Assembly: GCA_016927935.1 (NCBI GenBank)
Contig: JAFGLS010000083.1
Span: forward strand, 1 to 64,000
DNA from: Syntrophaceae bacterium
GTDB lineage: Bacteria; Desulfobacterota; Syntrophia; Syntrophales; Smithellaceae
Length of the DNA: 64,000 nucleotides
Direction: 5' to 3'
Under the pieces are notes generated by a model that saw only the letters and a list, made by a program, of their open reading frames with translations, ran no database searches and was not told the DNA's origin. Each line of letters opens with the position of its first letter. Positions within the stretch are counted from its first letter, which is position 1. Shown here in pieces: positions 1 to 64,000 of the stretch. The position numbers and the translations under genes were made by a program.

Positions 1-41
1 AGTGACCTTTAGGTTATTCGCCTCGGGGATAATTCGACCAT

Positions 42-73
42 CAAATTTCAGTGCACTTTGTTTCTGAAATTTG
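42..73. other. Inverted repeat beyond thiolase stop
   Basis: A perfect 10-bp inverted repeat (CAAATTTCAG at 42-51, CTGAAATTTG at 64-73) lies just past the thiolase stop codon. It could fold into a hairpin at the end of the minus-strand operon. There is no T-run after it, so it is not a classical intrinsic terminator. Confidence 0.35.
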
Positions 74-80
74 GGTCTCA

Positions 81-1340
81 TTAAAAATCAGCCTGAAGAA
101 TTGTGATTACCATTGCTGCTTCTTCCACGCCAATATTCCCTCCGCCGTTCTCAGCAAGCGCGATTCGCGCGCCTTCAACCTGACGATTGCCAGCCTCACC
201 ACGAAGCTGCCACACAAGCTCGGCAATTTGACCGGCGCCTGTCGCTCCGACAGGATGTCCTTTTGATTCAAGGCCTCCGGATGGGTTAAGGGGAAGTTTT
301 CCGCCTATAGCCGTGTGACCTTGCTCGGCAAAGATTCCACCCTCGCCCTTGGGGCAGAATCCCATATCCTCGGAAGCTCGAAGCTCCCCAAAAGCCGTTG
401 CATCATGAACTTCCGCCACATCGATATCTTCGGGTCCAACGCCCGCTTTTTCATAAGCTACTTTTGAGAGACGTTCTCCGATATCCGGCGCAAAGAAATC
501 TCTGTCCACTCCTCCGCCAAGCACCGTAGCCAGAATCTTCACCTGTTTCTTCGCGCCAATCTTTTTTACATAATCCTTGGAACAGATAATCAAAGCGGCA
601 GCGCCATCACCTACCGGTGAACACATGGGACGGGTCAGAGGAAAGGCAACCACTGGCGCGGCGAGAATCTCATCAACTGTAAAGCTCGTGCGGTACTGCG
701 CGTAAGGATTATGCACGCTGTTAACGTGGTTTTTAGAACTGATAACGGCAAGCTGGCGCTGGGTAATACCGTATTGCTCCATGTGCAGTCGCGCCGCCAT
801 AGCGTAAATTTCCATAAAGGCGCTCCCTTCAACCTTTTCCTTTTTTTTCTCACTGCCTGCTGCTGCATTCTTCTCGGCTTCCTTTCGCTTTCGCTCGGCA
901 TCATCCTTCATTGCCTTGACAAGCATTTCTATGAACTCCACATCAGAAGATGAAGAATACAATTTCAACCTTTTTTCCCGGTCATCCATATACATTTTTT
1001 CCATGCCCAGCACCAGTCCGACATCATGCAGTCCGAGGGCAATATCCATCCAGGCAACCTGAAGCGCAGTCGCGGACGAACAGCAGGCATTCTCGACATT
1101 GGTCACCGGAATACCTCCGATACCCATAGCCCGGAGAACCACCTGCCCGCGAATTGACTCCTGACCGGTGACAATGCCCTGATAGGCATTGCCGACAACA
1201 GCAGTTTGAATAGCTTCCTTAGTCAGGCCCGCGTGCTGCAGAGAAGAATTGACTGCCTCGGCGGCCAGGTTCTTCATGCTTTTATCCATGTGCTTTCCAA
1301 ACGGCGTCATGCCGACACCAATAATATAAACATCCCTCAT
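81..1340 (-). CDS. Thiolase family acyl-CoA acetyltransferase (SCP2-like)
   Basis: Probably catalyses thiolytic cleavage of a 3-ketoacyl-CoA, or the reverse condensation, in the cytoplasm. The nucleophile Cys86 lies in VENACCSSAT and the GHPVGATG signature supplies His362; a Gly-rich ENGGGNIG segment follows. This pattern is typical of the SCP2/lipid-transfer thiolase branch rather than classical FadA. Residues about 143-172 form a strongly charged Lys/Glu insertion that is probably a surface loop. The 419 aa length is slightly long because of it. It is the last gene of a minus-strand unit after two acyl-CoA dehydrogenases and a hydrolase, which fits the final step of a beta-oxidation-like route. 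A decayed copy of its N-terminal region lies at 12490-12606. The substrate cannot be told from sequence. Confidence 0.9.
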   Translation of the reverse strand: MRDVYIIGVGMTPFGKHMDKSMKNLAAEAVNSSLQHAGLTKEAIQTAVVGNAYQGIVTGQESIRGQVVLRAMGIGGIPVTNVENACCSSATALQVAWMDIALGLHDVGLVLGMEKMYMDDREKRLKLYSSSSDVEFIEMLVKAMKDDAERKRKEAEKNAAAGSEKKKEKVEGSAFMEIYAMAARLHMEQYGITQRQLAVISSKNHVNSVHNPYAQYRTSFTVDEILAAPVVAFPLTRPMCSPVGDGAAALIICSKDYVKKIGAKKQVKILATVLGGGVDRDFFAPDIGERLSKVAYEKAGVGPEDIDVAEVHDATAFGELRASEDMGFCPKGEGGIFAEQGHTAIGGKLPLNPSGGLESKGHPVGATGAGQIAELVWQLRGEAGNRQVEGARIALAENGGGNIGVEEAAMVITILQADF

Positions 1341-1382
1341 CTCTTTACTCCATTTAATAATTTTATTTTTTCCCTTTGTTTT

Positions 1383-2393
1383 TTACCGCATGATATCTTT
1401 CAACCAAGCAGCTATAGGCGGGACGATTTCCGGCACGTTATTGGTCATGACCAGGTGCTCCGCATTCTTCAGCAGCAGATATTTTTTCTTGCAGGTCAGA
1501 CGGTTGTATATGCTCTCGACATATGCCTGCGGGAAGATATTGTCTTTCCCCGCATGGATCAGCATAACCGGAACTTTGATTTTTTCCACCGGCTTTACCA
1601 TGTCCGTGCGCAAAAGTGAATTCAATGCCCGAAATGTTATCCAGGAAACAGCCAGAGGGTCATGCTTGATCAGCGTGGCGGCATCGGTGCCGTCGGGGAA
1701 CTTTTCTTTTGTCAGGTCAAGATACAGGGAGATTGGAAATGAATAGTTTCCATAAATATTCATGATGAATATGCAGAACGGCACCAGAAACTGCGGCGGC
1801 CTGATGAGCGACAGAATGATGTTGTCCTTGCCGTTGAGGTTGGCAATGTTATGGCATACCACGGCGTTAATTGAATCATCGCGCGCCGCTGCGTAAAAAG
1901 CGGTCATGCCGCCCTGACTGCTTCCGGCAAGGGCGACTTTGTCGCCGAACCTGTTTCGTGTGTACTTCATCACTGCCAGCGTATCGTCCACAAGCTCATT
2001 TATGGTGTAATTGCCTCGTGGCCCACTGCTCTGGCCGTGACCGCGCGGATCGAACCCGATTACATTGAATCCCTGCTTGTACATGTCATACCCGAATTGC
2101 GCGAAGACCTTAGCATAGACTGATGTCCCGGGAATGAACACAAGCGTTGGTGCGTTTTTTCCCGTTGCAGTGATAATCAGGTGCAACCTATTTCCGTTGG
2201 CATTAATGTATGTTTCTTCCATAACCGACCGGTCAACGTTCATCTTCATTTGTTTTATCATTTTGTCCTGGTATTCCCGGAGCACTTTATCGTCGGGAAG
2301 TTTTGGGTTCTGATATATACGGCTTCCCGCATACCAGGCGATGTGAAAAATACCCACGGCCAGAATAATACCTATAATGATTTTCTTACCCAT
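1383..2393 (-). CDS. Membrane-anchored alpha/beta hydrolase
   Basis: 336 aa alpha/beta-hydrolase-fold protein. Residues about 4-24 are a hydrophobic signal anchor, so the catalytic domain is probably outside the cytoplasmic membrane. The triad is visible: nucleophile Ser159 in GSSQGG, acid Asp284 in AGKDNIFP and His313 in NAEHLV. DPRGHGQS near 115-122 is the usual oxyanion-side motif of this fold. Monoacylglycerol-lipase-like or esterase activity is plausible, but the substrate is unknown. It lies 42 nt upstream of the thiolase and 50 nt downstream of a lipoprotein gene, all on the minus strand, and is probably co-transcribed with them. Confidence 0.8.
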   Translation of the reverse strand: MGKKIIIGIILAVGIFHIAWYAGSRIYQNPKLPDDKVLREYQDKMIKQMKMNVDRSVMEETYINANGNRLHLIITATGKNAPTLVFIPGTSVYAKVFAQFGYDMYKQGFNVIGFDPRGHGQSSGPRGNYTINELVDDTLAVMKYTRNRFGDKVALAGSSQGGMTAFYAAARDDSINAVVCHNIANLNGKDNIILSLIRPPQFLVPFCIFIMNIYGNYSFPISLYLDLTKEKFPDGTDAATLIKHDPLAVSWITFRALNSLLRTDMVKPVEKIKVPVMLIHAGKDNIFPQAYVESIYNRLTCKKKYLLLKNAEHLVMTNNVPEIVPPIAAWLKDIMR

Positions 2394-2443
2394 TTAAGTT
2401 ACCTCCGACGTTGCAATACATTTTTAACATTATGTTTTTGAGA

Positions 2444-3082
2444 TTATCTGGTGAACTTTCGATTACTTTCTTGATGTTGCTTGTCAACACCGGCATAATT
2501 GCTTCTTGGTCCTGATAAGGCAAAAAACCAGGGAATCCTCCGCTGTGCCTTGCAATATCCCCACGTGCCAATCCCCAGATAAAGGTTGTCGTTTACTTTG
2601 CGGACTTCATCCACCATATTGACAAATCCGGCAGTGGATTTATAGACGGTGTAATCCAGTTCGAATTCATCTTTTCCGTCAAAGACTGATTTTGCTATCT
2701 TAGTCTTCATGGGATAAATGTGATTTATTTTTCCAAATTTTAAATAGGAATTATATCCGTATCCTTCGCTTTCTGTAGTCTTCGCAAAACCTTTGCCCAG
2801 CCACTTGCCCCGGCTGAAATATGAGTTAAGGGCGAAGTGGGCGCAGATGTCTTTGATAAACCAAAATCGGCCTGTATCGAGAATATCACCTCTGAATTCC
2901 CCCTGCATTTCCCGCATTGTCGGACAGGGCAGCTTGGCAAACAGTTCCATAAGCTGGTTCTGCTTCAAAATTAACAGATCTTTGACGGTCCAGTCTTTCA
3001 TGTCGGCATTGAGGACCGGTTCAGTTTTTGCGCAACCCACCAACATTAAAACCACAAACAATATCATTAAATATTTTTTCAT
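2444..3082 (-). CDS. Putative lipoprotein of unknown function
   Basis: 212 aa. The N-terminus is a type II signal peptide: MKK, a hydrophobic stretch, then lipobox LVGC with the lipidated Cys at 17. The mature part is rich in aromatic residues and beta-prone, ending in a segment with GIGTWGY and a later SGP that I associate only loosely with small lipocalin-like exported proteins. I do not recognise the family firmly. It sits 22 nt after an acyl-CoA dehydrogenase gene and 50 nt before the hydrolase gene, so it may serve envelope handling of the operon's substrate; that is inference. Confidence 0.65.
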   Translation of the reverse strand: MKKYLMILFVVLMLVGCAKTEPVLNADMKDWTVKDLLILKQNQLMELFAKLPCPTMREMQGEFRGDILDTGRFWFIKDICAHFALNSYFSRGKWLGKGFAKTTESEGYGYNSYLKFGKINHIYPMKTKIAKSVFDGKDEFELDYTVYKSTAGFVNMVDEVRKVNDNLYLGIGTWGYCKAQRRIPWFFALSGPRSNYAGVDKQHQESNRKFTR

Positions 3083-3104
3083 TTTCTACCTCCGGAGATT
3101 TGTT

Positions 3105-4433
3105 TCACGCGCAAAAATCCGTGCTCATATGATGCTCGAAAAGAGCCAGCCGGTTGATCTGATTCGTTCCTTCGTATATCTGGGTAAGGCGGGAATCGCG
3201 CCAGGCTCGCTCGACTCCGTGCGCGTGCAGGTATCCGTGGTCACCCATCAGCTCCATCGCCTGATTGCAGACCTTGAACGCCGTATCGGAACCGAAAACC
3301 TTGGCCGAAGCGGAAGCGGACTGGTAACAGCGCATCTGCCTGCAGCTTTGCCAGATCATGGAGCGCGCCGCCCAGAGACTGATGGCCATATCCGCAAGTT
3401 CCAGCTGGACATCCTGATATTCAATGAGACGCTTGGGTCCCAGATAGGTCTTCCGGCAAAATTCCAGACAGCGCTCAAATGCCCCCCGTCCGTGTCCCAG
3501 GGCCATCGCACCGACAACTGGACGTGAGGAATTAAGAACGTTGCGCATGTTGGCCCAGCCCGAACGAACCTTCCCGACGACATTTCGTTTCGGAACAAAA
3601 ACATTGTCAAAGATAAGCTCGGAGGCGTCAGCTGCGCGTTGTCCCATTTTGCGTTCTCTACGCCCCACGGAAAACCCCTCCATCCGGTTTTCCAACAAAA
3701 AGCATGTCCACGATTCAATGCCTTCGTTTTCTATTTTCGCGTACACGGTTACTTTTTTCGAAATAGCTCCGTCCGTAATAAAGCACTTCCGTCCATTGAG
3801 GATATAACCTTTTCTCACCGGATCATACTTAGCGGAAGTGACAAGTTTTGCCAGTGCCCCTCCTTCGGTTTCCTCAACATCAGAACCGGCGCCGGGCTCA
3901 GTAATGGCGAAGGACATGCAGTCCGGACTGCCCAGAATCCAAGATTTCAAATAAAAAGGAAGTAAATGTAATATGTAATTTCTGAAACTGCCGGCAAGAA
4001 GAAGAGGTGCTATACCCAGATTATGTGCCAGAAGAAGCAGCGCCAGTCCGCCGCATTCCGTGGAAAACTCTTCCCCGACTACAGCCACTTGTAAAGAAGT
4101 GTTTCTGAGATACGGAAGAATACTTGCTGTACCCAGGGGAGGAATAAGAAGCAGTGTCTGAAATCCATGTCTGGCCGCGGCCGCCATTAACGGTTGGGGA
4201 TCAAAATCATGGGGATGGAGATCGGCTTGAGCCGCCAACGGCCTGATATATTCACGGGAAAATTTCAGCGCTTTTCGCCTCCACCGGCGCACGCCCCAGC
4301 TAAGAGTTTCCGTGTCATGCTCCCATAGACTCATTTCGCGATTATCAAACAAAAGGCGCCCGAAAAAGTTCAACGTCTTAGTAGCATTTTTCACTTTGAG
4401 CTGTTCGATTCGTTCCTGAAGAGAATTATTCAT
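3105..4433 (-). CDS. Acyl-CoA dehydrogenase, catalytic-Glu subunit
   Basis: 442 aa flavoprotein of the acyl-CoA dehydrogenase family (alpha,beta-desaturation of an acyl-CoA, electrons passed to ETF). FAITEPGAGSD is the middle-domain FAD/substrate motif, and the C-terminal QIYEGTNQINR carries the expected catalytic base at about Glu421. It is longer than the usual 380 aa because of an N-terminal extension rich in Arg and Trp. Its start codon overlaps the stop of the upstream dehydrogenase gene by ATGA (4430-4433), indicating translational coupling. The partner lacks this Glu, so the two may form a heteromeric enzyme in which this chain supplies the base. Confidence 0.9.
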   Translation of the reverse strand: MNNSLQERIEQLKVKNATKTLNFFGRLLFDNREMSLWEHDTETLSWGVRRWRRKALKFSREYIRPLAAQADLHPHDFDPQPLMAAAARHGFQTLLLIPPLGTASILPYLRNTSLQVAVVGEEFSTECGGLALLLLAHNLGIAPLLLAGSFRNYILHLLPFYLKSWILGSPDCMSFAITEPGAGSDVEETEGGALAKLVTSAKYDPVRKGYILNGRKCFITDGAISKKVTVYAKIENEGIESWTCFLLENRMEGFSVGRRERKMGQRAADASELIFDNVFVPKRNVVGKVRSGWANMRNVLNSSRPVVGAMALGHGRGAFERCLEFCRKTYLGPKRLIEYQDVQLELADMAISLWAARSMIWQSCRQMRCYQSASASAKVFGSDTAFKVCNQAMELMGDHGYLHAHGVERAWRDSRLTQIYEGTNQINRLALFEHHMSTDFCA

Positions 4434-5611
4434 AGCGCGCCCTCCTTTTCAATATCGAAAATTAATTGCTTAAGGTATGTCGGTGAACCGGATGCCGATT
4501 TCAAAACCGTCACGTCCCGCAGACGTTTTTCCATTCCATAGTCTTCCATGTAGCCGTAGCCGCCGAAAGTTTGGAGACAATCAGTTACTGCGCGCGAGCA
4601 GAGATCCATGACAGTTAATTTGGCAGCAGCTGATTTTTTAAGATTTTTTAATCCTGTAAAGCCATTTCCCTGCAGTGCGTAAAGAGTCGCTTCCGCTGAT
4701 GCCATCAAAGCTTCCGCGCCAGCTATAAGCATTTTTACAGCCGGCTGGTCTTCAATTTGTTTGCCTCCCTGATAACGCTCCGCGGCATATTTTCGCGCCG
4801 CAATGGCCGAACCCTTAGCAATGCCGATGGCTATAGCCGCCATGCCCGTCCAGTTAATGCTCATGGCGCGAATAACCAATTCAAAGGCATCGCCTTCGTC
4901 AATGCGCGCCTCACCGGGAATTTCTACATTGTTAAATTTAACATGATCGACACAACTTGCCCGCAGGCCGGTCCGATATCCGACATCACTTTTTTCAACA
5001 CCTTTTTGACTTGCGCCAACAAGAAAACAGCCCCATTTCTTATCAACTCGCGCAAAAACAACATAGCCATCAACATCATTCATCGAATAAACAAAAGATT
5101 TTGAGCCATTGACGATGTAATTATTCCCTCTCTGTATGGCGGTAGTTGTAATTTGCGCGGGAGAGTCTTTATCAGGTGAAATTATAGTTCCGAGAAAAGG
5201 AGGACAAAACCCTTCCTGAAAGCAAAGCCCAACCCTCACCGGCGTAAACGGCAGTTTTCTTTTGGACTGAAGAAGCAGATTGGAAGCCACACCCTGCGCG
5301 TGCAGGCACATGGCTACTCCCCCGCAGGTTTCCGCAATAATTGATAAAAGCAGTACCGACGGCATTATCCCTTGTTCATCTGCTGCACTGCCCCAGATGC
5401 CGTATTGACATCCGGCAAGTGATTCATCGGGAGTAGCGGCAATTCCAATTTCAAAAGCGGTTTTTAGTTTCTCCGGCAAAAGTGCCAAATTTCCGTCGGA
5501 GTACTCACCTTCAAAAATAGGAAGCACCGATTTTTTGGCATACTGACGGGCTAGATCCTGATAATGCGCTGCGTCTTCGGCACAGATTCCGTAAGCAGGT
5601 TCTTTTTCCAT
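4430..5611 (-). CDS. Acyl-CoA dehydrogenase-like subunit lacking catalytic Glu
   Basis: 393 aa from the ATG at 5611, chosen because GGGGGAG lies just upstream; the frame stays open to 5695, but that 28 aa extension looks untranslated. The acyl-CoA dehydrogenase fold is clear: N-terminal helical domain, beta middle domain, and a C-terminal FGGYGYMEDYGMEKRLRD segment. In the position where the family has YEG, this protein reads ASG, so the base is replaced by Ser at about 374. First gene of the minus-strand operon, translationally coupled to a dehydrogenase that has the Glu. Heteromeric dehydrogenases with only one Glu-bearing subunit are known (FadE pairs of actinobacterial steroid degradation); a similar arrangement is inferred here. 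Confidence 0.85.
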   Translation of the reverse strand: MEKEPAYGICAEDAAHYQDLARQYAKKSVLPIFEGEYSDGNLALLPEKLKTAFEIGIAATPDESLAGCQYGIWGSAADEQGIMPSVLLLSIIAETCGGVAMCLHAQGVASNLLLQSKRKLPFTPVRVGLCFQEGFCPPFLGTIISPDKDSPAQITTTAIQRGNNYIVNGSKSFVYSMNDVDGYVVFARVDKKWGCFLVGASQKGVEKSDVGYRTGLRASCVDHVKFNNVEIPGEARIDEGDAFELVIRAMSINWTGMAAIAIGIAKGSAIAARKYAAERYQGGKQIEDQPAVKMLIAGAEALMASAEATLYALQGNGFTGLKNLKKSAAAKLTVMDLCSRAVTDCLQTFGGYGYMEDYGMEKRLRDVTVLKSASGSPTYLKQLIFDIEKEGAL

Positions 5612-5739
5612 TTTCTCCCCCTTTTTTACAGTAAAAATTCTTACAGCATAGAATACGCATGTAAAAAGTGTAACCGCTAAGGCATAGCGGACCAAAACAA
5701 ATGAAGGTTTACGATTCTATTGCAATTTATTGAGCTGTC

Positions 5740-5845
5740 CTTAATATTTTCCGACGACGCGGGATTAAAAGTTCGATTGGCTTATATCAGTCACTTTTCA
5801 AAATGTCAACATAAATGTGACCTATGGGTCGCAATATTCCTTGAC
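5740..5845. promoter_or_regulatory. Divergent control region, copy 1
   Basis: This stretch between the dehydrogenase operon (minus) and the activator gene (plus) is recognisably similar over about 90 bp to 11636-11745. Shared blocks include AATATTTTC, GGGATTAAAAG / GGAATTAAAAG, TATATCAGTCACTTTT and ATGTCAA. It ends in an imperfect palindrome (TGTGACCTATGGGTCGCA, 5816-5833) that corresponds to the perfect palindrome of the second copy. Probably an operator for one of the TetR proteins encoded at 11830 or 12911. The rest of the gene-free stretch 5612-5913 shows only the start-site regions of the flanking genes. Confidence 0.6.
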
Positions 5846-5913
5846 GAATCATTCCCCCCCATGTAATAGATTCCCCGGTTATTTTAGGGGGCACAGGGGG
5901 ACTAGGGATATTA

Positions 5914-6693
5914 ATGATTATTGTTGGATGTGATGTTGGTTCTCTCACTGCGGAGTGTGTTATTTTAAAAGATGGCAACATTTATGGATCCGAGATAATC
6001 CGTGTCAGACCGAAACCGGAGCACTCAGCCAGTGAGGTTACGGAGAAACTGCTTGCACGGCTTAATCTCACCCGGCCAGATATCGATTATTGTATAAGCA
6101 CCGGATATGGGAGGGAAAATATATCTTTTGCTGATGATAATATCAGTGAAATAAAGGCCCACTCAATGGGTGCGCACTTTCTTAATAGCAATATCCGGAC
6201 AATAATCGACGTCGGCGGTCAGGATTGCAAGGCAATTCGTATTAATGAAAGAGGGGATCTTGATGATTTCATTATGAATGACAAATGTGCTGCCGGCACC
6301 GGACGCTCACTTGAAATAATGTCCGAAAGCCTTGGTGTTGACATATCTGAACTCGGAGCCCTCTCTATGAAATCTCGAAATCCTGTAAAGATTGCGAGTC
6401 AATGCAGTATCTTTGCTGATACTGAAATTTTTCATTATTTGTGTCGGGAGGTTGATATTGCTGATATTGCCGCCGGAATAAATGAAGCAATGGCCCGAAG
6501 GGTTAAGACGATAATAACCAGAGTAGGAATCAAGGAGTCTATAGCAATGACCGGCGGTGTTGCAAAAAATACCGGGGTTGTAAAAGCCTTAGAGGGAATG
6601 ATTGGAACATCCTTTGTTCGTTTTGAGGAAGATCCTCAGATTGTAGGCGCTCTTGGCGCGGCTGTGTTTGGATATAAAAAATCATCTGCTTAG
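5914..6693 (+). CDS. BadF/BcrA/HgdC-type dehydratase activator ATPase (1)
   Basis: 259 aa ASKHA-fold ATPase that, in this family, uses ATP hydrolysis to drive a low-potential electron into a 2-hydroxyacyl-CoA dehydratase or benzoyl-CoA reductase. Motifs in order: phosphate-1 loop GCDVGSLTAE (5-14), STGYGR, DVGGQDCKAI (99-108), NDKCAAGTG with Cys125 and SQCSIFADTE with Cys164. These two cysteines supply the [4Fe-4S] bridging the homodimer. MTGGVAKN is the adenosine motif. The length is that of single-domain HgdC-type activators. AGGGA upstream of the ATG is a reasonable ribosome site. The gene faces the dehydratase subunit genes tail to tail via a second activator gene. Confidence 0.92.
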   Translation: MIIVGCDVGSLTAECVILKDGNIYGSEIIRVRPKPEHSASEVTEKLLARLNLTRPDIDYCISTGYGRENISFADDNISEIKAHSMGAHFLNSNIRTIIDVGGQDCKAIRINERGDLDDFIMNDKCAAGTGRSLEIMSESLGVDISELGALSMKSRNPVKIASQCSIFADTEIFHYLCREVDIADIAAGINEAMARRVKTIITRVGIKESIAMTGGVAKNTGVVKALEGMIGTSFVRFEEDPQIVGALGAAVFGYKKSSA

Positions 6694-6745
6694 CGCATTT
6701 CGCAGTGTATTTTTTTTGTTCTTTTGAAATAATTATTAAATATAA

Positions 6746-6812
6746 CGCACAGAGTGCACAGGGTTCATTGAAAAAAACAGTAAACCTCTGTGTGCTTTGC
6801 GGGCTTTGTGAG
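6746..6812. repeat. CACAGAG/CTCTGTG-type intergenic inverted repeat
   Basis: In the 149-bp gap between the two activator genes, GCACAGAGTGCACAGGG (from 6747) and CCTCTGTGTGCTTTGC (from 6785) form an imperfect inverted repeat. Stretches of this wording recur in intergenic DNA of many bacteria. It is probably a dispersed repeat and not coding. Confidence 0.35.
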
Positions 6813-6851
6813 AAACTTTTAAAATAGTAAAACTTTTCATAGGTGTCTTAT

Positions 6852-7646
6852 ATGTTTTATGCGGGATGTGATCTTGGTTCAAGGACAGTGAAATTTGTTC
6901 TTCTAAATGATGATAATAATATTAAGGGATACAGAGTATATTCATATAAAAAGCATCCCGGGGATGCTGCACTTGAAGCAATGCAAACTGTTGTTGAAAA
7001 CGCCCGAATATCCATGAAGGATGTATCACACACAGTTGCGACAGGATATGGTAGGAAAATAATCAGCTTTGCTGATAGTATAATGAATGAAATTGCCTGC
7101 ATAAAAAAAGCTGTGTTATGGCTTAACCCGCAGATCAGAACCGTGATTGAGGTTGGAGGTCAAACTATAAGATGCTTTAATATCAGCGAAACAGGGAGGG
7201 TTAGCGATTCTGTAACCAATGAAAAGTGCGCTTCCGGCACCGGCAAATTCATCGAAATTATGTCAGGGGCAATGGAAATACCTGTAGAGGATTTTGGCAG
7301 CCATGCAATAAAGGCAGATGAGCCGATACCGATCACAAATCAATGTGGTGTGTTTGCGGAAAGCGAAATTGTATCCCGGCTGAATGAAGGAGCGAGTATG
7401 GATAATATTGCAGGCGGAATATGTATCTCCATCGCGAAAAGGGTATTGTCCATTTTGAACAAAATAGCCATCATCGAACCTGTCATTATGGTGGGTGGAG
7501 TAGCAAAAAATAAGGGAGTCGTATATCATCTTGAAGAAGCGCTCGGGATATCATTGTCCAGACATGATACGGACGCTCAAATATTTCCTGCTTTAGGCGC
7601 GGCGTTAATTGCCCTTGCTAACTCCCATAAAGAAAATCCTGAATAG
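6852..7646 (+). CDS. BadF/BcrA/HgdC-type dehydratase activator ATPase (2)
   Basis: 264 aa from the ATG at 6852; AGGTG at 6841-6845 sits 6 nt upstream, which favours it over a GTG at 6843. Second member of the HgdC/BadF activator family: GCDLGSRTVK (5-14), ATGYGRK, EVGGQTIR, NEKCASGTG with Cys126, NQCGVFAESE with Cys165, and MVGGVAKN. It differs throughout from the first activator, so it is not a recent duplicate. The two may form a heterodimer like BcrA/BcrD, or serve different dehydratases. It ends only 4 nt from the convergent dehydratase subunit gene. Confidence 0.92.
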   Translation: MFYAGCDLGSRTVKFVLLNDDNNIKGYRVYSYKKHPGDAALEAMQTVVENARISMKDVSHTVATGYGRKIISFADSIMNEIACIKKAVLWLNPQIRTVIEVGGQTIRCFNISETGRVSDSVTNEKCASGTGKFIEIMSGAMEIPVEDFGSHAIKADEPIPITNQCGVFAESEIVSRLNEGASMDNIAGGICISIAKRVLSILNKIAIIEPVIMVGGVAKNKGVVYHLEEALGISLSRHDTDAQIFPALGAALIALANSHKENPE

Positions 7647-7650
7647 CAAC

Positions 7651-8775
7651 TTATTTCTTGATCAATTCATGAAAAGCCTGAAGCCTTGTACTTATCTGTC
7701 CCGAGCCGGTTGTACTGTATTCTCTTTCCAGATCAAGAACCGGGATGCCTTTTTTTTCTGACATGGCATCTTTGAGCATTTTGCTGAATCCCGCAAAGTG
7801 ATCGCAAAACTTCAATCGTGCGACAATAATTCCCTGTATATTCATTTCTTCGATTACATTTATTATCATATCATAATTCCTGTCAAAATCGTTCATAACA
7901 GAAGCGCAGGAGATTGTTTGAAAATATCGTTCCGCAATAGCAGATAGCAAGTCATCAGAATTTTCATCAATATTCCCATGATAATGACGCGATCCAAAAC
8001 AGAGGTTGTCTGCAGCGACTGAGAAACCCCTGTTCTCGATAAATGTAATAAATTCAGGAGAATCACAGGCCGCACCAAATATCATTAATCGGGGCAGCTT
8101 ATCAGAGCCACTTTCTGCCTGTGACAATTCGGAGATTAAATATTCCAAGTAGACATTAAATTCTTCTTTCCGGATTGTCATGCCGGCAAGCACAACCTTC
8201 ATGAATTCTGTTCCGCTTAAAAGTGGAGGATTTTTTTTCCGGAATTCATTCAGCCTGTTCATGAGCGCCCGTGTTTTATTGTATGTTATTATAGACGCCC
8301 TGATATCTGAATCTTCAATTGAAATCGAGTATCGATCCTTTAGAAATCTTATGAGTCCTTTCATCTCATTGATAAAAAGATCACGTCCTCCTTCGGTATT
8401 CGTATGATGCATCTGGAAATAATGCAAAGGAAACTCAGCTTTATGATGTAAAAAATCAGCTAGATTAAGATGATGATCGCATGTATTCGTAGCAATGATA
8501 CCGTCAAAAAAATTCCTATTATCTGAAAAGAGTATTTCAAGAGCAGACCGGACATATGAGCAGCTTATTCTATGAAGATTAGCATCCCCATATGAAGTAT
8601 CCTCTACTGAATTTGCCCGGATACGGATGGGGAGAAAACCGGCAGAATGAACTACCTCCTCAGGGATGTTTGAACAGGTCAGTCCCATAACCGGCTTCCC
8701 TTCATTTTTCCATTTCAGGACATTGTCATTACTCATTTTTCCCGACAGTTCACTAAATATCCTGAATTTATCCAT
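7651..8775 (-). CDS. 2-hydroxyacyl-CoA dehydratase subunit (HgdB/FldC-like)
   Basis: 374 aa member of the 2-hydroxyacyl-CoA dehydratase D-component / benzoyl-CoA reductase family. The ATG at 8775 is chosen because AGGAG lies 6 nt upstream; the ATG at 8781 abuts that site. Cys34 (GLTCSNIPEE), Cys72 (RISCSYVR) and Cys99 (ATNTCDHH) match the three cysteines that bind the [4Fe-4S] cluster in this family. The conserved AAG-xx-P stretch appears as HSAGFLPIRI. It lies 9 nt downstream of the other subunit gene and is surely co-translated with it. Substrate unknown: a hydroxyacyl-CoA dehydration or a CoA-ester reduction are both possible. Confidence 0.88.
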   Translation of the reverse strand: MDKFRIFSELSGKMSNDNVLKWKNEGKPVMGLTCSNIPEEVVHSAGFLPIRIRANSVEDTSYGDANLHRISCSYVRSALEILFSDNRNFFDGIIATNTCDHHLNLADFLHHKAEFPLHYFQMHHTNTEGGRDLFINEMKGLIRFLKDRYSISIEDSDIRASIITYNKTRALMNRLNEFRKKNPPLLSGTEFMKVVLAGMTIRKEEFNVYLEYLISELSQAESGSDKLPRLMIFGAACDSPEFITFIENRGFSVAADNLCFGSRHYHGNIDENSDDLLSAIAERYFQTISCASVMNDFDRNYDMIINVIEEMNIQGIIVARLKFCDHFAGFSKMLKDAMSEKKGIPVLDLEREYSTTGSGQISTRLQAFHELIKK

Positions 8776-8784
8776 TATCATCTC

Positions 8785-10056
8785 CTATTTCATAACCGCA
8801 GTAAAGAATTCTTCAATTTGTTCACGTAATGATTCAGAAGGAGTAACTCTATTGTCATTATAATCCATCTCTATCGTCAAAAGAGGCGCATCATACTTTT
8901 TGCATAAATACCGTGCCACCCCTACCTTGCCGCATATGTTATTACATCCCACATGTTGAGTCATGATTATGCAGTCACACTTAAAACGATAATAAATATC
9001 AACCATATAATTCAGCATGTCCTCGGCGCTGATCCTCAAGAGCGCCATTGTGAGGTCAAGGCCCTGCCGTGCATAGCCTTCCAGCATAGTATCGACGTTA
9101 GTAGTGTCAATGGGTGTGATGGCTGGATTCATAATGGTAATTGCCGCGACTGTCGCCCCGAATGTTTTCTCCATCCAACCAAAGAGCCCCAGATCATAAG
9201 CAGGCGGAACATGCGCCCAGAGAACACGATGTTTTTCTTCATACTTGGGCTTGATATTTCCATCAATAATACGCTTTATATCAGCATTCATTTTTTTGAA
9301 AAATTCTGTCAACCTGGGGCTGCCTGCCTGAGTCATATATCCAACATGCGGCACCTGCCTAAGCGCAGCTCTATGCGGAGAGGGTACCATCGTATATGCA
9401 TCATAGATATCAAGCATAAGCTCATAGGCTTTATTGGATTCTTCAACAACTTCTCTAAACCGATCAATATCAAAGCGCTTTCCGGTTATTTCTTCCAGGT
9501 AAGGAATTAATGTTGACTTGATCTGCTTCCCGAACCACTTTGCGGCCTCATCCCCATAAGCATTAGTGCTTTCAATGTAACACATCTTCTTTTTGAAAAT
9601 TTTTTCCAATATCGGATATGCAGTTCTTGTACCGTCACAGGGCATTGTTGTTGTTACATAATTAGCATTCGCGGGATATTCCCCTGAAAGCGCCGCCCCC
9701 ACGAAGAACCTGTCTGTTGAACAAATATCCGATGGAAGACCTGCCTCTTCTGCCAGTGCAAGGAAGTTATGTAAAACTTCTGTCTTGCTCTGGGAAAAAA
9801 TAAGCGGCTGCACTTCCAGGCAAAGATGAGCACAATCAAACGCATAAAATAACTGTGGAACAAGACCATTTTCAAAAAGCACAACCGGCCTGTCTCCTTT
9901 GTCCCAGGCATGCAACAGATCATCATAGGGCGCCGCAAGCATTTCTATAATTTCTCCCAGCAGAATTTTATCTCCGCCCTGTGATTTAAGAAACTCTGCA
10001 CCCGGTTTAAACAGAGTATCCAGAATTCCCCTTGTATAATTAAATGCCTTTGACAT
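8785..10056 (-). CDS. 2-hydroxyacyl-CoA dehydratase subunit (HgdA/FldB-like)
   Basis: 423 aa, same superfamily as the downstream subunit. Candidate cluster cysteines are Cys75 in the N-terminal third (FDCAHLCLE), Cys112 (ICSTDR) and Cys140 (TTMPCDGTR), with further cysteines near the C-terminus (TQHVGCNNICGK). NANYVTTTMPCDGT is the usual VxTTxCD-type segment. Together with the gene at 7651 it should form the heterodimeric D-component activated by one of the convergent activators. It is the first gene of a two-gene minus-strand unit; the 266 nt upstream contain nothing I can assign. Confidence 0.88.
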   Translation of the reverse strand: MSKAFNYTRGILDTLFKPGAEFLKSQGGDKILLGEIIEMLAAPYDDLLHAWDKGDRPVVLFENGLVPQLFYAFDCAHLCLEVQPLIFSQSKTEVLHNFLALAEEAGLPSDICSTDRFFVGAALSGEYPANANYVTTTMPCDGTRTAYPILEKIFKKKMCYIESTNAYGDEAAKWFGKQIKSTLIPYLEEITGKRFDIDRFREVVEESNKAYELMLDIYDAYTMVPSPHRAALRQVPHVGYMTQAGSPRLTEFFKKMNADIKRIIDGNIKPKYEEKHRVLWAHVPPAYDLGLFGWMEKTFGATVAAITIMNPAITPIDTTNVDTMLEGYARQGLDLTMALLRISAEDMLNYMVDIYYRFKCDCIIMTQHVGCNNICGKVGVARYLCKKYDAPLLTIEMDYNDNRVTPSESLREQIEEFFTAVMK

Positions 10057-10322
10057 TGCTTATTACTCCCCCAAAATAATTTAATCAAATCTATGCAGAA
10101 GAGAGATCTCATCAATGGGACCGAATCCCTTCACGCAGCAAGTTCTGCTTCACCCAAAGCCTCTCATTATTCTGCCTCAACAGAATGGACGGCACTGGCC
10201 GCAAAGGCTTTGATCTCTATAAAACGCCAGTCCCTGATTTATCCTTAAAATAACGCTCATGAAATATCTTCGCCTGGTTTATGAATGCTTATCTGCGCGT
10301 CTGTTCATAGTATAGGTGATGA

Positions 10323-10740
10323 TTACGGATAGAAAGAGAGTGATGTCTCAAATTGTCTGCGCAACCTATTTTCCCCCTTGCTTTTAAGCCAATCTCTCGC
10401 AGCATCAATATCGGTGAGCCATTTCAAAAACAGACCGACTTTCTTCGCAGCTGCCTCCTGAAAGGATTGGAAATTTGCATTCTCTGGAATATCAACAATG
10501 ACAGTCTCAATATGACGACTGGAGGAATAATTTCTGACACGAGAATAAGCGTCTAAAATATCCGACTCGCCCCTTTACTTCACGAACATCCAATAAAAGA
10601 TTTCTGACGGTCATTGAATTTACAATGGTGTCAAATTCGTTCTCAACATTTTCATAACAACTTCTTGTCACTACTCCTGTAATGACAATTTCCAGGATTC
10701 CCTCCTTTTCAAATGTTGAAATTTTATATGTTGAATTCAT
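10323..10740 (-). pseudogene. STAS/SpoIIAA-like small protein gene, frameshifted
   Basis: The N-terminal frame (10740 to about 10561) encodes a beta-alpha protein with YKISTFEKEGILEIVITG and LLLDVREVKG, typical of small STAS/SpoIIAA-like proteins. It then reads a non-matching tail and stops at 10507. The adjacent frame continues the domain without a gap: ILDAYSRVRNYSSS, VIVDIPENANFQSF and WLTDIDAARDWLKS, ending at TAA 10323-10325. A single extra base near 10561, next to a T-run, explains the break. The reconstructed product is about 138 aa. It is either a recent pseudogene or a sequencing error; function unknown. Confidence 0.7.
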
Positions 10741-10809
10741 TATCTTTTGTGATTCCTTGGTGCCGTCTAAAAATTAATATCATCCATACTCATCTCTTTC
10801 CAATAAACA

Positions 10810-11607
10810 TTATTCTATGGGAATGCCGTCATTGAGCTTCATTCGCGCTTTTTCTGAGCTTATCGCTGCAAAAGGCTTCTTGCCCTGCAGGTCCAGGTCG
10901 AGCAGGTTCTTTGCCATACCGTGCTGGCTCTTTGCATTTACCTGGAGCTTACCTGAAAATCCCAAGTTCATCCTGTACCTTGCATCAACCTCTGTCAGGA
11001 TGCTGTTGGGTTTGCCTTGGTTCATAGTATAGGAGATGAATGATGCGGCATGCCATAACTTAATACCCCATCCAAGAAAACCGATCCGTCCATCTACAGA
11101 AAAAATAGGTTTTCTTATGTCCGGATCCATGACCGTGCCGCTGAATTTCTTCCCTCTCAGTTTGCAGGAGATGTCAGTAACGAATTTGGGATAGTTGTAG
11201 ATCTCTTTGCCTCCTGCCATGGCAATCTCCGTAGTAACAGGAAGATTAATTACATAGGCACCCATTGTCCATTTTTTGGCATCCATAAAGAGCTGCGGCA
11301 TTATAAATGCTGGCTGCTTGTTCTTTTTGGGGTAACTTACAATGGCAAGGCTGACCTCGTTATAAGGGCCGATCTCTGATTGACGGTATTCAAAAAAGGT
11401 AAGCATCACAGCACCCTTTCCGTGAATGAACTTGCATGCTGTAAAGTCAGTTCCCGACACCTTCTTTGCTGCCCGATCAAATTCTATCCAGTATAAGAAG
11501 TGTATATATGAAAAATTCTCGTAAAAGATGGGAAGTTTTATATCGCCCTTTGATGTTTTAAAAACAGTTCTTTCTACATTCCAGAAAGGGTCATTTTTTA
11601 TATTCAT
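10810..11607 (-). CDS. Acetoacetate decarboxylase-like protein (1)
   Basis: 265 aa protein of the acetoacetate decarboxylase-like superfamily. The segment AGGKEIYNYPKFVTDI places a lysine (Lys141) where ADC carries its Schiff-base lysine region, and the surrounding beta pattern matches. Homologues include true decarboxylases and enzymes acting on other 2- or 3-oxoacids, so the reaction is open. It is divergent from the TetR gene at 11830 across a control region with a perfect palindrome, so it is probably repressed by that regulator. A second ADC-like gene lies at 13771. Confidence 0.75.
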   Translation of the reverse strand: MNIKNDPFWNVERTVFKTSKGDIKLPIFYENFSYIHFLYWIEFDRAAKKVSGTDFTACKFIHGKGAVMLTFFEYRQSEIGPYNEVSLAIVSYPKKNKQPAFIMPQLFMDAKKWTMGAYVINLPVTTEIAMAGGKEIYNYPKFVTDISCKLRGKKFSGTVMDPDIRKPIFSVDGRIGFLGWGIKLWHAASFISYTMNQGKPNSILTEVDARYRMNLGFSGKLQVNAKSQHGMAKNLLDLDLQGKKPFAAISSEKARMKLNDGIPIE

Positions 11608-11635
11608 AATTTTCTCCTTATATTTTATTTATTTC

Positions 11636-11745
11636 AGCAATATTTTCTGATGATACGGAATTAAAAGCTTGATTAGTTTATATCAGTCACTTTTTACAAT
11701 GTCAATAAAAACATGACCTATAGGTCATGTTTTTTATCCGCCTGT
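11636..11745. promoter_or_regulatory. Divergent control region, copy 2, with perfect palindrome
   Basis: Between the ADC-like gene (minus) and TetR gene 1 (plus). It contains a perfect 20-bp palindrome, ACATGACCTATAGGTCATGT, at 11711-11730, the size and symmetry expected of a TetR dimer operator. The preceding 70 bp match the control region at 5740-5845 block by block. The downstream piece TTATCCGCCTGTAAA recurs as TTATCCACCTGTAAA at 12701-12715 before TetR gene 2. I infer autoregulation plus control of the dehydrogenase and activator genes. Confidence 0.75.
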
Positions 11746-11754
11746 AAAAAATCG

Positions 11755-11782
11755 TTGAAATTCAGCCCATTATTCATATATA
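11755..11782 (+). promoter_or_regulatory. Candidate promoter of TetR gene 1
   Basis: TTGAAA (11755-11760), 16-nt spacer, TATATA (11777-11782), about 48 nt upstream of the GTG start. The palindrome at 11711-11730 lies just upstream of the -35 box. The element shares ATTATTCATAT with promoters at 15524 and 33279. Confidence 0.4.
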
Positions 11783-11829
11783 AGAATAAAGACTGATACA
11801 AACATCTTATACTGGAGAGTTTCATAAAA

Positions 11830-12480
11830 GTGAAAAAAGCCACTGTCTTTCTCCCCAATAAAGCCCGCATCCCGAAACAAAAACGGGGAATTGAAACAAA
11901 AGAGAAAATAGTCAAATCCGCAACAAAGTTATTCACCGAGAAGGGATATCATCAAACCAACGCACAGCAGATTGCCGCCGGGGCCGAAGTTGCCAAGGGA
12001 ACCTTTTACAGTTATTTCAACAATAAAAAGGAAGTCTTTGCAGAAATAATCGAATGTATTTTTCGAAATGTTTCTGAAAAAGTTTTACTCAATTTTGAAC
12101 TCAAAACTTATAAAAACCCCGCGGACACTTACAAAGAAGCAAAAAATCTGGCGCAGTTGATAATTAATCAGATGCTATCCGAATACAAAGTTAACCATAA
12201 ACTTCTCAAACAAATACTAGCCATGGCTTTACTGGACAAAGAAATAGAAAAAATACGCCGCACAGAGGAGAAAAAAATAATAAACCTGCTAATTTTATAT
12301 ATGCAAACATATAAAGAACATATTCGCATATCCGATTTTGAGGCGGCGGCATTAATATTGCTTAAATTTACTGAGGAGATGTTGCATCAAGTTAAATTTG
12401 GCAGTACAGGTATCGAAAAAGAGAGACTTATCCGGGAAACGGAAGATATAGCCTTGAGATATTTGCTGCCTAATCCTTGA
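11830..12480 (+). CDS. TetR/AcrR family transcriptional regulator (1)
   Basis: 216 aa. Starts at a GTG with GGAGAG 10 nt upstream. The N-terminal TetR DNA-binding domain is clear: TKEKIVKSATKLFTEKGYH (about 25-43), then the recognition helix region AEVAKGTFYSYFNNKKEVF. The C-terminal part is helical and would bind a ligand, plausibly an acyl-CoA given the neighbours. It is divergent from an ADC-like gene across a perfect palindrome. It is paralogous to the regulator at 12911, sharing NKARIPKQ, TKEKI, GTFYSYFNNK and a leucine-rich C-terminal pattern. Confidence 0.9.
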   Translation: MKKATVFLPNKARIPKQKRGIETKEKIVKSATKLFTEKGYHQTNAQQIAAGAEVAKGTFYSYFNNKKEVFAEIIECIFRNVSEKVLLNFELKTYKNPADTYKEAKNLAQLIINQMLSEYKVNHKLLKQILAMALLDKEIEKIRRTEEKKIINLLILYMQTYKEHIRISDFEAAALILLKFTEEMLHQVKFGSTGIEKERLIRETEDIALRYLLPNP

Positions 12481-12489
12481 ATCTTTATC

Positions 12490-12606
12490 TGATCCGCGAA
12501 TTGACTCCTGACCGGTTACAATTCACTGTTAGGCATTACCTACAACCGCGGTCTGAATAATACTATTTTCCAGACCCGCATGTTACAGAGAGGCCTTGAC
12601 CGCGTT
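12490..12606 (-). pseudogene. Thiolase gene remnant
   Basis: Read on the minus strand this stretch encodes, in one frame, HAGL, then IQTAVVGNA, then IVTGQESIRG, matching residues about 29-65 of the thiolase at 81-1340 without gaps. Three stop codons interrupt it where the intact gene has Gln, Tyr and Gly. Nothing else of the thiolase is recognisable on either side. It begins about 10 bp past the end of TetR gene 1 and runs towards TetR gene 2, divergent from the latter. Confidence 0.8.
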
Positions 12607-12660
12607 AACGCAATAAACTGGAAACTCCTGTAAAGGAAAGTGATAATATAATTAATCGTA

Positions 12661-12715
12661 TATCCTTAATATTTCGCGATGTCAACAATGGCCTGATACT
12701 CTTATCCACCTGTAA
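12661..12715. promoter_or_regulatory. Decayed control region, copy 3
   Basis: TCCTTAATATTT and ATGTCAACA match the control region at 5740-5845, and TTATCCACCTGTAAA matches 11731-11745. The palindrome core is missing. It lies between the thiolase remnant and TetR gene 2, as the other copies lie between a catabolic gene and a divergent gene. Confidence 0.45.
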
Positions 12716-12836
12716 ACCCCGTTAGAAAGTTCTCGACTTTCTAACGGGTAAGCTTATATGGAACATTAACCTTCGTGTTCGCTAAAAAGGAAGACCCATC
12801 ATTCCCTCTACAACCAGCGGGGCTTTCTAACGGGGT
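12716..12836. repeat. Short element bounded by 14-bp perfect inverted repeats
   Basis: ACCCCGTTAGAAAG (12716-12729) and CTTTCTAACGGGGT (12823-12836) are perfect inverted repeats bounding 121 bp. A third copy of the motif, inverted at 12737-12748, makes a 12-bp hairpin with the left end (loop 12730-12736). No ORF lies inside. It looks like a miniature mobile or REP-type element. It occupies most of the otherwise gene-free 12481-12910 stretch together with the thiolase remnant. Confidence 0.6.
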
Positions 12837-12910
12837 AAAAAAATCACTGGATATAAATCTGTTAATCATATATAAAGATAACAAAATTATTTAGGAGAAT
12901 TGATGTAAAA

Positions 12911-13555
12911 GTGAAAAAGCTCACACCTTATTTACGTAATAAAGCCCGCATCCCAAAACAGGCAAGGGGAATAAAAACAAAAGAAAAAATCATCGCTGCC
13001 GCTGCGGCTTTACTTTCCCAAAAGGGATATCATAATATAGACACGCCGGAAATTGCCGCCAAAGCAAAAGTAGCGACAGGCACTTTTTACAGTTATTTCA
13101 ACAACAAAAGAGATATCTTCCTTGAAATAATGCATCGAAAATACAAAAATGCCGATGAAAAAGTTTTTTCTATTTACATACCAAAATATCATAAAAACAA
13201 AGTTGACAATTACCGGGAAGTTAAAAGAATGATTCATTTTATGATTAACGGAGACTACATGGAATACAATACTAACCCTCAGCTTCTTAAAGAAATGCTG
13301 GCGATGATATTGCTGGACAAAGAAATAGAAGAAAAACGTTTAACTGAAGAAAGAAAATTGATAAATATACTACTTTCCTATATGAAAAACTATAAAAAAA
13401 ATATTCGCATATCCGACTTAGAGGCGTCTGCGGCATTGCTGTATAAAATGATGGATAATATGGTTCTGCAAATCAAGCTCGATACTACCGGTGTCAGCAA
13501 GAAGAGACTTCTCAAAGAAATTGAAGACATGGTCTGCAGGTATCTGCTGAACTGA
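12911..13555 (+). CDS. TetR/AcrR family transcriptional regulator (2)
   Basis: 214 aa, GTG start (an ATG at 12903 is followed at once by a stop). TetR helix-turn-helix domain: TKEKIIAAAAALLSQKGYH, then KVATGTFYSYFNNKRDIF. The C-terminal ligand domain aligns with TetR 1 (for example MILLDKEIEEKR and IRISDLEASA against ALLDKEIEKIRR and IRISDFEAAA). The two are clear paralogues from a duplication that also copied part of the control region. An intrinsic terminator follows at 13591. Target and ligand unknown. Confidence 0.9.
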   Translation: MKKLTPYLRNKARIPKQARGIKTKEKIIAAAAALLSQKGYHNIDTPEIAAKAKVATGTFYSYFNNKRDIFLEIMHRKYKNADEKVFSIYIPKYHKNKVDNYREVKRMIHFMINGDYMEYNTNPQLLKEMLAMILLDKEIEEKRLTEERKLINILLSYMKNYKKNIRISDLEASAALLYKMMDNMVLQIKLDTTGVSKKRLLKEIEDMVCRYLLN

Positions 13556-13590
13556 AATAGGAATCTTTTGCGAAGTTAAAGTAGAAACAG

Positions 13591-13627
13591 ACAAGTGCGG
13601 GAGAAAATTCGCACTTGTTTTTATTTA
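13591..13627 (+). terminator. Intrinsic terminator after TetR gene 2
   Basis: Perfect 9-bp stem ACAAGTGCG / CGCACTTGT (13591-13599, 13610-13618) with a 10-nt loop, followed by a T-rich tract, 35 nt past the stop codon of TetR gene 2. It insulates that gene from the convergent ADC-like gene. Confidence 0.85.
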
Positions 13628-13770
13628 TGGTGCATGCTTTTTGACGAATTGACCAATTTCCCTGATTGCCTTTCTGCCTTCCGGAAAAATCATTGCCCAA
13701 AGCTGAAAATCTTGCACCATGTTAGGCCAGATGCTTAATTCAGCCTGCGTACCGGCATCACGATAATATT

Positions 13771-14571
13771 TTATCGAAATCTCAAATTAAAGGTGTTCCC
13801 GAACACGCGCACACCGGTGAAACCTACCAGCCAGAGCATTCGTGACCCGAATATATCCGTTTTGGCGATACGGGCGTCCAGCGGATTTTTATAGTCGGCA
13901 ATCAAATCTTTAATCGGGTCATAATCAGAATGCTTTATATTCAACACAGCTTTTGCGCTGTAGGATTCATGGATTCTTTCTCTGGGTTTGAACATCCATA
14001 TAGGATTGAAGGAGAAGAACTGTCCCATTCCCCCGAAGTTGAATGTTTTTGTCTGAAGAACGGGGGCCGGGTTATCTTCCTCTTTTATACGCTCCGCCTG
14101 AACAGAAATCACATTAATGCCGCGCCGCGTAAGGCCGGCAGTTATGCTTTTACCAAGATCAGTAAAGGGAATGTCAGCCATTTTCTTCGGGTAACCGAGA
14201 AGCTCACGTCCGTAAATCATTGCCGTATCGTCATTAACTATCATCCATGGGCAGAAAACACCCTTTCCCAGTGGTGTACGGACATGCACCAAAAGCGCCG
14301 CTTCATTGTATGAACCGGTAAAAGCAGTGCGAGCATACTTGACAATAAAGAAAGTCGCACGGTACGGTTTGTCCAGAAACATGAAGAGTGGCAGAATTTT
14401 CTTTGTTTCTTCGGGATTGAGAGGAACATCAATAAGAACAAATGTCGTGTCCTCCCATAAATTGACTTTCAATCCGGCAACTTTGAGCAATACTCCGAAT
14501 TGCTTCCAGAAACCGTGCTTTTTTTCTTTTAATCCAAAAGGCACCTCCATCAACTTAGATTTTTTTGCCAT
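13771..14571 (-). CDS. Acetoacetate decarboxylase-like protein (2)
   Basis: 266 aa from the ATG at 14571, preceded by AAAGGGGGGA; an upstream in-frame ATG at 14598 has a poorer site. YGRELLGYPKKMADI is a textbook ADC-superfamily segment, with Lys129/Lys130 at the catalytic position. It is closer to canonical ADC in this motif than the copy at 10810. Function may be decarboxylation of a beta-keto acid or a related lyase/isomerase reaction. It lies 49 nt downstream of the flavodoxin-like gene, also minus. It has no visible copy of the palindrome. Confidence 0.8.
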   Translation of the reverse strand: MAKKSKLMEVPFGLKEKKHGFWKQFGVLLKVAGLKVNLWEDTTFVLIDVPLNPEETKKILPLFMFLDKPYRATFFIVKYARTAFTGSYNEAALLVHVRTPLGKGVFCPWMIVNDDTAMIYGRELLGYPKKMADIPFTDLGKSITAGLTRRGINVISVQAERIKEEDNPAPVLQTKTFNFGGMGQFFSFNPIWMFKPRERIHESYSAKAVLNIKHSDYDPIKDLIADYKNPLDARIAKTDIFGSRMLWLVGFTGVRVFGNTFNLRFR

Positions 14572-14620
14572 AATTCCCCCCTTTATTTTTAAAGCCATCT
14601 CAATTTAAAAAACGTAACTA

Positions 14621-15244
14621 TTACCTGATAAAATTTGTCCGTATCCTTTTTTCTTTTTCCGGAAGACCAACTCCCGCTTTTTTGCCCGCGGCAATTGATT
14701 TTAAAAGCCATGCCATATTCCTACCCAGTGTCCGCATTGTTTGCATCCCTTCTTTATCCTGTAACACTTCTTGAGGTGTGTTGCCATGTACCATATTCCA
14801 GTATTGGGATGATACAATAGGCATACTATAGATGGCAAAATATTTATTGAGCATTTCAAATGCCGCGGTAGCTCCGCCCCGGCGGCAACTGACAATTGCC
14901 GCACCAGGCTTATACTCAAATACGGCACTGCCGGCAAAAAAGCAGCGGTCTAAAAATGATTTTATAAAACCGGAAGGCCCCGAATAATGAACAGGAGAGC
15001 CAAAAATAAAACCGTCCGACTTATCAGATTTGCCCAGTACAACATTAACGACATCATCATTAAAAACACATTTCCCCAGTTTCATACATTTAAAGCACGC
15101 CGTGCATCCTCTGATTGGTTTTTTACCAATATAGAATATTTCCGTTTCAATATCCTGCTTATTCAATTCCTTTTCTATCTCACAAAGGGCAGTGTAGGTA
15201 CATCCTTTCTTATTCGGGCTCCCATTGACCAAAAGTACTTTCAT
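14621..15244 (-). CDS. NADPH-dependent FMN reductase-like iron-sulfur flavoprotein
   Basis: 207 aa from the ATG at 15244, which has GGGAGG 7 nt upstream; the frame is open further upstream to 15316 without a good ribosome site. Flavodoxin-like fold: MKVLLVNGSPNKKG is the FMN phosphate loop, and FGSPVHYSGPSG contacts the isoalloxazine. Cys47, Cys50, Cys53 and Cys59 form the compact cysteine motif of the Isf family, which binds a [4Fe-4S]. Likely role is low-potential electron transfer or quinone/FMN reduction in an anaerobe. First gene of a two-gene minus unit with the ADC-like gene. Confidence 0.85.
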   Translation of the reverse strand: MKVLLVNGSPNKKGCTYTALCEIEKELNKQDIETEIFYIGKKPIRGCTACFKCMKLGKCVFNDDVVNVVLGKSDKSDGFIFGSPVHYSGPSGFIKSFLDRCFFAGSAVFEYKPGAAIVSCRRGGATAAFEMLNKYFAIYSMPIVSSQYWNMVHGNTPQEVLQDKEGMQTMRTLGRNMAWLLKSIAAGKKAGVGLPEKEKRIRTNFIR

Positions 15245-15420
15245 TTTACAAACCTCCCAACCTGTTTTTTTATGGATATCGTTTCGACGAAATGCAGGCG
15301 TGTTCCCCGAATGCACTGATTATCTGCGGTGCGGACATTACATCTCCTCATAATAGTGAAAAGAACTTTTATCACTTTACTATAACTATATTTGTCTGCC
15401 TGCTTTTTTTAGAACCAATT

Positions 15421-15500
15421 TTGATGTTTATCTTTTGATAATTTATAAATTTTTAATCTTTTTAGCAAATGAAAAAATTCTTTATTCGCACTTTTGTGTT
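15421..15500 (-). pseudogene. Possible radical SAM C-terminal tail remnant
   Basis: TAATTTATAAATTTTTAATCTTTTT (15439-15463) nearly repeats 18344-18368, which is part of a B12-radical-SAM tail remnant. On the minus strand one frame reads FFHLLKRLKIYKLSK, resembling FLFNRIKDYRLFKISR at the end of the radical SAM protein at 44137. It is short and AT-rich, so this is tentative. It is the only notable content of 15245-15520; a promoter follows. Confidence 0.35.
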
Positions 15501-15523
15501 TTGGGAAATCGGCAAATATTTCT

Positions 15524-15552
15524 TTGACACAGGAAATCATTATTCATATACT
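15524..15552 (+). promoter_or_regulatory. Sigma70-type promoter of the UGM gene
   Basis: TTGACA (15524-15529), exactly 17 nt, TATACT (15547-15552), about 72 nt upstream of the UGM start. Near-consensus. It shares TTGACACA and ATTATTCATAT with the promoter at 33279-33307. Confidence 0.65.
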
Positions 15553-15624
15553 GAAAAATACCTTAATATTTATTGCTAATCATTCCTCTTATTTTTTCAT
15601 ATACGAAAGGAAACGTACCTGAGA

Positions 15625-16752
15625 ATGTTTGATTTTCTGATAGTCGGCGCAGGATTTTTTGGGGCTGTTTTCGCCTACGAAGCAAGAAAAGCCCTCAAAA
15701 AAGTTCTGCTGATTGAAAAACGCGACCACATCGGAGGCAACTGTTATTCTTATGATGATTCTGAAACCAATATCAATATTCACAAATACGGTCCTCACAT
15801 TTTTCATACGCCGGATAAGAATATCTGGGACTACATTAACATTTTCGCCGATTTCAATAAGTATCAGCATCGTGTGCTTACAACCGCCGATGATAAAATT
15901 TATCCCCTGCCGATAAATCTGACAACCATTAATCAGTTCTATAATTTGAATCTGACACCGGACGAAGCCGCGGAATTCTTAAAATCCAAAATATCAGCGG
16001 TTGCCAAACCCACAAATCTTGAGGAAAAAGCGATAAGTCTTGTCGGCAGGGAACTTTATGAATCTTTTATAAAAGGTTACACAATCAAACAATGGGGTCG
16101 TGATCCCAGAGAACTTCCCGTCGATGTTATTACAAGGCTTCCGGTAAGAACTTCTAATAATGACATATATTATGATGATAAATATCAGGGCATGCCGACC
16201 GGAGGCTACACGCCGATTTTTGAAAAATTGCTCAACGGAATTTCGGTAGAGCTAAAAACAGATTTTTTTGATAAGCGGGATTATTGGAAGTCAATCGCCA
16301 AAACAATTGTTTACACAGGCCCAATAGACCGTTATTTTGATTATCATTTCGGCAAACTTAGCTGGCGCTCATGCCGGTTTGAAATAGAAAGATTTTCTCT
16401 CAATGATTATCAGGGCATCAGTGTTATGAACTTTGCAGACCAGGAAATTCCCTACACGCGCATCATTGAACCCAAACATTTTTATCCTGAAAGAGCACCT
16501 TTGTCGCGAGGTACTATAATTATCAGGGAATATCCGTACGAAAATTCTGATGAACCTTATTATCCCGTGAGTTCAAAAGCAGATCTGAAAATACTGGCCA
16601 AGTATCAAAAGACTCAGAAAAAAGAAAAAAACGTTGTCTTCGGCGGGCGGCTGGCTGAATACAAATATTACGATATGTATCAGGTAATCGCCAAAGCTTT
16701 ACAACTGGCTGGAAAAATAGCGATATCGAAACACCGGAAGGGAGAGAAATAA
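15625..16752 (+). CDS. glf: UDP-galactopyranose mutase
   Basis: 375 aa FAD enzyme converting UDP-galactopyranose to UDP-galactofuranose in the cytoplasm for surface glycan synthesis. The N-terminal dinucleotide fold GAGFFGA (8-14) and EKRDHIGGNCYS are the FAD-binding signatures. HKYGPHIFHT is the highly conserved UGM substrate/flavin segment, and FIKGYTIKQWG is also diagnostic. Length matches bacterial Glf. It has a strong promoter and ends 32 nt before the kinase-like gene. It opens the AT-rich surface-glycan locus. A second, divergent UGM-like flavoprotein is at 23981. Confidence 0.95.
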   Translation: MFDFLIVGAGFFGAVFAYEARKALKKVLLIEKRDHIGGNCYSYDDSETNINIHKYGPHIFHTPDKNIWDYINIFADFNKYQHRVLTTADDKIYPLPINLTTINQFYNLNLTPDEAAEFLKSKISAVAKPTNLEEKAISLVGRELYESFIKGYTIKQWGRDPRELPVDVITRLPVRTSNNDIYYDDKYQGMPTGGYTPIFEKLLNGISVELKTDFFDKRDYWKSIAKTIVYTGPIDRYFDYHFGKLSWRSCRFEIERFSLNDYQGISVMNFADQEIPYTRIIEPKHFYPERAPLSRGTIIIREYPYENSDEPYYPVSSKADLKILAKYQKTQKKEKNVVFGGRLAEYKYYDMYQVIAKALQLAGKIAISKHRKGEK

Positions 16753-16784
16753 ATCTTTATGGGATTGGTAAAATTAAACCACCG

Positions 16785-17495
16785 ATGAAAACATATTTTC
16801 TGTTTGTAAGATATCCTTCCCTTCAGTTGTGGCTGGTGCGCGCTTGCAAAGACTTAGCGCCGCTTGTGCAATCTGCCTTAAATCCTTCGCTTTTCGAGGA
16901 GAAACCACTTTTCACGACCCCTTTCGCTCAACTTTTCTTCGCCTCTGGCAAGGAATCAAACAGTTTTGACCTCCTGATAAAACATATTCGGGTGCAAAGA
17001 GCCGCCGATTACGTGCGTCGTGTGGTGTTTTGCCAGGGCAAACGTGAATTCTTAAGTTCCTATAAAATGATGGAATTGGGATTGAAGTGTCCTGAACCTG
17101 TCGGATACGCCATCAATCTGAATCCCTTCAGCCGCCTTGATTCGTTATTCATTTGCGGATTTTTACCTGACGCAGTCCACTTTTCCGAATACGTAAGCAA
17201 ATTGAATGAACCAGACAGATTAATTTACCTGAAGATGGTGGCTAGGGACATTTCTTTAATGTTTTCCAACAATGTTCTTCATAAGGATCTTCATTTAAAA
17301 AATATTCTGATATGTACGTCTGATCCATCTCACCTATACTGGATAGACAACGATTTGAGAAGCATAACTGAGCGTAAATTGTTGAAATATAAAGAAGCTA
17401 TTATTCCCCGATTAATGAGAAACGTTCCCTTTTGCTCGGATAAAGAAAAAAAATTCTTCATCGAGGAGCTTTTTTCACTGTTAAGTACAAAATGA
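16785..17495 (+). CDS. Lipopolysaccharide-kinase-like protein (WaaP/Kdo kinase family)
   Basis: 236 aa protein-kinase-like fold. LHKDLHLKNIL (165-175) is the catalytic loop with the HxD pattern and Asn, and YWIDNDLRS (185-193) takes the place of the DFG metal-binding segment. Lys66 in LLIKHIR may be the ATP lysine. This combination is typical of the WaaP/KdkA lipopolysaccharide core kinases. Probably phosphorylates heptose or Kdo of the LPS core, in keeping with the heptose genes further on. No convincing ribosome site upstream, so the start is uncertain. Converges on the START-domain gene. Confidence 0.7.
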   Translation: MKTYFLFVRYPSLQLWLVRACKDLAPLVQSALNPSLFEEKPLFTTPFAQLFFASGKESNSFDLLIKHIRVQRAADYVRRVVFCQGKREFLSSYKMMELGLKCPEPVGYAINLNPFSRLDSLFICGFLPDAVHFSEYVSKLNEPDRLIYLKMVARDISLMFSNNVLHKDLHLKNILICTSDPSHLYWIDNDLRSITERKLLKYKEAIIPRLMRNVPFCSDKEKKFFIEELFSLLSTK

Positions 17496-17537
17496 CGGAA
17501 AGACGTTAAAGGTTAATTAAAAGATAGTCATATATAA

Positions 17538-18227
17538 TTATTTGATATGCGGTGTTGTCGTGATAACCGCTTTAACATTCTTGTACTTACCTTTCTTTAC
17601 CATCTTTTTGAGACCGGCTATGGTCTTAATGCCATAATCTTTGCTCAACATTTTGACCAGCCAGGAAGGTAATTCACCGCCCGGATCAGCAAGAACCTGA
17701 TAAATAACTTTTGTCTTATTTGCTCCTTTGGGTACCAAAGTACAATCTATTATTGAAAGCGGCATCCGAACTATATCCTCACTCTGCTTATATATCGTTT
17801 TTATTCCTTCCGCATGACAATAAACAATTCCTTTTACCTTATCTATCGTCCAAAGAGACTTGACCACAACATCCCGGTCACTTACGGGAAATGGCAAATC
17901 GGTTAAACTGTAGAAATAAATAATATCCTCCCCACTTTTCATTTTCGGTGTATTAATAAGGAAAGCTTTTTCACACAAATACATATATTCCGGCATTAGG
18001 GAAATATCACGAATAATAGCCTCGATAACCGCGACCGGGGCATCAACAATACCAACGGCTTTTATTTCGTCAACATTGCTTCTGGTTGTTGGACGGGTAT
18101 ATCCTACAATGCCATCCGATTCTCCAATTTTTTTCCAGTCTGTATCTGCAGACCACGCCAAAGAGAAACTCATCACAACGATAAAAACCATTAATGTGTT
18201 TATCCTGAAAAATTCTAATTTTTTCAC
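17538..18227 (-). CDS. Exported START-domain lipid-binding protein
   Basis: 229 aa. Signal peptide at 1-27 (hydrophobic core then AWSA), so periplasmic. The mature protein shows START/SRPBCC features: DWKKIGESDGIVGYTRP at the start, VDAPVAVIEAIIRDI, the DLPFPVSDRDVV segment typical of bacterial START proteins, and a C-terminal amphipathic helix. It likely binds a hydrophobic ligand in a deep pocket. No operon partner: it converges with the kinase-like gene and is followed upstream by a gene-free AT-rich stretch. Confidence 0.75.
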   Translation of the reverse strand: MKKLEFFRINTLMVFIVVMSFSLAWSADTDWKKIGESDGIVGYTRPTTRSNVDEIKAVGIVDAPVAVIEAIIRDISLMPEYMYLCEKAFLINTPKMKSGEDIIYFYSLTDLPFPVSDRDVVVKSLWTIDKVKGIVYCHAEGIKTIYKQSEDIVRMPLSIIDCTLVPKGANKTKVIYQVLADPGGELPSWLVKMLSKDYGIKTIAGLKKMVKKGKYKNVKAVITTTPHIK

Positions 18228-18334
18228 TTTTTGCTCCTTTGAATTTCTTTAATGTGTAATTACATCACTTTTTTATATTTTGTAGAAATCTTACAATTCA
18301 GAATCTGTCATAGAAAAATTTCACTATTTGATTT

Positions 18335-18447
18335 TGCCTAATTTATAAACTTTTAATCTTTTTTTATCAAATAAAAAATTTGTCCGTAGTCAACCAGCTT
18401 TGACAAACCAAAAATAAATTTTGACCTTAAAAAATTTTCCAATATCA
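18335..18447 (-). pseudogene. B12 radical SAM C-terminal tail remnant
   Basis: On the minus strand one frame reads FLRSKFIFGLSKLVDYGQIF, then KKD and a stop at 18353-18355. This aligns without gaps to YLRPKIFFRLVKLIDYRQII near the end of the radical SAM protein at 44137. DNA similarity continues past the stop. Nothing of the catalytic domain is left. It is the only recognisable content of the gene-free 18228-18562. Confidence 0.65.
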
Positions 18448-18562
18448 TAGGTTAAATTGTAAATAATTAAAATAGAAATATCGGTAAATAATTTATTAAA
18501 AACCAAAAGAACAAGCAAAGAAATAAAAGCTAGTCAAATGCTTCATCTTAACTTAGATTCTT

Positions 18563-19414
18563 CTATTTTTGCATAACATAGCTAAAATATATTCGCTCTC
18601 CAGAAAGTAGACGTTTATAAATTGCATTTGTATTTTTCATTGCTCCAAATTCAGCCGCAAAAGGACGAAGAAAAAAAGGCACTATTTTATTTAAAACAAT
18701 TTTTTTTCTTTCTTCCTCCAGTTCAATACTTCTAATAACATTGGTACTAATATCCATCTCACGAATCACCTTTAAACCGGACTCCTTTATTTGAAAGCAA
18801 AGTCTATCATATTTACTTTTTTCCCGCATGTCCGCGAATAAAAAATGTCCGTTTGGTTTTAGGACTCGATAAACCTCTGATAAAAATTTATTCATTGATG
18901 GATAGGACATTGATGATTCTATGTTGATAACCACATCAAATGATTCCGAATCAAAAGCAAGCTTATCGGCTTTTCCCTGGAAAAAAGTAAGTCCGGAAAT
19001 GTTATGGTAACGTTTACAAAAATCAATAGCCTTTGGAGAAATATCAATTGCAGTCACCGATTTTGGTTTCAAATATCTGCTGATATATGATGCTCCACCT
19101 CCCCGACCACAGCCTATCTCCAGCACATCCAAATCTTGTATTTTAATCGTGCTTGTTAAATGATTATACAAACTAATACAGTTACATTCTTGTTTATCTT
19201 CAGGAAGCAACATTAGCTCTTCCATACCTATATCCGAATATCCACAGTTAAAAAATGTAATATCTACATCATTTAATAAGTAAGATGCCAGATCATAAAA
19301 AGATCTAGCAATTGCATGCTGCAAACCATGTGGCAACTTTCGTCTAATTTTATCAGTATCCAGCAGAAGGGGTGATAGAAAAGTAGCTGATTTTTTTAAT
19401 AAATTATTGATCAT
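18563..19414 (-). CDS. Class I SAM-dependent methyltransferase
   Basis: 283 aa. Motif I is VLEIGCGRGGGASY, followed by VTAIDISPKAIDFC (acidic ribose-binding Asp) and VVINIESSMSY; RVLKPNGHFLFADMR is the post-motif II region. Resembles small-molecule/lipid O- or C-methyltransferases such as those acting on phthiotriol-type lipids, but the substrate is not evident. Last gene of the long minus-strand glycan unit that runs from 28355 down to here. Confidence 0.8.
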   Translation of the reverse strand: MINNLLKKSATFLSPLLLDTDKIRRKLPHGLQHAIARSFYDLASYLLNDVDITFFNCGYSDIGMEELMLLPEDKQECNCISLYNHLTSTIKIQDLDVLEIGCGRGGGASYISRYLKPKSVTAIDISPKAIDFCKRYHNISGLTFFQGKADKLAFDSESFDVVINIESSMSYPSMNKFLSEVYRVLKPNGHFLFADMREKSKYDRLCFQIKESGLKVIREMDISTNVIRSIELEEERKKIVLNKIVPFFLRPFAAEFGAMKNTNAIYKRLLSGERIYFSYVMQK

Positions 19415-19526
19415 TTTACAAATTATACGTTTCTAAAATACCTATTTCAAAGATGATATTAATAGCATAACGGTATCTAAAAATCATTTAATATGTCTTT
19501 ATAACTCTATGGACATGTAGTTTAAT

Positions 19527-20270
19527 CTAGCCGGAAAGTTTTGGATAGTAAACAGATGAAATAGTTTGCTTCAATTCCGGAAAATTTTTTAGTACACTTG
19601 TAACAGCTTTGATAATTCGATGAGGAGGTAACCCTCTTGACAGACCTGTTCGTTCTCTATAAGCAACCTCCACATACCCTACCTTACAGCCACTGAAAAT
19701 TGTTCTCAATGTCAACTCCGATCCGATTAAAAACGTGTTAATCCATTCTTCACTGCAAAGCTTATTAATAAGTTCCCTGCTATAGATTCTGAATCCACTG
19801 TCGGCATCTTTCAGATAAACATTAAAATATTTTTTCAGAAAAAAATTATAGGCAAATGTCAGGAAACGGCGGTAAAGTTTGTCAGATCTTTTTAATCTTA
19901 AGCCAATGACCAGGTCGTATTTGTCACATATATTATATAACTTCCAAAAATCATCAAAATCAAATTTAGAACCTGTATCGCTAAAAAAAATGTGTGGATT
20001 TTTTGCAACTTTCATCGCGTCTTTCAAAGCTTTCGCGTATCCTTTTCTTTGGCTACTGGTTAGATGAATTATCCTCCTATCACGAACATATTTCAAAATT
20101 ATATCTTTTGTACCGTCGGTGCTGCCGTCTTCTGCAATAATCAGTTCCGAACCTGACAATGTAGATAAAATCTTATTATCAATTTCCAGAATTTCATTTT
20201 CTATAGTATCTGCTTCATTATAAGCAGTTATAATTACAGAAACAGGATCATTATTGGAAAGATTGGTCAT
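19527..20270 (-). CDS. Family 2 glycosyltransferase
   Basis: 247 aa GT-A fold enzyme. VSVIITAYNEADTIE is the nucleotide-binding first strand, IIAEDGSTDGT the conserved DGS region, and FFSDTGSKFD takes the DxD-like metal-binding place. The region after 150 (KDADSGFRIYSRE) is typical of DPM1/polyprenyl-phosphate glycosyltransferases. No membrane helices, so it is not of the GtrB type. Probably transfers a sugar in polysaccharide or lipid-linked glycan assembly. It stands between two methyltransferase genes in the minus unit. Confidence 0.85.
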   Translation of the reverse strand: MTNLSNNDPVSVIITAYNEADTIENEILEIDNKILSTLSGSELIIAEDGSTDGTKDIILKYVRDRRIIHLTSSQRKGYAKALKDAMKVAKNPHIFFSDTGSKFDFDDFWKLYNICDKYDLVIGLRLKRSDKLYRRFLTFAYNFFLKKYFNVYLKDADSGFRIYSRELINKLCSEEWINTFLIGSELTLRTIFSGCKVGYVEVAYRERTGLSRGLPPHRIIKAVTSVLKNFPELKQTISSVYYPKLSG

Positions 20271-20307
20271 TTTTTTACCTTCATTTTTAATGCCAATTCG
20301 ACATAGA

Positions 20308-20874
20308 TTATTTGATTGCTTTTATGTAAAGATGTGCGTCAGCCGGATTTTTAAAACGGTTTCTGGAAATCCCGCGCAAAAGAAACATTCGGGTATCTTC
20401 ATAGAAAATTTCGCTAAATCCAATATCTCTGAGATGTTTGTACAAATCATCCTTTAACCAGGCACACTTATGTTCATCTCCTGACCATCTCTGCCATCCC
20501 CAAAAAGTCGCATAGACGTGTTCTTTGGAAAACGGACTTTTCTCCGGCATGTCGTGAGTAATGTAATACAGGTATTCACACCAAATTTTTATGTCGGGAA
20601 TATCAAAAAGGAACTGTCCCCCTGGTGCAAGCATTCTATAAATATGTTTCACTGCCCTGGTAAAATCGGCAAAGCGCAAATGTTCCATCAACGCCAGGGC
20701 AATTACTTCGGAAAGCGAATTTTCTTTCAGAGCTATCTCCCATATCTGACAGTTAAAATCCAATTCCACGCCAGACTGATTGGTTATATCCTGATGTAAA
20801 TATCCCGGCGTTGGTCTTTGACCACAACCCAATTCAAGCTTTTTGTTGTTTGTAACTGAAGATTTTTTGTTCAT
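20308..20874 (-). CDS. SAM-dependent methyltransferase (type 11)
   Basis: 188 aa. LELGCGQRPTPGYLHQD combines motif I and the second strand, as in predicted SAM methyltransferases of polysaccharide loci. ALMEHLRFADFTRAVKHIYR and MLAPGGQFLFDIPD are the later conserved segments. It lacks an obvious substrate domain. Gene order (heptose isomerase, this gene, glycosyltransferase) suggests sugar methylation; inference only. Confidence 0.75.
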   Translation of the reverse strand: MNKKSSVTNNKKLELGCGQRPTPGYLHQDITNQSGVELDFNCQIWEIALKENSLSEVIALALMEHLRFADFTRAVKHIYRMLAPGGQFLFDIPDIKIWCEYLYYITHDMPEKSPFSKEHVYATFWGWQRWSGDEHKCAWLKDDLYKHLRDIGFSEIFYEDTRMFLLRGISRNRFKNPADAHLYIKAIK

Positions 20875-20917
20875 CTTACAATTTTTACCGTTGAAAATTG
20901 TTTGTTTTAAAGATGGT

Positions 20918-21505
20918 TTATTTTCTTGGTTTTAATAATTGTGTGCTTAGTATTTTCATTAAAATGTGGCTTATAATCGAATGAATATCTTCCGCTATTT
21001 TCATATCGTTAGTTTTTATATGGATAGGATATTTCACTATTTTTTTTAATTTACCACCATCAAAACCGCAAAATCCTACTGTCACAGCACCTTGTTTGTT
21101 GGCATACTGAATTGCCTTAATAATGTTTCTGGAATTTCCACTGGCTGAAATTCCAATGACCACGTCTCCGGGCTGCAGAAAGTTTTTCAATTGTTCTTCA
21201 AAAATTACGTTGTAACCCATATCATTGGCTATCGCTGACATGGAAGAAACATTGTCGTTTAAACACACTACCTTAAATTTTTTAACGAGATTTGCCGATA
21301 CTCCTCTATTGAAATCGCAAACTATATGAGATGCCGTCGTTCCGCTGCCGCCATTTCCCATAGTAAAGATGGTTCTTTCATTATCGTAAGCAGACTTAAG
21401 GATATTAACTATTTGATTTATTTGCTTTATATTTAAAGCGCTCATTCTTTTTTCTAAAAGTCTTAAATACTTTTTAATATCTGATTTACAATCAAAGCTA
21501 TCCAT
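20918..21505 (-). CDS. gmhA: Phosphoheptose isomerase (sedoheptulose 7-phosphate isomerase)
   Basis: 195 aa SIS-domain protein converting sedoheptulose 7-phosphate to D-glycero-D-manno-heptose 7-phosphate, first step of the heptose nucleotide pathway. GNGGSGTTASH (50-60) and GISASGNSRN are the phosphosugar-binding loops; a DFNRG segment follows the first loop, as in GmhA. Length is normal. It lies 106 nt downstream of the nucleotidyltransferase-phosphatase fusion, so three of the pathway's steps are encoded side by side. Confidence 0.85.
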   Translation of the reverse strand: MDSFDCKSDIKKYLRLLEKRMSALNIKQINQIVNILKSAYDNERTIFTMGNGGSGTTASHIVCDFNRGVSANLVKKFKVVCLNDNVSSMSAIANDMGYNVIFEEQLKNFLQPGDVVIGISASGNSRNIIKAIQYANKQGAVTVGFCGFDGGKLKKIVKYPIHIKTNDMKIAEDIHSIISHILMKILSTQLLKPRK

Positions 21506-21611
21506 TTATTTTATCTCCCAATTTATATATTATGAATCTTCCGGTAAAACTATTTATAAAATTAGCTTTTGCTCCTATCATATAGTTTATCCACAAACAG
21601 TAAATATATGT

Positions 21612-22958
21612 TCAGCGTATTTTATCCTGAATAATAATCGGACTCAACTTCTCATAATCATCAATAATAAAAGCCACGGCTTCTTTCAGATTCTCAAAAA
21701 CAAAATCCGGCTGGCAATCAAATTTTTTATCTTTTCCGGCATGACCAGTTTTTACAAGTATCGTTTTTACTTGGGCATTAATACCGGTCATTATATCAAC
21801 GGTGGCATCGCCAATTATGAAAGATTTTTTTTTATCAATATTAAAATCTTTTTCTGCTTGAGCTATCATTCCTGTTTTAGGTTTCCTGCATCCGCACTCT
21901 ATTTTGTATTCCCTGTTCTCCCCTTCAAATCCCCGATCTGGATGATGCGGACAGTAATAGATTCCATCCAGAAAAGCATTTTTTTCAGCTAATAACACAT
22001 CCAATTTATTATGTATTTCAACAACATCTTTTTCCGAACAAAGTCCTCTGGCTACCGCAGACTGATTAGTTACAACTATAGCCAAATAATCGGATTCATT
22101 TATTTTTTTCACAGCCTCTGCCGAATCTTCTATCATTTTCAACTGCTCAGCCTTGTGAAGATAATTAACTTCTTCATTAATAACTCCGTCTCTATCCAAA
22201 AATATGGCTTTTTGTTTATTGATGAGATTTCGGCGAAAAACTTTGCCCACAAGAATATCTCTCTCGACTTCTTTAAATCTTTCCGGCGATCCCACATCCT
22301 TTACATACTCCGACGACTTATAAGCATATAACTCCTGTCCCTTACCAACTAAAGCCGGGAAAATGTCTCTACCAAAATCCAGTTTTTGGCCGCTTTCTAT
22401 TAAACGAGTGCTTTCATGTTTAAGAATATATAATCCTGCGTTGACTAAATTTTGATATACTTGACCTGTAAAGTGTGGTTTGGAAACAAATTCAAGAATC
22501 TTGTTTGCAGTATCAATTTTCAGCAAATCACTATCGTAAGGATGATCGTTGGGATGAACAAGTAATGTTCCCAAACCGCCGTGAAGGTTGTGAAAATCTA
22601 TGAACCTCTTTAAGTCAATATCGAAAATGATGTCTCCGTATAAAACCAAAATGTCTTTTGCGCTACTAAATAAAGGCTCGGCAAATTTAAAGGCGCCTGC
22701 CGTACCCAGTGGCTGTGGTTCCTCTGAGTATTTTATTGCCAAACCGAATTTTTCACCATTACCAAAATATTTTTTGATTGCCTCGGCACCGTAACCGACG
22801 CTCACAATTACTTCCTTCACATTATTTTTTGCGAGAAACTCCATCTGATATTGAAGGATGGGTTTCCCGGCAATTTTAACCATTGGCTTAGGCGTATTAT
22901 CTGGAGTAATTTCCTTAAGTCTGATACCTTTCCCGCCTGCCAGAATAAACGCTATCAT
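21612..22958 (-). CDS. Fusion: heptose-1-phosphate nucleotidyltransferase + heptose bisphosphatase
   Basis: 448 aa, two domains. Residues 1-235: sugar-nucleotidyltransferase with LAGGKGIRL (6-14), PKPMVKIAGKPIL and YGDI (Asp109), like HddC. Residues 250-435: HAD-family phosphatase like GmhB, with FLDRDGVI (Asp255, Asp257), VTNQSAVARG, the zinc-loop style CPHHPD and CGCRKPKTGM, and GDATVDI. Together with GmhA this would carry heptose 7-phosphate chemistry through to an NDP-heptose; the kinase (HddA/HldE) is not in the window. The start overlaps the stop of the upstream epimerase gene by ATGA. Confidence 0.88.
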   Translation of the reverse strand: MIAFILAGGKGIRLKEITPDNTPKPMVKIAGKPILQYQMEFLAKNNVKEVIVSVGYGAEAIKKYFGNGEKFGLAIKYSEEPQPLGTAGAFKFAEPLFSSAKDILVLYGDIIFDIDLKRFIDFHNLHGGLGTLLVHPNDHPYDSDLLKIDTANKILEFVSKPHFTGQVYQNLVNAGLYILKHESTRLIESGQKLDFGRDIFPALVGKGQELYAYKSSEYVKDVGSPERFKEVERDILVGKVFRRNLINKQKAIFLDRDGVINEEVNYLHKAEQLKMIEDSAEAVKKINESDYLAIVVTNQSAVARGLCSEKDVVEIHNKLDVLLAEKNAFLDGIYYCPHHPDRGFEGENREYKIECGCRKPKTGMIAQAEKDFNIDKKKSFIIGDATVDIMTGINAQVKTILVKTGHAGKDKKFDCQPDFVFENLKEAVAFIIDDYEKLSPIIIQDKIR

Positions 22959-23893
22959 TTATTCAAGATACTCCTTACGGCTAATTTAATAGCCTCCGTG
23001 GATGAATATTTGGCTTCCCATCCCAAAGAATTAATTTTTTTTAAATCATATTGATAGAATGGGACATCTCCTCTCCAACCTGTTGTTCCGCCTGTATATT
23101 TAAATTTGACATTTTTAAATTTCATTTCTTTACAAACTATTTTTGCTATTTCAGTCACAGTTGTTTCATCTTTAACTCCCACATTGTAATAATTCAGTCT
23201 CTCTTTAGCGGACTGATATATAAACAAAATGGCTTCCACCAAGTCTTTTACATACATGTAAGGTTTTTTTTGATTGCCGTCACCCAATATTTCCAGTTGC
23301 TTTGGGTTGTTTTTCAGCTTTTTAATAAAATCATGTATCACTCCATGTGTAATCCTCTCTCCTACGACATTTGGAAATCTTATAATCCATGACCGGATAT
23401 TGTTCATGAATGAATAAGCGGAAATAAAAGACTCTGCCGCAAGCTTACCCGCACCGTAATAAGATATCGGACAAAGAGTACAGGATTTTTCCGACAGGTC
23501 TTCATCTGAATCGCCGTAAACAGCCGAAGAAGATGCAAATACAAACTTATCAACATGGAACAATCTACAACATTCTAAAACGTTATAAGTTGTCATAAAG
23601 GTATTATTCAAATCAATTTCCGGATTGCTTTCGCTCTCGGCTATATCCGAATTTGCCGCCAAATGGAAAACAACATCAAATCTATTTTTCTGAAAAATGT
23701 CTTTTAATTTATCAATGTGCAGCAAATCTTCTTTTATAAACTTAAACCTTTTGTGACAAGCCAAATGCCTTATATTTTTTTTTGTTCCGAGAGAAAGATT
23801 ATCAACAGCAACTACATCATAATTTTCCGACACCAATAAATCAGCCAGATGACTTCCTATAAAACCGGCTCCGCCGGTAATTAATGTTTTCAT
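22955..23893 (-). CDS. NAD-dependent nucleotide-sugar epimerase/dehydratase
   Basis: 312 aa from the ATG at 23893 (a GTG two codons upstream is possible). Extended SDR: TGGAGFIGSHL NAD motif at the N-terminus, SSSAVYGD with the catalytic Ser, and YYGAGK giving the YxxxK pair. GalE/UDP-glucose-4-epimerase-like overall, with DLVEAILFI and YNVG near the end. Likely supplies a nucleotide sugar for the glycan; possibly UDP-Gal for the UGM. Translationally coupled to the heptose fusion gene. Confidence 0.87.
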   Translation of the reverse strand: MKTLITGGAGFIGSHLADLLVSENYDVVAVDNLSLGTKKNIRHLACHKRFKFIKEDLLHIDKLKDIFQKNRFDVVFHLAANSDIAESESNPEIDLNNTFMTTYNVLECCRLFHVDKFVFASSSAVYGDSDEDLSEKSCTLCPISYYGAGKLAAESFISAYSFMNNIRSWIIRFPNVVGERITHGVIHDFIKKLKNNPKQLEILGDGNQKKPYMYVKDLVEAILFIYQSAKERLNYYNVGVKDETTVTEIAKIVCKEMKFKNVKFKYTGGTTGWRGDVPFYQYDLKKINSLGWEAKYSSTEAIKLAVRSILNK

Positions 23894-23980
23894 AATCACG
23901 TTTTCTTAAAATTATTCTCTGTTTTTTAAATTCCAGAAAGACCAATCCTGGAATACTGCTGTCACTGCTCACGACATATC

Positions 23981-25303
23981 TTATATATTCTCTACTATTT
24001 CTTCACTCAAGTTTTTCGCATGCCGGATAACAGCATCCATATTTAAATATTCAAATTCGCCAAATCTACCGCAGAGCTTTATACCCTGATTGGCAAAATA
24101 ATTCCGGACAATATTTACATTTTTCTTATGATTCAAGTCGTAAATCACATAAGCATATTCAAACCTTTTTGTTTCTATAAAGTTAATTTGTTCACGATCA
24201 TTAATAAATTTGGTATTTTCCAATCCTTCAATTATTTTTTCTTCCAAATCTTTACTGCTCATCCTATCAATCAAGTCATCTTTTAAGTAAGTTATTTCAA
24301 CCATCAAGGTAGTTGAGCCATCTTTCATGCCGTAGCTTTTTCCCAAAAAATTGAGTTTCGATAACCGGTGAAAAATGATGTCCTTATCCGGAACCATTAC
24401 AGCAAAATTATCTCCAATGTTATCTTTTTTTACATTAACAATTGTAATAATCAAAGAAATGTATTTCAAATCATTAACTGAATCAAAATTTTTTTTTGGA
24501 ATATTTGATTTATAAATCTTAATTAATGATTGCAAAGGTATCGTTGAGATTATCAAATCATATTCTTTTAACACACCTTTATCTGTTTTTGTTTTCCACT
24601 TATTGTTGACAGACTGCAACTTAACAACTTCACTACCAGTAATAATTCTGACCTTTTTATTAAATCGGTTCACAAAAGATTTTATTAACGAGTTAATGCC
24701 ACCTTTTTTAGGATAATAAAAATATAACTGATGAAGATAGCCTTCGATGGATGTTCCCGCGGCGCTTTTCAAAATGTCTTCTTTCAACGGCTGTGGGATT
24801 CTGCCAATCATTTGCGTATCCATGAAAGCGGGATCAAATTTCCATATCTTCTCATTATAAGGTTTTAGGTAAATATCGGTCATACCTTTCCCGAACATTT
24901 TCATAAAATACTGAAGCAAGTTTTTCGCTTCGTATCTCTCATAAGGATTGTTAAGAAAGGCGTTTAAGCAGTATTCTCTATCATCATTGGGTAGTGCCGA
25001 CAGTTCGTTTTCAAAAGGATATTTTATAAATCTGTTTTTATAATATATCTTGTTCGACCTTTTGAGTTTATTTTTGTTACTACCAAGAAAATTAATAATT
25101 AAGTCCAGTATTTCTTTGTCTTTCGAAAAAATTACATGCGGGCCAATGTCATGATACAGTCCATTCAAACTAAATGAGCGGCATAAGCCACCTAGTTCGT
25201 GTTCCTTCTCCAGTATCTCTATACTTTTTATTTTATCGTTTTTTTGCAGAAAATAAGCTATTGATACACCGCTTAATCCCCCACCCATAATTCCTATTTT
25301 CAT
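23981..25303 (-). CDS. UGM/protoporphyrinogen-oxidase-like flavoprotein
   Basis: 440 aa from the ATG at 25303; the open frame runs on to 25444, but that part overlaps the previous gene and has no domain. MGGGLSGVSIAYFL is the FAD dinucleotide fold and EKEHELGGLCRSF the second flavin segment. HDIGPHVIFS parallels the GPHIFH motif of UDP-galactopyranose mutase. The C-terminal GIKLCGRFGEFEYLNMDAV is the flavin-capping region of this superfamily. Members in glycan loci are often called amine oxidoreductase or UGM-like. It may be a second, divergent mutase or a redox enzyme on a nucleotide sugar or lipid. Confidence 0.75.
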   Translation of the reverse strand: MKIGIMGGGLSGVSIAYFLQKNDKIKSIEILEKEHELGGLCRSFSLNGLYHDIGPHVIFSKDKEILDLIINFLGSNKNKLKRSNKIYYKNRFIKYPFENELSALPNDDREYCLNAFLNNPYERYEAKNLLQYFMKMFGKGMTDIYLKPYNEKIWKFDPAFMDTQMIGRIPQPLKEDILKSAAGTSIEGYLHQLYFYYPKKGGINSLIKSFVNRFNKKVRIITGSEVVKLQSVNNKWKTKTDKGVLKEYDLIISTIPLQSLIKIYKSNIPKKNFDSVNDLKYISLIITIVNVKKDNIGDNFAVMVPDKDIIFHRLSKLNFLGKSYGMKDGSTTLMVEITYLKDDLIDRMSSKDLEEKIIEGLENTKFINDREQINFIETKRFEYAYVIYDLNHKKNVNIVRNYFANQGIKLCGRFGEFEYLNMDAVIRHAKNLSEEIVENI

Positions 25304-25421
25304 AATATTAATCCGTTTTTTTATACATTTATATAACCAACAATTACTTTTACCATCACAAACAAATTTATATTGTACCTTAATAATTACAATAACCGCA
25401 TATAGATTTAAAGAAGTGTTA

Positions 25422-26840
25422 TTATTCCTTGGCGGACTTTTCACGATAAGCGTTCAGCTTGTATTTCCGCAAAAGGAGCAGGGAATCACGAACCTGTTCC
25501 GGTTCTGCCAAAAAATGAGAAAGTTCCTCCGGTGTAGCTGTGTCCACGCGAAATGCAATATCATAGCCTTTCTCAAAATAAGCTTTTCGCTCGGGGCGAA
25601 CATTCCAAACGGCTATTGAGGTCAAAAAATGACCTGAAAAAATAATCAAGAAGCCTGTAAAAATTGCACCTTTCAGCAGCGCTTTTGGTTTTTTATGATG
25701 AGCCAGAATGAACATGAATATCCAGACCATTGCTGCAAGCCCATAGATGCTGACACAGGTATAACGAGAAGCCATTCCATAGCCTTTACCGAGTTCAAAC
25801 CTTCCAATTGTAATGAATCCCAAATAGAAAAATGTTTGTAAAATTAGAAAAAGCGGCAGATATGTCCTTTCATACATACGTGACCTAAAAAAGAGCGCCA
25901 GTGCAAAAACATACAAAATAACAATGATCAAACCTATAATCAGCATAGTATCAAATGAAATATAAGTGCAAGCAAAAAAGGCGTCAACACCAACAACACT
26001 TGAAGCAAAAGCGGCGAGAAGAAATTCGCTTACCTCCAAAGGATGGGTGAAGACTTCGGACAAATTGTATGAAGTATTCTCTTTAAAATTTATTCCCCAT
26101 AAATAAAGTGTAGCTGTTACAGCGATAAAAAGACCGATCAAAAGCGCACGAAGCCAGAAATCTTTCGTCAAATTGGAACGATAGTTCAGCAAATAACACA
26201 TGAAGATTGAACATAACGTTGGTATAAAAGATATGTATAGCCTTCCATTAAAAACCAACATAGCCAGAGGCATTAATATAAAAACTGCCGGCAAGTATTT
26301 CCTATCGCCTCTTAAAAGGAATAATTCCAGGTAGATAAAACTCGCAATAAAGAACGGCATTGATGACTGATACAGTAACCCACAATCACTTTGTAAACCT
26401 TCCCATTGAATAATATTAAAAATAATCAATGTAAGGACAAGAAAAGTTGCCGCAATGAATTCCGATGAACACTCCAGTATCAGACTTTTCCGATATTCCC
26501 GATAAATTAAGATAGCGGACGCCAGCATAAAAAAAGGCGTCAAAAAAACCAGGATTTGGGAATTCATGGAGGATAATCTGATATTGGCAATTTGCATTAG
26601 ATTATAACCCAGCATTCTCGAAACGTGGATTGGACGCCAGAGATCATCAAAGGTCATCGTCCCTTTTAAGTAACTTTCAATGAATCCTCCTTTGATCAGA
26701 TACATATCATCGGAACCAACTAAATCAGTGGATGTGTTCCATACGTATATAAATACGAACACGAAGGGAATCAGAAAGGATAAAAAAAGAATAACTTTGG
26801 CTTTTATGGGTGTTTTTACTTTCATCCCTGGATAAGACAT
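25422..26840 (-). CDS. Polytopic GT-C-like membrane protein
   Basis: About 472 aa from the ATG at 26840 (the frame is open to 26900; the start is uncertain). Roughly ten or more hydrophobic segments. After the first helix an extracytoplasmic loop carries GSDDMYLIKGG: paired Asp in this position is the hallmark of GT-C glycosyltransferases using polyprenyl-phosphate sugars. The hydrophilic C-terminal tail has ATPEELSHFLAEPEQV. No family name recognised. Minus-strand neighbour of a B12 radical SAM gene upstream and a flavoprotein gene downstream. Confidence 0.65.
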   Translation of the reverse strand: MSYPGMKVKTPIKAKVILFLSFLIPFVFVFIYVWNTSTDLVGSDDMYLIKGGFIESYLKGTMTFDDLWRPIHVSRMLGYNLMQIANIRLSSMNSQILVFLTPFFMLASAILIYREYRKSLILECSSEFIAATFLVLTLIIFNIIQWEGLQSDCGLLYQSSMPFFIASFIYLELFLLRGDRKYLPAVFILMPLAMLVFNGRLYISFIPTLCSIFMCYLLNYRSNLTKDFWLRALLIGLFIAVTATLYLWGINFKENTSYNLSEVFTHPLEVSEFLLAAFASSVVGVDAFFACTYISFDTMLIIGLIIVILYVFALALFFRSRMYERTYLPLFLILQTFFYLGFITIGRFELGKGYGMASRYTCVSIYGLAAMVWIFMFILAHHKKPKALLKGAIFTGFLIIFSGHFLTSIAVWNVRPERKAYFEKGYDIAFRVDTATPEELSHFLAEPEQVRDSLLLLRKYKLNAYREKSAKE

Positions 26841-26948
26841 TGCTTTCAACTTTTTAATATAGAAATGATTTTGTATATCAATTAATTGAATATTGGGCAA
26901 TAAAATGTAAAATATTCCACAGAATATAATATAAATTACATTTTTAAT

Positions 26949-28355
26949 TCAGACGGTACGGCGCCCGAGTGGCAGAATTTTGAACAGAGTTAAAAACGCA
27001 TACCGTGGAAGTTGAAAGAATTGCGGATGGTAGATGACCAAATTCAATAGTCTTTTGTAATTAAAATAGAAGCGAAGATAGGCGTGTCGAATGACTTTCC
27101 TCAAATCACTATCCGACATGGACGAAATGTTGAGTGTGTTAGTGTAATAAAAGGTCATCTTTTTCGGGCTAACGGCGTCATTTATATTTTGAGCAGCCAT
27201 TTTCGCAAGTTCAGTCCCTGCAAATGGTGTGACAAGATAGAATGCTGCACGGTGTAGGACGGAGCGAACTGCAAAATCGACTGTAGCAGAGGCTTCTTCA
27301 TAAGACTCCGTCGGAAACCCGATCATGAAGAAACCGGAAGTGTAAATTCCCACGTCAACAGCCGCGTTGATGGCAAGAATTGCCTTGTCGATATTCAGAT
27401 TTTTATGAATCATTTTCTGCAGCCGCGGACTGGATGTCTCGATAGCGAAACTAACTGACACTGTCCCCGCTTGCTTGAAAAACAACATGTCTTCCGGTTC
27501 AAGCATGTCAGCCCGCAAGCCGTTTGCAAAATGCAATTTGACACCACATAATCTGTTTTGAATGCCTGTAAGTACTGCATACATCCTTTCCCTGTCCACA
27601 TTGAAGCAGTCATCAATTATCTCAAATTCCTTGAATCCATATCGGAAACGGAGTTCTTCCATCTCTGCCAATACCGACTGGGCCGTCCTCTTTCTGAAGA
27701 TCTTGCCCATTGTCCGATGGCAGTAAGCGCACTGGAAAGGGCAGCCGCGTGAAGTGACTATTGCCATATAATGCCTACAGCCTACGACGGCCCCCGAAGG
27801 CATTTTTGCGTAAAGTTTATGATCCAATAAATCCCAAGCGGGAAACGGAAGCGCGTTTAGTTCATCTTCGGTAAGATAACGCCCCGGATTGATTTTTATC
27901 CGCCCATCAACTACGGATGCCGTGCCGGCTATCGATTCTGTGGGAAGTCCTTTATTTAAGGCCTCCACCAGTTCCGGAAATACAAGTTCTCCTTCGCCAA
28001 TAACAACAAAGTCCGCTCCAAAGGTCTTTAAAGACTCTCCCGGATTAGCTGAAGGCCAGGGACCGCCAAATGTAACAGGCACATCTGGCAATATCCCTCG
28101 TATGATGCGCATGATTTCTCTTGTTTGCTCAAGCTCTGTAACAATGATACTGACACCGATGAAGTCCGGTTTCCATCTGGTGATGGTCCGTCTGAGCACA
28201 CGAAGGTCTCTGCAATCACTACCGCAATCGTGAATTTTTACTTCATGTCCGGCTTTTCTCAAAACAGCTCCGATGTACATGAGTCCCATCGGCTGTGTTA
28301 TTGTATAAAATTCGGGCAAATAGAATCTTGGTTTGATCAGCAGTATTTTCGACAT
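26949..28355 (-). CDS. B12-binding-type radical SAM protein (paralogue A)
   Basis: 468 aa. Residues 1-140: Rossmann-like cobalamin-binding-type domain (QPMGLMYIGAVLRKAGHEV, FGGPWPSANP, ADFVVIGEGE); no DxHxxG, as is common among radical SAM members. Radical SAM core starts at TSRGCPFQCAYC with cluster cysteines 205, 209 and 212; FEIIDDCFNVD and FMIGFPTESYEEA are later barrel strands. The last about 100 residues are basic and aromatic. Family precedents include C-methylation and ring-forming or ring-contracting chemistry on unactivated carbon. Same length and motifs as the proteins at 30739, 48324 and 50117. First gene of the minus unit leading into the glycan locus. Confidence 0.88.
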   Translation of the reverse strand: MSKILLIKPRFYLPEFYTITQPMGLMYIGAVLRKAGHEVKIHDCGSDCRDLRVLRRTITRWKPDFIGVSIIVTELEQTREIMRIIRGILPDVPVTFGGPWPSANPGESLKTFGADFVVIGEGELVFPELVEALNKGLPTESIAGTASVVDGRIKINPGRYLTEDELNALPFPAWDLLDHKLYAKMPSGAVVGCRHYMAIVTSRGCPFQCAYCHRTMGKIFRKRTAQSVLAEMEELRFRYGFKEFEIIDDCFNVDRERMYAVLTGIQNRLCGVKLHFANGLRADMLEPEDMLFFKQAGTVSVSFAIETSSPRLQKMIHKNLNIDKAILAINAAVDVGIYTSGFFMIGFPTESYEEASATVDFAVRSVLHRAAFYLVTPFAGTELAKMAAQNINDAVSPKKMTFYYTNTLNISSMSDSDLRKVIRHAYLRFYFNYKRLLNLVIYHPQFFQLPRYAFLTLFKILPLGRRTV

Positions 28356-28691
28356 TTGAATTGAGACCCATTCAAATATTACTTAAATAGCAACTTTCTT
28401 ATACTCATTTTTGTAAATTTCTTCCAAGAGGTATAATTTTACATTAAAAAAGGCAAGAAATCTATCACAGGGCTAAGATCGCCCTTAATATATCCAAATA
28501 TTTGATATATTATCCGATATTATCAATACGCTTAATCTTGTGATTATTTATGTACCAAGAAAAATATTACAATTCTTTGACATTTTTACAGGTTGATATT
28601 TATAGAAAAATATTTAATACACAAAAATGAGAAAATGCTAATTTGCATAAATTAGCTTGCAGTTTATTTAGATTTTTAAGGTTGTCGCTAA
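28356..28691. other. Divergent gene-free stretch with candidate promoter
   Basis: 336 bp, very AT-rich, between the minus-strand radical SAM gene and the plus-strand GT-C gene. TTGACA (28577-28582), 17 nt, TTATAG (28600-28605) could be a plus-strand promoter with a leader of about 85 nt. A small AGGGC/GCCCT stem lies near 28471. Nothing else recognisable. Confidence 0.4.
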
Positions 28692-30605
28692 GTGAAAAAT
28701 AAATTTTATTCCGGCCAGCTCTTTCCATTCTTTATATCTCTTTGTATTTTTGTTATTGCCGCTGTATTTGGATGGCTCAAGCTTCGCTACGGTTTTAATT
28801 TTACAGATGAAGGCTGGGCAATGACAGAAGCATGGCGTATTGCCGCGGGTGATGATTTTTTTAGAGACAAAATTTTAGGAGCGTTGAGAATGGCTCCGCT
28901 TATCAATACGCCAATTTTCAAGTATTATCCGGGAATAACATTGCTTGGCTTCCGTAAATTGCAATTCTTTCTTACTATTATTTCACTGCTGTTTTTAAGT
29001 TTTTCATTATACAAAATCAGTAAAGAATTCTGGTATTCACCGATAATATTTTCTCTTTTTGCATTCACAGGCCTTGACCCCACAGGAATGATGTCAAATC
29101 TCAGTTATTTCACCTATACTCATTTATTTATCACCCTTCATTTGGCATTTTTAATCATGGGACTGATTCAACAATCCATTTTATGGAAAAGGATTTTATT
29201 TATCATAGCAGGGATATTTTTATGGCTGATAAGTTTCAGCTTGCTGCATATGAGTCTTAGCTTTCTATCCGCAATATTATTATTTCTTATATTTAAAAAA
29301 TACAAAATAGGATTTCCTAATTTTAATTTAAAGGATCTCTATTTTATCATTGCACCATTTCTATTATTCTGGACAATCTTTTTTTGTATTTATGGAAATC
29401 TTTTTATTCGGCAAATAATTACAGAAGCTTATGGATTTCTTATCACAACAACTCATCAACCAGGATATCTTCTCTCCATAAATTGGGATATTTCGAAACG
29501 TATCATAATTATACTTCCATTTATTGTTACATTCTTATTCAGTACAAAGATATCAAAAAAAGTACCACTAATTTGTGTCTTATCAATACTTGCAGTATTG
29601 ATGTATGAGATTATTGATACGTCGTTGTTCGGCTTAATAAAACCTTTCTACCGTGGGTGGTATAATAGCTGGGCAGGCAGGCCTTTGTGGTTTGCCGCGT
29701 TAATGATATCGTTATATTTTTTACTTTTATGTTATTTTATACTCAAGGTTTTTAAAAAAGATTCCTGGAATAATTATGAATTATCCGGATTTGTCTTTTT
29801 TATTTACGGAATAATTTCGGCAGCAAACGCAAATTTCTTTTCTGCCTTGGGTGCTATTGTTGTGCTGTATTCTTCTATACCTGCCATAGCTGCAACGACC
29901 TGTATAATTTTATCTATAGAAACAATTAAAAAGCGTCTATATCTTGTCCAATTGGTTATTTTATTTCTGTTTTTCGCACCCTTTTACTATACAACGGCTT
30001 GGTCTGACTGGAAATTTACCTTTTTCGATGTGGCTCCTGAAGAAGCAAATGCTGAAATAGAAAATGGATTCGGTAGAGATATCAAAACGAATCAAATCTA
30101 TAAAAATTTATATGACTGGATTAGCACAACAGCCAAAATTTACTCGAAAAAGGATGATTATATAATCTCCTATGTTAACTCCCCCATGGTGTATATGATT
30201 GCCCGGCGCAGACCAGCTCTTGAAATATCTCATATTGATTTTAATGAATTGTCGCACGATCATCCTAATACAGCTATAGATTTATTATCATTCTTGCATC
30301 TAAAAAATCTACCGGAGAATTGGAATCCTTATGACCTCGGCATAGAGTTAATGAAAAGACGCGGACGTAGACCACAAATGGTTTACGTGTTTGAAGCAGT
30401 ACCAGTTTTAGTTCCCGTCACTTTGGGAAAATCTGAATACCTTTGGCAAGCAAAACAGTTTTCATTTTCATCTGACGATCCGATTTCCCGATATGTACTT
30501 AATAACATGACATTAGTGGATAGTTTCACGATTTCAAAAGAATTTTCACTTCAGGTAAGATGTTTTATTGATAATTCGTCTGCGGTCACTGCACTGAAAA
30601 AATAA
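28692..30605 (+). CDS. Large GT-C-like membrane protein (A)
   Basis: 637 aa, GTG start with AAGG upstream. About ten or more membrane segments in the first 440 residues, then a soluble C-terminal domain of about 190 residues. After the first helix comes FNFTDEGWAMTEAWRI, with DEGW at 39-42, matching the acidic loop that binds metal and polyprenyl-phosphate sugar in GT-C enzymes. Probably transfers a sugar on the outer face of the cytoplasmic membrane. The C-terminal part contains YDLGIELMKRRGRRPQ and is not recognised. Stands alone, plus strand, between two paralogous minus-strand radical SAM genes. Confidence 0.65.
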   Translation: MKNKFYSGQLFPFFISLCIFVIAAVFGWLKLRYGFNFTDEGWAMTEAWRIAAGDDFFRDKILGALRMAPLINTPIFKYYPGITLLGFRKLQFFLTIISLLFLSFSLYKISKEFWYSPIIFSLFAFTGLDPTGMMSNLSYFTYTHLFITLHLAFLIMGLIQQSILWKRILFIIAGIFLWLISFSLLHMSLSFLSAILLFLIFKKYKIGFPNFNLKDLYFIIAPFLLFWTIFFCIYGNLFIRQIITEAYGFLITTTHQPGYLLSINWDISKRIIIILPFIVTFLFSTKISKKVPLICVLSILAVLMYEIIDTSLFGLIKPFYRGWYNSWAGRPLWFAALMISLYFLLLCYFILKVFKKDSWNNYELSGFVFFIYGIISAANANFFSALGAIVVLYSSIPAIAATTCIILSIETIKKRLYLVQLVILFLFFAPFYYTTAWSDWKFTFFDVAPEEANAEIENGFGRDIKTNQIYKNLYDWISTTAKIYSKKDDYIISYVNSPMVYMIARRRPALEISHIDFNELSHDHPNTAIDLLSFLHLKNLPENWNPYDLGIELMKRRGRRPQMVYVFEAVPVLVPVTLGKSEYLWQAKQFSFSSDDPISRYVLNNMTLVDSFTISKEFSLQVRCFIDNSSAVTALKK

Positions 30606-30624
30606 ATTAAATCTTAACTCAACG

Positions 30625-30643
30625 AATCCGAGACGGATTTTTC
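30625..30643 (+). terminator. Weak intrinsic terminator
   Basis: Stem AATCCG / CGGATT with a 3-nt loop followed by TTT, 20 nt after the stop codon of the plus-strand membrane protein gene and ahead of a convergent radical SAM gene. Short stem, so only moderately convincing. Confidence 0.4.
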
Positions 30644-30738
30644 AGATAAGCAATCTTTATCGAAAAAACGTAGGGCTTGACAATATCCCATTATATTATC
30701 AAAAAAGCACCGGATACCGATCCAAAATTCATTCTGTG

Positions 30739-32142
30739 TTAGGTCTTCACCATTGATTTCAATGTTATTAATGAGTTTCGCAAAAGAAAAAGACGATTGG
30801 GATGAATCATCATCACCCTCCATACTCTTTTGAGATTCAAATAGAAGCGCCTATATGCATATCGGAATACTTCCCTGTATTCACTATCCGACATTGCCGA
30901 TACATTAAAATAAACTTTAAGGAAGTTTGAATAAATTGGGTCTATTTCATGATATTTTTCTATTTGTTTATCTGATAACATTTCTGCCAGTTCAGTTCCC
31001 GGAAATGGTTTAGGATTTAAAAAGTAAGCACGGTGAAGAGAAGAATGAGCTGCAAATTCCACTGTGGCAGACGCTTCCTCATAAGTTTCTGTCGGAAAAC
31101 CAATCATGAAGTAACCGGAAGTATAAATTCCTGCCTTGACAGCTGCATTGATGATAAGAAAGGCTTTATCGATGTTCAGATTCCGGCGAATCATCTTTTG
31201 TAACCGCGGGCTGGCGGTTTCGATGGCGAAATCAACCGACACTGTACCCGCCTGCTTAAAAAGCAGCATGTCTTCCGGTTCAAGTATATCAGCCCGCAGG
31301 CCATTTCTGAAATGCAGTTTGACATCACCGAACCTATCCCGAATACCGGCAAGTATCGCGTACATTCTTTCACGGTCAATATTAAAACAGTCATCAAGTA
31401 TAATAAATTCTTTAAATCCATATTTAAAACGAAGTTCTTCTATTTCGGCAAGAACAGATTCCACCGATCGCTTTCTGAATACTTTACCCATCGTCTTATG
31501 GCAATAAATACAGTGATAAGGACATCCACGAGAAGTAAGGATTAACATAGTGGGAGGTCTAGAACCTAAATTAATGACAGAAGGCGCTTTTGAATACAGG
31601 TTATGATCCAATAAATCCCACGCTGGGAAAGGAAGCAAATTAAGTTCATTTTCGCTAAGGTATCGTGAAGAATTTATCTTTATAGTACCATTAACCAGAG
31701 AAGCTGTCCCTGCTACAGAATCCGTTGGAAGTTTTTTATTTATCGCATCTATCAGGTTGGGAAAAACAAACTCTCCTTCACCTATTACAACAAAATCAGC
31801 CTCTAATATATTGATTGCTTCTCCCGGATCTATCGAAGGCCATGGACCACCTAAAGTTACCGGAACATCAGGAATAATCTCGCGGATGATTCCTATTATT
31901 GTTTTGGTTCGAGTAACCTCCGTGACTATTATACTAATACCAATAAAATCAGGTTTCCATTTCATTAATATCTGTCTGAGCACATGAAAGTCATTATTAT
32001 CTATGGCACTATCATGAATTTTTACTTCATGACCGGTTTTTTTCAAAACGGCACCGATATACATCAGCCCCATAGGTTGAATTACATATTTATTCTCCAT
32101 CATCTCCAGAAAACTTGGCTTAATCAGCAGTATCTTTGACAT
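30739..32142 (-). CDS. B12-binding-type radical SAM protein (paralogue B)
   Basis: 467 aa, same architecture as the protein at 26949. The N-terminal domain has IQPMGLMYIGAVLKK and LGGPWPSIDPGEA; the cluster motif TSRGCPYHCIYC gives Cys207, Cys211 and Cys214; IILDDCFNID and FMIGFPTETYEEA follow. The N-terminus differs by a one-residue insertion (SFLEMMENKY) and it is the most divergent of the four. Upstream, 32152-32180 holds an AT-only 9-bp hairpin in its leader. The methyltransferase at 32286 precedes it on the same strand, so the two may be co-transcribed. Confidence 0.87.
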   Translation of the reverse strand: MSKILLIKPSFLEMMENKYVIQPMGLMYIGAVLKKTGHEVKIHDSAIDNNDFHVLRQILMKWKPDFIGISIIVTEVTRTKTIIGIIREIIPDVPVTLGGPWPSIDPGEAINILEADFVVIGEGEFVFPNLIDAINKKLPTDSVAGTASLVNGTIKINSSRYLSENELNLLPFPAWDLLDHNLYSKAPSVINLGSRPPTMLILTSRGCPYHCIYCHKTMGKVFRKRSVESVLAEIEELRFKYGFKEFIILDDCFNIDRERMYAILAGIRDRFGDVKLHFRNGLRADILEPEDMLLFKQAGTVSVDFAIETASPRLQKMIRRNLNIDKAFLIINAAVKAGIYTSGYFMIGFPTETYEEASATVEFAAHSSLHRAYFLNPKPFPGTELAEMLSDKQIEKYHEIDPIYSNFLKVYFNVSAMSDSEYREVFRYAYRRFYLNLKRVWRVMMIHPNRLFLLRNSLITLKSMVKT

Positions 32143-32285
32143 TGAAAAAACCTTTAAAAAAGCTAGTCTCGTTTTTAAAGAAAGGCTAGTAATTACACAT
32201 ACTCAAAATATTTATAATAATAGGGTTCAGAAATTTTATTTGCTGTTGCTATTCACAAATTCAACCCTTAATTAAAATCTAAGAA

Positions 32286-33113
32286 CTATTTTTCCGCCCG
32301 AAAAAGATAATAATATTTGAATTTTTCACTGAACAAATATTTAAATGTTTCGATGGATCTCTCAAATCTTTTAATCTCACATTTACCAAATACTTTTATC
32401 AAAACGTTTTTGTTCCTGATAATATTTTCATGCCAAGAATTAAACGTTGTTTCCGTTTCTTTACTTACATCTCTGAAAAATATATTTTTAAAACTGGATT
32501 TACGCAATAATTCGATGTATCGTTGAGGTGTTTCTGTTATTCCTCCTCCGAATGTTTTTATCATGTTAACCAGCTGAAAAATATTTTTAAACTTAAAAAC
32601 AAAATTGTATTTTTCACTTCTCAAAACATCCGAAAGAAGAACAAACCCGCCCGGTCTCAATAATCTGTAGCATTCATCGAACAGCAACGCTTTGTTCAGT
32701 GCCAAATGAGATGATTCCATCATCCATATTACATCAAAGCTTTTATCGGGAAATCCGGTAGAAGTCATATCCGCAACTATGAAACGAATCTTCCCATTGT
32801 ATTTGTTTCCCTGAATTCTGCTGTTGGCTAACTCAACTCCCTTCCTACTTATGGAAATACCTGTTATGTCCGAGCCAAATTTATCATAAAGGTAAACAGC
32901 AGGGGCCCCAATGCCACACCCCGCATCTAATATCTTTGTTTTCGGACCAAGTTTGCACAAAGAAGCAAGTTCATCAATAAGGTTATCGGTCGCTCTATCA
33001 AGATTATCTTCGAGTGTTTTGAAATATCCGATATGAAAATTATCACCAAAAATATATCTCCATCCTTCAGTTATCGAATCGTAATGGTATCCCACATCGA
33101 AATATTTTTTCAT
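32286..33113 (-). CDS. SAM methyltransferase, UbiE/sterol-MT-like (paralogue A)
   Basis: 275 aa. Motif I ILDAGCGIGAP (61-71), acidic strand ITGISISRKGVELA, VIWMMESSHL, LLRPGGFVLLSDV. The opening FDVGYHYDSITEGWRYIFGD resembles C-methyltransferases acting on prenyl, sterol or tocopherol-like lipids and cyclopropane-synthase relatives. Paralogous to the protein at 39462 (shared YDSIT-GWRYI-GDNFH-GYFK). Divergent from a SPASM radical SAM gene. A lipid-like acceptor is inferred. Confidence 0.82.
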   Translation of the reverse strand: MKKYFDVGYHYDSITEGWRYIFGDNFHIGYFKTLEDNLDRATDNLIDELASLCKLGPKTKILDAGCGIGAPAVYLYDKFGSDITGISISRKGVELANSRIQGNKYNGKIRFIVADMTSTGFPDKSFDVIWMMESSHLALNKALLFDECYRLLRPGGFVLLSDVLRSEKYNFVFKFKNIFQLVNMIKTFGGGITETPQRYIELLRKSSFKNIFFRDVSKETETTFNSWHENIIRNKNVLIKVFGKCEIKRFERSIETFKYLFSEKFKYYYLFRAEK

Positions 33114-33278
33114 TCTTGCACTCGTTAAAAGCTTTTTATTTATGAATCAAACAATTTTCCCTACAAAAAATAATAGAAGTCTTCAAATTTCACTTCATTG
33201 GACTCTTATATCGAAAGGTAAAATATTTTATACATTTTTTATTATATTATTTATATATAAAAAATTACAAATATTCTC

Positions 33279-33307
33279 TTGACACACAAAACGATTATTC
33301 ATATCTT
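33279..33307 (+). promoter_or_regulatory. Sigma70-type promoter of SPASM radical SAM gene
   Basis: TTGACA (33279-33284), exactly 17 nt, TATCTT (33302-33307), in the 260-bp divergent gap 33114-33373. The -35 context and ATTATTCATAT before the -10 repeat what is seen at 15524. Confidence 0.55.
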
Positions 33308-33373
33308 TTTCCAAGCTACTTAAATTAATAGGTTATATATAATCAAATACTTTTTTAAGTAATAACGAGAAAT

Positions 33374-34504
33374 ATGAGCATAATCGACAAAGAAGGACTT
33401 CTTTCTTTTTTAGTTCGGGCCTTTCGTTTATCCAGTTTTTTTTATTTCCTTAAGAAACCTCTTCTCTTACTTAGAATTGCTAAGGTAGCTTTTTACTATG
33501 CCGTTCTGAAGAAAAACATACTATGGAAAGCGGATCTTTCTCTTCTCGGTGATTGTAATCTTAATTGTCAACATTGTTTTGCACACAATTTTAAGACTAC
33601 CGCGCAGAAAAAATATAATAAAAAAGAACTTTCGACGGTAGAGATAATCAGTGTAATCAAGGAATGCTCTTCAATGGGAATATTTAATTTTGACTTTCAA
33701 GGTGGAGAGGTTTTATTGCATTCAGATTTGGAAACAATAATTAAGGCTACTAAACCATCTCGTTCATATATAAATATTGTTACCAATGGGATACTCTTTA
33801 ATGAAGATTGGGCTGTAAAACTAAAAAGATGGGGAGTTGATGAAATTTCTTTTAGTCTCGATAGTTACATTCCGGAAGAACATGATAATCTTCGTAATAA
33901 ACCTGAGGTGTTTTCAAAATTGATGAAAGCTATTAAAATAGCGCAGAAATATAAATTTCAAATATTAATTTTTACAACGGTAACACATAAAACGTTGCGT
34001 TCCGAGGGAGTAAGGTGTTTGCACAATTTTACTCTCAAGAATAATTTCATCCAGCAACTTTTTATTGGAATTCCCATTGGCAAATGGCTTGGCAGAACAG
34101 ATATTCTGATTAATGATGATGATCACAAATACATGGAGAAATTGGCTAAAAATACTAAATATAATATCCGTCGTGATATGACCCCTCATTTCTTTCGTTC
34201 AGGATGCCCGGCTGTGAAAGAAAGTTTCTATATGACTCCTTATGGAGATATATTACCTTGTCCTTTTATACATATTTCTCTGGGCAACATCCGAGATCAT
34301 TATTTAAAAGACATTATTGAAAGAGCATTAACAATTGAAGAATTCAAAAATTATTGTCCCGTTTGCCTTATAGGAGAAGACAAGGGGTTTATCAATAAGT
34401 ATGGCAAAAAGTTGTTCCAATGTGAAGAATCCCCCATAAATGGCGATGAAATATTGGATTTCAAAACTAATTTGCCTCATCGTTTAACTCCCTTGGTTAA
34501 TTAA
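33374..34504 (+). CDS. Radical SAM/SPASM protein
   Basis: 376 aa. An N-terminal hydrophobic/basic segment (about 12-55) precedes the cluster motif CNLNCQHC (Cys61, 65, 68). QGGEVLLHSDL takes the GGE place, followed by NIVTNGILFN and ISFSLDSYIPEEHD. The C-terminal SPASM-like region has SGCPAVKESF, GDILPCPF and YCPVCLIGED, giving enough Cys for an auxiliary cluster. Such enzymes modify peptides, sugars or lipids; no precursor peptide gene is visible next to it. It lies 7 nt before the methyltransferase gene at 34512. A truncated copy is at 37606. Confidence 0.85.
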   Translation: MSIIDKEGLLSFLVRAFRLSSFFYFLKKPLLLLRIAKVAFYYAVLKKNILWKADLSLLGDCNLNCQHCFAHNFKTTAQKKYNKKELSTVEIISVIKECSSMGIFNFDFQGGEVLLHSDLETIIKATKPSRSYINIVTNGILFNEDWAVKLKRWGVDEISFSLDSYIPEEHDNLRNKPEVFSKLMKAIKIAQKYKFQILIFTTVTHKTLRSEGVRCLHNFTLKNNFIQQLFIGIPIGKWLGRTDILINDDDHKYMEKLAKNTKYNIRRDMTPHFFRSGCPAVKESFYMTPYGDILPCPFIHISLGNIRDHYLKDIIERALTIEEFKNYCPVCLIGEDKGFINKYGKKLFQCEESPINGDEILDFKTNLPHRLTPLVN

Positions 34505-34511
34505 TCTTATT

Positions 34512-35561
34512 ATGGTTAAAAATAAGTATCTGGAATTAAATCAACGAAATAGCGAAATTAATAAATTTAAAGTCCACTACGATTACAGCTGTGTAATTTG
34601 TAATGCAAAGACCCCCTCTCAATTTATCGGTGGTGTTTCCGAACATGAATATTCCCAAACCACTTCTCTTATTTTTCCTGTTTACCGATGCTGTACATGT
34701 CAATTAACCTATCTTTATCCGCGGCCGGATGTTTCAGAATTAAAAACAATTTATCCTCCTGATTACTATTCATATAATTTATCCATGAATAAGCCAGAAA
34801 CAGAATCAAATAAAAGATCTTTTGTAAAAACAATTTGGTTCTGGATGAATTTACGCACCTATCGTACCAAGTTATCTCCATTTATAAAACAACCAGCCGA
34901 AAGAACTCTCAAAATTTTAGATATTGGCTGCGGTACGGGAGCTCAATTAGACAACATGAAAAAACTTTTCCCTTACAGCGAAACTCACGGCGTTGATATA
35001 AACAAACTTGCTCTCGAAAAAGCAGAAAAAGGTGGCCATAAATTATATTATGGACGTTTTGAAGACGTAAATCTTCCTTGTGGATATTTTGATGTTGTGC
35101 ATTCAACGCATGTGATCGAACATGTTGAACGCCCGGACATATTCGTGCAAAAATGTTTAGATTTATTATCCCCTAACGGCATATTGCTTATTGAAACTCC
35201 TAACACAAATTCACTTGATTATAAAATATTCAAAAAGGGACATTGGGGAGGATACCATGCTCCAAGGCACTGGTACTTATTCAATATTGAAACGTTTCGT
35301 AATTTAGCCAAACGGTTCAATGCACAAATCATATATTATGCTCCTTATAACACGGCTGTATTCTGGAACTGGAGTTGTCACTCGATCTGTAAAGCTTTAT
35401 TTGGAAAAAAAATTGCTGACAGATTATTTCCGCCCATAACTATTTTTTACGGAGGATTACATTCCTTCATTATATTGAGTTTTTTTTCAATTTTAGAAAG
35501 AATAATATTAGGACTATTTAATAAAGCTAATTCCATGAGGATTATATTAAAGAAAATTTAG
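34512..35561 (+). CDS. Methyltransferase with N-terminal zinc-ribbon
   Basis: 349 aa. Residues 27-63 hold two cysteine pairs (CVIC and CCTC), a zinc-ribbon typical of the sugar C-methyltransferase-like family found in antibiotic and O-antigen loci. YPPDYYSYN follows, as in many such proteins. The SAM domain has ILDIGCGTGAQ, THGVDINKLALEKA and HVIEHVERPDIF. The end is hydrophobic and may attach to the membrane. Starts 7 nt after the radical SAM gene and is surely in its operon. Sugar or aglycone methylation is plausible. Confidence 0.8.
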   Translation: MVKNKYLELNQRNSEINKFKVHYDYSCVICNAKTPSQFIGGVSEHEYSQTTSLIFPVYRCCTCQLTYLYPRPDVSELKTIYPPDYYSYNLSMNKPETESNKRSFVKTIWFWMNLRTYRTKLSPFIKQPAERTLKILDIGCGTGAQLDNMKKLFPYSETHGVDINKLALEKAEKGGHKLYYGRFEDVNLPCGYFDVVHSTHVIEHVERPDIFVQKCLDLLSPNGILLIETPNTNSLDYKIFKKGHWGGYHAPRHWYLFNIETFRNLAKRFNAQIIYYAPYNTAVFWNWSCHSICKALFGKKIADRLFPPITIFYGGLHSFIILSFFSILERIILGLFNKANSMRIILKKI

Positions 35562-35588
35562 AATTAAGATAAAAAGGTGTTTTCTCAA

Positions 35589-37286
35589 TCACAACCTATA
35601 TTTTATATATCGATAAAGCAGGGACATCTTCTTAGATAAAGGGGTTTTCTCCCATGTATTTTTAATATTTCCCTTGAGGTATTGGGGAAATTCATCATAG
35701 ACGACTTTGCAATCAACAAGGTTTATGCCTTTATGTTCAAGTATTTTCTTAAGTTGTTCTTTTAAGTTCATTTCTTCGGATACTTCGAAATATTGCACTC
35801 CAAAAGCACCTGCCAATTTTTCGAAGTCGGGATTGTTTAAATCAACTGAAACGTTTCTATTATAGATTGCTTTCTGCAACCCTTTGATAAGTCCCAAAGT
35901 TCCGTCATTAAAAACAAAAACTGACAAGTCAAGCTTTTCCCTCACTGCGGTTAAAAGTTCAAAACCACTGATGAGAAAACCACCATCGCCGCAAATACAC
36001 ACAACTTTTTTATCCTGTTTTGCCATAGCGGCGCCAATAGAAGCCGGAATGCCAAAGCCCATTGCCTGATAGTCCGCCGGAGTCAAATAGGTTCGTGGTT
36101 CAAGTACCTCAAAATCGCTAATACTCCATAACTGATGATATCCCACATCCGTGCATACAATGGCATCCCTAGGCAAACATTTCCTCAATTCCTGCAGCAA
36201 TATTGAGGGATGTAAATGACCATGACTTTTCTTCCCCTCTATTTTCAATATATGATCGGCTTTATATTTTTTGATTTCTTCGATGAATTTGGCATTCACA
36301 GACCTTGGCGTACCACTTAATGATTTATTTAACGCTTCCAGGGCTGTTTTTGCATCCAATTGTAAAGAAAAAAGTGTAGTATAGTTTTTATCCAGATTAT
36401 CGTTGGAGGCATCGATATGAATAATATTTTTAAATTTTAGTCCCCATCCTCCTGTAGCCATCTCGGAAAACTTTACTCCGATTGCCAGAATCAAATCACA
36501 ATTTTTAAAAATTCTATAAGCGACAGGAGTTCCCGTCCGTCCAAATCCATATCCGGTGGACAATTCATAATCTTCAGAAACAACTCCCCTCCCTGATATC
36601 GTTGTCGCTATGGGAGCAGAAAGTATTTTTGACAATTTCAACAACTCTTCACTTGCATCAAAGCAACCTCTACCCGCGTAAATCCCAATCTGACGGGCTT
36701 CTTTTATATGTTTTATGATTTGTGCAATCGGTTCTTTTGAAACTGTTTTTTGTACCGGCGAAACTTCAGGTAACAATTCTGATTCCTTTATTTCCTGTTC
36801 CATGACTTGACTTCCAATCTCCACGATGACCGGAGAAGGCTCACCTCTATATGAAAGATGATATGCTTCGAATAATTCGTTCATTTGAGAAATGGATGAA
36901 ATTTCGACTACTTTTTTTGCAATAGGTCTTACAATTTCAAGTTGAGGTATCTCATGAATGTGGTAAGAACGGTTGTATTTTTTCGGATTTACCGTCAGCA
37001 CCAGGATGGCAGATGAATCAAGAAATGCCTCCGCAATTCCGGTCAACATATTGGTAAGACCCGGACCCGGAGTAGTAATACAGACGCCCGGCTTTCCAGT
37101 TACCCGATAATAGCCATCGGCCATAAATGAACCAGAAAGTTCATTGGTAACAAGAATACTTTTTATACCGACATCATTTATCTCGTTATAAATTGGGAGA
37201 AGCTTCGCACCGGGAATTCCCCAAATATAATTTACGCCCAGTTTTTTTAGAACAAGCGCTATGGCTCGTGCTCCAGTAATTTTCAT
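35589..37286 (-). CDS. Thiamine-diphosphate enzyme, acetolactate-synthase-like
   Basis: 565 aa three-domain ThDP enzyme. VTNELSGSFMADGY holds the catalytic Glu49 that activates ThDP; the central domain has IYAGRGCFDA; CICGDGGFLISGFELL with FVFND is the GDG...N cofactor motif. Sequence is nearest acetohydroxyacid synthase large subunit, but no small regulatory subunit or other branched-chain gene is near. In sugar loci AHAS-like enzymes such as YerE attach a two-carbon branch from pyruvate to ketosugars, so a role on a sugar or lipid precursor is the better guess here. Its start lies 1 nt after a decayed radical SAM tail; a decayed duplicate of its first codons lies at 41631. Confidence 0.85.
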   Translation of the reverse strand: MKITGARAIALVLKKLGVNYIWGIPGAKLLPIYNEINDVGIKSILVTNELSGSFMADGYYRVTGKPGVCITTPGPGLTNMLTGIAEAFLDSSAILVLTVNPKKYNRSYHIHEIPQLEIVRPIAKKVVEISSISQMNELFEAYHLSYRGEPSPVIVEIGSQVMEQEIKESELLPEVSPVQKTVSKEPIAQIIKHIKEARQIGIYAGRGCFDASEELLKLSKILSAPIATTISGRGVVSEDYELSTGYGFGRTGTPVAYRIFKNCDLILAIGVKFSEMATGGWGLKFKNIIHIDASNDNLDKNYTTLFSLQLDAKTALEALNKSLSGTPRSVNAKFIEEIKKYKADHILKIEGKKSHGHLHPSILLQELRKCLPRDAIVCTDVGYHQLWSISDFEVLEPRTYLTPADYQAMGFGIPASIGAAMAKQDKKVVCICGDGGFLISGFELLTAVREKLDLSVFVFNDGTLGLIKGLQKAIYNRNVSVDLNNPDFEKLAGAFGVQYFEVSEEMNLKEQLKKILEHKGINLVDCKVVYDEFPQYLKGNIKNTWEKTPLSKKMSLLYRYIKYRL

Positions 37287-37287
37287 T

Positions 37288-37477
37288 TTATTTTTCCTTC
37301 TTAACAGAATCCTTAATAATAAAAATATAAAACTTTTCTATTTTGCCGTTTTTATAATATATAGTTAGATATTTATTCATTTCTAAAAATATTTTAGGCC
37401 TCAAATAAATTTCTTTAAAAACTCCGACTTACGCTGACAGCATTTATTTTCCTATACGATCTTCCGGTAAATATATA
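37288..37477 (-). pseudogene. Chimeric radical SAM tail remnant (B12 type joined to Tes-like)
   Basis: One minus-strand frame reads IYLPEDRIGK, then two stops, then VFKEIYLRPKIF, which matches YLPEGITRK...FRRFYLRPKIF of the protein at 44137. It runs straight on, still in frame, into EMNKYLTIYYKNGKIEKFY and a short Lys-rich end, matching the last residues of the Tes-like protein at 41680 (EMNKCPHLYYKNGEMEKLC). Both conserved cysteines of that tail are Tyr here. It ends in TAA one base before the ThDP start codon. A deletion between two radical SAM genes explains it. It fills most of the gene-free 37287-37605. Confidence 0.75.
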
Positions 37478-37478
37478 C

Positions 37479-37507
37479 TTGACACAATAGTTTTCATTAT
37501 ATATTCA
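37479..37507 (+). promoter_or_regulatory. Candidate promoter of truncated radical SAM gene
   Basis: TTGACA (37479-37484), 17 nt, TATTCA (37502-37507). The -35 context CTTGACACA is the same as at 33279, upstream of the full-length paralogue, so the promoter was probably duplicated with the gene. It may now serve the B12 radical SAM gene at 37867. Confidence 0.4.
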
Positions 37508-37605
37508 TTACACATTCATTATAAATAAAAAGAGGTTTTTATCAATCTTTCAGATTTATCATATAAAAACATAATCCAAATTTTTTTCTTAATAATAAAA
37601 ATACA

Positions 37606-37836
37606 ATGAACAAAATCGAACAAGATAGATTTTACGCATTTTCAGGCAAAATAGTTCTTTTATTTAAACTTTCCTATATCATAAATCATCCTTTTCTCAT
37701 TTTCAGAATCGCCAAAGTTACTTTTTATCACACAATCTTTAAAAAAGACATACTATGGAATGCAAATCTTGCGCTTATCAGCAAGCGCAATACTGAATAT
37801 CAACATTGCTTCGCAATCCTTTCAATATTTCGTTGA
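37606..37836 (+). pseudogene. Truncated copy of the SPASM radical SAM gene
   Basis: 76 codons matching the N-terminus of the protein at 33374: HPFLIFRIAKVTFYHTIFKK and DILWNANLALI against KPLLLLRIAKVAFYYAVLKK and NILWKADLSLL. The cluster motif has decayed from CNLNCQHC to RNTEYQHC, so two of three cysteines are gone, and the frame stops 8 codons later. It is an inactivated duplicate whose remaining DNA has been replaced by the gene at 37867. Confidence 0.8.
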
Positions 37837-37866
37837 AAATCGTATTTAAAGGGAAAATTAAGTTTT

Positions 37867-39384
37867 ATGTCACTAAAATCAAGTGTTCTCCAACATCCGG
37901 TAAATAAGGTAATGCTCATCTTTCCGCCAATAACCGTACCTCGCTTTATGGAAAAGGTATGTTGTTTACCTATTGGTATTGCTTACCTAGGTGCCGTACT
38001 ACGTGACCGCTATGAAGTATACCTGCTCGATGCGGTAGTAGAGGGACATCATCTTGAACGTAAAGTAGCCCCTCATAAATTCCAGTATGGACTTGATAGC
38101 GACATGATTATGAAAAGTATCCGTTCGTTCGAACCTGACGTGGTCGGCGTTAGTTGTCTCTTTTCCCACCAATTTCCCGTGGTAGCTGAGCTAGTAAAAA
38201 AAGTGAAGGAATGGAATCCGGAAACGATAACCATCACCGGTGGCACACATCCGACTTTTCTGCCCGAACGGTGTCTGAATGAAGAAGCACTTGATTATAT
38301 CTTAATGGGCGAAGCGGAAGAATCATTCCCAGCTCTTCTCAGAGCTATTGAAACTGGTAATGGTCAAGAAAATATTGACGGCCTTGCCTTCCGCATGGAT
38401 GACCGTCAGGTAATCCATCCCAAGACTTCGTGGATTAAAGATCTTGACTTGTTGCCTTTTCCAGCGCTAGACCTCCTACCTCTTCGTAAATATTTCAATA
38501 TCAATATGCCTGCCAATTATTTTTTTAAAAGTCCTCGCAACATTCCTATCACCACTTCACGCGGATGTCCCTGCCATTGCAATTTCTGCTCCAGTACCAA
38601 CTATTGGGGCAACCATTACCGCACCCGTTCAGCCGAAAATGTTCTGGCGGAGTTAGAACACCTGAAAACCGTCTATGATATCGAGGAAGTGCAATTCGAA
38701 GATGATAACCTCACCTGCGATATAAAAAGAGCCAAGGCTATTTTCCGCGGGATGATCGAGCGGGGACTCAATCTTTCGTGGAACATGCCCAACGGTGTAA
38801 TGATTAATACACTGGCTGACCGTGAGTTGTTGCGTCTAATGAAAGAATCAGGTTGCTACGAGGTCACTTTAGCCTTCGAAAGCGGTGACCAATGGGTATT
38901 GGACAACATTGTTAATAAACCCCTGAATCTCGAATCTGCACGGGCGATAGTGCGCAATGTGAAAAAGGAAGACATAGACACGCATGCTTATTTTATTATC
39001 GGCTTTCCCGGAGAAAAGCTTGCGCAAATCAAGAATACCATTACTTACCTACGCTCACTTGATCTTGACAGATTTCTTATCTTCTTTTTCAATCCTGCGC
39101 CGGGCACCCCTCTATTTCAAGAATGCATAGATCGGGGACTTATCCGCGACGAATATCAGACCGAAGAAAATCATTACTTGATCAGTGCCATTTCCGACCA
39201 AGATTGGACGCCTGAACTTTTGGATAAAATGATATGGCGTGAATACTATCGTTTCACATTCCTCTATATCTTTCGTAGACCCTGGAAATTTTTCTGCAAA
39301 TATGTGCGACGCAGATTGCGGCAAGACGCAATTAAAACATTCTTTCATGAATTAGTGGAAAATGTCTACAGATTCAGCAAATAA
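37867..39384 (+). CDS. B12-binding-type radical SAM protein (distinct type)
   Basis: 505 aa. Cobalamin-binding-type N-terminal domain: LPIGIAYLGAVLRDRYEVYL, GVSCLFSHQFP, ITGGTHPTFLP, ADY-like LDYILMGEAEE. Cluster motif TTSRGCPCHCNFC gives Cys234, 238 and 241, with an extra Cys236. FEDDNLTCDI, MPNGVMINTL, FIIGFPGE and a C-terminal basic region follow. Not one of the four close paralogues; nearest in the window to the protein at 44137. Its codons are visibly richer in G and C than the flanking genes, suggesting separate acquisition. Plus strand, converging on a methyltransferase gene. Confidence 0.87.
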   Translation: MSLKSSVLQHPVNKVMLIFPPITVPRFMEKVCCLPIGIAYLGAVLRDRYEVYLLDAVVEGHHLERKVAPHKFQYGLDSDMIMKSIRSFEPDVVGVSCLFSHQFPVVAELVKKVKEWNPETITITGGTHPTFLPERCLNEEALDYILMGEAEESFPALLRAIETGNGQENIDGLAFRMDDRQVIHPKTSWIKDLDLLPFPALDLLPLRKYFNINMPANYFFKSPRNIPITTSRGCPCHCNFCSSTNYWGNHYRTRSAENVLAELEHLKTVYDIEEVQFEDDNLTCDIKRAKAIFRGMIERGLNLSWNMPNGVMINTLADRELLRLMKESGCYEVTLAFESGDQWVLDNIVNKPLNLESARAIVRNVKKEDIDTHAYFIIGFPGEKLAQIKNTITYLRSLDLDRFLIFFFNPAPGTPLFQECIDRGLIRDEYQTEENHYLISAISDQDWTPELLDKMIWREYYRFTFLYIFRRPWKFFCKYVRRRLRQDAIKTFFHELVENVYRFSK

Positions 39385-39461
39385 TTATTACTCTTTATTA
39401 TAAATTTCATTATATCAAGTTATTGTAATTAATTCTACTGTCATTAATATGTAATTGAAAA

Positions 39462-40298
39462 TTACTTTTCCGCACTAAAAAGACAATAGTAAATTATACC
39501 TTTTTTGAAAAGATACTGAAATGTTCCAATAGCTTTCTCAAATCTCCTGATTTCTCTTGCATCCATTATTTTTAGCAGATTGGACCTGTTGGCCATAATA
39601 TTTCTTTGCCACCAATTTAGCGTTTGTTCTGTTTTCTCTCCTATATCCTTTAAAATTATTTTTTTAAAACCTGATGCACTTAACAATTCAGAATAGCGTT
39701 CAGGAGTTGCCGGATGCGCTTTGGCGAATGTTTTTATAGTATTCAACAGTTTGAAAAAATTTTTTAATTTGAAAATGAAGTTATGTTTTTTATCAATCAT
39801 AACATCCGCTAAAAGAACAAGCCCGCCAGGCTTCAGTAATCTGTAACATTCATCAAATAGTAATTTCTTGTTTCTTATTAAGTGCGATGATTCCATGACC
39901 CATATTACATCAAAGCCGGCATCCGGGAAACCGGTGGCCGTCATATCTAAAAGTCTGAAACGAATTTTGCCTTTATATTTATCTTCTCCAATCAAGCTAT
40001 TTGCCAAATCTACGCCTTTCTTGCTTGTAGAAACGCCTGTTATGTCTGAACCGAACTTTTTATGAAGATAGAAAGCCGGGTTGCCGATTCCGCATCCCGC
40101 ATCCAATATTTTTGTCTCCGGTCCAAGTTTTCCCAGCGAAGCCAGTTTGTCAATTAGATTATTCGTCGCTGTATCCAGATCATCATCAGGCGACTTAAAA
40201 TATCCAAAGTGAAAATTGTCACCGAGAATATACCGCCATCCTGCAGTTATCGAATCATAATGCAATCCCGCATTGAAATATTGTCTTATTTTCATCAT
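39462..40298 (-). CDS. SAM methyltransferase, UbiE/sterol-MT-like (paralogue B)
   Basis: 278 aa paralogue of the protein at 32286: YDSITAGWRYILGDNFHFGY, ILDAGCGIGNP (64-74), ITGVSTSKKGVDLA, VIWVMESSHL, LLKPGGLVLLADV. It lies 33 nt downstream of a Tes-like radical SAM gene and is the last of four minus-strand genes (radical SAM, two Tes-like, methyltransferase). A start two codons inside (MKIRQ) is possible. Probably acts on the same kind of lipid-like product as that set. Confidence 0.83.
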   Translation of the reverse strand: MMKIRQYFNAGLHYDSITAGWRYILGDNFHFGYFKSPDDDLDTATNNLIDKLASLGKLGPETKILDAGCGIGNPAFYLHKKFGSDITGVSTSKKGVDLANSLIGEDKYKGKIRFRLLDMTATGFPDAGFDVIWVMESSHLIRNKKLLFDECYRLLKPGGLVLLADVMIDKKHNFIFKLKNFFKLLNTIKTFAKAHPATPERYSELLSASGFKKIILKDIGEKTEQTLNWWQRNIMANRSNLLKIMDAREIRRFEKAIGTFQYLFKKGIIYYCLFSAEK

Positions 40299-40331
40299 GG
40301 TTTAAACCTTTAAAGTGTTACAGCTTTTGCT

Positions 40332-41600
40332 CTATAAATTTTCACTTTGCCTTTCTTTCTTGATTGAATTTATAATATTTGAAACACAAAATTTCTCCAT
40401 TTGTCCGTTTCTATAATAGACCCTCGGACATTTATCCATTTCCTTCAAATCAATATTGTAAATATTAGGCCAGCATTTGAGAACAATATTCAAAATATTT
40501 TTTTGAAAGACAAGCCGGGGAAAGTTGGAAGCATAAAGAGCAATTTCTATCAACAGCATAGCTCCATATGCTTTAACCAGATAATAAAACATACGAACGG
40601 ATTTCAAAATACTCTTGTTTATCTTATCCAAATCAATACGCGCGCCCGGAGAAGAATATCTGCCATTTTTTTCTTTTTTTACATGTAAAGTTAAACTGCA
40701 TAATTTTGCGCCGTATTTATCTCTAAACCCTTTAGGTAAAAGTCGACTATAGTCTTTAATAAATAATTGTATAAATTTGAATTCTGTTAAAATATCTTTT
40801 TTATCTATGTTCAATGAATCAGCAACCAATTGTATCAATTCGGAAAGCAATATTTGTTCCGTATTTAAATGCTTTCCTATTGGCGCAAGAGTTCTTATTC
40901 TTAGTTCAACGATAAAAGAACGGTGCTTGAAACAAAATTCCACCAAAGGCAGGATTTGATCTTCATTGACGCCTCTCGCGATGGTCGCTGAAAGCACTGC
41001 ATTAATTTTTTCAAGTTTTATATTTTCAAGTGCTTTCAACTTAGTCTCAAGAAGATTACCTCTATTTATTTTTTGATATACTTCATCATTAGTACCATTA
41101 AATGAAAAAAATATTCTTTTTAAGCCGTGAGCTTTTAATTTTTTTACATATTCCAGAGATGCAAGTTTAATTCCGTTCGTAACAAGCCATACCTTTCCAC
41201 CTGTCGCCTTAATAAGTTCAAAAATATCCTCTCGGCAGGTCGGTTCCATTCCCGTCAGACCGAGATTGCAGTTTTTGTATTTTGCCGATAATGCTTTTAT
41301 CTCTTCAAGGCTTATTTCCTTATCATCACCGGATCTCTCATAGCACGCATGACAAGTCAAATTGCATTTCGAAGATACATAGGCAGAAACAAATTGTGTC
41401 TCTGCAGAATAGTCATCGGTTAATCCGGCAAAAAGCAGATAAAGTTCCTTATCTTTTTCAATTAATGCTTTATATTCGCTTCCTTCTTCATCCTTTTTCA
41501 CCATACATACATTGTCGCCATCGAAAATAATTTCTGCATCTATTTCTTTCAATGTTAAAGGAGAAAGACTTTTAGTATGTTTCAGGACTTCTGTTGCCAT
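40332..41600 (-). CDS. Tes-like radical SAM protein (paralogue A)
   Basis: 422 aa. An N-terminal beta segment (IDAEIIFDGDNVCMVKKDEE, KALIEKDKELY) precedes the cluster motif CNLTCHAC (Cys79, 83, 86). TGMEPTCREDIFELI, WLVTNGIKLASLEYVKKL, FFSFNGTNDEVYQKI, ARGVNEDQI and LAPIGK follow in the order known from archaeal tetraether synthase (Tes). The end, YNIDLKEMDKCPRVYYRNG then MEKFC, also matches the Tes C-terminal pattern with its two cysteines. Unlike Tes it lacks the cysteine-rich N-terminal rubredoxin-like part, and the GGEP motif reads GMEP. Coupling of alkyl chains at unactivated carbon is a hypothesis. Tandem paralogue at 41680. Confidence 0.75.
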   Translation of the reverse strand: MATEVLKHTKSLSPLTLKEIDAEIIFDGDNVCMVKKDEEGSEYKALIEKDKELYLLFAGLTDDYSAETQFVSAYVSSKCNLTCHACYERSGDDKEISLEEIKALSAKYKNCNLGLTGMEPTCREDIFELIKATGGKVWLVTNGIKLASLEYVKKLKAHGLKRIFFSFNGTNDEVYQKINRGNLLETKLKALENIKLEKINAVLSATIARGVNEDQILPLVEFCFKHRSFIVELRIRTLAPIGKHLNTEQILLSELIQLVADSLNIDKKDILTEFKFIQLFIKDYSRLLPKGFRDKYGAKLCSLTLHVKKEKNGRYSSPGARIDLDKINKSILKSVRMFYYLVKAYGAMLLIEIALYASNFPRLVFQKNILNIVLKCWPNIYNIDLKEMDKCPRVYYRNGQMEKFCVSNIINSIKKERQSENL

Positions 41601-41630
41601 GTTTTAATTATTTCTTCTTTGTTCTTATTT

Positions 41631-41678
41631 TTAATGAGATTCTGTTTTAGCTACAACTCGCACCGTTGTAATTTTCAT
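41631..41678 (-). pseudogene. Decayed start of a duplicate ThDP-enzyme gene
   Basis: ATGAAAATTAC followed by CGAG-like codons translates as MKITTVRVVA before a stop at 41631-41633; the intact ThDP protein at 35589 begins MKITGARAIA. Its ATG lies exactly one base after the TAA of the Tes-like gene at 41680, the same spacing as between the chimeric remnant and the intact ThDP gene at 37286. This implies an ancestral Tes-like - ThDP gene pair that was duplicated. Confidence 0.6.
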
Positions 41679-41679
41679 T

Positions 41680-42936
41680 TTATTTTTCTTTTTTCTTATC
41701 GGAATTCTTAATATTAGAAATACAAAGCTTCTCCATTTCCCCGTTTTTATAATATAAGTGCGGACATTTATTCATTTCCTCCAAATCAATATTATAAAGA
41801 GTCGGCCAGCACCTGAGGGTTATATTAAGCATTTTTCTCTGGACAACAAACCGGTGCAGATTCCGGATATGAAGAAATGTCTCCATTAATATTGAAAAAC
41901 CGTACGCCTTAAACAGATAATAAAGCATATAAAATGACCTAAACACACTCTTGTTTATCCTATTTAAATCTATACGTGAACCTGGACAAGAATATCCTCC
42001 GTCTTTCTTTTTTCTCACATTAAACATAAAACTGCATAGTTTCGTTCCATAATGATCCTTGAGACCTTTCGGCAGAATCTTACTAAATCTTTCAATAAAT
42101 GCCTGCATAAAGCAGAACTCAGTAACAATATCAGTTTTGCTTATTTGCAAAGAGTTAGCCATCAGATCTATTAATTCAGACATGCAAATTTGCTCTGTAT
42201 TTAAATGCTTCCCTATTGGTGCCAGGGTTCTTATTCTCAGCCCAATGATAAAAGAACGGTTTTTAAAACAAAATTCAACTAAAGGCAAAATTTGATCTTC
42301 ATTTATGTTCCTTGCTACAGTCACTGAGAGCAGTGTATCAAGTTTTTCAAATTCAACATTTTTAAGCGCTTTCAACTTAGTCTCGAGAAGATTTCCTCCA
42401 TTCATTTTCCGGTATATTTCATCATTAAAACCATTAAAGGAAAAACATAATCTTTTTAGACCATGCTTTTTTAATTTACGAACATATTCAAGAGATTCCA
42501 GTTTTATTCCATTCGTAACAAGACTGTGATTATTTTTTACTACTTTAATTAATTCAAAAATATCTTCTCTGCAGGTCGGTTCCATTCCCGTTAAGCCAAT
42601 TCTGCAATTTTTGTATTTCTCAGATAATCCCTTTAACTCTTCAAGGCTCACTTCTTTGTCACTGCCGCACCTCTCATAGCATACCTGACAATTCAAATTG
42701 CATTTTGACGATACATAAGCAGAAACAAACTGCGTTTCCGCGGCAGACTCATCAGTTAATCTGGTAAAAAGCAGATAAAGTTCCTTATCTTTTTCAACCA
42801 ATGCCTTATATTCTTTTCCTTCTTCGTCCTTCTTTACCATGCAAACATTTTCGCCATCGAAAATAATTTCTGCATCTATTGGTTTCAGAGTCAGAGGAGA
42901 AAGGCTTTTTGTATGTTTAAAAACTTCTACCGTCAT
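41680..42936 (-). CDS. Tes-like radical SAM protein (paralogue B)
   Basis: 418 aa, collinear with the protein at 40332 over its whole length (SLSPLTLKPIDAEIIFDGEN; cluster motif CNLNCQVC at Cys79, 83, 86; TGMEPTCREDIFELI; FSFNGFNDEIYRKM; YNIDLEEMNKCPHLYYKNG). An extra Cys90 follows the cluster motif. Both copies keep all expected cysteines, so both are probably active, perhaps as a heteromer or on different chains. It lies 18 nt downstream of another radical SAM gene and 79 nt upstream of its paralogue. A remnant of a third copy is at 37288. Confidence 0.75.
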   Translation of the reverse strand: MTVEVFKHTKSLSPLTLKPIDAEIIFDGENVCMVKKDEEGKEYKALVEKDKELYLLFTRLTDESAAETQFVSAYVSSKCNLNCQVCYERCGSDKEVSLEELKGLSEKYKNCRIGLTGMEPTCREDIFELIKVVKNNHSLVTNGIKLESLEYVRKLKKHGLKRLCFSFNGFNDEIYRKMNGGNLLETKLKALKNVEFEKLDTLLSVTVARNINEDQILPLVEFCFKNRSFIIGLRIRTLAPIGKHLNTEQICMSELIDLMANSLQISKTDIVTEFCFMQAFIERFSKILPKGLKDHYGTKLCSFMFNVRKKKDGGYSCPGSRIDLNRINKSVFRSFYMLYYLFKAYGFSILMETFLHIRNLHRFVVQRKMLNITLRCWPTLYNIDLEEMNKCPHLYYKNGEMEKLCISNIKNSDKKKEK

Positions 42937-42954
42937 TTTTTAATTATCTGTTCC

Positions 42955-44010
42955 TTATTTATGGTGTGTACTCGTCTTTTTTCTTAGATAAAGCATCATT
43001 TGTTCCATCCTGGTTGCAAAATCATCAATAAACAGGCTTGTTTCCCGCCAACAAGCAAAAATGCAACCACTACATCCTTCCCTTATGCGCCTGGCGCTTT
43101 CCTCATACTCGGCGCTTCTGAATTTTTCCAAAAAGTTTGATTTTATATTAATCAATGGAGGAAACACACCGCAAGGGGCAACTCCTCCATCGGAATAAAT
43201 AACAAAAATTCTTTTCCCAGCCTTACAATCCCATGCATAATTGCCTGTTCTGAAATATTCAAGAGAATCATTCAAAAATTTTTTTGAATTAATAATCCTG
43301 TATCCTTCCTTCTTCATTTTCAATATTTCCGCATAGGACTTTTTTATTTCAGGAAAATCCTCCCTTGAAAAAAGCATTTCCTTATTATAGCCATAACAAA
43401 AGCCGGGGGCATTTTCTGTCTTTTGCAAGTGTACAGGGACAAGCGACGAATACGCTCTTTTTGAATGCACGAATTTAACAATTTCCGGCAGTTCCGAAGC
43501 ATTTATCCTTGATACAACAGTGCTTACTACTATAAAGCCATCTAAGTATTTAGCCATGATATCCAATGACTTTTCAATTTTTTGGACAAGGTCTTTTGAG
43601 CGACAAATCCAATCAAATTTTTTCTCATCCAGTGTATCCAAAGAAGTGGTAATGTTTTTTAATCCGGCATCAGCAAGGGCCTTGATTTTTTCTTCATTGA
43701 CAAGAGTACCATTCGTCTGAAGCCTCACGGAGAAACCATATTTATTTAACAATCTAACAATATCAACTATATCCGAACGAAGCAGAGGTTCTCCACCGGT
43801 TACTACGATATTGGGCACTTTTAATTCTTTTAGGATTTTAGCGCACTGCTCAATTTCCTCTATTATCATTTCTTCTGATTTCCTTTTCCAAATATTACAC
43901 ATACGGCATTGGAGATTGCATCTTTCCGTAACGTAAAGGTGAACATAGAACGGTGCTGAAAAGTATTTCGAGAGGATAAGTCCCCGCATCATTTCTATAG
44001 CAGTTTTCAT
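42955..44010 (-). CDS. Radical SAM/SPASM-Twitch protein (HpnH/MoaA-like)
   Basis: 351 aa. Cluster motif TERCNLQCRMC (Cys31, 35, 38), then VVTGGEPLLRSDI, RLQTNGTLVNE and ITTSLDTLDEKKFDWI. C-terminal extra cysteines (WDCKAGKRIF, GGVAPCGVFPP, GCSGCIFACWRE) suggest an auxiliary cluster. MRGLILSKYFSAPFYVHLY at the N-terminus resembles the HpnH-type lead-in, where the enzyme adds adenosyl to a hopane; that likeness is only suggestive. First gene of the four-gene minus unit with the two Tes-like proteins and a methyltransferase. Confidence 0.82.
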   Translation of the reverse strand: MKTAIEMMRGLILSKYFSAPFYVHLYVTERCNLQCRMCNIWKRKSEEMIIEEIEQCAKILKELKVPNIVVTGGEPLLRSDIVDIVRLLNKYGFSVRLQTNGTLVNEEKIKALADAGLKNITTSLDTLDEKKFDWICRSKDLVQKIEKSLDIMAKYLDGFIVVSTVVSRINASELPEIVKFVHSKRAYSSLVPVHLQKTENAPGFCYGYNKEMLFSREDFPEIKKSYAEILKMKKEGYRIINSKKFLNDSLEYFRTGNYAWDCKAGKRIFVIYSDGGVAPCGVFPPLINIKSNFLEKFRSAEYEESARRIREGCSGCIFACWRETSLFIDDFATRMEQMMLYLRKKTSTHHK

Positions 44011-44136
44011 AGGTAAAAAGATTTTCCCTAATTTCGTGTCTGTCGATTAATTAAAATTTCCATAAAATTACACAAAGGACATACAGATTTTATCAGAAGC
44101 AACTATTATCTGAAAAATAAGCTCTGTAAATATCTT

Positions 44137-45513
44137 TTAAATCAATCTACTTATTTTAAATAATCTATAATCTTTTATTCTATTAAACAAAAAAATAATT
44201 TGTCTATAGTCAATTAATTTCACTAATCTGAAAAATATTTTCGGCCTTAGATAAAATCTTCTGAAGGCTTTCGTTTGCGCCCCAATAAGTTGTTTTCTCG
44301 TAATACCTTCCGGCAGGTATTCCGGTTCTCGGTAGCTTTCTTTTTCCCAGTTTGGAACGAATTTGCCACGCAATGTATCCCACAACTCGGAACCTGGTAA
44401 AACATCAAGAATGATGAATTGTGCACGCGATAACCCTGCACAGAGAGCAAATTTTATATTCTCTTCAATCGTTTCTGTAGTCTCCCCAGGCAACCCAAAA
44501 ATAAAAAATCCCTGGGCAGCTATGCCGGCTTTTTCGGTCATATCAATAGCTCTTGATATATTTTCCAGCGTTTCCTTTTTTTTAATGTTCTTCAAAATCT
44601 TCGAATTGACAGATTCGATTCCATAGGCAAGACAATAACATCCGCTTTTTCTCATTAATCGAACAAGTTCTGAACTGATATCATCCGCTCTTATACCATT
44701 CGGACACGCCCAGTTAATTTTTATATTTTTCTCTATCAGCATACGACATAATTTTTCTACATTACTCGCGTTGAAAGTAAAATTATCATCTTCAAAATGT
44801 ATTTCTTTGACTTGAAAATTTTTAATCAAGTGCTCTATTTCCTGCACCACATTTTCCGGAGTTCTGAATCTTATTCTTCTATCGCAGAATTTCGGAGTTG
44901 CGCAAAACGTACATTCATAAGGACAGCCACGGCCGGTAACAATTACACCGACAGGAAAACCCTTGATAAAGGCACCGTGAGGTGCCCTGGGATAACCTTT
45001 AGGATTCATTTGTTCCCAGTCAGGAAAGGGCAATTCATCCATATTTTCAACGACACGTGTTTTTATTATTTCTTGATTCTCATTTTTTAAATTTTCCAAT
45101 GAGTAAACGCCTTGAATACTATCATTGCAGAGATCATTTCTGGCTAAATCAAGTAACGCTATTTCACCTTCACCACAAACAACATAATCTGCCTGCGATT
45201 CGACCAATGTCTGATACGGCAGAAAAGTTGGATGCTGTCCACCTATAATTGTTACAATTTTGTTTTTCTTGAGTTCACGAGACAATAAAACAACTTCGCT
45301 ATAAAAAGCGGTAAGACAGGTAACGCCTACTGCGTCTGGTTTAAATTCAAGAATTCTCTTAATCATCCATCTCGAATCTAAACGCTCTTTCAAACCATCA
45401 ATAATTACCGTGTCTATTCCATTTTTTTTTAAATACGAAGAAAGATAACCAAGCCCCAGCGGTGGAGTTATTATATGGCTTTTGTAATTTGGTCTTACTA
45501 ATGCAATTTTCAT
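44137..45513 (-). CDS. B12-binding-type radical SAM protein (BchE/HpnJ-like type)
   Basis: 458 aa. B12-type domain: ITPPLGLGYLSSYLKKNG, DAVGVTCLTAF, IIGGQHPTFLP, ADYVVCGEGE. Cluster motif TGRGCPYECTFC gives Cys197, 201 and 204. FEDDNFTFNA, CPNGIRADDI, YGIESVNSKIL and FIFGLPGETTE are classical strands of this class. The basic tail (YLRPKIFFRLVKLIDYRQ) is the segment found decayed at 18335 and 37288, so this family was once more numerous here. Start overlaps the stop of the glycosyltransferase gene by ATGA. Confidence 0.88.
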   Translation of the reverse strand: MKIALVRPNYKSHIITPPLGLGYLSSYLKKNGIDTVIIDGLKERLDSRWMIKRILEFKPDAVGVTCLTAFYSEVVLLSRELKKNKIVTIIGGQHPTFLPYQTLVESQADYVVCGEGEIALLDLARNDLCNDSIQGVYSLENLKNENQEIIKTRVVENMDELPFPDWEQMNPKGYPRAPHGAFIKGFPVGVIVTGRGCPYECTFCATPKFCDRRIRFRTPENVVQEIEHLIKNFQVKEIHFEDDNFTFNASNVEKLCRMLIEKNIKINWACPNGIRADDISSELVRLMRKSGCYCLAYGIESVNSKILKNIKKKETLENISRAIDMTEKAGIAAQGFFIFGLPGETTETIEENIKFALCAGLSRAQFIILDVLPGSELWDTLRGKFVPNWEKESYREPEYLPEGITRKQLIGAQTKAFRRFYLRPKIFFRLVKLIDYRQIIFLFNRIKDYRLFKISRLI

Positions 45514-46223
45514 CTTGGAAGTCTTATGTTTTTCATTTTATATAATTGATTTATCATAAACATTCCCAATCCGATGACTTTTTTCAAAGGCATGGAAGAA
45601 ATTCCATGTGTCCGGGGAGAAAAAGAAATATTCTGCCATAGAATTTTTTCATTATTTTTTGTAATCATCACCGACAACAGTGTATTGGGAAGAAAATAAT
45701 TATCCGGAATCATCGGCAGGTATCGGCACAGCCGCTCACTCTTCATCAAACGAAAGGGCGAGTTGACATCTTTCATAATAATTCCGAATATCATAAACAC
45801 CAACAGTTTAAGCGTGCGTGAAATAAGCCACTTTATGAAGCCATCGCCGCGTTTGACTCGTCTGCCCATAATAAAATCAAATTTATTGCGCTTTTCCCAA
45901 AACGGCCAAAAATCCTTCAATTTTGTTTGACCATCGGAATCCGTTTGAAAAATCCAGTCAGCTTTTTCCGCAACTGCATATTTATAAGCGGCTATGCATG
46001 TTGGGCCGTGTCCGGCATTTTCCTTGCTGATAATTATCAAATTGGCATATTTATTTTTTATCTTCTCTAAAATACTTAATGTGTTGTCCTTGCTTCCATC
46101 ATTGAATATAACTAATTTACTGCCATTACCGACAAATTCAACAACAGAATGCCACTCATCAATAACTTTGGCAATTATGCTTTCTTCATTATATACCGGC
46201 ATTACAATGTAAAGTTTGTCCAT
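45510..46223 (-). CDS. Family 2 glycosyltransferase (polyprenyl-phosphate type)
   Basis: 237 aa from the ATG at 46223 (another ATG at 46229). YIVMPVYNEESIIAKVI, VIFNDGSKDNT and FQTDSDGQTKL are the GT-A motifs with a DxD-like acidic site. The hydrophobic WLISRTLKLLVFMIFGIIMKD stretch near 140-160 and VNSPFRLM resemble DPM1-like enzymes making polyprenyl-phosphate sugars, the donors of GT-C enzymes. That suits the GT-C-like genes around it. It sits between the TPR/GT-C gene (15 nt upstream) and the radical SAM gene (overlapping). Confidence 0.83.
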   Translation of the reverse strand: MDKLYIVMPVYNEESIIAKVIDEWHSVVEFVGNGSKLVIFNDGSKDNTLSILEKIKNKYANLIIISKENAGHGPTCIAAYKYAVAEKADWIFQTDSDGQTKLKDFWPFWEKRNKFDFIMGRRVKRGDGFIKWLISRTLKLLVFMIFGIIMKDVNSPFRLMKSERLCRYLPMIPDNYFLPNTLLSVMITKNNEKILWQNISFSPRTHGISSMPLKKVIGLGMFMINQLYKMKNIRLPR

Positions 46224-46238
46224 GATCATGATTTTATA

Positions 46239-48182
46239 TTAATGCAGACGCAATAATTTTTTAATCGATGGATCAATCACAGCACCCATTTGTCCAGCAG
46301 TTTGCACATCTTGTCTCGCTTCAGCCAATCGGCCCAATTTATAATATGCAATGGCTCTATTTACATAATAAGAAGGATTTGTGCCGTTTAATAAAATAGC
46401 CTTGTTAAAATCAGCAAGCGCGTATTGGAACTTACCGAGACGAAGATAGCATACCCCCCTGTTATTGATTATATCGGAATTGGCCGGATCGGATTGATGG
46501 CAAAGATTGAAATCCCGAATGGCTGTTTCATATTCACGCAACTGCATGTGCGTAAGAGCCCTTTTATAATAGTTATCCAAATTGAATGGATCAAATTCGA
46601 TGGCTTTGTTAAAATCAGCAAGTGCCTTTTCATATTGCCCCAATTTAATATAAATAGAACCTCGATGTCTAAAGGAATCTGATAAAGGCAATTTTAATAA
46701 ATTACCCCTCGCATCGAAGGGATGTATAATCTCTATATAACGGTTATAATCCTGAAGAGCTTTCTTTGTCTCACCTCTTTCAAGATAAATAACACTCCTG
46801 TTAAAATAGGCGTTTGAACATTCCGGATTGATTTTTATTGCCATGTTGAAATCTTCCCAAGCCTTGTCCGATTGATTATTTTTATACCAATAGTTACCCC
46901 TGTTAAGATGCGCTGTGGCTATTTTGTGCGGATACTTTTTAATCACATAAGTCCAAAGTGTCTCGCTGTTTCCCCATGCTGGAATATATTTTATCGTCAT
47001 TATGCTGTATACGACTAGAAACGCTATTGCAAAACACGTAAAATAATTGCTGTATGCTGAAAACCTTTTTGCTAATTTTTGCATACTCATGGCAATTATA
47101 AAAAACAGCCCTATATAGGCGACATAAGTATAATGGTCGTTAAGAAAAGCTGTCTCACTTCCCTTGAAGCACATAAGTTGGAGGAAAATATTAAAGCTAA
47201 AAAAAAGCAGACCAAAAGTGATGAACTTATATTTTCGCCATTTAACAAGCGCACCTATAAATATTAATACTGCTATCACTCCACCAACAAAATGTTGTGT
47301 TTGAAGTGATGAGGGAGTTGGGTATAAGATAGAAGTCGCATACGGTATAATTGACTTTAAAACATAAACACTGTAGGCATAACCGCCCAGCAAAACTTGC
47401 TCTAATAAACCAAATACATTTACAATGGATTTACTATTAGTTGTAACAAAAGCATTTTTAATGAAAAATGTCGCGCCCAAAAAACCTATAACAAGAGATA
47501 ACGCAAAAAATATTATTTTCTCCAAGAAAACTTTCAATCCGATTTTTCTATTAAAATACCAATCCAACAAAAACAGCACAAAAGGCAATACTACAGCTTG
47601 AGTCTTCGAAAGCAGAGCTAATACAAAGAAAAAGAACGTCAGACACAATAGTCCTTCCCTTTCGCGAGAAATATAGCGAATGTAGATTAATAAAGCTGCT
47701 AGATAAAAGAGTGCACAAAGCACGTCTTTGCGTTCAGACACCCATGCTACGGATTCCACACGCATGGGATGAATGCCAAAAAGCAATGCTGCAAAGCCAC
47801 TCCACCATATAGAAAGACCTATCCTGCGAAAAAAAAACAAGACCAGAGCTGTACAAAAAAGATGTAAAATAAAATTGTCAAAGTGATAAAGAAATGGCCT
47901 ATCCTTTACAAGCTTCCATTCAAGAGCGAAAGAAAAAATCACCAGAGGATTATAAGTATTATAATCAGCGGGTTTAATGAAAATATCTTGAAAGCATGCT
48001 TCTCTGACCATGGGATTATCGTACACTAATAAATTATCATCCCAATTTGTCCAATCTAATTTCAAACTGCCGGAAAATACGAGAGCCGTAATAAACAGCA
48101 CAAGGAAAAGCGTGAAATAACTATTTTTCCCTGTAGAGTCTTTATTCTCTGCCTCTTTCCTAGTAAACAATGCTTTTTTCAT
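46239..48182 (-). CDS. GT-C-like membrane protein with C-terminal TPR repeats (TMTC-like)
   Basis: 647 aa. Residues 20-420 contain about ten membrane segments; the first periplasmic loop has TNWDDNLLVYDNP (Asp48, Asp49), and HPMRVESVAWVSERKDVL is the signature of the TMTC/DUF1736-type family. Residues about 435-645 are tetratricopeptide repeats (NRGNYWYKNNQSDKAWEDFN, NRGVCYLRLGKFQYALADFN). Eukaryotic TMTC proteins are O-mannosyltransferases of this same layout, so protein or lipid glycosylation from a polyprenyl donor is likely. It leads the unit with the donor-type glycosyltransferase gene. Confidence 0.82.
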   Translation of the reverse strand: MKKALFTRKEAENKDSTGKNSYFTLFLVLFITALVFSGSLKLDWTNWDDNLLVYDNPMVREACFQDIFIKPADYNTYNPLVIFSFALEWKLVKDRPFLYHFDNFILHLFCTALVLFFFRRIGLSIWWSGFAALLFGIHPMRVESVAWVSERKDVLCALFYLAALLIYIRYISREREGLLCLTFFFFVLALLSKTQAVVLPFVLFLLDWYFNRKIGLKVFLEKIIFFALSLVIGFLGATFFIKNAFVTTNSKSIVNVFGLLEQVLLGGYAYSVYVLKSIIPYATSILYPTPSSLQTQHFVGGVIAVLIFIGALVKWRKYKFITFGLLFFSFNIFLQLMCFKGSETAFLNDHYTYVAYIGLFFIIAMSMQKLAKRFSAYSNYFTCFAIAFLVVYSIMTIKYIPAWGNSETLWTYVIKKYPHKIATAHLNRGNYWYKNNQSDKAWEDFNMAIKINPECSNAYFNRSVIYLERGETKKALQDYNRYIEIIHPFDARGNLLKLPLSDSFRHRGSIYIKLGQYEKALADFNKAIEFDPFNLDNYYKRALTHMQLREYETAIRDFNLCHQSDPANSDIINNRGVCYLRLGKFQYALADFNKAILLNGTNPSYYVNRAIAYYKLGRLAEARQDVQTAGQMGAVIDPSIKKLLRLH

Positions 48183-48323
48183 GGTGAAAGTATATAAACA
48201 ATGACTGGGTATGTCAAAATAATACTCAAGAAGAAACTCTTACTTTAAATATGAAGTCTGCAGTTTGCAATAAAAGAAGAAATACATCGAAGAATCAAAA
48301 AAAGAATATTTACGTTGATAAAT

Positions 48324-49736
48324 TCAGGAGGATCGGCGTTTTTTCGGCAAAGTCCAGATTACAATAATAAACGCATACCATAGAAGAGAAAAAGCTTTTG
48401 GATGATAGATCACAAGTTGTATCAGTCTTTTCGGATTTAAATAGAAGCGCCAGTATGCGCGTCGAAATACTCTTTGCAAATCCCTGTCCGACATTGCCGA
48501 AACATTGAAGCTGCTTGTAAAATAAGTCGTCTCCCGAGGATTCATGGCATTATCTTTTCTTTTGAGAATATCCGCGGCTATTTCTGCGAGTTCGGTACCC
48601 GCAAATGGCGTAACCAGCATGAACGATGCACGGTGCAAGGTAGAGCGGTCGGCAAATTCAACGGTGGCAGAGGCTTCTTCGTATGATTCGGTCGGAAACC
48701 CGATCATGAAATAACCCGTAGAGTAAATTCCTGCCCGGACAGCCGCGTTGATGGTAATGATTGCCTTATTGATATCAAGATTCTTGTGAATCATTTTCTG
48801 CAGCCGCGGGCTGGATGTCTCGATAGCAAACCCGGCGGAAACCGTACCTGCTTTTTTGTAAAGGGACATCTCCTCCGGTTCCAGCATGTCGGCCCGAAGA
48901 CCATTGGAAAAATGCAGCTTGACGCCGCCCAGCCGCTCTCGAATACCGGTAAGTATCTCGTACGTTCTTCCACGGTCAATGTTGAAGGAATCATCAATAA
49001 TCTCGAATTCCCTGAATCCATGTCGCCAGCGAAGTTCTTCCATCTCTGCCAATACTGACTCCGCTGTCCTTTTTCTGAAGATTTCACCCATTGTCCGATG
49101 GCAGTAGGAACACTTAAATGGACAACCTCGTGAAGTCACTATTGCCATATAAGGTCTACAGCCCACGCTGGCTCCTGAAGGCATTTTTGCGTATAATTTA
49201 TGATCTAATAATTCCCAAGTCGGAAAAGGAAGCGCATTTAATTCATCTTCGGTAAGATAGCGCCCCGGATTTATTTTTAACTGCCCGTCAACCATGGAAG
49301 CCGTTCCGGAAATTGATTCTGTGGAAAGTCCTTTATTTAAAACATCCACCAACTGGGAAAATACCAGTTCCCCTTCACCAATGACTACAAAGTCGGCTCC
49401 TAATATCTTTATTGATTCTTCCGGATTGGCTGAAGGCCAAGGGCCCCCAAAGGTCACGGGCACGTTTGGAAGGATTTGACGTATGATTCCCATGATTTTT
49501 TTTGTCTTCTCAATCTCTGTGACAATTATACTGATACCGATAAAATCCGGTTTCCAGTCTTTAATTGTTCGTCTGAGAATATTGAGATTTTTATAGTCTT
49601 TGACACAATCATGAATTTTCGGTTCATGTCCGGCATTTTTTAAAGCAGCACCGATATACATAAGCCCCATAGGCTGCGTTATTGTCTGAAACTCGGGAGC
49701 AAGAAATCTTGGTTTAATCAGCAGAATCTTAGACAT
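48324..49736 (-). CDS. B12-binding-type radical SAM protein (paralogue C)
   Basis: 470 aa, very close in sequence to the protein at 26949 (MSKILLIKPRFLAPEFQTIT; FGGPWPSANPEES; TSRGCPFKCSYCHRTMG with Cys205, 209, 212; FMIGFPTESYEEASATVEF). It has a few extra residues around ILKRKDNAMNP. The C-terminal about 90 residues, rich in Arg, Tyr and Trp, are the least conserved among the four copies and may carry substrate or partner specificity. Monocistronic in appearance: 141 nt before the next minus gene and a repeat-bearing gap upstream. Confidence 0.88.
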   Translation of the reverse strand: MSKILLIKPRFLAPEFQTITQPMGLMYIGAALKNAGHEPKIHDCVKDYKNLNILRRTIKDWKPDFIGISIIVTEIEKTKKIMGIIRQILPNVPVTFGGPWPSANPEESIKILGADFVVIGEGELVFSQLVDVLNKGLSTESISGTASMVDGQLKINPGRYLTEDELNALPFPTWELLDHKLYAKMPSGASVGCRPYMAIVTSRGCPFKCSYCHRTMGEIFRKRTAESVLAEMEELRWRHGFREFEIIDDSFNIDRGRTYEILTGIRERLGGVKLHFSNGLRADMLEPEEMSLYKKAGTVSAGFAIETSSPRLQKMIHKNLDINKAIITINAAVRAGIYSTGYFMIGFPTESYEEASATVEFADRSTLHRASFMLVTPFAGTELAEIAADILKRKDNAMNPRETTYFTSSFNVSAMSDRDLQRVFRRAYWRFYLNPKRLIQLVIYHPKAFSLLWYAFIIVIWTLPKKRRSS

Positions 49737-49793
49737 CGAAGAGCAAATCCTTTATTTATTTGAATCCCAGCAACACCTTGCCTACCTTTACAA

Positions 49794-49953
49794 CCATTTC
49801 GACCGAAGGGAGAAATCTTATAACGTCATAATATAAAAGAAAGATTTCTCGTCGCTGCCAACTACGTTGGCGGGATTGTTCCTCTTGGGCTTCGAGCCTC
49901 ATTTCATTGGCTCTCAGCGGGAGTCACAATCGCTTGCGCTCCTCGAAATGACA
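49794..49953. repeat. GAGAAATC/GATTTCTC palindromic intergenic repeat
   Basis: Nested inverted repeats: ATTTCGA (49796-49802) with TCGAAAT (49943-49949) outside, and GAGAAATCTT (49810-49819) with AAGATTTCTC (49841-49850) inside. This wording (cattTCGA...GAGAAATCt, ...tcgaaatgaca) is that of dispersed intergenic elements found in many bacteria; a relative lies at 61645. It fills the middle of the gene-free 49737-50116; the remainder is featureless AT-rich DNA. Confidence 0.55.
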
Positions 49954-50116
49954 CAACGGGTATTATGCAAACTTTTTATATAATTCAATTTAGGTCCACA
50001 TGAACAGTAAGAACTTTTTTTCCCGGGCATATTTTTACTCAAAATCATTTCAGGTCTTTGACGAAGTTAAGCTGTCTTAATAAATGGCAGACTAACACAA
50101 AATTAATATTTCCAAC

Positions 50117-51523
50117 TCAGGCGTTGCAGCGTATCGGCGATAGAATTCTGATTAAAAGAAAAAATGCAGACCGCAAAAGTGAAAAAATTTGTGGATGATA
50201 AGCAGTCAATTTGAATAGTCTTTTCGGATATAAATAAAAGCGAATATAAGCGAGGCGAAAAACCTTCTGTAATTCACGGTCTGACATTGCCGAAATGTTG
50301 AGTGTGCTGGTGTAAAAATAGGTCATCTTTCGCGGGTTAACGGCAACATTTATATTTTGTCCAGCCATTTCAGCAAGTTCTGTTCCTGCAAATGGTGTGA
50401 CAATAAAGAAATATGCGCGATGTAGGGCTGAACGAACAGCAAACTCAACTGTAGCATACGCCTCTTCGTAAGTTTCTGTCGGGAACCCTATCATGAAAAA
50501 ACCGTTAGAGAGAATTCCTGCCTTGACAGCAGCGTTGATGGCAAAAACGGCCTTGTCAATATTCAGATTCTTGTGAATCATCTTTTGCAACCGCGGACTG
50601 GAAGTCTCAATGGCGAAATTAACCGATACTGTTCCTGCCTGCTTAAAAAGAAACATGTCTTCTGGTTCAAGCATGTCAGCACGAAGGGCGTTTGGAAAGT
50701 GCAATTTAACATCACCCAACCTGTCACGAATACCGGTAAGAATTGCGCGCACCCTTTCACTGTCCAAATTGAAACAGTCATCAATTATCTCAAATTCTTT
50801 GAATCCATGACGGAAACGTAGTTCTTCCATTTCTGACAACACCGACTGAACTGACCTCTTTCTGAAAACCTTGCCCATTGTCTGATGACAGTATACGCAT
50901 TTGAATGGGCAACCTCGGGAAGTGACTATTGTCATGTAAGGCCTGCTGCCCACACAGGCAAATGACGTTGATTTTGCGTATAATTTATGATCTAATAATT
51001 CCCAAGCCGGAAAAGGAAGCGCATTTAATTCTTCTTCGGTAAGATAATGTCCTGGATTGATTTTCACCTCTGATTTAACTATTGAAGCCGTTCCGGAAAT
51101 TGAGTCTGTTGAAAGTCCTTTGTTTAGGATATCTATCAATTTCGTAAATATCAGTTCCCCTTCACCCATAACAACAAAATCGGCTCCAAATGTCCTTATG
51201 GCTTCTTCGGGATTGGCTGAAGGCCACGGACCACCGAATATAACAGGTACGTTCGGCAGGATATGACGTATGACCTTCATTATCTCTTTTGTTTGCTCAA
51301 GTTCAGTGGCAATTAAGCTGATGCCGATAAAATCAGGCTTCCAATCCCCAATTATACGCGTGAGAATCTTGAGATTTTTGTAGTCACTGGCACAGTCATG
51401 AATTTTGGGATCATGTCCTTTCCCTTTCAGCACGGTACCAATATACATCAGCCCCATAGGATGCGTTATTTGCAGAAAATTGGGTATAAGGAATCTTGGT
51501 TTGATCAGTAATATCTTTGACAT
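50117..51523 (-). CDS. B12-binding-type radical SAM protein (paralogue D)
   Basis: 468 aa, fourth member of the set. THPMGLMYIGTVLKGKGH, FGGPWPSANPEEA, TSRGCPFKCVYCHQTMG (Cys205, 209, 212), EIIDDCFNLDSER, FMIGFPTETYEEAYATVEF. Close to paralogue C in the N-terminal half and to A near NINVAVNPRKMTYFYTSTLN. All catalytic cysteines are kept. It lies 44 nt downstream of the GT-C gene at 51568 and may be co-transcribed with it. Confidence 0.88.
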   Translation of the reverse strand: MSKILLIKPRFLIPNFLQITHPMGLMYIGTVLKGKGHDPKIHDCASDYKNLKILTRIIGDWKPDFIGISLIATELEQTKEIMKVIRHILPNVPVIFGGPWPSANPEEAIRTFGADFVVMGEGELIFTKLIDILNKGLSTDSISGTASIVKSEVKINPGHYLTEEELNALPFPAWELLDHKLYAKSTSFACVGSRPYMTIVTSRGCPFKCVYCHQTMGKVFRKRSVQSVLSEMEELRFRHGFKEFEIIDDCFNLDSERVRAILTGIRDRLGDVKLHFPNALRADMLEPEDMFLFKQAGTVSVNFAIETSSPRLQKMIHKNLNIDKAVFAINAAVKAGILSNGFFMIGFPTETYEEAYATVEFAVRSALHRAYFFIVTPFAGTELAEMAGQNINVAVNPRKMTYFYTSTLNISAMSDRELQKVFRLAYIRFYLYPKRLFKLTAYHPQIFSLLRSAFFLLIRILSPIRCNA

Positions 51524-51567
51524 CGGAAAAAGTCTTTATTTATGTAATTATATAATTCACCGGAACA

Positions 51568-53208
51568 TTAAGATTGTTTATTATTAGCATATTTTACTGG
51601 CGCATAGATGAATAAATAACCGCCCCCCAACCATGGTATCTCGTCCGGCCACCGTTTACAAAAAATCTCCTTATAACCAGGAAAGTCTAAACGTTTATAA
51701 GAAAGTATTACAGCTTTTTGTCGGTCTATTAATCTTGCCTGTGCAGAGACATCATATAGTCCGGGTAAATTTAGCGGCGCAATCTGTATGCGAGGCAGGT
51801 CATTCATTACAATGGCTACTACATCAAATGTATAATTAAGAATATAACATGAATTCTTAAATGGCTCTACTGAATCATATACTTCCTGATAGAAGTCATT
51901 ATACTCTTTAGTCAATAGTTTTCCTTTAAATATTCCAATATTTTTATTGGTTACTCCGTTACAAAACAAAACATCCTTTCTCCATGGGTAATATGCTGAA
52001 CTTGTTTTAGTAAATAAAATACTGCTCGACAAGAATAAACATAGAAGAATACCGGATATGATTATTAGACATTTAACTGGTTTTATAGCGCGAATGAAGA
52101 GTCTATAAAAAACGAACACGACGACCCCTATGCCCAGAGACGCTCCATTGACCAAACGGACTGTTTCATAAATGTGTACCGAATTCAAAAATCCAAAGAT
52201 GGCGATAAGACTAACCGCAACAATATTATAACGATTATAATCAGATTTTATAGGGTTACCAGATACTTTCCCAATAATTTCACGAGCAAGTACAAACACA
52301 CAGATAATTAGTATTAGTGAGAAGAACTTACCTCGAAAACCGAAAGCGTAACTACTTGTATCTAAAAGGAAAATAAAGGATAAAAAGTTCAAATAGGTAG
52401 TAACATTATCCAGTCCTGACCTTAGTTTAATTAACGTCTGTGTTTGGTAAAAAAAAGTCCCAATGCTGGAATTCATGCCAAGATAAATAAAAAATATTAT
52501 TAAAGGAATAACAATGCCTGCACTCACGATTCCGATTTTTTCTATGATGTGTTTTTTTATGTCAGGAAAAACAAAGAACTCCCAGGCAAGCAAAATTACA
52601 AACGGCGGAATAATTGCAATAGCGGAAGAATAACGGGAAAGCACTGCCATACTAAGAAAGAAGCCTGCTAAGAATCCATTAAAACGATTTTGGGAATATT
52701 TTAAGAAGAAAATCAGCGCCAGTAGTTGAAAAGTATAAGCAAAGTAATTAGCAGCAGGATAAATAATATAAGGATGAATAAGAAAAAGGAGAAGAACGGA
52801 AATAAAAGCAAGGCTTTTCTTTAAGAATTTGTGAAAAATGCGATAGGAAAGAAGCAACGTCAAAGAATAAAATAGGCCGGTAATAATTCCCACACTCATT
52901 AATCTTTCACCAAAAAAGATTAATGCGATACTTTGGAGTAATGTATAGATATATCCATAGAAAATAATTACTTCAGAATGCGGTATCGCTCCTCTTTTTA
53001 TATCCAACGCGGTGATGTAAGCCCAACCCCAATGGTGATTATCGCAATTAACCATTGATTCAACAAAACTGCAGCAAAAGCTTGCTATGCAGATAATTAT
53101 CACCAGCAAATCGAAAATATTGAATCTGTAGAAAAACAAGCAAGGAAAATGATTAGATTCAGCTTCGGCCGATTTATTTTTACTGAAAAATAATTGCCTT
53201 AGTACCAT
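51568..53208 (-). CDS. GT-C-like membrane protein (B)
   Basis: 546 aa with about ten to twelve membrane segments. The first extracytoplasmic loop holds NCDNHHWGWAYITALDIKRG (Asp56), placed like the catalytic Asp of GT-C enzymes; the next loop GAIPHSEVIIFYGYIY is typical of the same fold. A soluble part of about 110 residues closes the protein. Probably an ArnT/PMT-like glycosyltransferase using a polyprenyl-linked donor. Upstream of radical SAM paralogue D on the minus strand. Confidence 0.68.
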   Translation of the reverse strand: MVLRQLFFSKNKSAEAESNHFPCLFFYRFNIFDLLVIIICIASFCCSFVESMVNCDNHHWGWAYITALDIKRGAIPHSEVIIFYGYIYTLLQSIALIFFGERLMSVGIITGLFYSLTLLLSYRIFHKFLKKSLAFISVLLLFLIHPYIIYPAANYFAYTFQLLALIFFLKYSQNRFNGFLAGFFLSMAVLSRYSSAIAIIPPFVILLAWEFFVFPDIKKHIIEKIGIVSAGIVIPLIIFFIYLGMNSSIGTFFYQTQTLIKLRSGLDNVTTYLNFLSFIFLLDTSSYAFGFRGKFFSLILIICVFVLAREIIGKVSGNPIKSDYNRYNIVAVSLIAIFGFLNSVHIYETVRLVNGASLGIGVVVFVFYRLFIRAIKPVKCLIIISGILLCLFLSSSILFTKTSSAYYPWRKDVLFCNGVTNKNIGIFKGKLLTKEYNDFYQEVYDSVEPFKNSCYILNYTFDVVAIVMNDLPRIQIAPLNLPGLYDVSAQARLIDRQKAVILSYKRLDFPGYKEIFCKRWPDEIPWLGGGYLFIYAPVKYANNKQS

Positions 53209-53329
53209 AAAAAATTCTCAGAAATTAATATTAAAGAACTATGACTCTTTCAGCGGTGTACCCGCATAATATCATTTGAAGTTGTTCTGCTATTTGATGA
53301 CTTATTAATGTCCGGTTGCAAAATAAATT

Positions 53330-54199
53330 TTATTGTATCCTTTCCAGGCGAATTCCATATGTCACCAAAAAAGTCAAAAAAGCAGAAGGATCGAAACTAC
53401 CGGTAATCCGATAAGTATAATTACTCATATCTATATTCATCACTGCCTTCTCTGAAGGACTTTCTCCACAATGAGATCTGTAGAAATTTACATTGTCTGA
53501 TGTAACATTTGGAGGTTTTGAGTTAAGTCGGGAACAATATTTTTCATATTCTAAAAAAATAATTCCAACTCTTTTTTTAAATTCATCAGAATGCAGTTCT
53601 GTATTTATTTCCGATTTTACTATCTTCGCGGGAGAACCTACCGCCAATGTATGAGCAGGAATAGAAGTCGTGACAGTTGAATTTGCTCCTATAATGGAAC
53701 GCCGGCCAATGGTTACCCCCGGCATTACAAAAACCCTCCAGGGAAGCCATACATGGTCTTCAATCGTTACCGGACCCTGCTCCACCGGACCATTATGCAG
53801 GAAATCAGACCAGGCACCATGTGTAAAAATAAGCGTATATGCTCCTATCCCAACCTGGTCACCTATGTAAACTCCCTCTCCCGGTTCAATCCAGCAAAAG
53901 GGAAAAATTCTGGAATGTTTGCCCATGTGAAAGCAGGCTCCCTTGAGAAGTTGCGCACGAATAATTACAAAAGGAGCAATTTGGGCATAATCTCCGATTT
54001 TGATTTCATCAGCCTGGAGAATACAAAATGGTGCAATCGAAGCACCTTTGCCTACAAAAATATTATTTGTCAATATGAACGAAAATATGTGAATTTTTGC
54101 CCCCGCTTCAACTTTTTGTCCCAGTAAGCGACGAAGTACCACATTGAAAGGATGCGGAACGAAAAAAAATACTAATGCTCCAATAATTTTTTTTATCAT
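53330..54199 (-). CDS. Left-handed beta-helix (hexapeptide) acyltransferase-like protein
   Basis: 289 aa from the ATG at 54199 (GGAG 11 nt upstream); the frame is open to 54268 but that part looks untranslated. An N-terminal hydrophobic helix is followed by hexapeptide repeats over about 50-200 (GASIAPFCILQADEIKIGD, IGDQVGIGAYTLI, VTIGRRSIIGANSTVTTSI) and the closing VGSPAKIVK typical of maltose/galactoside O-acetyltransferases. TFTHG-like LIFTHGAWSD may hold the catalytic His. Probably acylates a glycan or lipid headgroup. Divergent from the radical SAM gene at 54423. Confidence 0.78.
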   Translation of the reverse strand: MIKKIIGALVFFFVPHPFNVVLRRLLGQKVEAGAKIHIFSFILTNNIFVGKGASIAPFCILQADEIKIGDYAQIAPFVIIRAQLLKGACFHMGKHSRIFPFCWIEPGEGVYIGDQVGIGAYTLIFTHGAWSDFLHNGPVEQGPVTIEDHVWLPWRVFVMPGVTIGRRSIIGANSTVTTSIPAHTLAVGSPAKIVKSEINTELHSDEFKKRVGIIFLEYEKYCSRLNSKPPNVTSDNVNFYRSHCGESPSEKAVMNIDMSNYTYRITGSFDPSAFLTFLVTYGIRLERIQ

Positions 54200-54422
54200 A
54201 ACAAAAATATCTCCGTGACAGGTGCATTCAAGTTTAGAGTGTAAAACTTCCAGCTTGACAAAACACATCTTACGGTATCTGTTACTTTATATACTTTCTA
54301 TTATAATTATTTAGTTTTTTGACAACTAATGCAATATTTTTTTATTTCGCAAAAAATGTTGCCGGTTTCAAATATTTATCAAGATACAATAATATTAAAA
54401 CTTTTTGAAATAAACCATATCT

Positions 54423-55835
54423 ATGAACTTTGTTTTTATCAATCCACCGCGTAAAATTGCTAAAGATAATATATGGAGAATAATTAATGCCAAAATCCCT
54501 CCACTGGGCATAGCCACACTATCAGCAATATGGGATCAGCAAGGACACTCTTCACAAATAATAGATGCAGAAGCTTTACAATTAAGTGTTTCGGAGATCA
54601 TTGTAAGGATTAATCCTCATATAAATTTTGCTGGGATTACAGCAAATACCGTGGAAATTTCAACAGCTTTGGCGATTGCCCAAAGTATTCGCAAATCTTT
54701 TCCAAATACTAAAATAGTAATGGGTGGCGTACATCCCACCGTATTTCATAAAGAACTTATTCGGGATAAATGTTGTGACTTTGTTGTTAGGAACGAAGGT
54801 GAAATTCCAATTATAGAACTGGCCAAAGGTACCCCTTACAATCTTATTCCCAACCTTACCTGGCAAAACTCCGATAATGAAGTTGTTGTCAATGCTGATT
54901 GTAAAACATATGTAGATTTGGATGAACTACCTTTTCCCGCTTATGACAAACTACCAATGCATTTATATCACTCCGCTTTAGGTGCAACCAAAAGGGAACC
55001 ATCCATCGGGATGATGACTTCCCGTGGCTGTCCCGGTAAATGTACTTTCTGTTTTTCTGGAATGTTCGGAACTAAGATAAGATTTATGTCTTCCACAAAG
55101 ATAATTCAGCATATTAAACACTTACAACAAAACTATGGCATCCGGGAAATATCTTTCTATGATGATACATTCACTGCCAGCCCTGAAAATGTCACTGAAT
55201 TGTGTCATTTAATCATTGCTGAAAAAATTAAGCTTAGTTGGTCTTGTTTTGCCAGAATAGATTGTGTAAATCCGAATTTGCTTTTGTTAATGAAAAAAGC
55301 CGGCTGTCATCAAATTACATATGGTTTTGAAACCATTGATGAAAATATTTTAAAACATATAAATAAACGAACCAATTTGGGACAATTTCAGAACGCTCTT
55401 ACCTGGACCAAGGCGGCAAAAATTAACATACGTGGAACATTTATGCTGGGCAACCCCGGAGAAACGGAACTCAGTATGGAAAATACAATTAAATACGCAA
55501 AAAATTCAGCTATTCAATTTGCTCTATTTAATATTACTACCCCATATCCCGGAACAGCGATGTACAAAGACCTCCTGCAAAAAGACTTGCTTCTTCATCA
55601 AAATTGGGATCTTTATAATCTGGCGCAACCGGTGTTGAAATCAGATGTCATACCTGCTCAATTGGTAAAAAAATATTATTTTAAAGCTTATCGTGATTTT
55701 TATCTGCGACCTTTTTTCATTCTTCAGCATATTTTCGCCATAAGCACTTTTTCCGATTTTTTGACACACATTAAAGCAGGATTAAGAATCACCATCTTTC
55801 TGTTCAGAAATATTTTTTTAAAACGGGGGCTATAG
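54423..55835 (+). CDS. B12-binding-type radical SAM protein (seventh copy)
   Basis: 470 aa. B12-type domain: IPPLGIATLSAIWDQQGH, FAGITANTVEISTA, VMGGVHPTVFHKE, DFVVRNEGE. Cluster motif TSRGCPGKCTFC gives Cys203, 207 and 210. FYDDTFTASP, SCFARIDCVN, YGFETIDENIL and FMLGNPGETE follow; the C-terminal YFKAYRDFYLRPFFI echoes the tail of the protein at 44137. Distinct from the four-copy set. TTGACA at 54319 with a weak -10 might be its promoter. A 31-codon frame follows at 55837 (starting MMMRN) but has no recognisable domain. Confidence 0.87.
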   Translation: MNFVFINPPRKIAKDNIWRIINAKIPPLGIATLSAIWDQQGHSSQIIDAEALQLSVSEIIVRINPHINFAGITANTVEISTALAIAQSIRKSFPNTKIVMGGVHPTVFHKELIRDKCCDFVVRNEGEIPIIELAKGTPYNLIPNLTWQNSDNEVVVNADCKTYVDLDELPFPAYDKLPMHLYHSALGATKREPSIGMMTSRGCPGKCTFCFSGMFGTKIRFMSSTKIIQHIKHLQQNYGIREISFYDDTFTASPENVTELCHLIIAEKIKLSWSCFARIDCVNPNLLLLMKKAGCHQITYGFETIDENILKHINKRTNLGQFQNALTWTKAAKINIRGTFMLGNPGETELSMENTIKYAKNSAIQFALFNITTPYPGTAMYKDLLQKDLLLHQNWDLYNLAQPVLKSDVIPAQLVKKYYFKAYRDFYLRPFFILQHIFAISTFSDFLTHIKAGLRITIFLFRNIFLKRGL

Positions 55836-55926
55836 AATGATGATGAGAAATATCCGGAACTTGCTTTTCATTACTTGCTCCCATAGCCGGCTTGTTCAAA
55901 TTGCAGATGTAAATACGGAGGCTGGA

Positions 55927-57246
55927 TTATAAAACTACTTCAACAATTTTTTCTTTTTTCAAAAAAGATACCAAAACCGTCATAAACGAACCTGCAATCT
56001 GTATTATAAAAGGGTAAGTAGGAATTAAGTGACGATCCATATCATCCAGTCCCGCAAGCCATATAGAGAAAAATTGTCCCAAGATAAACAGGATACAAAA
56101 CCACTGAGCCCACGCTACTTTTTTATACTTGACATACAGGCCAATGATTATAACTGTCTGTAAAAGAAACAAAATAAATAGATTGCCGTAGGCTCCTACT
56201 ACTATATCAAACACCCGCTTAAGCATGTATTTGAAATAAACACCTGTGAACTGAGAATTCTTTACAAACCGATTAATCCTTTCCGGCGGATAATTTACAG
56301 TGTCCGGAAAGTTTAAACAAAAAAGCGTATCTTCCGTTGGAGGCAGATACTGAGGAAATCTTTTAATATAATTTTGATATCTGTCGGTAATATCATTATT
56401 GATGCTGAAGGGGACGTCATAATAAGTATGCTTTTTTGCAGAGTCAATAATGGCTATGAACTCCTCATCTCCGCCATATTTGTATGCACCGCTTGTCGTT
56501 ATGTGAGCCAGAGTGTTGTTCAAAGCTATATTGCTCAAAACGAATTGCCCATTGTATCTTTTATTCATCTCGCAATAACTTAATACGCCAACGACAGAAA
56601 CAAATATTCCAATAAATCCCCAGTATAAAATTTTTCTTTCATCTCGAAGAAGAATAAATCTAAACAGCAGAAATACAATAACCACAAGTATCAATATCAA
56701 ATAAGTAGGCTTCAGCATTACCAGGAAGAATGGGAAAATGCCAAGATATAAGGCGTTTAACTTTTTTGGTTTTTCTAAATATTTCACAAGAATAAACAAC
56801 ATTAAGGTAGAACCGGCAAAGCACAAGCTCTCCGGATTAAGATAAACATTTTGAATAAGTATAGTATTCCATAAACCGTAAAAAAGAGTGGCGATGACAA
56901 CCGCATATTTATTTCTGAGAATACTCATGGAAGCAAAATAAAATGGTATAATGGATAGAAACGATATTGCCTGTTGAAACAGAATCAGATTTTGAACGAG
57001 ATTATCTTTGGATACGTATTCGAAAAATCTTATCACATAAGGATATAGAGGCGTTCGGTACGGATCAATAATTCCCCCGAATATATCAACATAAACAAAA
57101 TACATAACGCTATCCGCGTTATATAAAACCATTCCCGGATGCAAAAATCCGAAGTAGAAAAATCTGTATAAAAGGCAGACAAGCAATATCCCGCTTAACA
57201 AAATGTAATCGGCTTTCTGAATGATTTTATTATTTAACCAATTCAT
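55927..57246 (-). CDS. GT-C-like membrane protein (C)
   Basis: 439 aa, about nine or ten membrane segments. The first external loop reads HPGMVLYNADSVMYFVYVDI (Asp45), then DPYRTPLYPYVIRFF; this acidic loop plus YRTPLYP motif is common in ArnT/PMT-like glycosyltransferases. A large external loop at about 235-310 contains DRYQNYIKRFPQYLPP. Last gene of the island on this side. It stands alone, minus strand, tail to tail with the radical SAM gene. Confidence 0.7.
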   Translation of the reverse strand: MNWLNNKIIQKADYILLSGILLVCLLYRFFYFGFLHPGMVLYNADSVMYFVYVDIFGGIIDPYRTPLYPYVIRFFEYVSKDNLVQNLILFQQAISFLSIIPFYFASMSILRNKYAVVIATLFYGLWNTILIQNVYLNPESLCFAGSTLMLFILVKYLEKPKKLNALYLGIFPFFLVMLKPTYLILILVVIVFLLFRFILLRDERKILYWGFIGIFVSVVGVLSYCEMNKRYNGQFVLSNIALNNTLAHITTSGAYKYGGDEEFIAIIDSAKKHTYYDVPFSINNDITDRYQNYIKRFPQYLPPTEDTLFCLNFPDTVNYPPERINRFVKNSQFTGVYFKYMLKRVFDIVVGAYGNLFILFLLQTVIIIGLYVKYKKVAWAQWFCILFILGQFFSIWLAGLDDMDRHLIPTYPFIIQIAGSFMTVLVSFLKKEKIVEVVL

Positions 57247-57638
57247 TTTCTTTATGATATTTTTATTGAAGTTGGATTAAATATCTATTTTTTTGGCAAT
57301 AATTGCAATGTCAATTATGATATCACACAAAATAAGCCCATGCTATCAACAATGCAAACCTCCTAATAATGCCAATTCAGAGGAGTTTTAAAATGTCGTG
57401 GCTATAAGTAATTCTGTAAAAATAAGATGTCTCATCGCGATTCGACATGACATCGTAAACCATCTAAGTTGCAGAGAGAGAAAGCTGTGGCAAGCATGTT
57501 TCTCCTTCACCATTTAGTTATTCTTTTCACATTTCTCGCTTAATACTTAAAACTTAAAACTTGATTACTGTTTACATTCCTCATTGACAGAAAATAACAA
57601 CTTACCTATGCTTATTTACAAAAATTCAGGAGTTAAAA
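57247..57638. other. Gene-free stretch at island edge
   Basis: 392 bp between divergent genes. AAACCTCCT (57356-57364) and AGGAGTTTT (57381-57389) form an imperfect hairpin. Near 57423-57454 a piece AAGATGTCTCATCGCGATTC-then-GACATGACA recalls the GAGAAATC/AATGACA repeats at 49794 and 61645 in degraded form. A promoter for the SDR gene lies at the right end. No ORF or remnant recognised. Confidence 0.4.
57584..57612 (+). promoter_or_regulatory. Sigma70-type promoter of SDR gene
   Basis: TTGACA (57584-57589), 17 nt, TATGCT (57607-57612), 26 nt before the ATG at 57639. Good spacing and near-consensus boxes. Confidence 0.55.
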
Positions 57639-58430
57639 ATGGCACACCGTTTAAACGGTAAAAACGCGATTATAACCGGAGCTGCCAATGGCATTGGCCG
57701 GGCATCGGCTCTTCTTTTTGCCAGCGAAGGAGCCAACCTCGTTTTGGCCGACGTGAACGAAACCGGTCTTTTACAGGTTGAGAAAGAAATTCAAAGCAAG
57801 GGTGGTAAAGTCATCATTCGGAAAACAGATGTTTCATCAGAAGAAGAAATAAAGGCGTTGATTAACCTTGCTCTGGAAAAATTTATTAACATCGATATTC
57901 TAATAAACAACGCCGGCATTTCCGGTGGATTGTACGCACTGGAGGATCAGGAATCCGAAGAGTGGCACAAGGTTTACGATGTCAACGTCATGGGACCCGT
58001 TTATGCCATAAAACACATAATTGCTCATATGAAGTCACGCCGCCAGGGTTCTATCATTAATATTGCTTCTGTTGCCGGAATCATGTCCGGCGCGGGTGGC
58101 AACGCCTACAGCGCCAGCAAAGCCGCTTTAATCAACTTCACCAAAACCTCCGCCTGCGAAGTCGGAGCATACAACGTGCGCATCAATGCCATCTGTCCGG
58201 GGCTCATCGAAACAGGCATGACCCAGCCATTCTTTGAATGGGCCCGCAGCAGCGGGAAGGAAAACCAGCTCGGCAAATACTGTGAATTAAAGCGCGCTGC
58301 ATCTCCCGAAGAAGTCGCTTGGGCCATACTATTTCTGGCCAGTGATGAATCAAGCTACATGACCGGCCAGGCCATTCCCGTTGACGGTGGCATTACCGCC
58401 TCCATGAGCATTCCGGGAAGAAAAATTTGA
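57639..58430 (+). CDS. Short-chain dehydrogenase/reductase
   Basis: 263 aa classical SDR. TGAANGIG (13-20) binds NAD(P); NNAG at 90-93; catalytic Ser144, Tyr157 and Lys161 (AYSASK). The ending VDGGITASMS is usual for FabG-like and hydroxyacyl-CoA or hydroxysteroid dehydrogenases. Asp38 after the second strand (LVLADVN) favours NAD over NADP. Likely oxidises a hydroxyacyl-CoA or similar alcohol. It marks the return to GC-richer, core-like coding outside the island. Confidence 0.88.
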   Translation: MAHRLNGKNAIITGAANGIGRASALLFASEGANLVLADVNETGLLQVEKEIQSKGGKVIIRKTDVSSEEEIKALINLALEKFINIDILINNAGISGGLYALEDQESEEWHKVYDVNVMGPVYAIKHIIAHMKSRRQGSIINIASVAGIMSGAGGNAYSASKAALINFTKTSACEVGAYNVRINAICPGLIETGMTQPFFEWARSSGKENQLGKYCELKRAASPEEVAWAILFLASDESSYMTGQAIPVDGGITASMSIPGRKI

Positions 58431-58547
58431 CAGGATAATCGAAAAAAATTGGTAATTCTCTTTTTTCATAATGCAGGGTGAACTTTTTCAAAATATATCT
58501 AATGGATTTCTTTCCACCAAAGTACTGGCTGCGTAATTAGGATATTT

Positions 58548-59735
58548 ATGAGATTCGTGAAAACCCGTTTATTCTTGGTTTTAGCAGGAAGTTTCATCGG
58601 TTTATTGCTGGCTGAACTGCTCATTCGTATAACTTTACCCGCTCATTACAATATCATGGACATGAATAATGTAATGGAATCAGAAAGAGGTAAGTTTGCA
58701 CGGCATGACAAAAACCTGGGGTGGGATGGCTTAACGGACGCAGAAAATGACTTCGTATGGCTGGATATGCGTCATCATGTGCGACAGAATAATTATGGAT
58801 ACAGAGGCAAAGCCTATGATCTAAAAAGAAATAAGAAAAAGCGCATTTTGGTTATGGGAGATTCTTTTGTATGGGGCTTTGGTGTTGAGAATGAGGATAT
58901 TTTCACGAGCGTAATAGAACGTGAAACAAACAACACTATTGAAGTAATAAATATGGGGGTATCGGGTTATGGAAATGATCAAGAATATCTACTGTGGAAA
59001 AAGAAAGGCTATCAATGGACAGCTGATGAAATTATTGTTGTAATTTATGCGGACACGGATCTTTTTGAAAACGTATCGGATTTTATCTGGGGATACGACA
59101 AACCGGTTTTCCGGCAAAATAGTCTAGGCGAACTTACGTTAACTCCGCCGGGATCTCAAAGATCTGAACAATGGACGGAGCCGGCGGTAGTTACTAATGT
59201 CAGTCCCGTATTATGGTTTTATAAGATTTTATCAAAATCCGCATTGGCGAACATGCTCGTCAGAGTTGCCACTAAAAACGATTCCATACGGCATTTTTTG
59301 GAAAGTCATAAAGTCATTTTTGAAAGAAGTTATATATTATATCCTGAACAATATATAGTTGACTTAACGCCGGAGCTGAAGAAATCGTGGGATATCATGT
59401 TCAAAATACTAGATAAATTTCACGAAGAGGTTACCCGGAATAGAGCCAATTTCTGGATTGTCATTGTTCCTACCATCGAACAGGTTTATCCGGAACTGTG
59501 GAACAAGTTCTTGAAAAGTGATGATCTGCCTTCCGGAAAAAAATTGGATCCTGCTATTCCTAATAAGCGCATTGTTGACTGGTGTGTTAAGAATAAAATT
59601 CACGTGATTGATTTGCTTCCACAGATGAGGGAAGCAGGCCTGTCCAATCCTTATCTTTATTATCCTTTAAACCGACATTGGACACGTGATGGACACTTGG
59701 TGGCAGCCAGATTTTTATTATCTGAATTAAGATAA
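58548..59735 (+). CDS. Membrane-anchored SGNH/GDSL hydrolase-like protein
   Basis: 395 aa. An N-terminal helix (about 7-27) anchors it. SGNH blocks: VMGDSFVWGFGV (nucleophile Ser106), NMGVSGYGNDQE (Gly and Asn block), and C-terminal RHWTRDGH, giving the Asp/His pair. This layout resembles AlgJ/AlgX-like and other exported glycan O-acetyl-transfer or esterase proteins. 117 nt downstream of the SDR gene, perhaps independent. More AT-rich than the SDR gene, so it may belong to the island's edge. Confidence 0.75.
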   Translation: MRFVKTRLFLVLAGSFIGLLLAELLIRITLPAHYNIMDMNNVMESERGKFARHDKNLGWDGLTDAENDFVWLDMRHHVRQNNYGYRGKAYDLKRNKKKRILVMGDSFVWGFGVENEDIFTSVIERETNNTIEVINMGVSGYGNDQEYLLWKKKGYQWTADEIIVVIYADTDLFENVSDFIWGYDKPVFRQNSLGELTLTPPGSQRSEQWTEPAVVTNVSPVLWFYKILSKSALANMLVRVATKNDSIRHFLESHKVIFERSYILYPEQYIVDLTPELKKSWDIMFKILDKFHEEVTRNRANFWIVIVPTIEQVYPELWNKFLKSDDLPSGKKLDPAIPNKRIVDWCVKNKIHVIDLLPQMREAGLSNPYLYYPLNRHWTRDGHLVAARFLLSELR

Positions 59736-59804
59736 TAAATTGGAAATAAAGAGAATTCCACCTTATTCTATTTGCGGTTACCGTTAATTTTGCGTGATTT
59801 AAAA

Positions 59805-61592
59805 TTAACCCAGCCTTTCTTTGAGAGCATCTAATTGTTTTGTCAGTCTTTCAGGAAGTCGGTCTCCGAACTGCGAGAAGTGTTTTTCAATGTCGGGAAT
59901 TTCCGCCTTCCATTCTTCCACATCAACATGAAGCAGGGCTTTGATATCCTGATTGTCAATGTTGAGTCCCTTCATATCGAGACTGTCAGCGGTCGGCAGT
60001 AATCCAATCGGCGTTTTAACCGCCTGGGCTTTGCCCTCAATCCGCTCGCACATCCATTTCAGCACGCGGCTGTTTTCCCCAAAACCGGGCCAGAGCCACC
60101 GGCCGTCAGGTGTTTTTCTAAACCAGTTTACATAAAATATCCGGGGAGCTTTATCGCCAAGTTTATCACCCATATCCAGCCAGTGCTGGAAATAATCGCC
60201 CATATTGTAACCGCAGAAAGGCTGCATAGCGAAAGGATCACGCCTCAGATTGCCTACCGCGCCGATGTTGGCAGCCGTGGTTTCCGAAGATGCTGTGGCA
60301 CCGAGGAAAACACCATGATCAAAATTAAATGCTTCGTTAACCAGAGGCACAACTCCGGCGCGCCGTCCGCCGAAAATAAATATGTCAATCGGTACACCTT
60401 CGGGTTTTTCCCAATCCGGGCAAATGACGGGACACTGCGATGCAGGGGCAGTAAAACGCGCATTAGGATTGGCAGCAACTTCTTTTTTCTCGTTGGGCCA
60501 GTCATGTCCTTTCCAGTCAATGGCATGTTTGGGAGGTTTGCCGTCCATTCCTTCCCACCAGATATCACCCTTATCGGTCAGGGCGCAGTTGGTAAAAATC
60601 GTGTTTTTCTTAATTGATTCCATCGCCATGGGATTGGAGATGTAAGATGTGCCCGGCGCCACGCCAAAAAATCCTGCTTCGGGATTGATCGCGTGCAGAC
60701 GTCCATCCGGTCTGATTTTCATCCAGGCGATATCATCACCGACGCATTCACATTTCCATCCTTCGATTGTCGGCTGCAGCATGGCCAGATTGGTTTTACC
60801 GCACGCGGAAGGAAAAGCACCGGTAATGTGATACTGTTTTCCTTCCGGACTGGTTAGTCTCAAAATCAACATGTGTTCCGCCATCCAACCTTCACGTTTG
60901 GCCATGGCCGAGGCAATACGCAGAGCCAGACATTTTTTGCCCAGAAGCGCGTTACCGCCATAGCCTGAGCCGAAAGACCAGATCAGATTTTCATCGGGGA
61001 AATGGCTGATATACTTTTTTTCCATTGGCGCGCAAGGCCACGGAACATCTTTTTGTCCCTGTTCCAGAGGAGCACCGACGGAATGCAGACAGGGAATAAA
61101 CTCGCCTTTTTTACCCAGTTTTCTTAAAACTTTCTTCCCCACTCTCGTCATGATATGCATATTGCAAACAACGTAAATGCTGTCTGTTATTTCTATGCCT
61201 ATTCTGGCTATCGGCGAATTAATTGGGCCCATGGAGAAAGGAATCACATACATTATCCGCCCCTTCATGCATCCTTTGTAGAGATCTTTCATCGTCGCCT
61301 TTAATTCATCAGGCGCAATCCAGTTGTTGGTCGGTCCGGCGTCAATCTGCTGAGGATAGCTGATATAGGTTCTGCTTTCCACTCGTGCGACATCCGATGG
61401 ATCGGAGCAAAACAAAAAACTGTTTCTTCTTTTTTTGAGTTTTATTGACGCACCACTTTTTACCGCCTGCGACATAAGTTCATTATATTCTTTTTTGGAA
61501 CCGTCGCACCAATGTACTCTATCCGGCATGCACATCTGCTGAATCTCTTCCACCCATTTTTTCAATTTTTCATTTTTTACAACAATTTCCAT
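59805..61592 (-). CDS. pckG: Phosphoenolpyruvate carboxykinase (GTP)
   Basis: 595 aa, the GTP-dependent family: oxaloacetate + GTP to PEP + GDP + CO2. Diagnostic segments are [15 protein letters not shown], the P-loop [14 protein letters not shown] with reactive Cys264, the metal site region CVGDDIAWM, and [12 protein letters not shown]-type [14 protein letters not shown]. Length is normal. Central enzyme of gluconeogenesis or of anaplerosis in an anaerobe growing on acids. Its stop codon overlaps a 9-bp AT-rich hairpin (59783-59809) shared with the convergent gene. Next to PPDK, the other PEP-forming enzyme. Confidence 0.96.
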
Positions 61593-61644
61593 AAAATATT
61601 TTTTCCTTTGAATTAATTTGAACGTTATAAATACTTTACATCAT

Positions 61645-61745
61645 CTCATTTTGAGTCCCGCTATGTCGGGACAACGAGAAATCCTTGTCCCCATCTTAGC
61701 GAGGGATGTTTAAGATTCCTCATCCCGATAAATCGGGATTCGGAA
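61645..61745. repeat. Intergenic element with two tandem hairpins
   Basis: GTCCCG/CGGGAC (61655-61660, 61667-61672) and ATCCCGAT/ATCGGGAT (61722-61729, 61732-61739) are perfect stems within a stretch running from TCTCATTTTGAG to GGAATGACA. The outer wording and GAGAAATCC relate it to the element at 49794. It fills most of the 183-bp gap between the PPDK and PEPCK genes and may also act as a processing or stability element between them. Confidence 0.55.
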
Positions 61746-61775
61746 TGACATTAAGCCAAAGATTTCTCTGGTCAA

Positions 61776-64000
61776 TTACCTCCGTGACTTTTTTGTTTTT
61801 ACTTTTACTTTTGCTTTCGCTTTAATTTTTGCCTTTGGTTTTGACGGGCTTTTTTTCCCGTCTTCCACCGCGGCCTGAGCGGCGGCAAGACGCGCTATCG
61901 GCACACGATAGGGCGAACAGCTGACGTAATTCATACCGACACGGTGACAGAACATAACACTGGAAGGTTCGCCACCGTGCTCGCCGCAAATGCCCACCTT
62001 CAAATCCTTGCGCGCTTTCCTTCCGCGTTCAATGCCTACCTCAATCAACTGACCGACCCCAACCTGATCAAGTATCTGAAAGGGATCAACCGGAATAATT
62101 TTCTTCTCCACGTATTCGGGCACAAACGCGCCGACATCGTCACGGCTGAATCCGTAAGTCATCTGGGTAAGGTCGTTTGTTCCATAGCTGAAAAATTCCG
62201 CTTCGCCGGCAATCTGGTCGGCCAGCAATGCCGCTCGTGGAATTTCAATCATTGTTCCTACCATATACTGTATTTTCCTGAGGCCGTATTTGGCCAGAAC
62301 TTCAGGATAAACTTTTTTGACTATATCCGCCTGATTTTTGAATTCCGCCACTTCACAGACAACCGGAATCATAATTTCAGGGAATGCCTTCTTGCCTTCC
62401 TTGAGAAGTTCTGCCGCTCCTTCAAGAATGGCGCGAATCTGCATTTCACTGACCTCAGGATAGGTTATGCCGAGACGAACACCGCGATGTCCCATCATTG
62501 GATTGGTTTCGTGCAGTTTTTCCGCGCGGGAATTGAGTTTGTCTACCGAAATCCCGAGACTTTCTGCCAGACGCTGCCTCTCATCAGGATTTTCCGGCAC
62601 AAATTCATGCAAGGGTGGATCTAGCAGACGAATGGTTACGGGTCTGCCGCCCATGACTTCCATCGTTTTCTTCACATCATTTTTGACAAACGGGAACAAT
62701 TCGTCAAGCGCTGCGCGGCGTTGCTCCTCATTGTCCGAAAGAATCATCTTGCGCAGGAAGAAAAGCGGCTTTTCACTGTTCTCGCCGTAGAACATATGCT
62801 CGGTGCGGAAAAGGCCGATGCCTTCAGCGCCGAACTGCACTGCCTTGGCCGCGTCTTTCGGAGTTTCGGCGTTGGTGCGGATTTTCAAACGACGCACCGA
62901 ATCGCAGAGCTTCATGAAAGCATCAAAGTTTTTATCATCTTCAGCACCGCTGATCATGGGCAGAGCACCAATGTAAACACGTCCCTTGGTTCCATTAAGC
63001 GTAATTATTTCACCTTCGCGTACAACCTTGTCGGCAACGGACATAGTCTTTTGCGCGATATCCACATGCAAAGCTCCAGCACCGACAATACAGCATTTGC
63101 CCCAGCCGCGGGCAACCAGTGCCGCATGCGAGGTCATACCGCCGCGCGCCGTCAGGATTCCCTGAGCCGCCCGCATGCCTTCCACATCTTCGGGATTGGT
63201 TTCCTCGCGCACCAGAATTACTTTCTTACCTTCTTTCTTTAAGTTGACTGCTTCTTCCGCCGTAAACACAACCTGTCCGACGGCTCCGCCGGGACCGGCA
63301 GGCAGGCCTTTGACCAGAAATTCCGCCGAAGCTTCGGCTTTCGGATCAACCATCGGATGAAGCATTTCATCAAGCTGTGCCGGCGTCACGCGCGAAACCG
63401 CTTCAGCCGCGCTGATCATTTTTTTCTTATACATTTCCACAGCCATGCGCACGGCCGCGGGGCCGTTGCGTTTGCCTGTCCGAGTCTGAAGCATCCAGAC
63501 ACGACCCTCCTGAATGGTGAATTCCAGGTCCTGCATATCCCGGAAGTGCGCTTCCAGTGCATTTCGGATACCCTTAATCTGGGAGTAGGCTTTGGGCATG
63601 GCTTTTTCCAGAGACGGATGACCTTCCGTATCATCAATTTGGCGGGTTTCCTCATTTATCGGGTTGGGCGTACGGATACCAGCGACAACGTCTTCACCCT
63701 GCGCGTTGGGCAGCCACTCACCGTAAAATTTATTCTCGCCGGTGGCCGGATTACGGGTAAAGGCGACGCCCGTGGCGGAATTATCACCCATGTTGCCGAA
63801 AACCATTGCCTGCACATTAACGGCAGTACCCCAGTCATCGGGAATTCCTTCTATACGGCGATAGGCAACCGCGCGCTTGCCGTTCCAGCTCTTAAAGACG
63901 GCGCCGATAGCGCCCCAAAGTTGTTCATTGGCGTCATCAGGAAATGGTTTACCGAGGACTTCCTGGATTTTGGCTTTGTAGATTTCGGCAAGCTGGACGA
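61776..64000 (-). CDS. ppdK: Pyruvate phosphate dikinase, partial (5' end outside window)
   Basis: 740 codons of the C-terminal part; the open frame runs off the right end. Pyruvate + ATP + Pi to PEP + AMP + PPi. The nucleotide-binding part shows NMGDNSATGVAFTRNP; the phosphohistidine domain has GGMTSHAALVARGWG with the catalytic His; the PEP/pyruvate barrel has GLFRTEHMF, MIEIPRAAL, FFSYGTNDLTQMTYG and GICGEHGGEP with the catalytic Cys. Unusual: the protein ends in a Lys-rich tail of about 22 residues built from KAKIKAKAKVKVKTKK-like repeats, absent from typical PPDK. Same strand as PEPCK and upstream of it, so the two may be expressed together. Confidence 0.96.
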   Translation of the reverse strand, partial: VQLAEIYKAKIQEVLGKPFPDDANEQLWGAIGAVFKSWNGKRAVAYRRIEGIPDDWGTAVNVQAMVFGNMGDNSATGVAFTRNPATGENKFYGEWLPNAQGEDVVAGIRTPNPINEETRQIDDTEGHPSLEKAMPKAYSQIKGIRNALEAHFRDMQDLEFTIQEGRVWMLQTRTGKRNGPAAVRMAVEMYKKKMISAAEAVSRVTPAQLDEMLHPMVDPKAEASAEFLVKGLPAGPGGAVGQVVFTAEEAVNLKKEGKKVILVREETNPEDVEGMRAAQGILTARGGMTSHAALVARGWGKCCIVGAGALHVDIAQKTMSVADKVVREGEIITLNGTKGRVYIGALPMISGAEDDKNFDAFMKLCDSVRRLKIRTNAETPKDAAKAVQFGAEGIGLFRTEHMFYGENSEKPLFFLRKMILSDNEEQRRAALDELFPFVKNDVKKTMEVMGGRPVTIRLLDPPLHEFVPENPDERQRLAESLGISVDKLNSRAEKLHETNPMMGHRGVRLGITYPEVSEMQIRAILEGAAELLKEGKKAFPEIMIPVVCEVAEFKNQADIVKKVYPEVLAKYGLRKIQYMVGTMIEIPRAALLADQIAGEAEFFSYGTNDLTQMTYGFSRDDVGAFVPEYVEKKIIPVDPFQILDQVGVGQLIEVGIERGRKARKDLKVGICGEHGGEPSSVMFCHRVGMNYVSCSPYRVPIARLAAAQAAVEDGKKSPSKPKAKIKAKAKVKVKTKKSRR

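Follow-up and report, generated by a model that had tools for sequence, protein, structure and literature searches.

A mosaic radical SAM island, probably a surface-glycan locus, in an uncultured Syntrophaceae-type bacterium

Gene content of the radical SAM island

The window analysed here is a 64,000-nucleotide stretch of contig JAFGLS010000083.1, from an uncultured Syntrophaceae-type Desulfobacterota MAG that is 91% complete (G000). Positions 26949–55835 hold eleven radical SAM (rSAM) genes within 29 kb (Table 1; genes are named by their first coordinate), and all 11 are full-length open reading frames with a CxxxCxxC motif, as claimed in a sequence-only reading that preceded this analysis. 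Across the genome, Radical_SAM is matched 64 times at E ≤ 1e-6, and the island accounts for 11 of these matches (hypergeometric P ~1e-14, assuming ~3,200 genes and ignoring that some copies are duplicates). Tandem duplication is rejected as the sole source of this density because the seven B12-type enzymes occupy four deep lineages; at least ten such lineages are found among the window locus and related loci. GC content is 31–42% in the island against 46–52% at the window ends, a dip that the sequence-only reading had missed together with the hexapeptide acyltransferase and the close paralogy of four B12 enzymes.

Table 1 Features of the island and its flanks (window coordinates; percentages are identities)
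Feature	Position	Strand	Comment
Heptose-type sugar-nucleotide operon	19527..25444	-	Pfam; directly abuts island; GT2 (19527), small methyltransferase (20308), GmhA-like SIS (20918), nucleotidyltransferase-HAD fusion (21612), NAD epimerase/dehydratase (22955), FAD amine-oxidase/mutase-like with remote mutase likeness (23981)
GT-C-like membrane protein, ~10 TM	25422..26900	-	Travels with heptose operon; no Pfam match
B12-type rSAM, family A1	26949..28355	-	
GT-C-like membrane protein, early DE motif, ~11 TM	28692..30605	+	Two copies each in G004, G007, G008
B12-type rSAM, family A1	30739..32142	-	Most divergent copy
SAM methyltransferase a, RebM/PEAMT/MitM-like	32286..33113	-	63% to 39462
rSAM/SPASM protein	33374..34504	+	G007 orthologue 70%
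Class I SAM methyltransferase	34512..35561	+	G007 74%
ThDP carboligase-like enzyme	35589..37286	-	Intact GDG-N motif and N-terminal Glu; G007 74%
B12-type rSAM, non-A1 family	37867..39384	+	Distant homologs at glycan loci in other families
SAM methyltransferase b	39462..40298	-	Paralog of 32286
Tes/TrsS-like rSAM paralog 1	40332..41600	-	Weak N-terminal zinc-ribbon match
Tes/TrsS-like rSAM paralog 2	41680..42936	-	
rSAM, MoaA/Tes-core-like	42955..44010	-	Sub-threshold DUF3463; 69–72% in G013, G015, G016
B12-type rSAM, BchE/HpnJ-like	44137..45513	-	71–72% in G004, G007, G008
Short GT2, ArnC/GtrB (polyprenyl-phosphate sugar synthase) type	45510..46229	-	Catalytic part only matched
Core: GT-C-like membrane domain with C-terminal TPRs	46239..48182	-	
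B12-type rSAM, family A1	48324..49736	-	
B12-type rSAM, family A1	50117..51523	-	Modelled
Core: GT-C-like membrane protein	51568..53208	-	Weak PMT_2
Hexapeptide-repeat acyltransferase	53330..54268	-	Pfam
Core: B12-type rSAM, HpnJ-like	54423..55835	+	One orthologue each in seven further genus genomes
GT-C-like membrane protein	55927..57246	-	Weak PMT_2; 68–72% in G003, G013, G015, G016
SDR dehydrogenase, right boundary gene	57639..58430	+	81–86% in four species
GTP-PEPCK and pyruvate-phosphate-dikinase-like gene	59805..63815	-	Conserved right flank; second gene runs past window end

Seven proteins (26949, 30739, 37867, 44137, 48324, 50117 and 54423) combine a B12-binding domain (PF02310) with Radical_SAM (PF04055), both above cutoffs and with CxxxCxxC present; they are B12-type rSAM enzymes by domain architecture, as first proposed, and on that basis predicted to use cobalamin. 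Four of them (26949, 30739, 48324 and 50117) form one paralog family, A1, with 62–73% identity. A model of 50117 superposes about equally well on AprD4 (Z 29.1, 3.1 Å over 406 aligned residues) and on MgmA (Z 28.2), and matches MgmA, TsrM and OxsB across most of its length; identity to AprD4 is ~20%, and the AprD4 equivalog cutoff is not reached. AprD4 acts on paromamine and, equally near in fold to the A1 model, is to our knowledge not cobalamin-dependent.

None of the eleven rSAM proteins reaches an NCBIfam equivalog cutoff, the best island scores being 214 bits for HpnJ (cutoff 578), 187 for BchE (481), 145 for the ladderane rSAM (360) and 89 for HpnR (650). Assignment of 37867 as an Sden_1168-type P-methyltransferase (299 bits against an equivalog cutoff of 575) is disfavoured because PEP mutase has no match in G000 or G007. 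The two proteins first described as Tes-like, 40332 and 41680, are 69% identical to each other and keep that description for the rSAM core (~residues 70–245) only, with 92–135 bits against Tes/TrsS cutoffs of 450/490; 41680 is present in 2 of 395 phylum genomes. A SPASM/Twitch assignment had been made for two proteins and holds for 33374, while 42955 has no SPASM match and is MoaA/HpnH-like, with Radical_SAM and an HpnH-type DUF3463 match below threshold.

The earlier finding of three methyltransferases, a ThDP enzyme and a donor-type GT2 is confirmed. Methyltransferases 32286 and 39462 are CMAS-like, with PF02353 above cutoff (Methyltransf_11 scores higher for 32286), and their best matches are sugar and small-molecule O- and N-methyltransferases, the PDB matches being led by 3bus, PEAMT, MitM and a D-glucose O-methyltransferase. 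The ThDP enzyme falls below the TIGR00118 cutoff for biosynthetic acetolactate synthase (368 bits against 538), and the 53330 acyltransferase has no counterpart in the compared loci. Three GT-C-like membrane proteins (28692, 46239 and 51568) lie inside the island, where four had been counted, and two more flank it (25422 and 55927). Their GT-C identity is putative, based on 7–11 TM segments, early acidic motifs and sub-threshold PMT_2 matches, the last in 51568 and 55927 only. Profile comparison among these proteins gave no clear links, and an AlphaFold model of 51568, built from two sequences, has a pLDDT of 39.

The heptose operon adjoins the island directly, whereas the galactofuranose gene said to do so, a true UDP-galactopyranose mutase at 15625–16752, lies 10 kb away. 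Operon order is kept in congeners G003, G015 and G016 at 65–77% identity, and partly in G108, from another family, at 47–54%. The heptose kinase of these relatives is absent from the window locus, and none turned up in G000; the heptose route may therefore be incomplete here.

Mosaic versions at a fixed site

Among the GTDB genomes compared (17 of the genus and 395 of the phylum), seven congeneric species (G003, G004, G007, G008, G013, G015 and G016) carry mosaic versions of the island at the same site, beside PEPCK/dikinase-like genes. The shared core consists of 46239, 51568 and the B12-rSAM 54423, and other modules vary: the heptose operon with 25422/55927 is found in G003, G015 and G016, 28692/44137/45510 in G004, G007 and G008, and the Tes-like/ThDP/methyltransferase/A1 genes plus the SPASM/methyltransferase/B12 cassette only in G007 among the compared genus loci. 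Identity across congeners is 86–91% in the flanks and 51–77% in island genes. A second G003 locus combines a ThDP enzyme of another type, E1 alpha/beta, with an rSAM, a GT2, GT-C proteins and two A1 enzymes. With its fixed site, conserved flank and mosaic content in seven species, the island is polymorphic in the manner of O-antigen loci.

Outside the genus, the GmhA–kinase–HddC/HAD–epimerase–FAD operon of G108 is accompanied by homologs of A1 (41%) and 37867 (42%), so that heptose genes and two of the B12-rSAM families occur together in a different family as well. A 37867 homolog in G112 neighbours Wzx, Wzy_C, UDP-GlcNAc 2-epimerase and deacetylase genes, and a 54423 homolog in G207 neighbours GT2, GT4 and Asn-synthase genes. 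A separate genome-contig scan, from which close relatives may be missing, gave six loci, so the distribution described here is that in the GTDB genomes. The sequence-only reading had made co-occurrence the check on its proposal, and the island's neighbours do recur together elsewhere. Gene content and family membership, the common site with its exchange of modules, and the association with glycan genes elsewhere are well supported.

A probable surface-glycan locus

Our preferred explanation, which we consider probable, is that the island is a polymorphic, O-antigen-like surface-glycan locus of this Syntrophaceae-type genus, modular and lineage-variable. Its sugars are probably heptose-related and radical-modified, ThDP-branched and methylated, the substrates and reactions being predicted from enzyme families. 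The abutting operon would supply a nucleotide-activated heptose-like sugar. Cytosolic rSAM enzymes might then alter unactivated sugar carbons by C-methylation, dehydration or rearrangement, the ThDP enzyme could place an acyl branch on a keto-sugar, and methylation or acylation would fall to the three ordinary methyltransferases and the hexapeptide enzyme. ArnC/GtrB-type GT2s would load the modified sugars onto polyprenyl phosphate and, after flipping, the GT-C array may transfer them, on the outer side, to an acceptor that is a glycan, a lipid or a protein. Wzx, Wzy, an ABC exporter and a ligase were not seen among Pfam-annotated island genes; Wzy_C proteins are encoded elsewhere in the genome.

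The product first proposed was an unusual envelope lipid or glycolipid, in which Tes-like enzymes would couple or alter hydrocarbon chains, B12 enzymes would methylate or cyclise these chains, and GT-C proteins would add a headgroup sugar. The envelope half of that proposal stands, but we regard the lipid half as unlikely. BchE, HpnJ and the ladderane-linked rSAM are indeed among the nearest named models, 40332 and 41680 share the Tes core, and in one lipid-context exception, locus L047, two sister-family B12-rSAMs adjoin MlaD, acyltransferase and lipid-kinase (DAGK) genes. All scores are nevertheless far under equivalog cutoffs (for example, 135 against 360 and 102 against 450), the island has no acyl-carrier, acyl-CoA, fatty-acid or isoprenoid genes, and the homologs in G108, G112 and G207 lie in polysaccharide loci. 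The pure-lipid reading is further weakened by the lack of squalene-hopene cyclase in 16 of 17 genus genomes and by methyltransferases that most resemble sugar and small-molecule enzymes. The cyclase search (PF13243), whose positive control matched in known genomes, found none in G000 and one weak match among the 17, and a hopanoid pathway is rejected on this ground.

Protein O-glycosylation, with 46239 transferring unusual sugars to envelope proteins and the other genes building the donor, is rather improbable. The protein 46239, likened to eukaryotic TMTC transferases, joins a GT-C-like membrane domain to C-terminal TPRs, is a core gene in most loci and is accompanied by an ArnC/GtrB-type donor enzyme. 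However, its membrane part has no Pfam match, a dedicated acceptor protein was not found, and several rSAM loci encode related multi-TM proteins for which no protein target is evident. It is very improbable that the locus makes a diffusible specialised metabolite, whether aminoglycoside-like or another rSAM natural product. The closest folds and sequences are indeed natural-product enzymes (AprD4, OxsB, TsrM, TokK and CysS), yet the window's annotated genes include no NRPS, PKS, RiPP precursor or exporter, the multiple GT-C-like proteins and GT2 donors indicate the membrane, and it is surface-glycan loci that typically show mosaic exchange at one fixed site.

More tentatively, and with rather less confidence than we place in a surface-glycan locus as such, the island could represent an undescribed glycan class in which serotype-like diversity arises mainly from swappable rSAM enzymes that edit sugar carbon skeletons, with GT-C assembly replacing Wzx/Wzy and with C-methyl, branched, deoxy or ring-altered heptoses carried on polyprenyl phosphate. 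A literature search of open-licence papers found no description of a pathway with this gene set, in agreement with the sequence-only reading. If the surface-glycan reading is right, cobalamin-type radical chemistry, described for antibiotics, hopanoids and tetraethers, would also take in an exchangeable repertoire of surface glycans in syntrophic anaerobes, with envelope sugars that standard glycan analysis may overlook. The island supplies many uncharacterised B12-rSAM families, and its side-by-side paralogs of 62–73% identity are natural sets for mapping substrate specificity.

Relation to known systems

Like polymorphic O-antigen and capsule loci, the island combines a fixed site, a conserved flank, exchanged modules, low GC, and sugar-nucleotide and glycosyltransferase genes; it differs in the GT-C-like proteins seen in place of Wzx/Wzy/ABC genes and in that about half of its genes encode rSAM enzymes. 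GenD1 and GenK C-methylate aminoglycoside sugars (PMC4340712). The island enzymes share with these two, by architecture, and with AprD4 the B12-rSAM organisation and a suspected sugar substrate, but here paralogs are amplified within one surface locus. YerE is a ThDP enzyme that makes yersiniose (PMC4753412); 35589 resembles it and the two-subunit antibiotic-pathway types in ALS-like fold family, motif and sugar-gene context, its putative substrate being a keto-sugar, and the E1-type pair at the related G003 locus parallels the two-subunit types. Likeness to Tes (GDGT-MAS) and TrsS is limited to the rSAM core. The Campylobacter jejuni HS:19 capsule cluster holds a radical SAM metalloprotein gene (PMC8743553) and, compared by gene content, likewise sets an rSAM among serotype-associated capsule genes with a methyltransferase and a glycosyltransferase, with one rSAM gene where the island has an array.

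A shared site with mosaic gene content

A locus related to the island (genes are named by start coordinate) adjoins the PEPCK gene in seven congeneric genomes, and an approximate tally of radical SAM (rSAM)-profile genes on this PEPCK side gives about 10 in G007, 7 each in G004 and G008, 6 in G015, 4 each in G016 and G013, and 2 in G003. The flanking PEPCK and dikinase-like genes are 86–91% identical to those of the congeners; the island genes are 51–77% identical. An identity matrix places a core of 46239, 51568 and 54423 in most loci, together with modules of narrower distribution: the heptose operon with 25422 and 55927 (G003, G015, G016), 28692 with 44137 and 45510 (G004, G007, G008), and 42955 (G013, G015, G016). 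A cassette of Tes-like rSAM, ThDP enzyme, methyltransferase and A1 rSAM, A1 being a B12-type paralog family, occurs in the window and G007 only, as does an adjoining part comprising a SPASM rSAM, a methyltransferase and B12-rSAM 37867. The window unites modules that elsewhere occur in separate species. A1 relatives with names come from Deltaproteobacteria bacterium HGW-Deltaproteobacteria-13 and Syntrophaceae bacterium UBA6255.

Locations of the island and of features observed around it and in other genomes
Feature	Location	Content
Island	window 26949-55835	rSAM and glycosyltransferase-like genes
Kinase gap	window 21505-21612	
FAD protein	window 23981-25444	amine-oxidase/UDP-galactopyranose-mutase-like
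Adjacent paralog pair	window 11830-12480, 12911-13555	53% identical; TetR domain in second
L076	G000 (window's genome) C167:17153-24620	five B12-type rSAM genes adjoining GT-C-like protein
L029-L030, one locus	G003 C3, ~142-161 kb	GT-C, rSAM, GT2, three GT-C-like proteins, two-subunit E1-type (alpha/beta) ThDP enzyme, two A1 B12-rSAMs
L097-L098	G069 C1, 3.18-3.20 Mb	at least 8 consecutive B12-type rSAM genes, mostly 37867 type
L104; L105	G345; G108 C76	glycan-type; 37867-type B12-rSAMs near aminotransferase, epimerase, SGNH/GDSL genes

Radical SAM enzymes and their duplication

The eleven rSAM genes that the sequence-only reading called intact are all full-length with one CxxxCxxC apiece (ORF list, Pfam scans, motif search), and B12-binding and Radical_SAM domains score above cutoff in the seven it called B12-type. 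Of its two SPASM/Twitch-type enzymes, 33374 carries a SPASM domain; 42955 lacks a SPASM match and has a sub-threshold match to DUF3463; its Tes-like pair, 40332 and 41680, resembles TrsS and Tes in the rSAM core only, with a weak zinc-ribbon match. Eleven of the genome's 64 Radical_SAM matches fall within 29 kb, far exceeding chance placement, with duplication contributing. GC content falls to 31–42% in the island, against 46–52% at the window ends.

The A1 copies 26949, 30739, 48324 and 50117 share 62–73% identity, and another contig (C214) carries part of a fifth. A maximum-likelihood tree of 68 B12-rSAM proteins groups 26949, 48324 and 50117 in a clade specific to this genome (support 100/96); 30739 stands apart but inside A1, and the three non-A1 window enzymes fall into three further deep lineages. 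Methyltransferases 32286/39462 (63% identical) and Tes-like 40332/41680 (69%) are duplicate pairs; G007 has a single copy of each type. The lineages in the L076 array differ from most window enzymes. In L097-L098, the reading frame of one enzyme runs to 1126 aa and includes a membrane part; another is apparently split.

Enzyme comparisons

Along its length, the predicted A1 model (pLDDT 83.7) superposes on AprD4 (Z 29.1, rmsd 3.1, 406 residues), tied as best structural match with MgmA (Z 28.2); TsrM (27.2), OxsB (27.1) and CysS (26.9) also match over the full span. AprD4 acts on an aminosugar, and the shared predicted fold is no proof of substrate. ThDP enzyme 35589 retains the GDG-N motif and N-terminal Glu and scores under the acetolactate-synthase cutoff. 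Methyltransferase 32286 is nearest to 3bus (RebM, a sugar O-methyltransferase), phosphoethanolamine MT, MitM and D-glucose O-MT, and GT2 45510 to ArnC, then GtrB-type sll0501. The GT-C assignment of the multi-TM proteins is provisional.

Genomic context and interpretation

Among 395 sampled phylum genomes, the window's own genome and genus included, the Tes-like gene occurs in 2, 54423 relatives in 7 and 37867 relatives in 10. In G108, from another family, a GmhA-kinase-HddC/HAD-epimerase-FAD operon adjoins A1-type (41%) and 37867-type (42%) enzymes, with a carbamoyltransferase nearby. Relatives of 37867 neighbour Wzx, Wzy_C, UDP-GlcNAc 2-epimerase, deacetylase and GT genes (G112) or DegT aminotransferase, GT2 and PMT_2 genes (G345); a 54423 relative neighbours GT2, GT4, Asn-synthase and LPG_synthase_TM genes (G207). 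As a counter-example, sister-family enzymes at L047 adjoin MlaD, acyltransferase and lipid-kinase genes. The island is most economically read as a surface-glycan locus whose sugar-editing modules can be exchanged, and from protein families and context we infer a mechanism of sugar modification and transfer. The second, independent ThDP type (E1 alpha/beta), at a further A1 locus in G003, supports carbon-branching recurring alongside A1-type enzymes. As precedents, GenD1 and GenK C-methylate aminoglycoside sugars (PMC4340712), yersiniose is formed by a ThDP enzyme (PMC4753412), and one C. jejuni capsule cluster includes a radical SAM gene (PMC8743553). Searches of open-access literature found no description of this gene set, which does not prove it undescribed.

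The window's heptose operon lacks the GHMP (heptose-7-phosphate-type) kinase, and a search of the rest of the genome, which is a fragmented MAG of 239 contigs with 91% completeness and 5% contamination, did not recover it; in G003, G015, G016 and G108 it lies between GmhA and the nucleotidyltransferase-HAD gene. The FAD protein accompanies the operon in different families (48% in G108) and is a possible heptose furanose mutase or oxidase.
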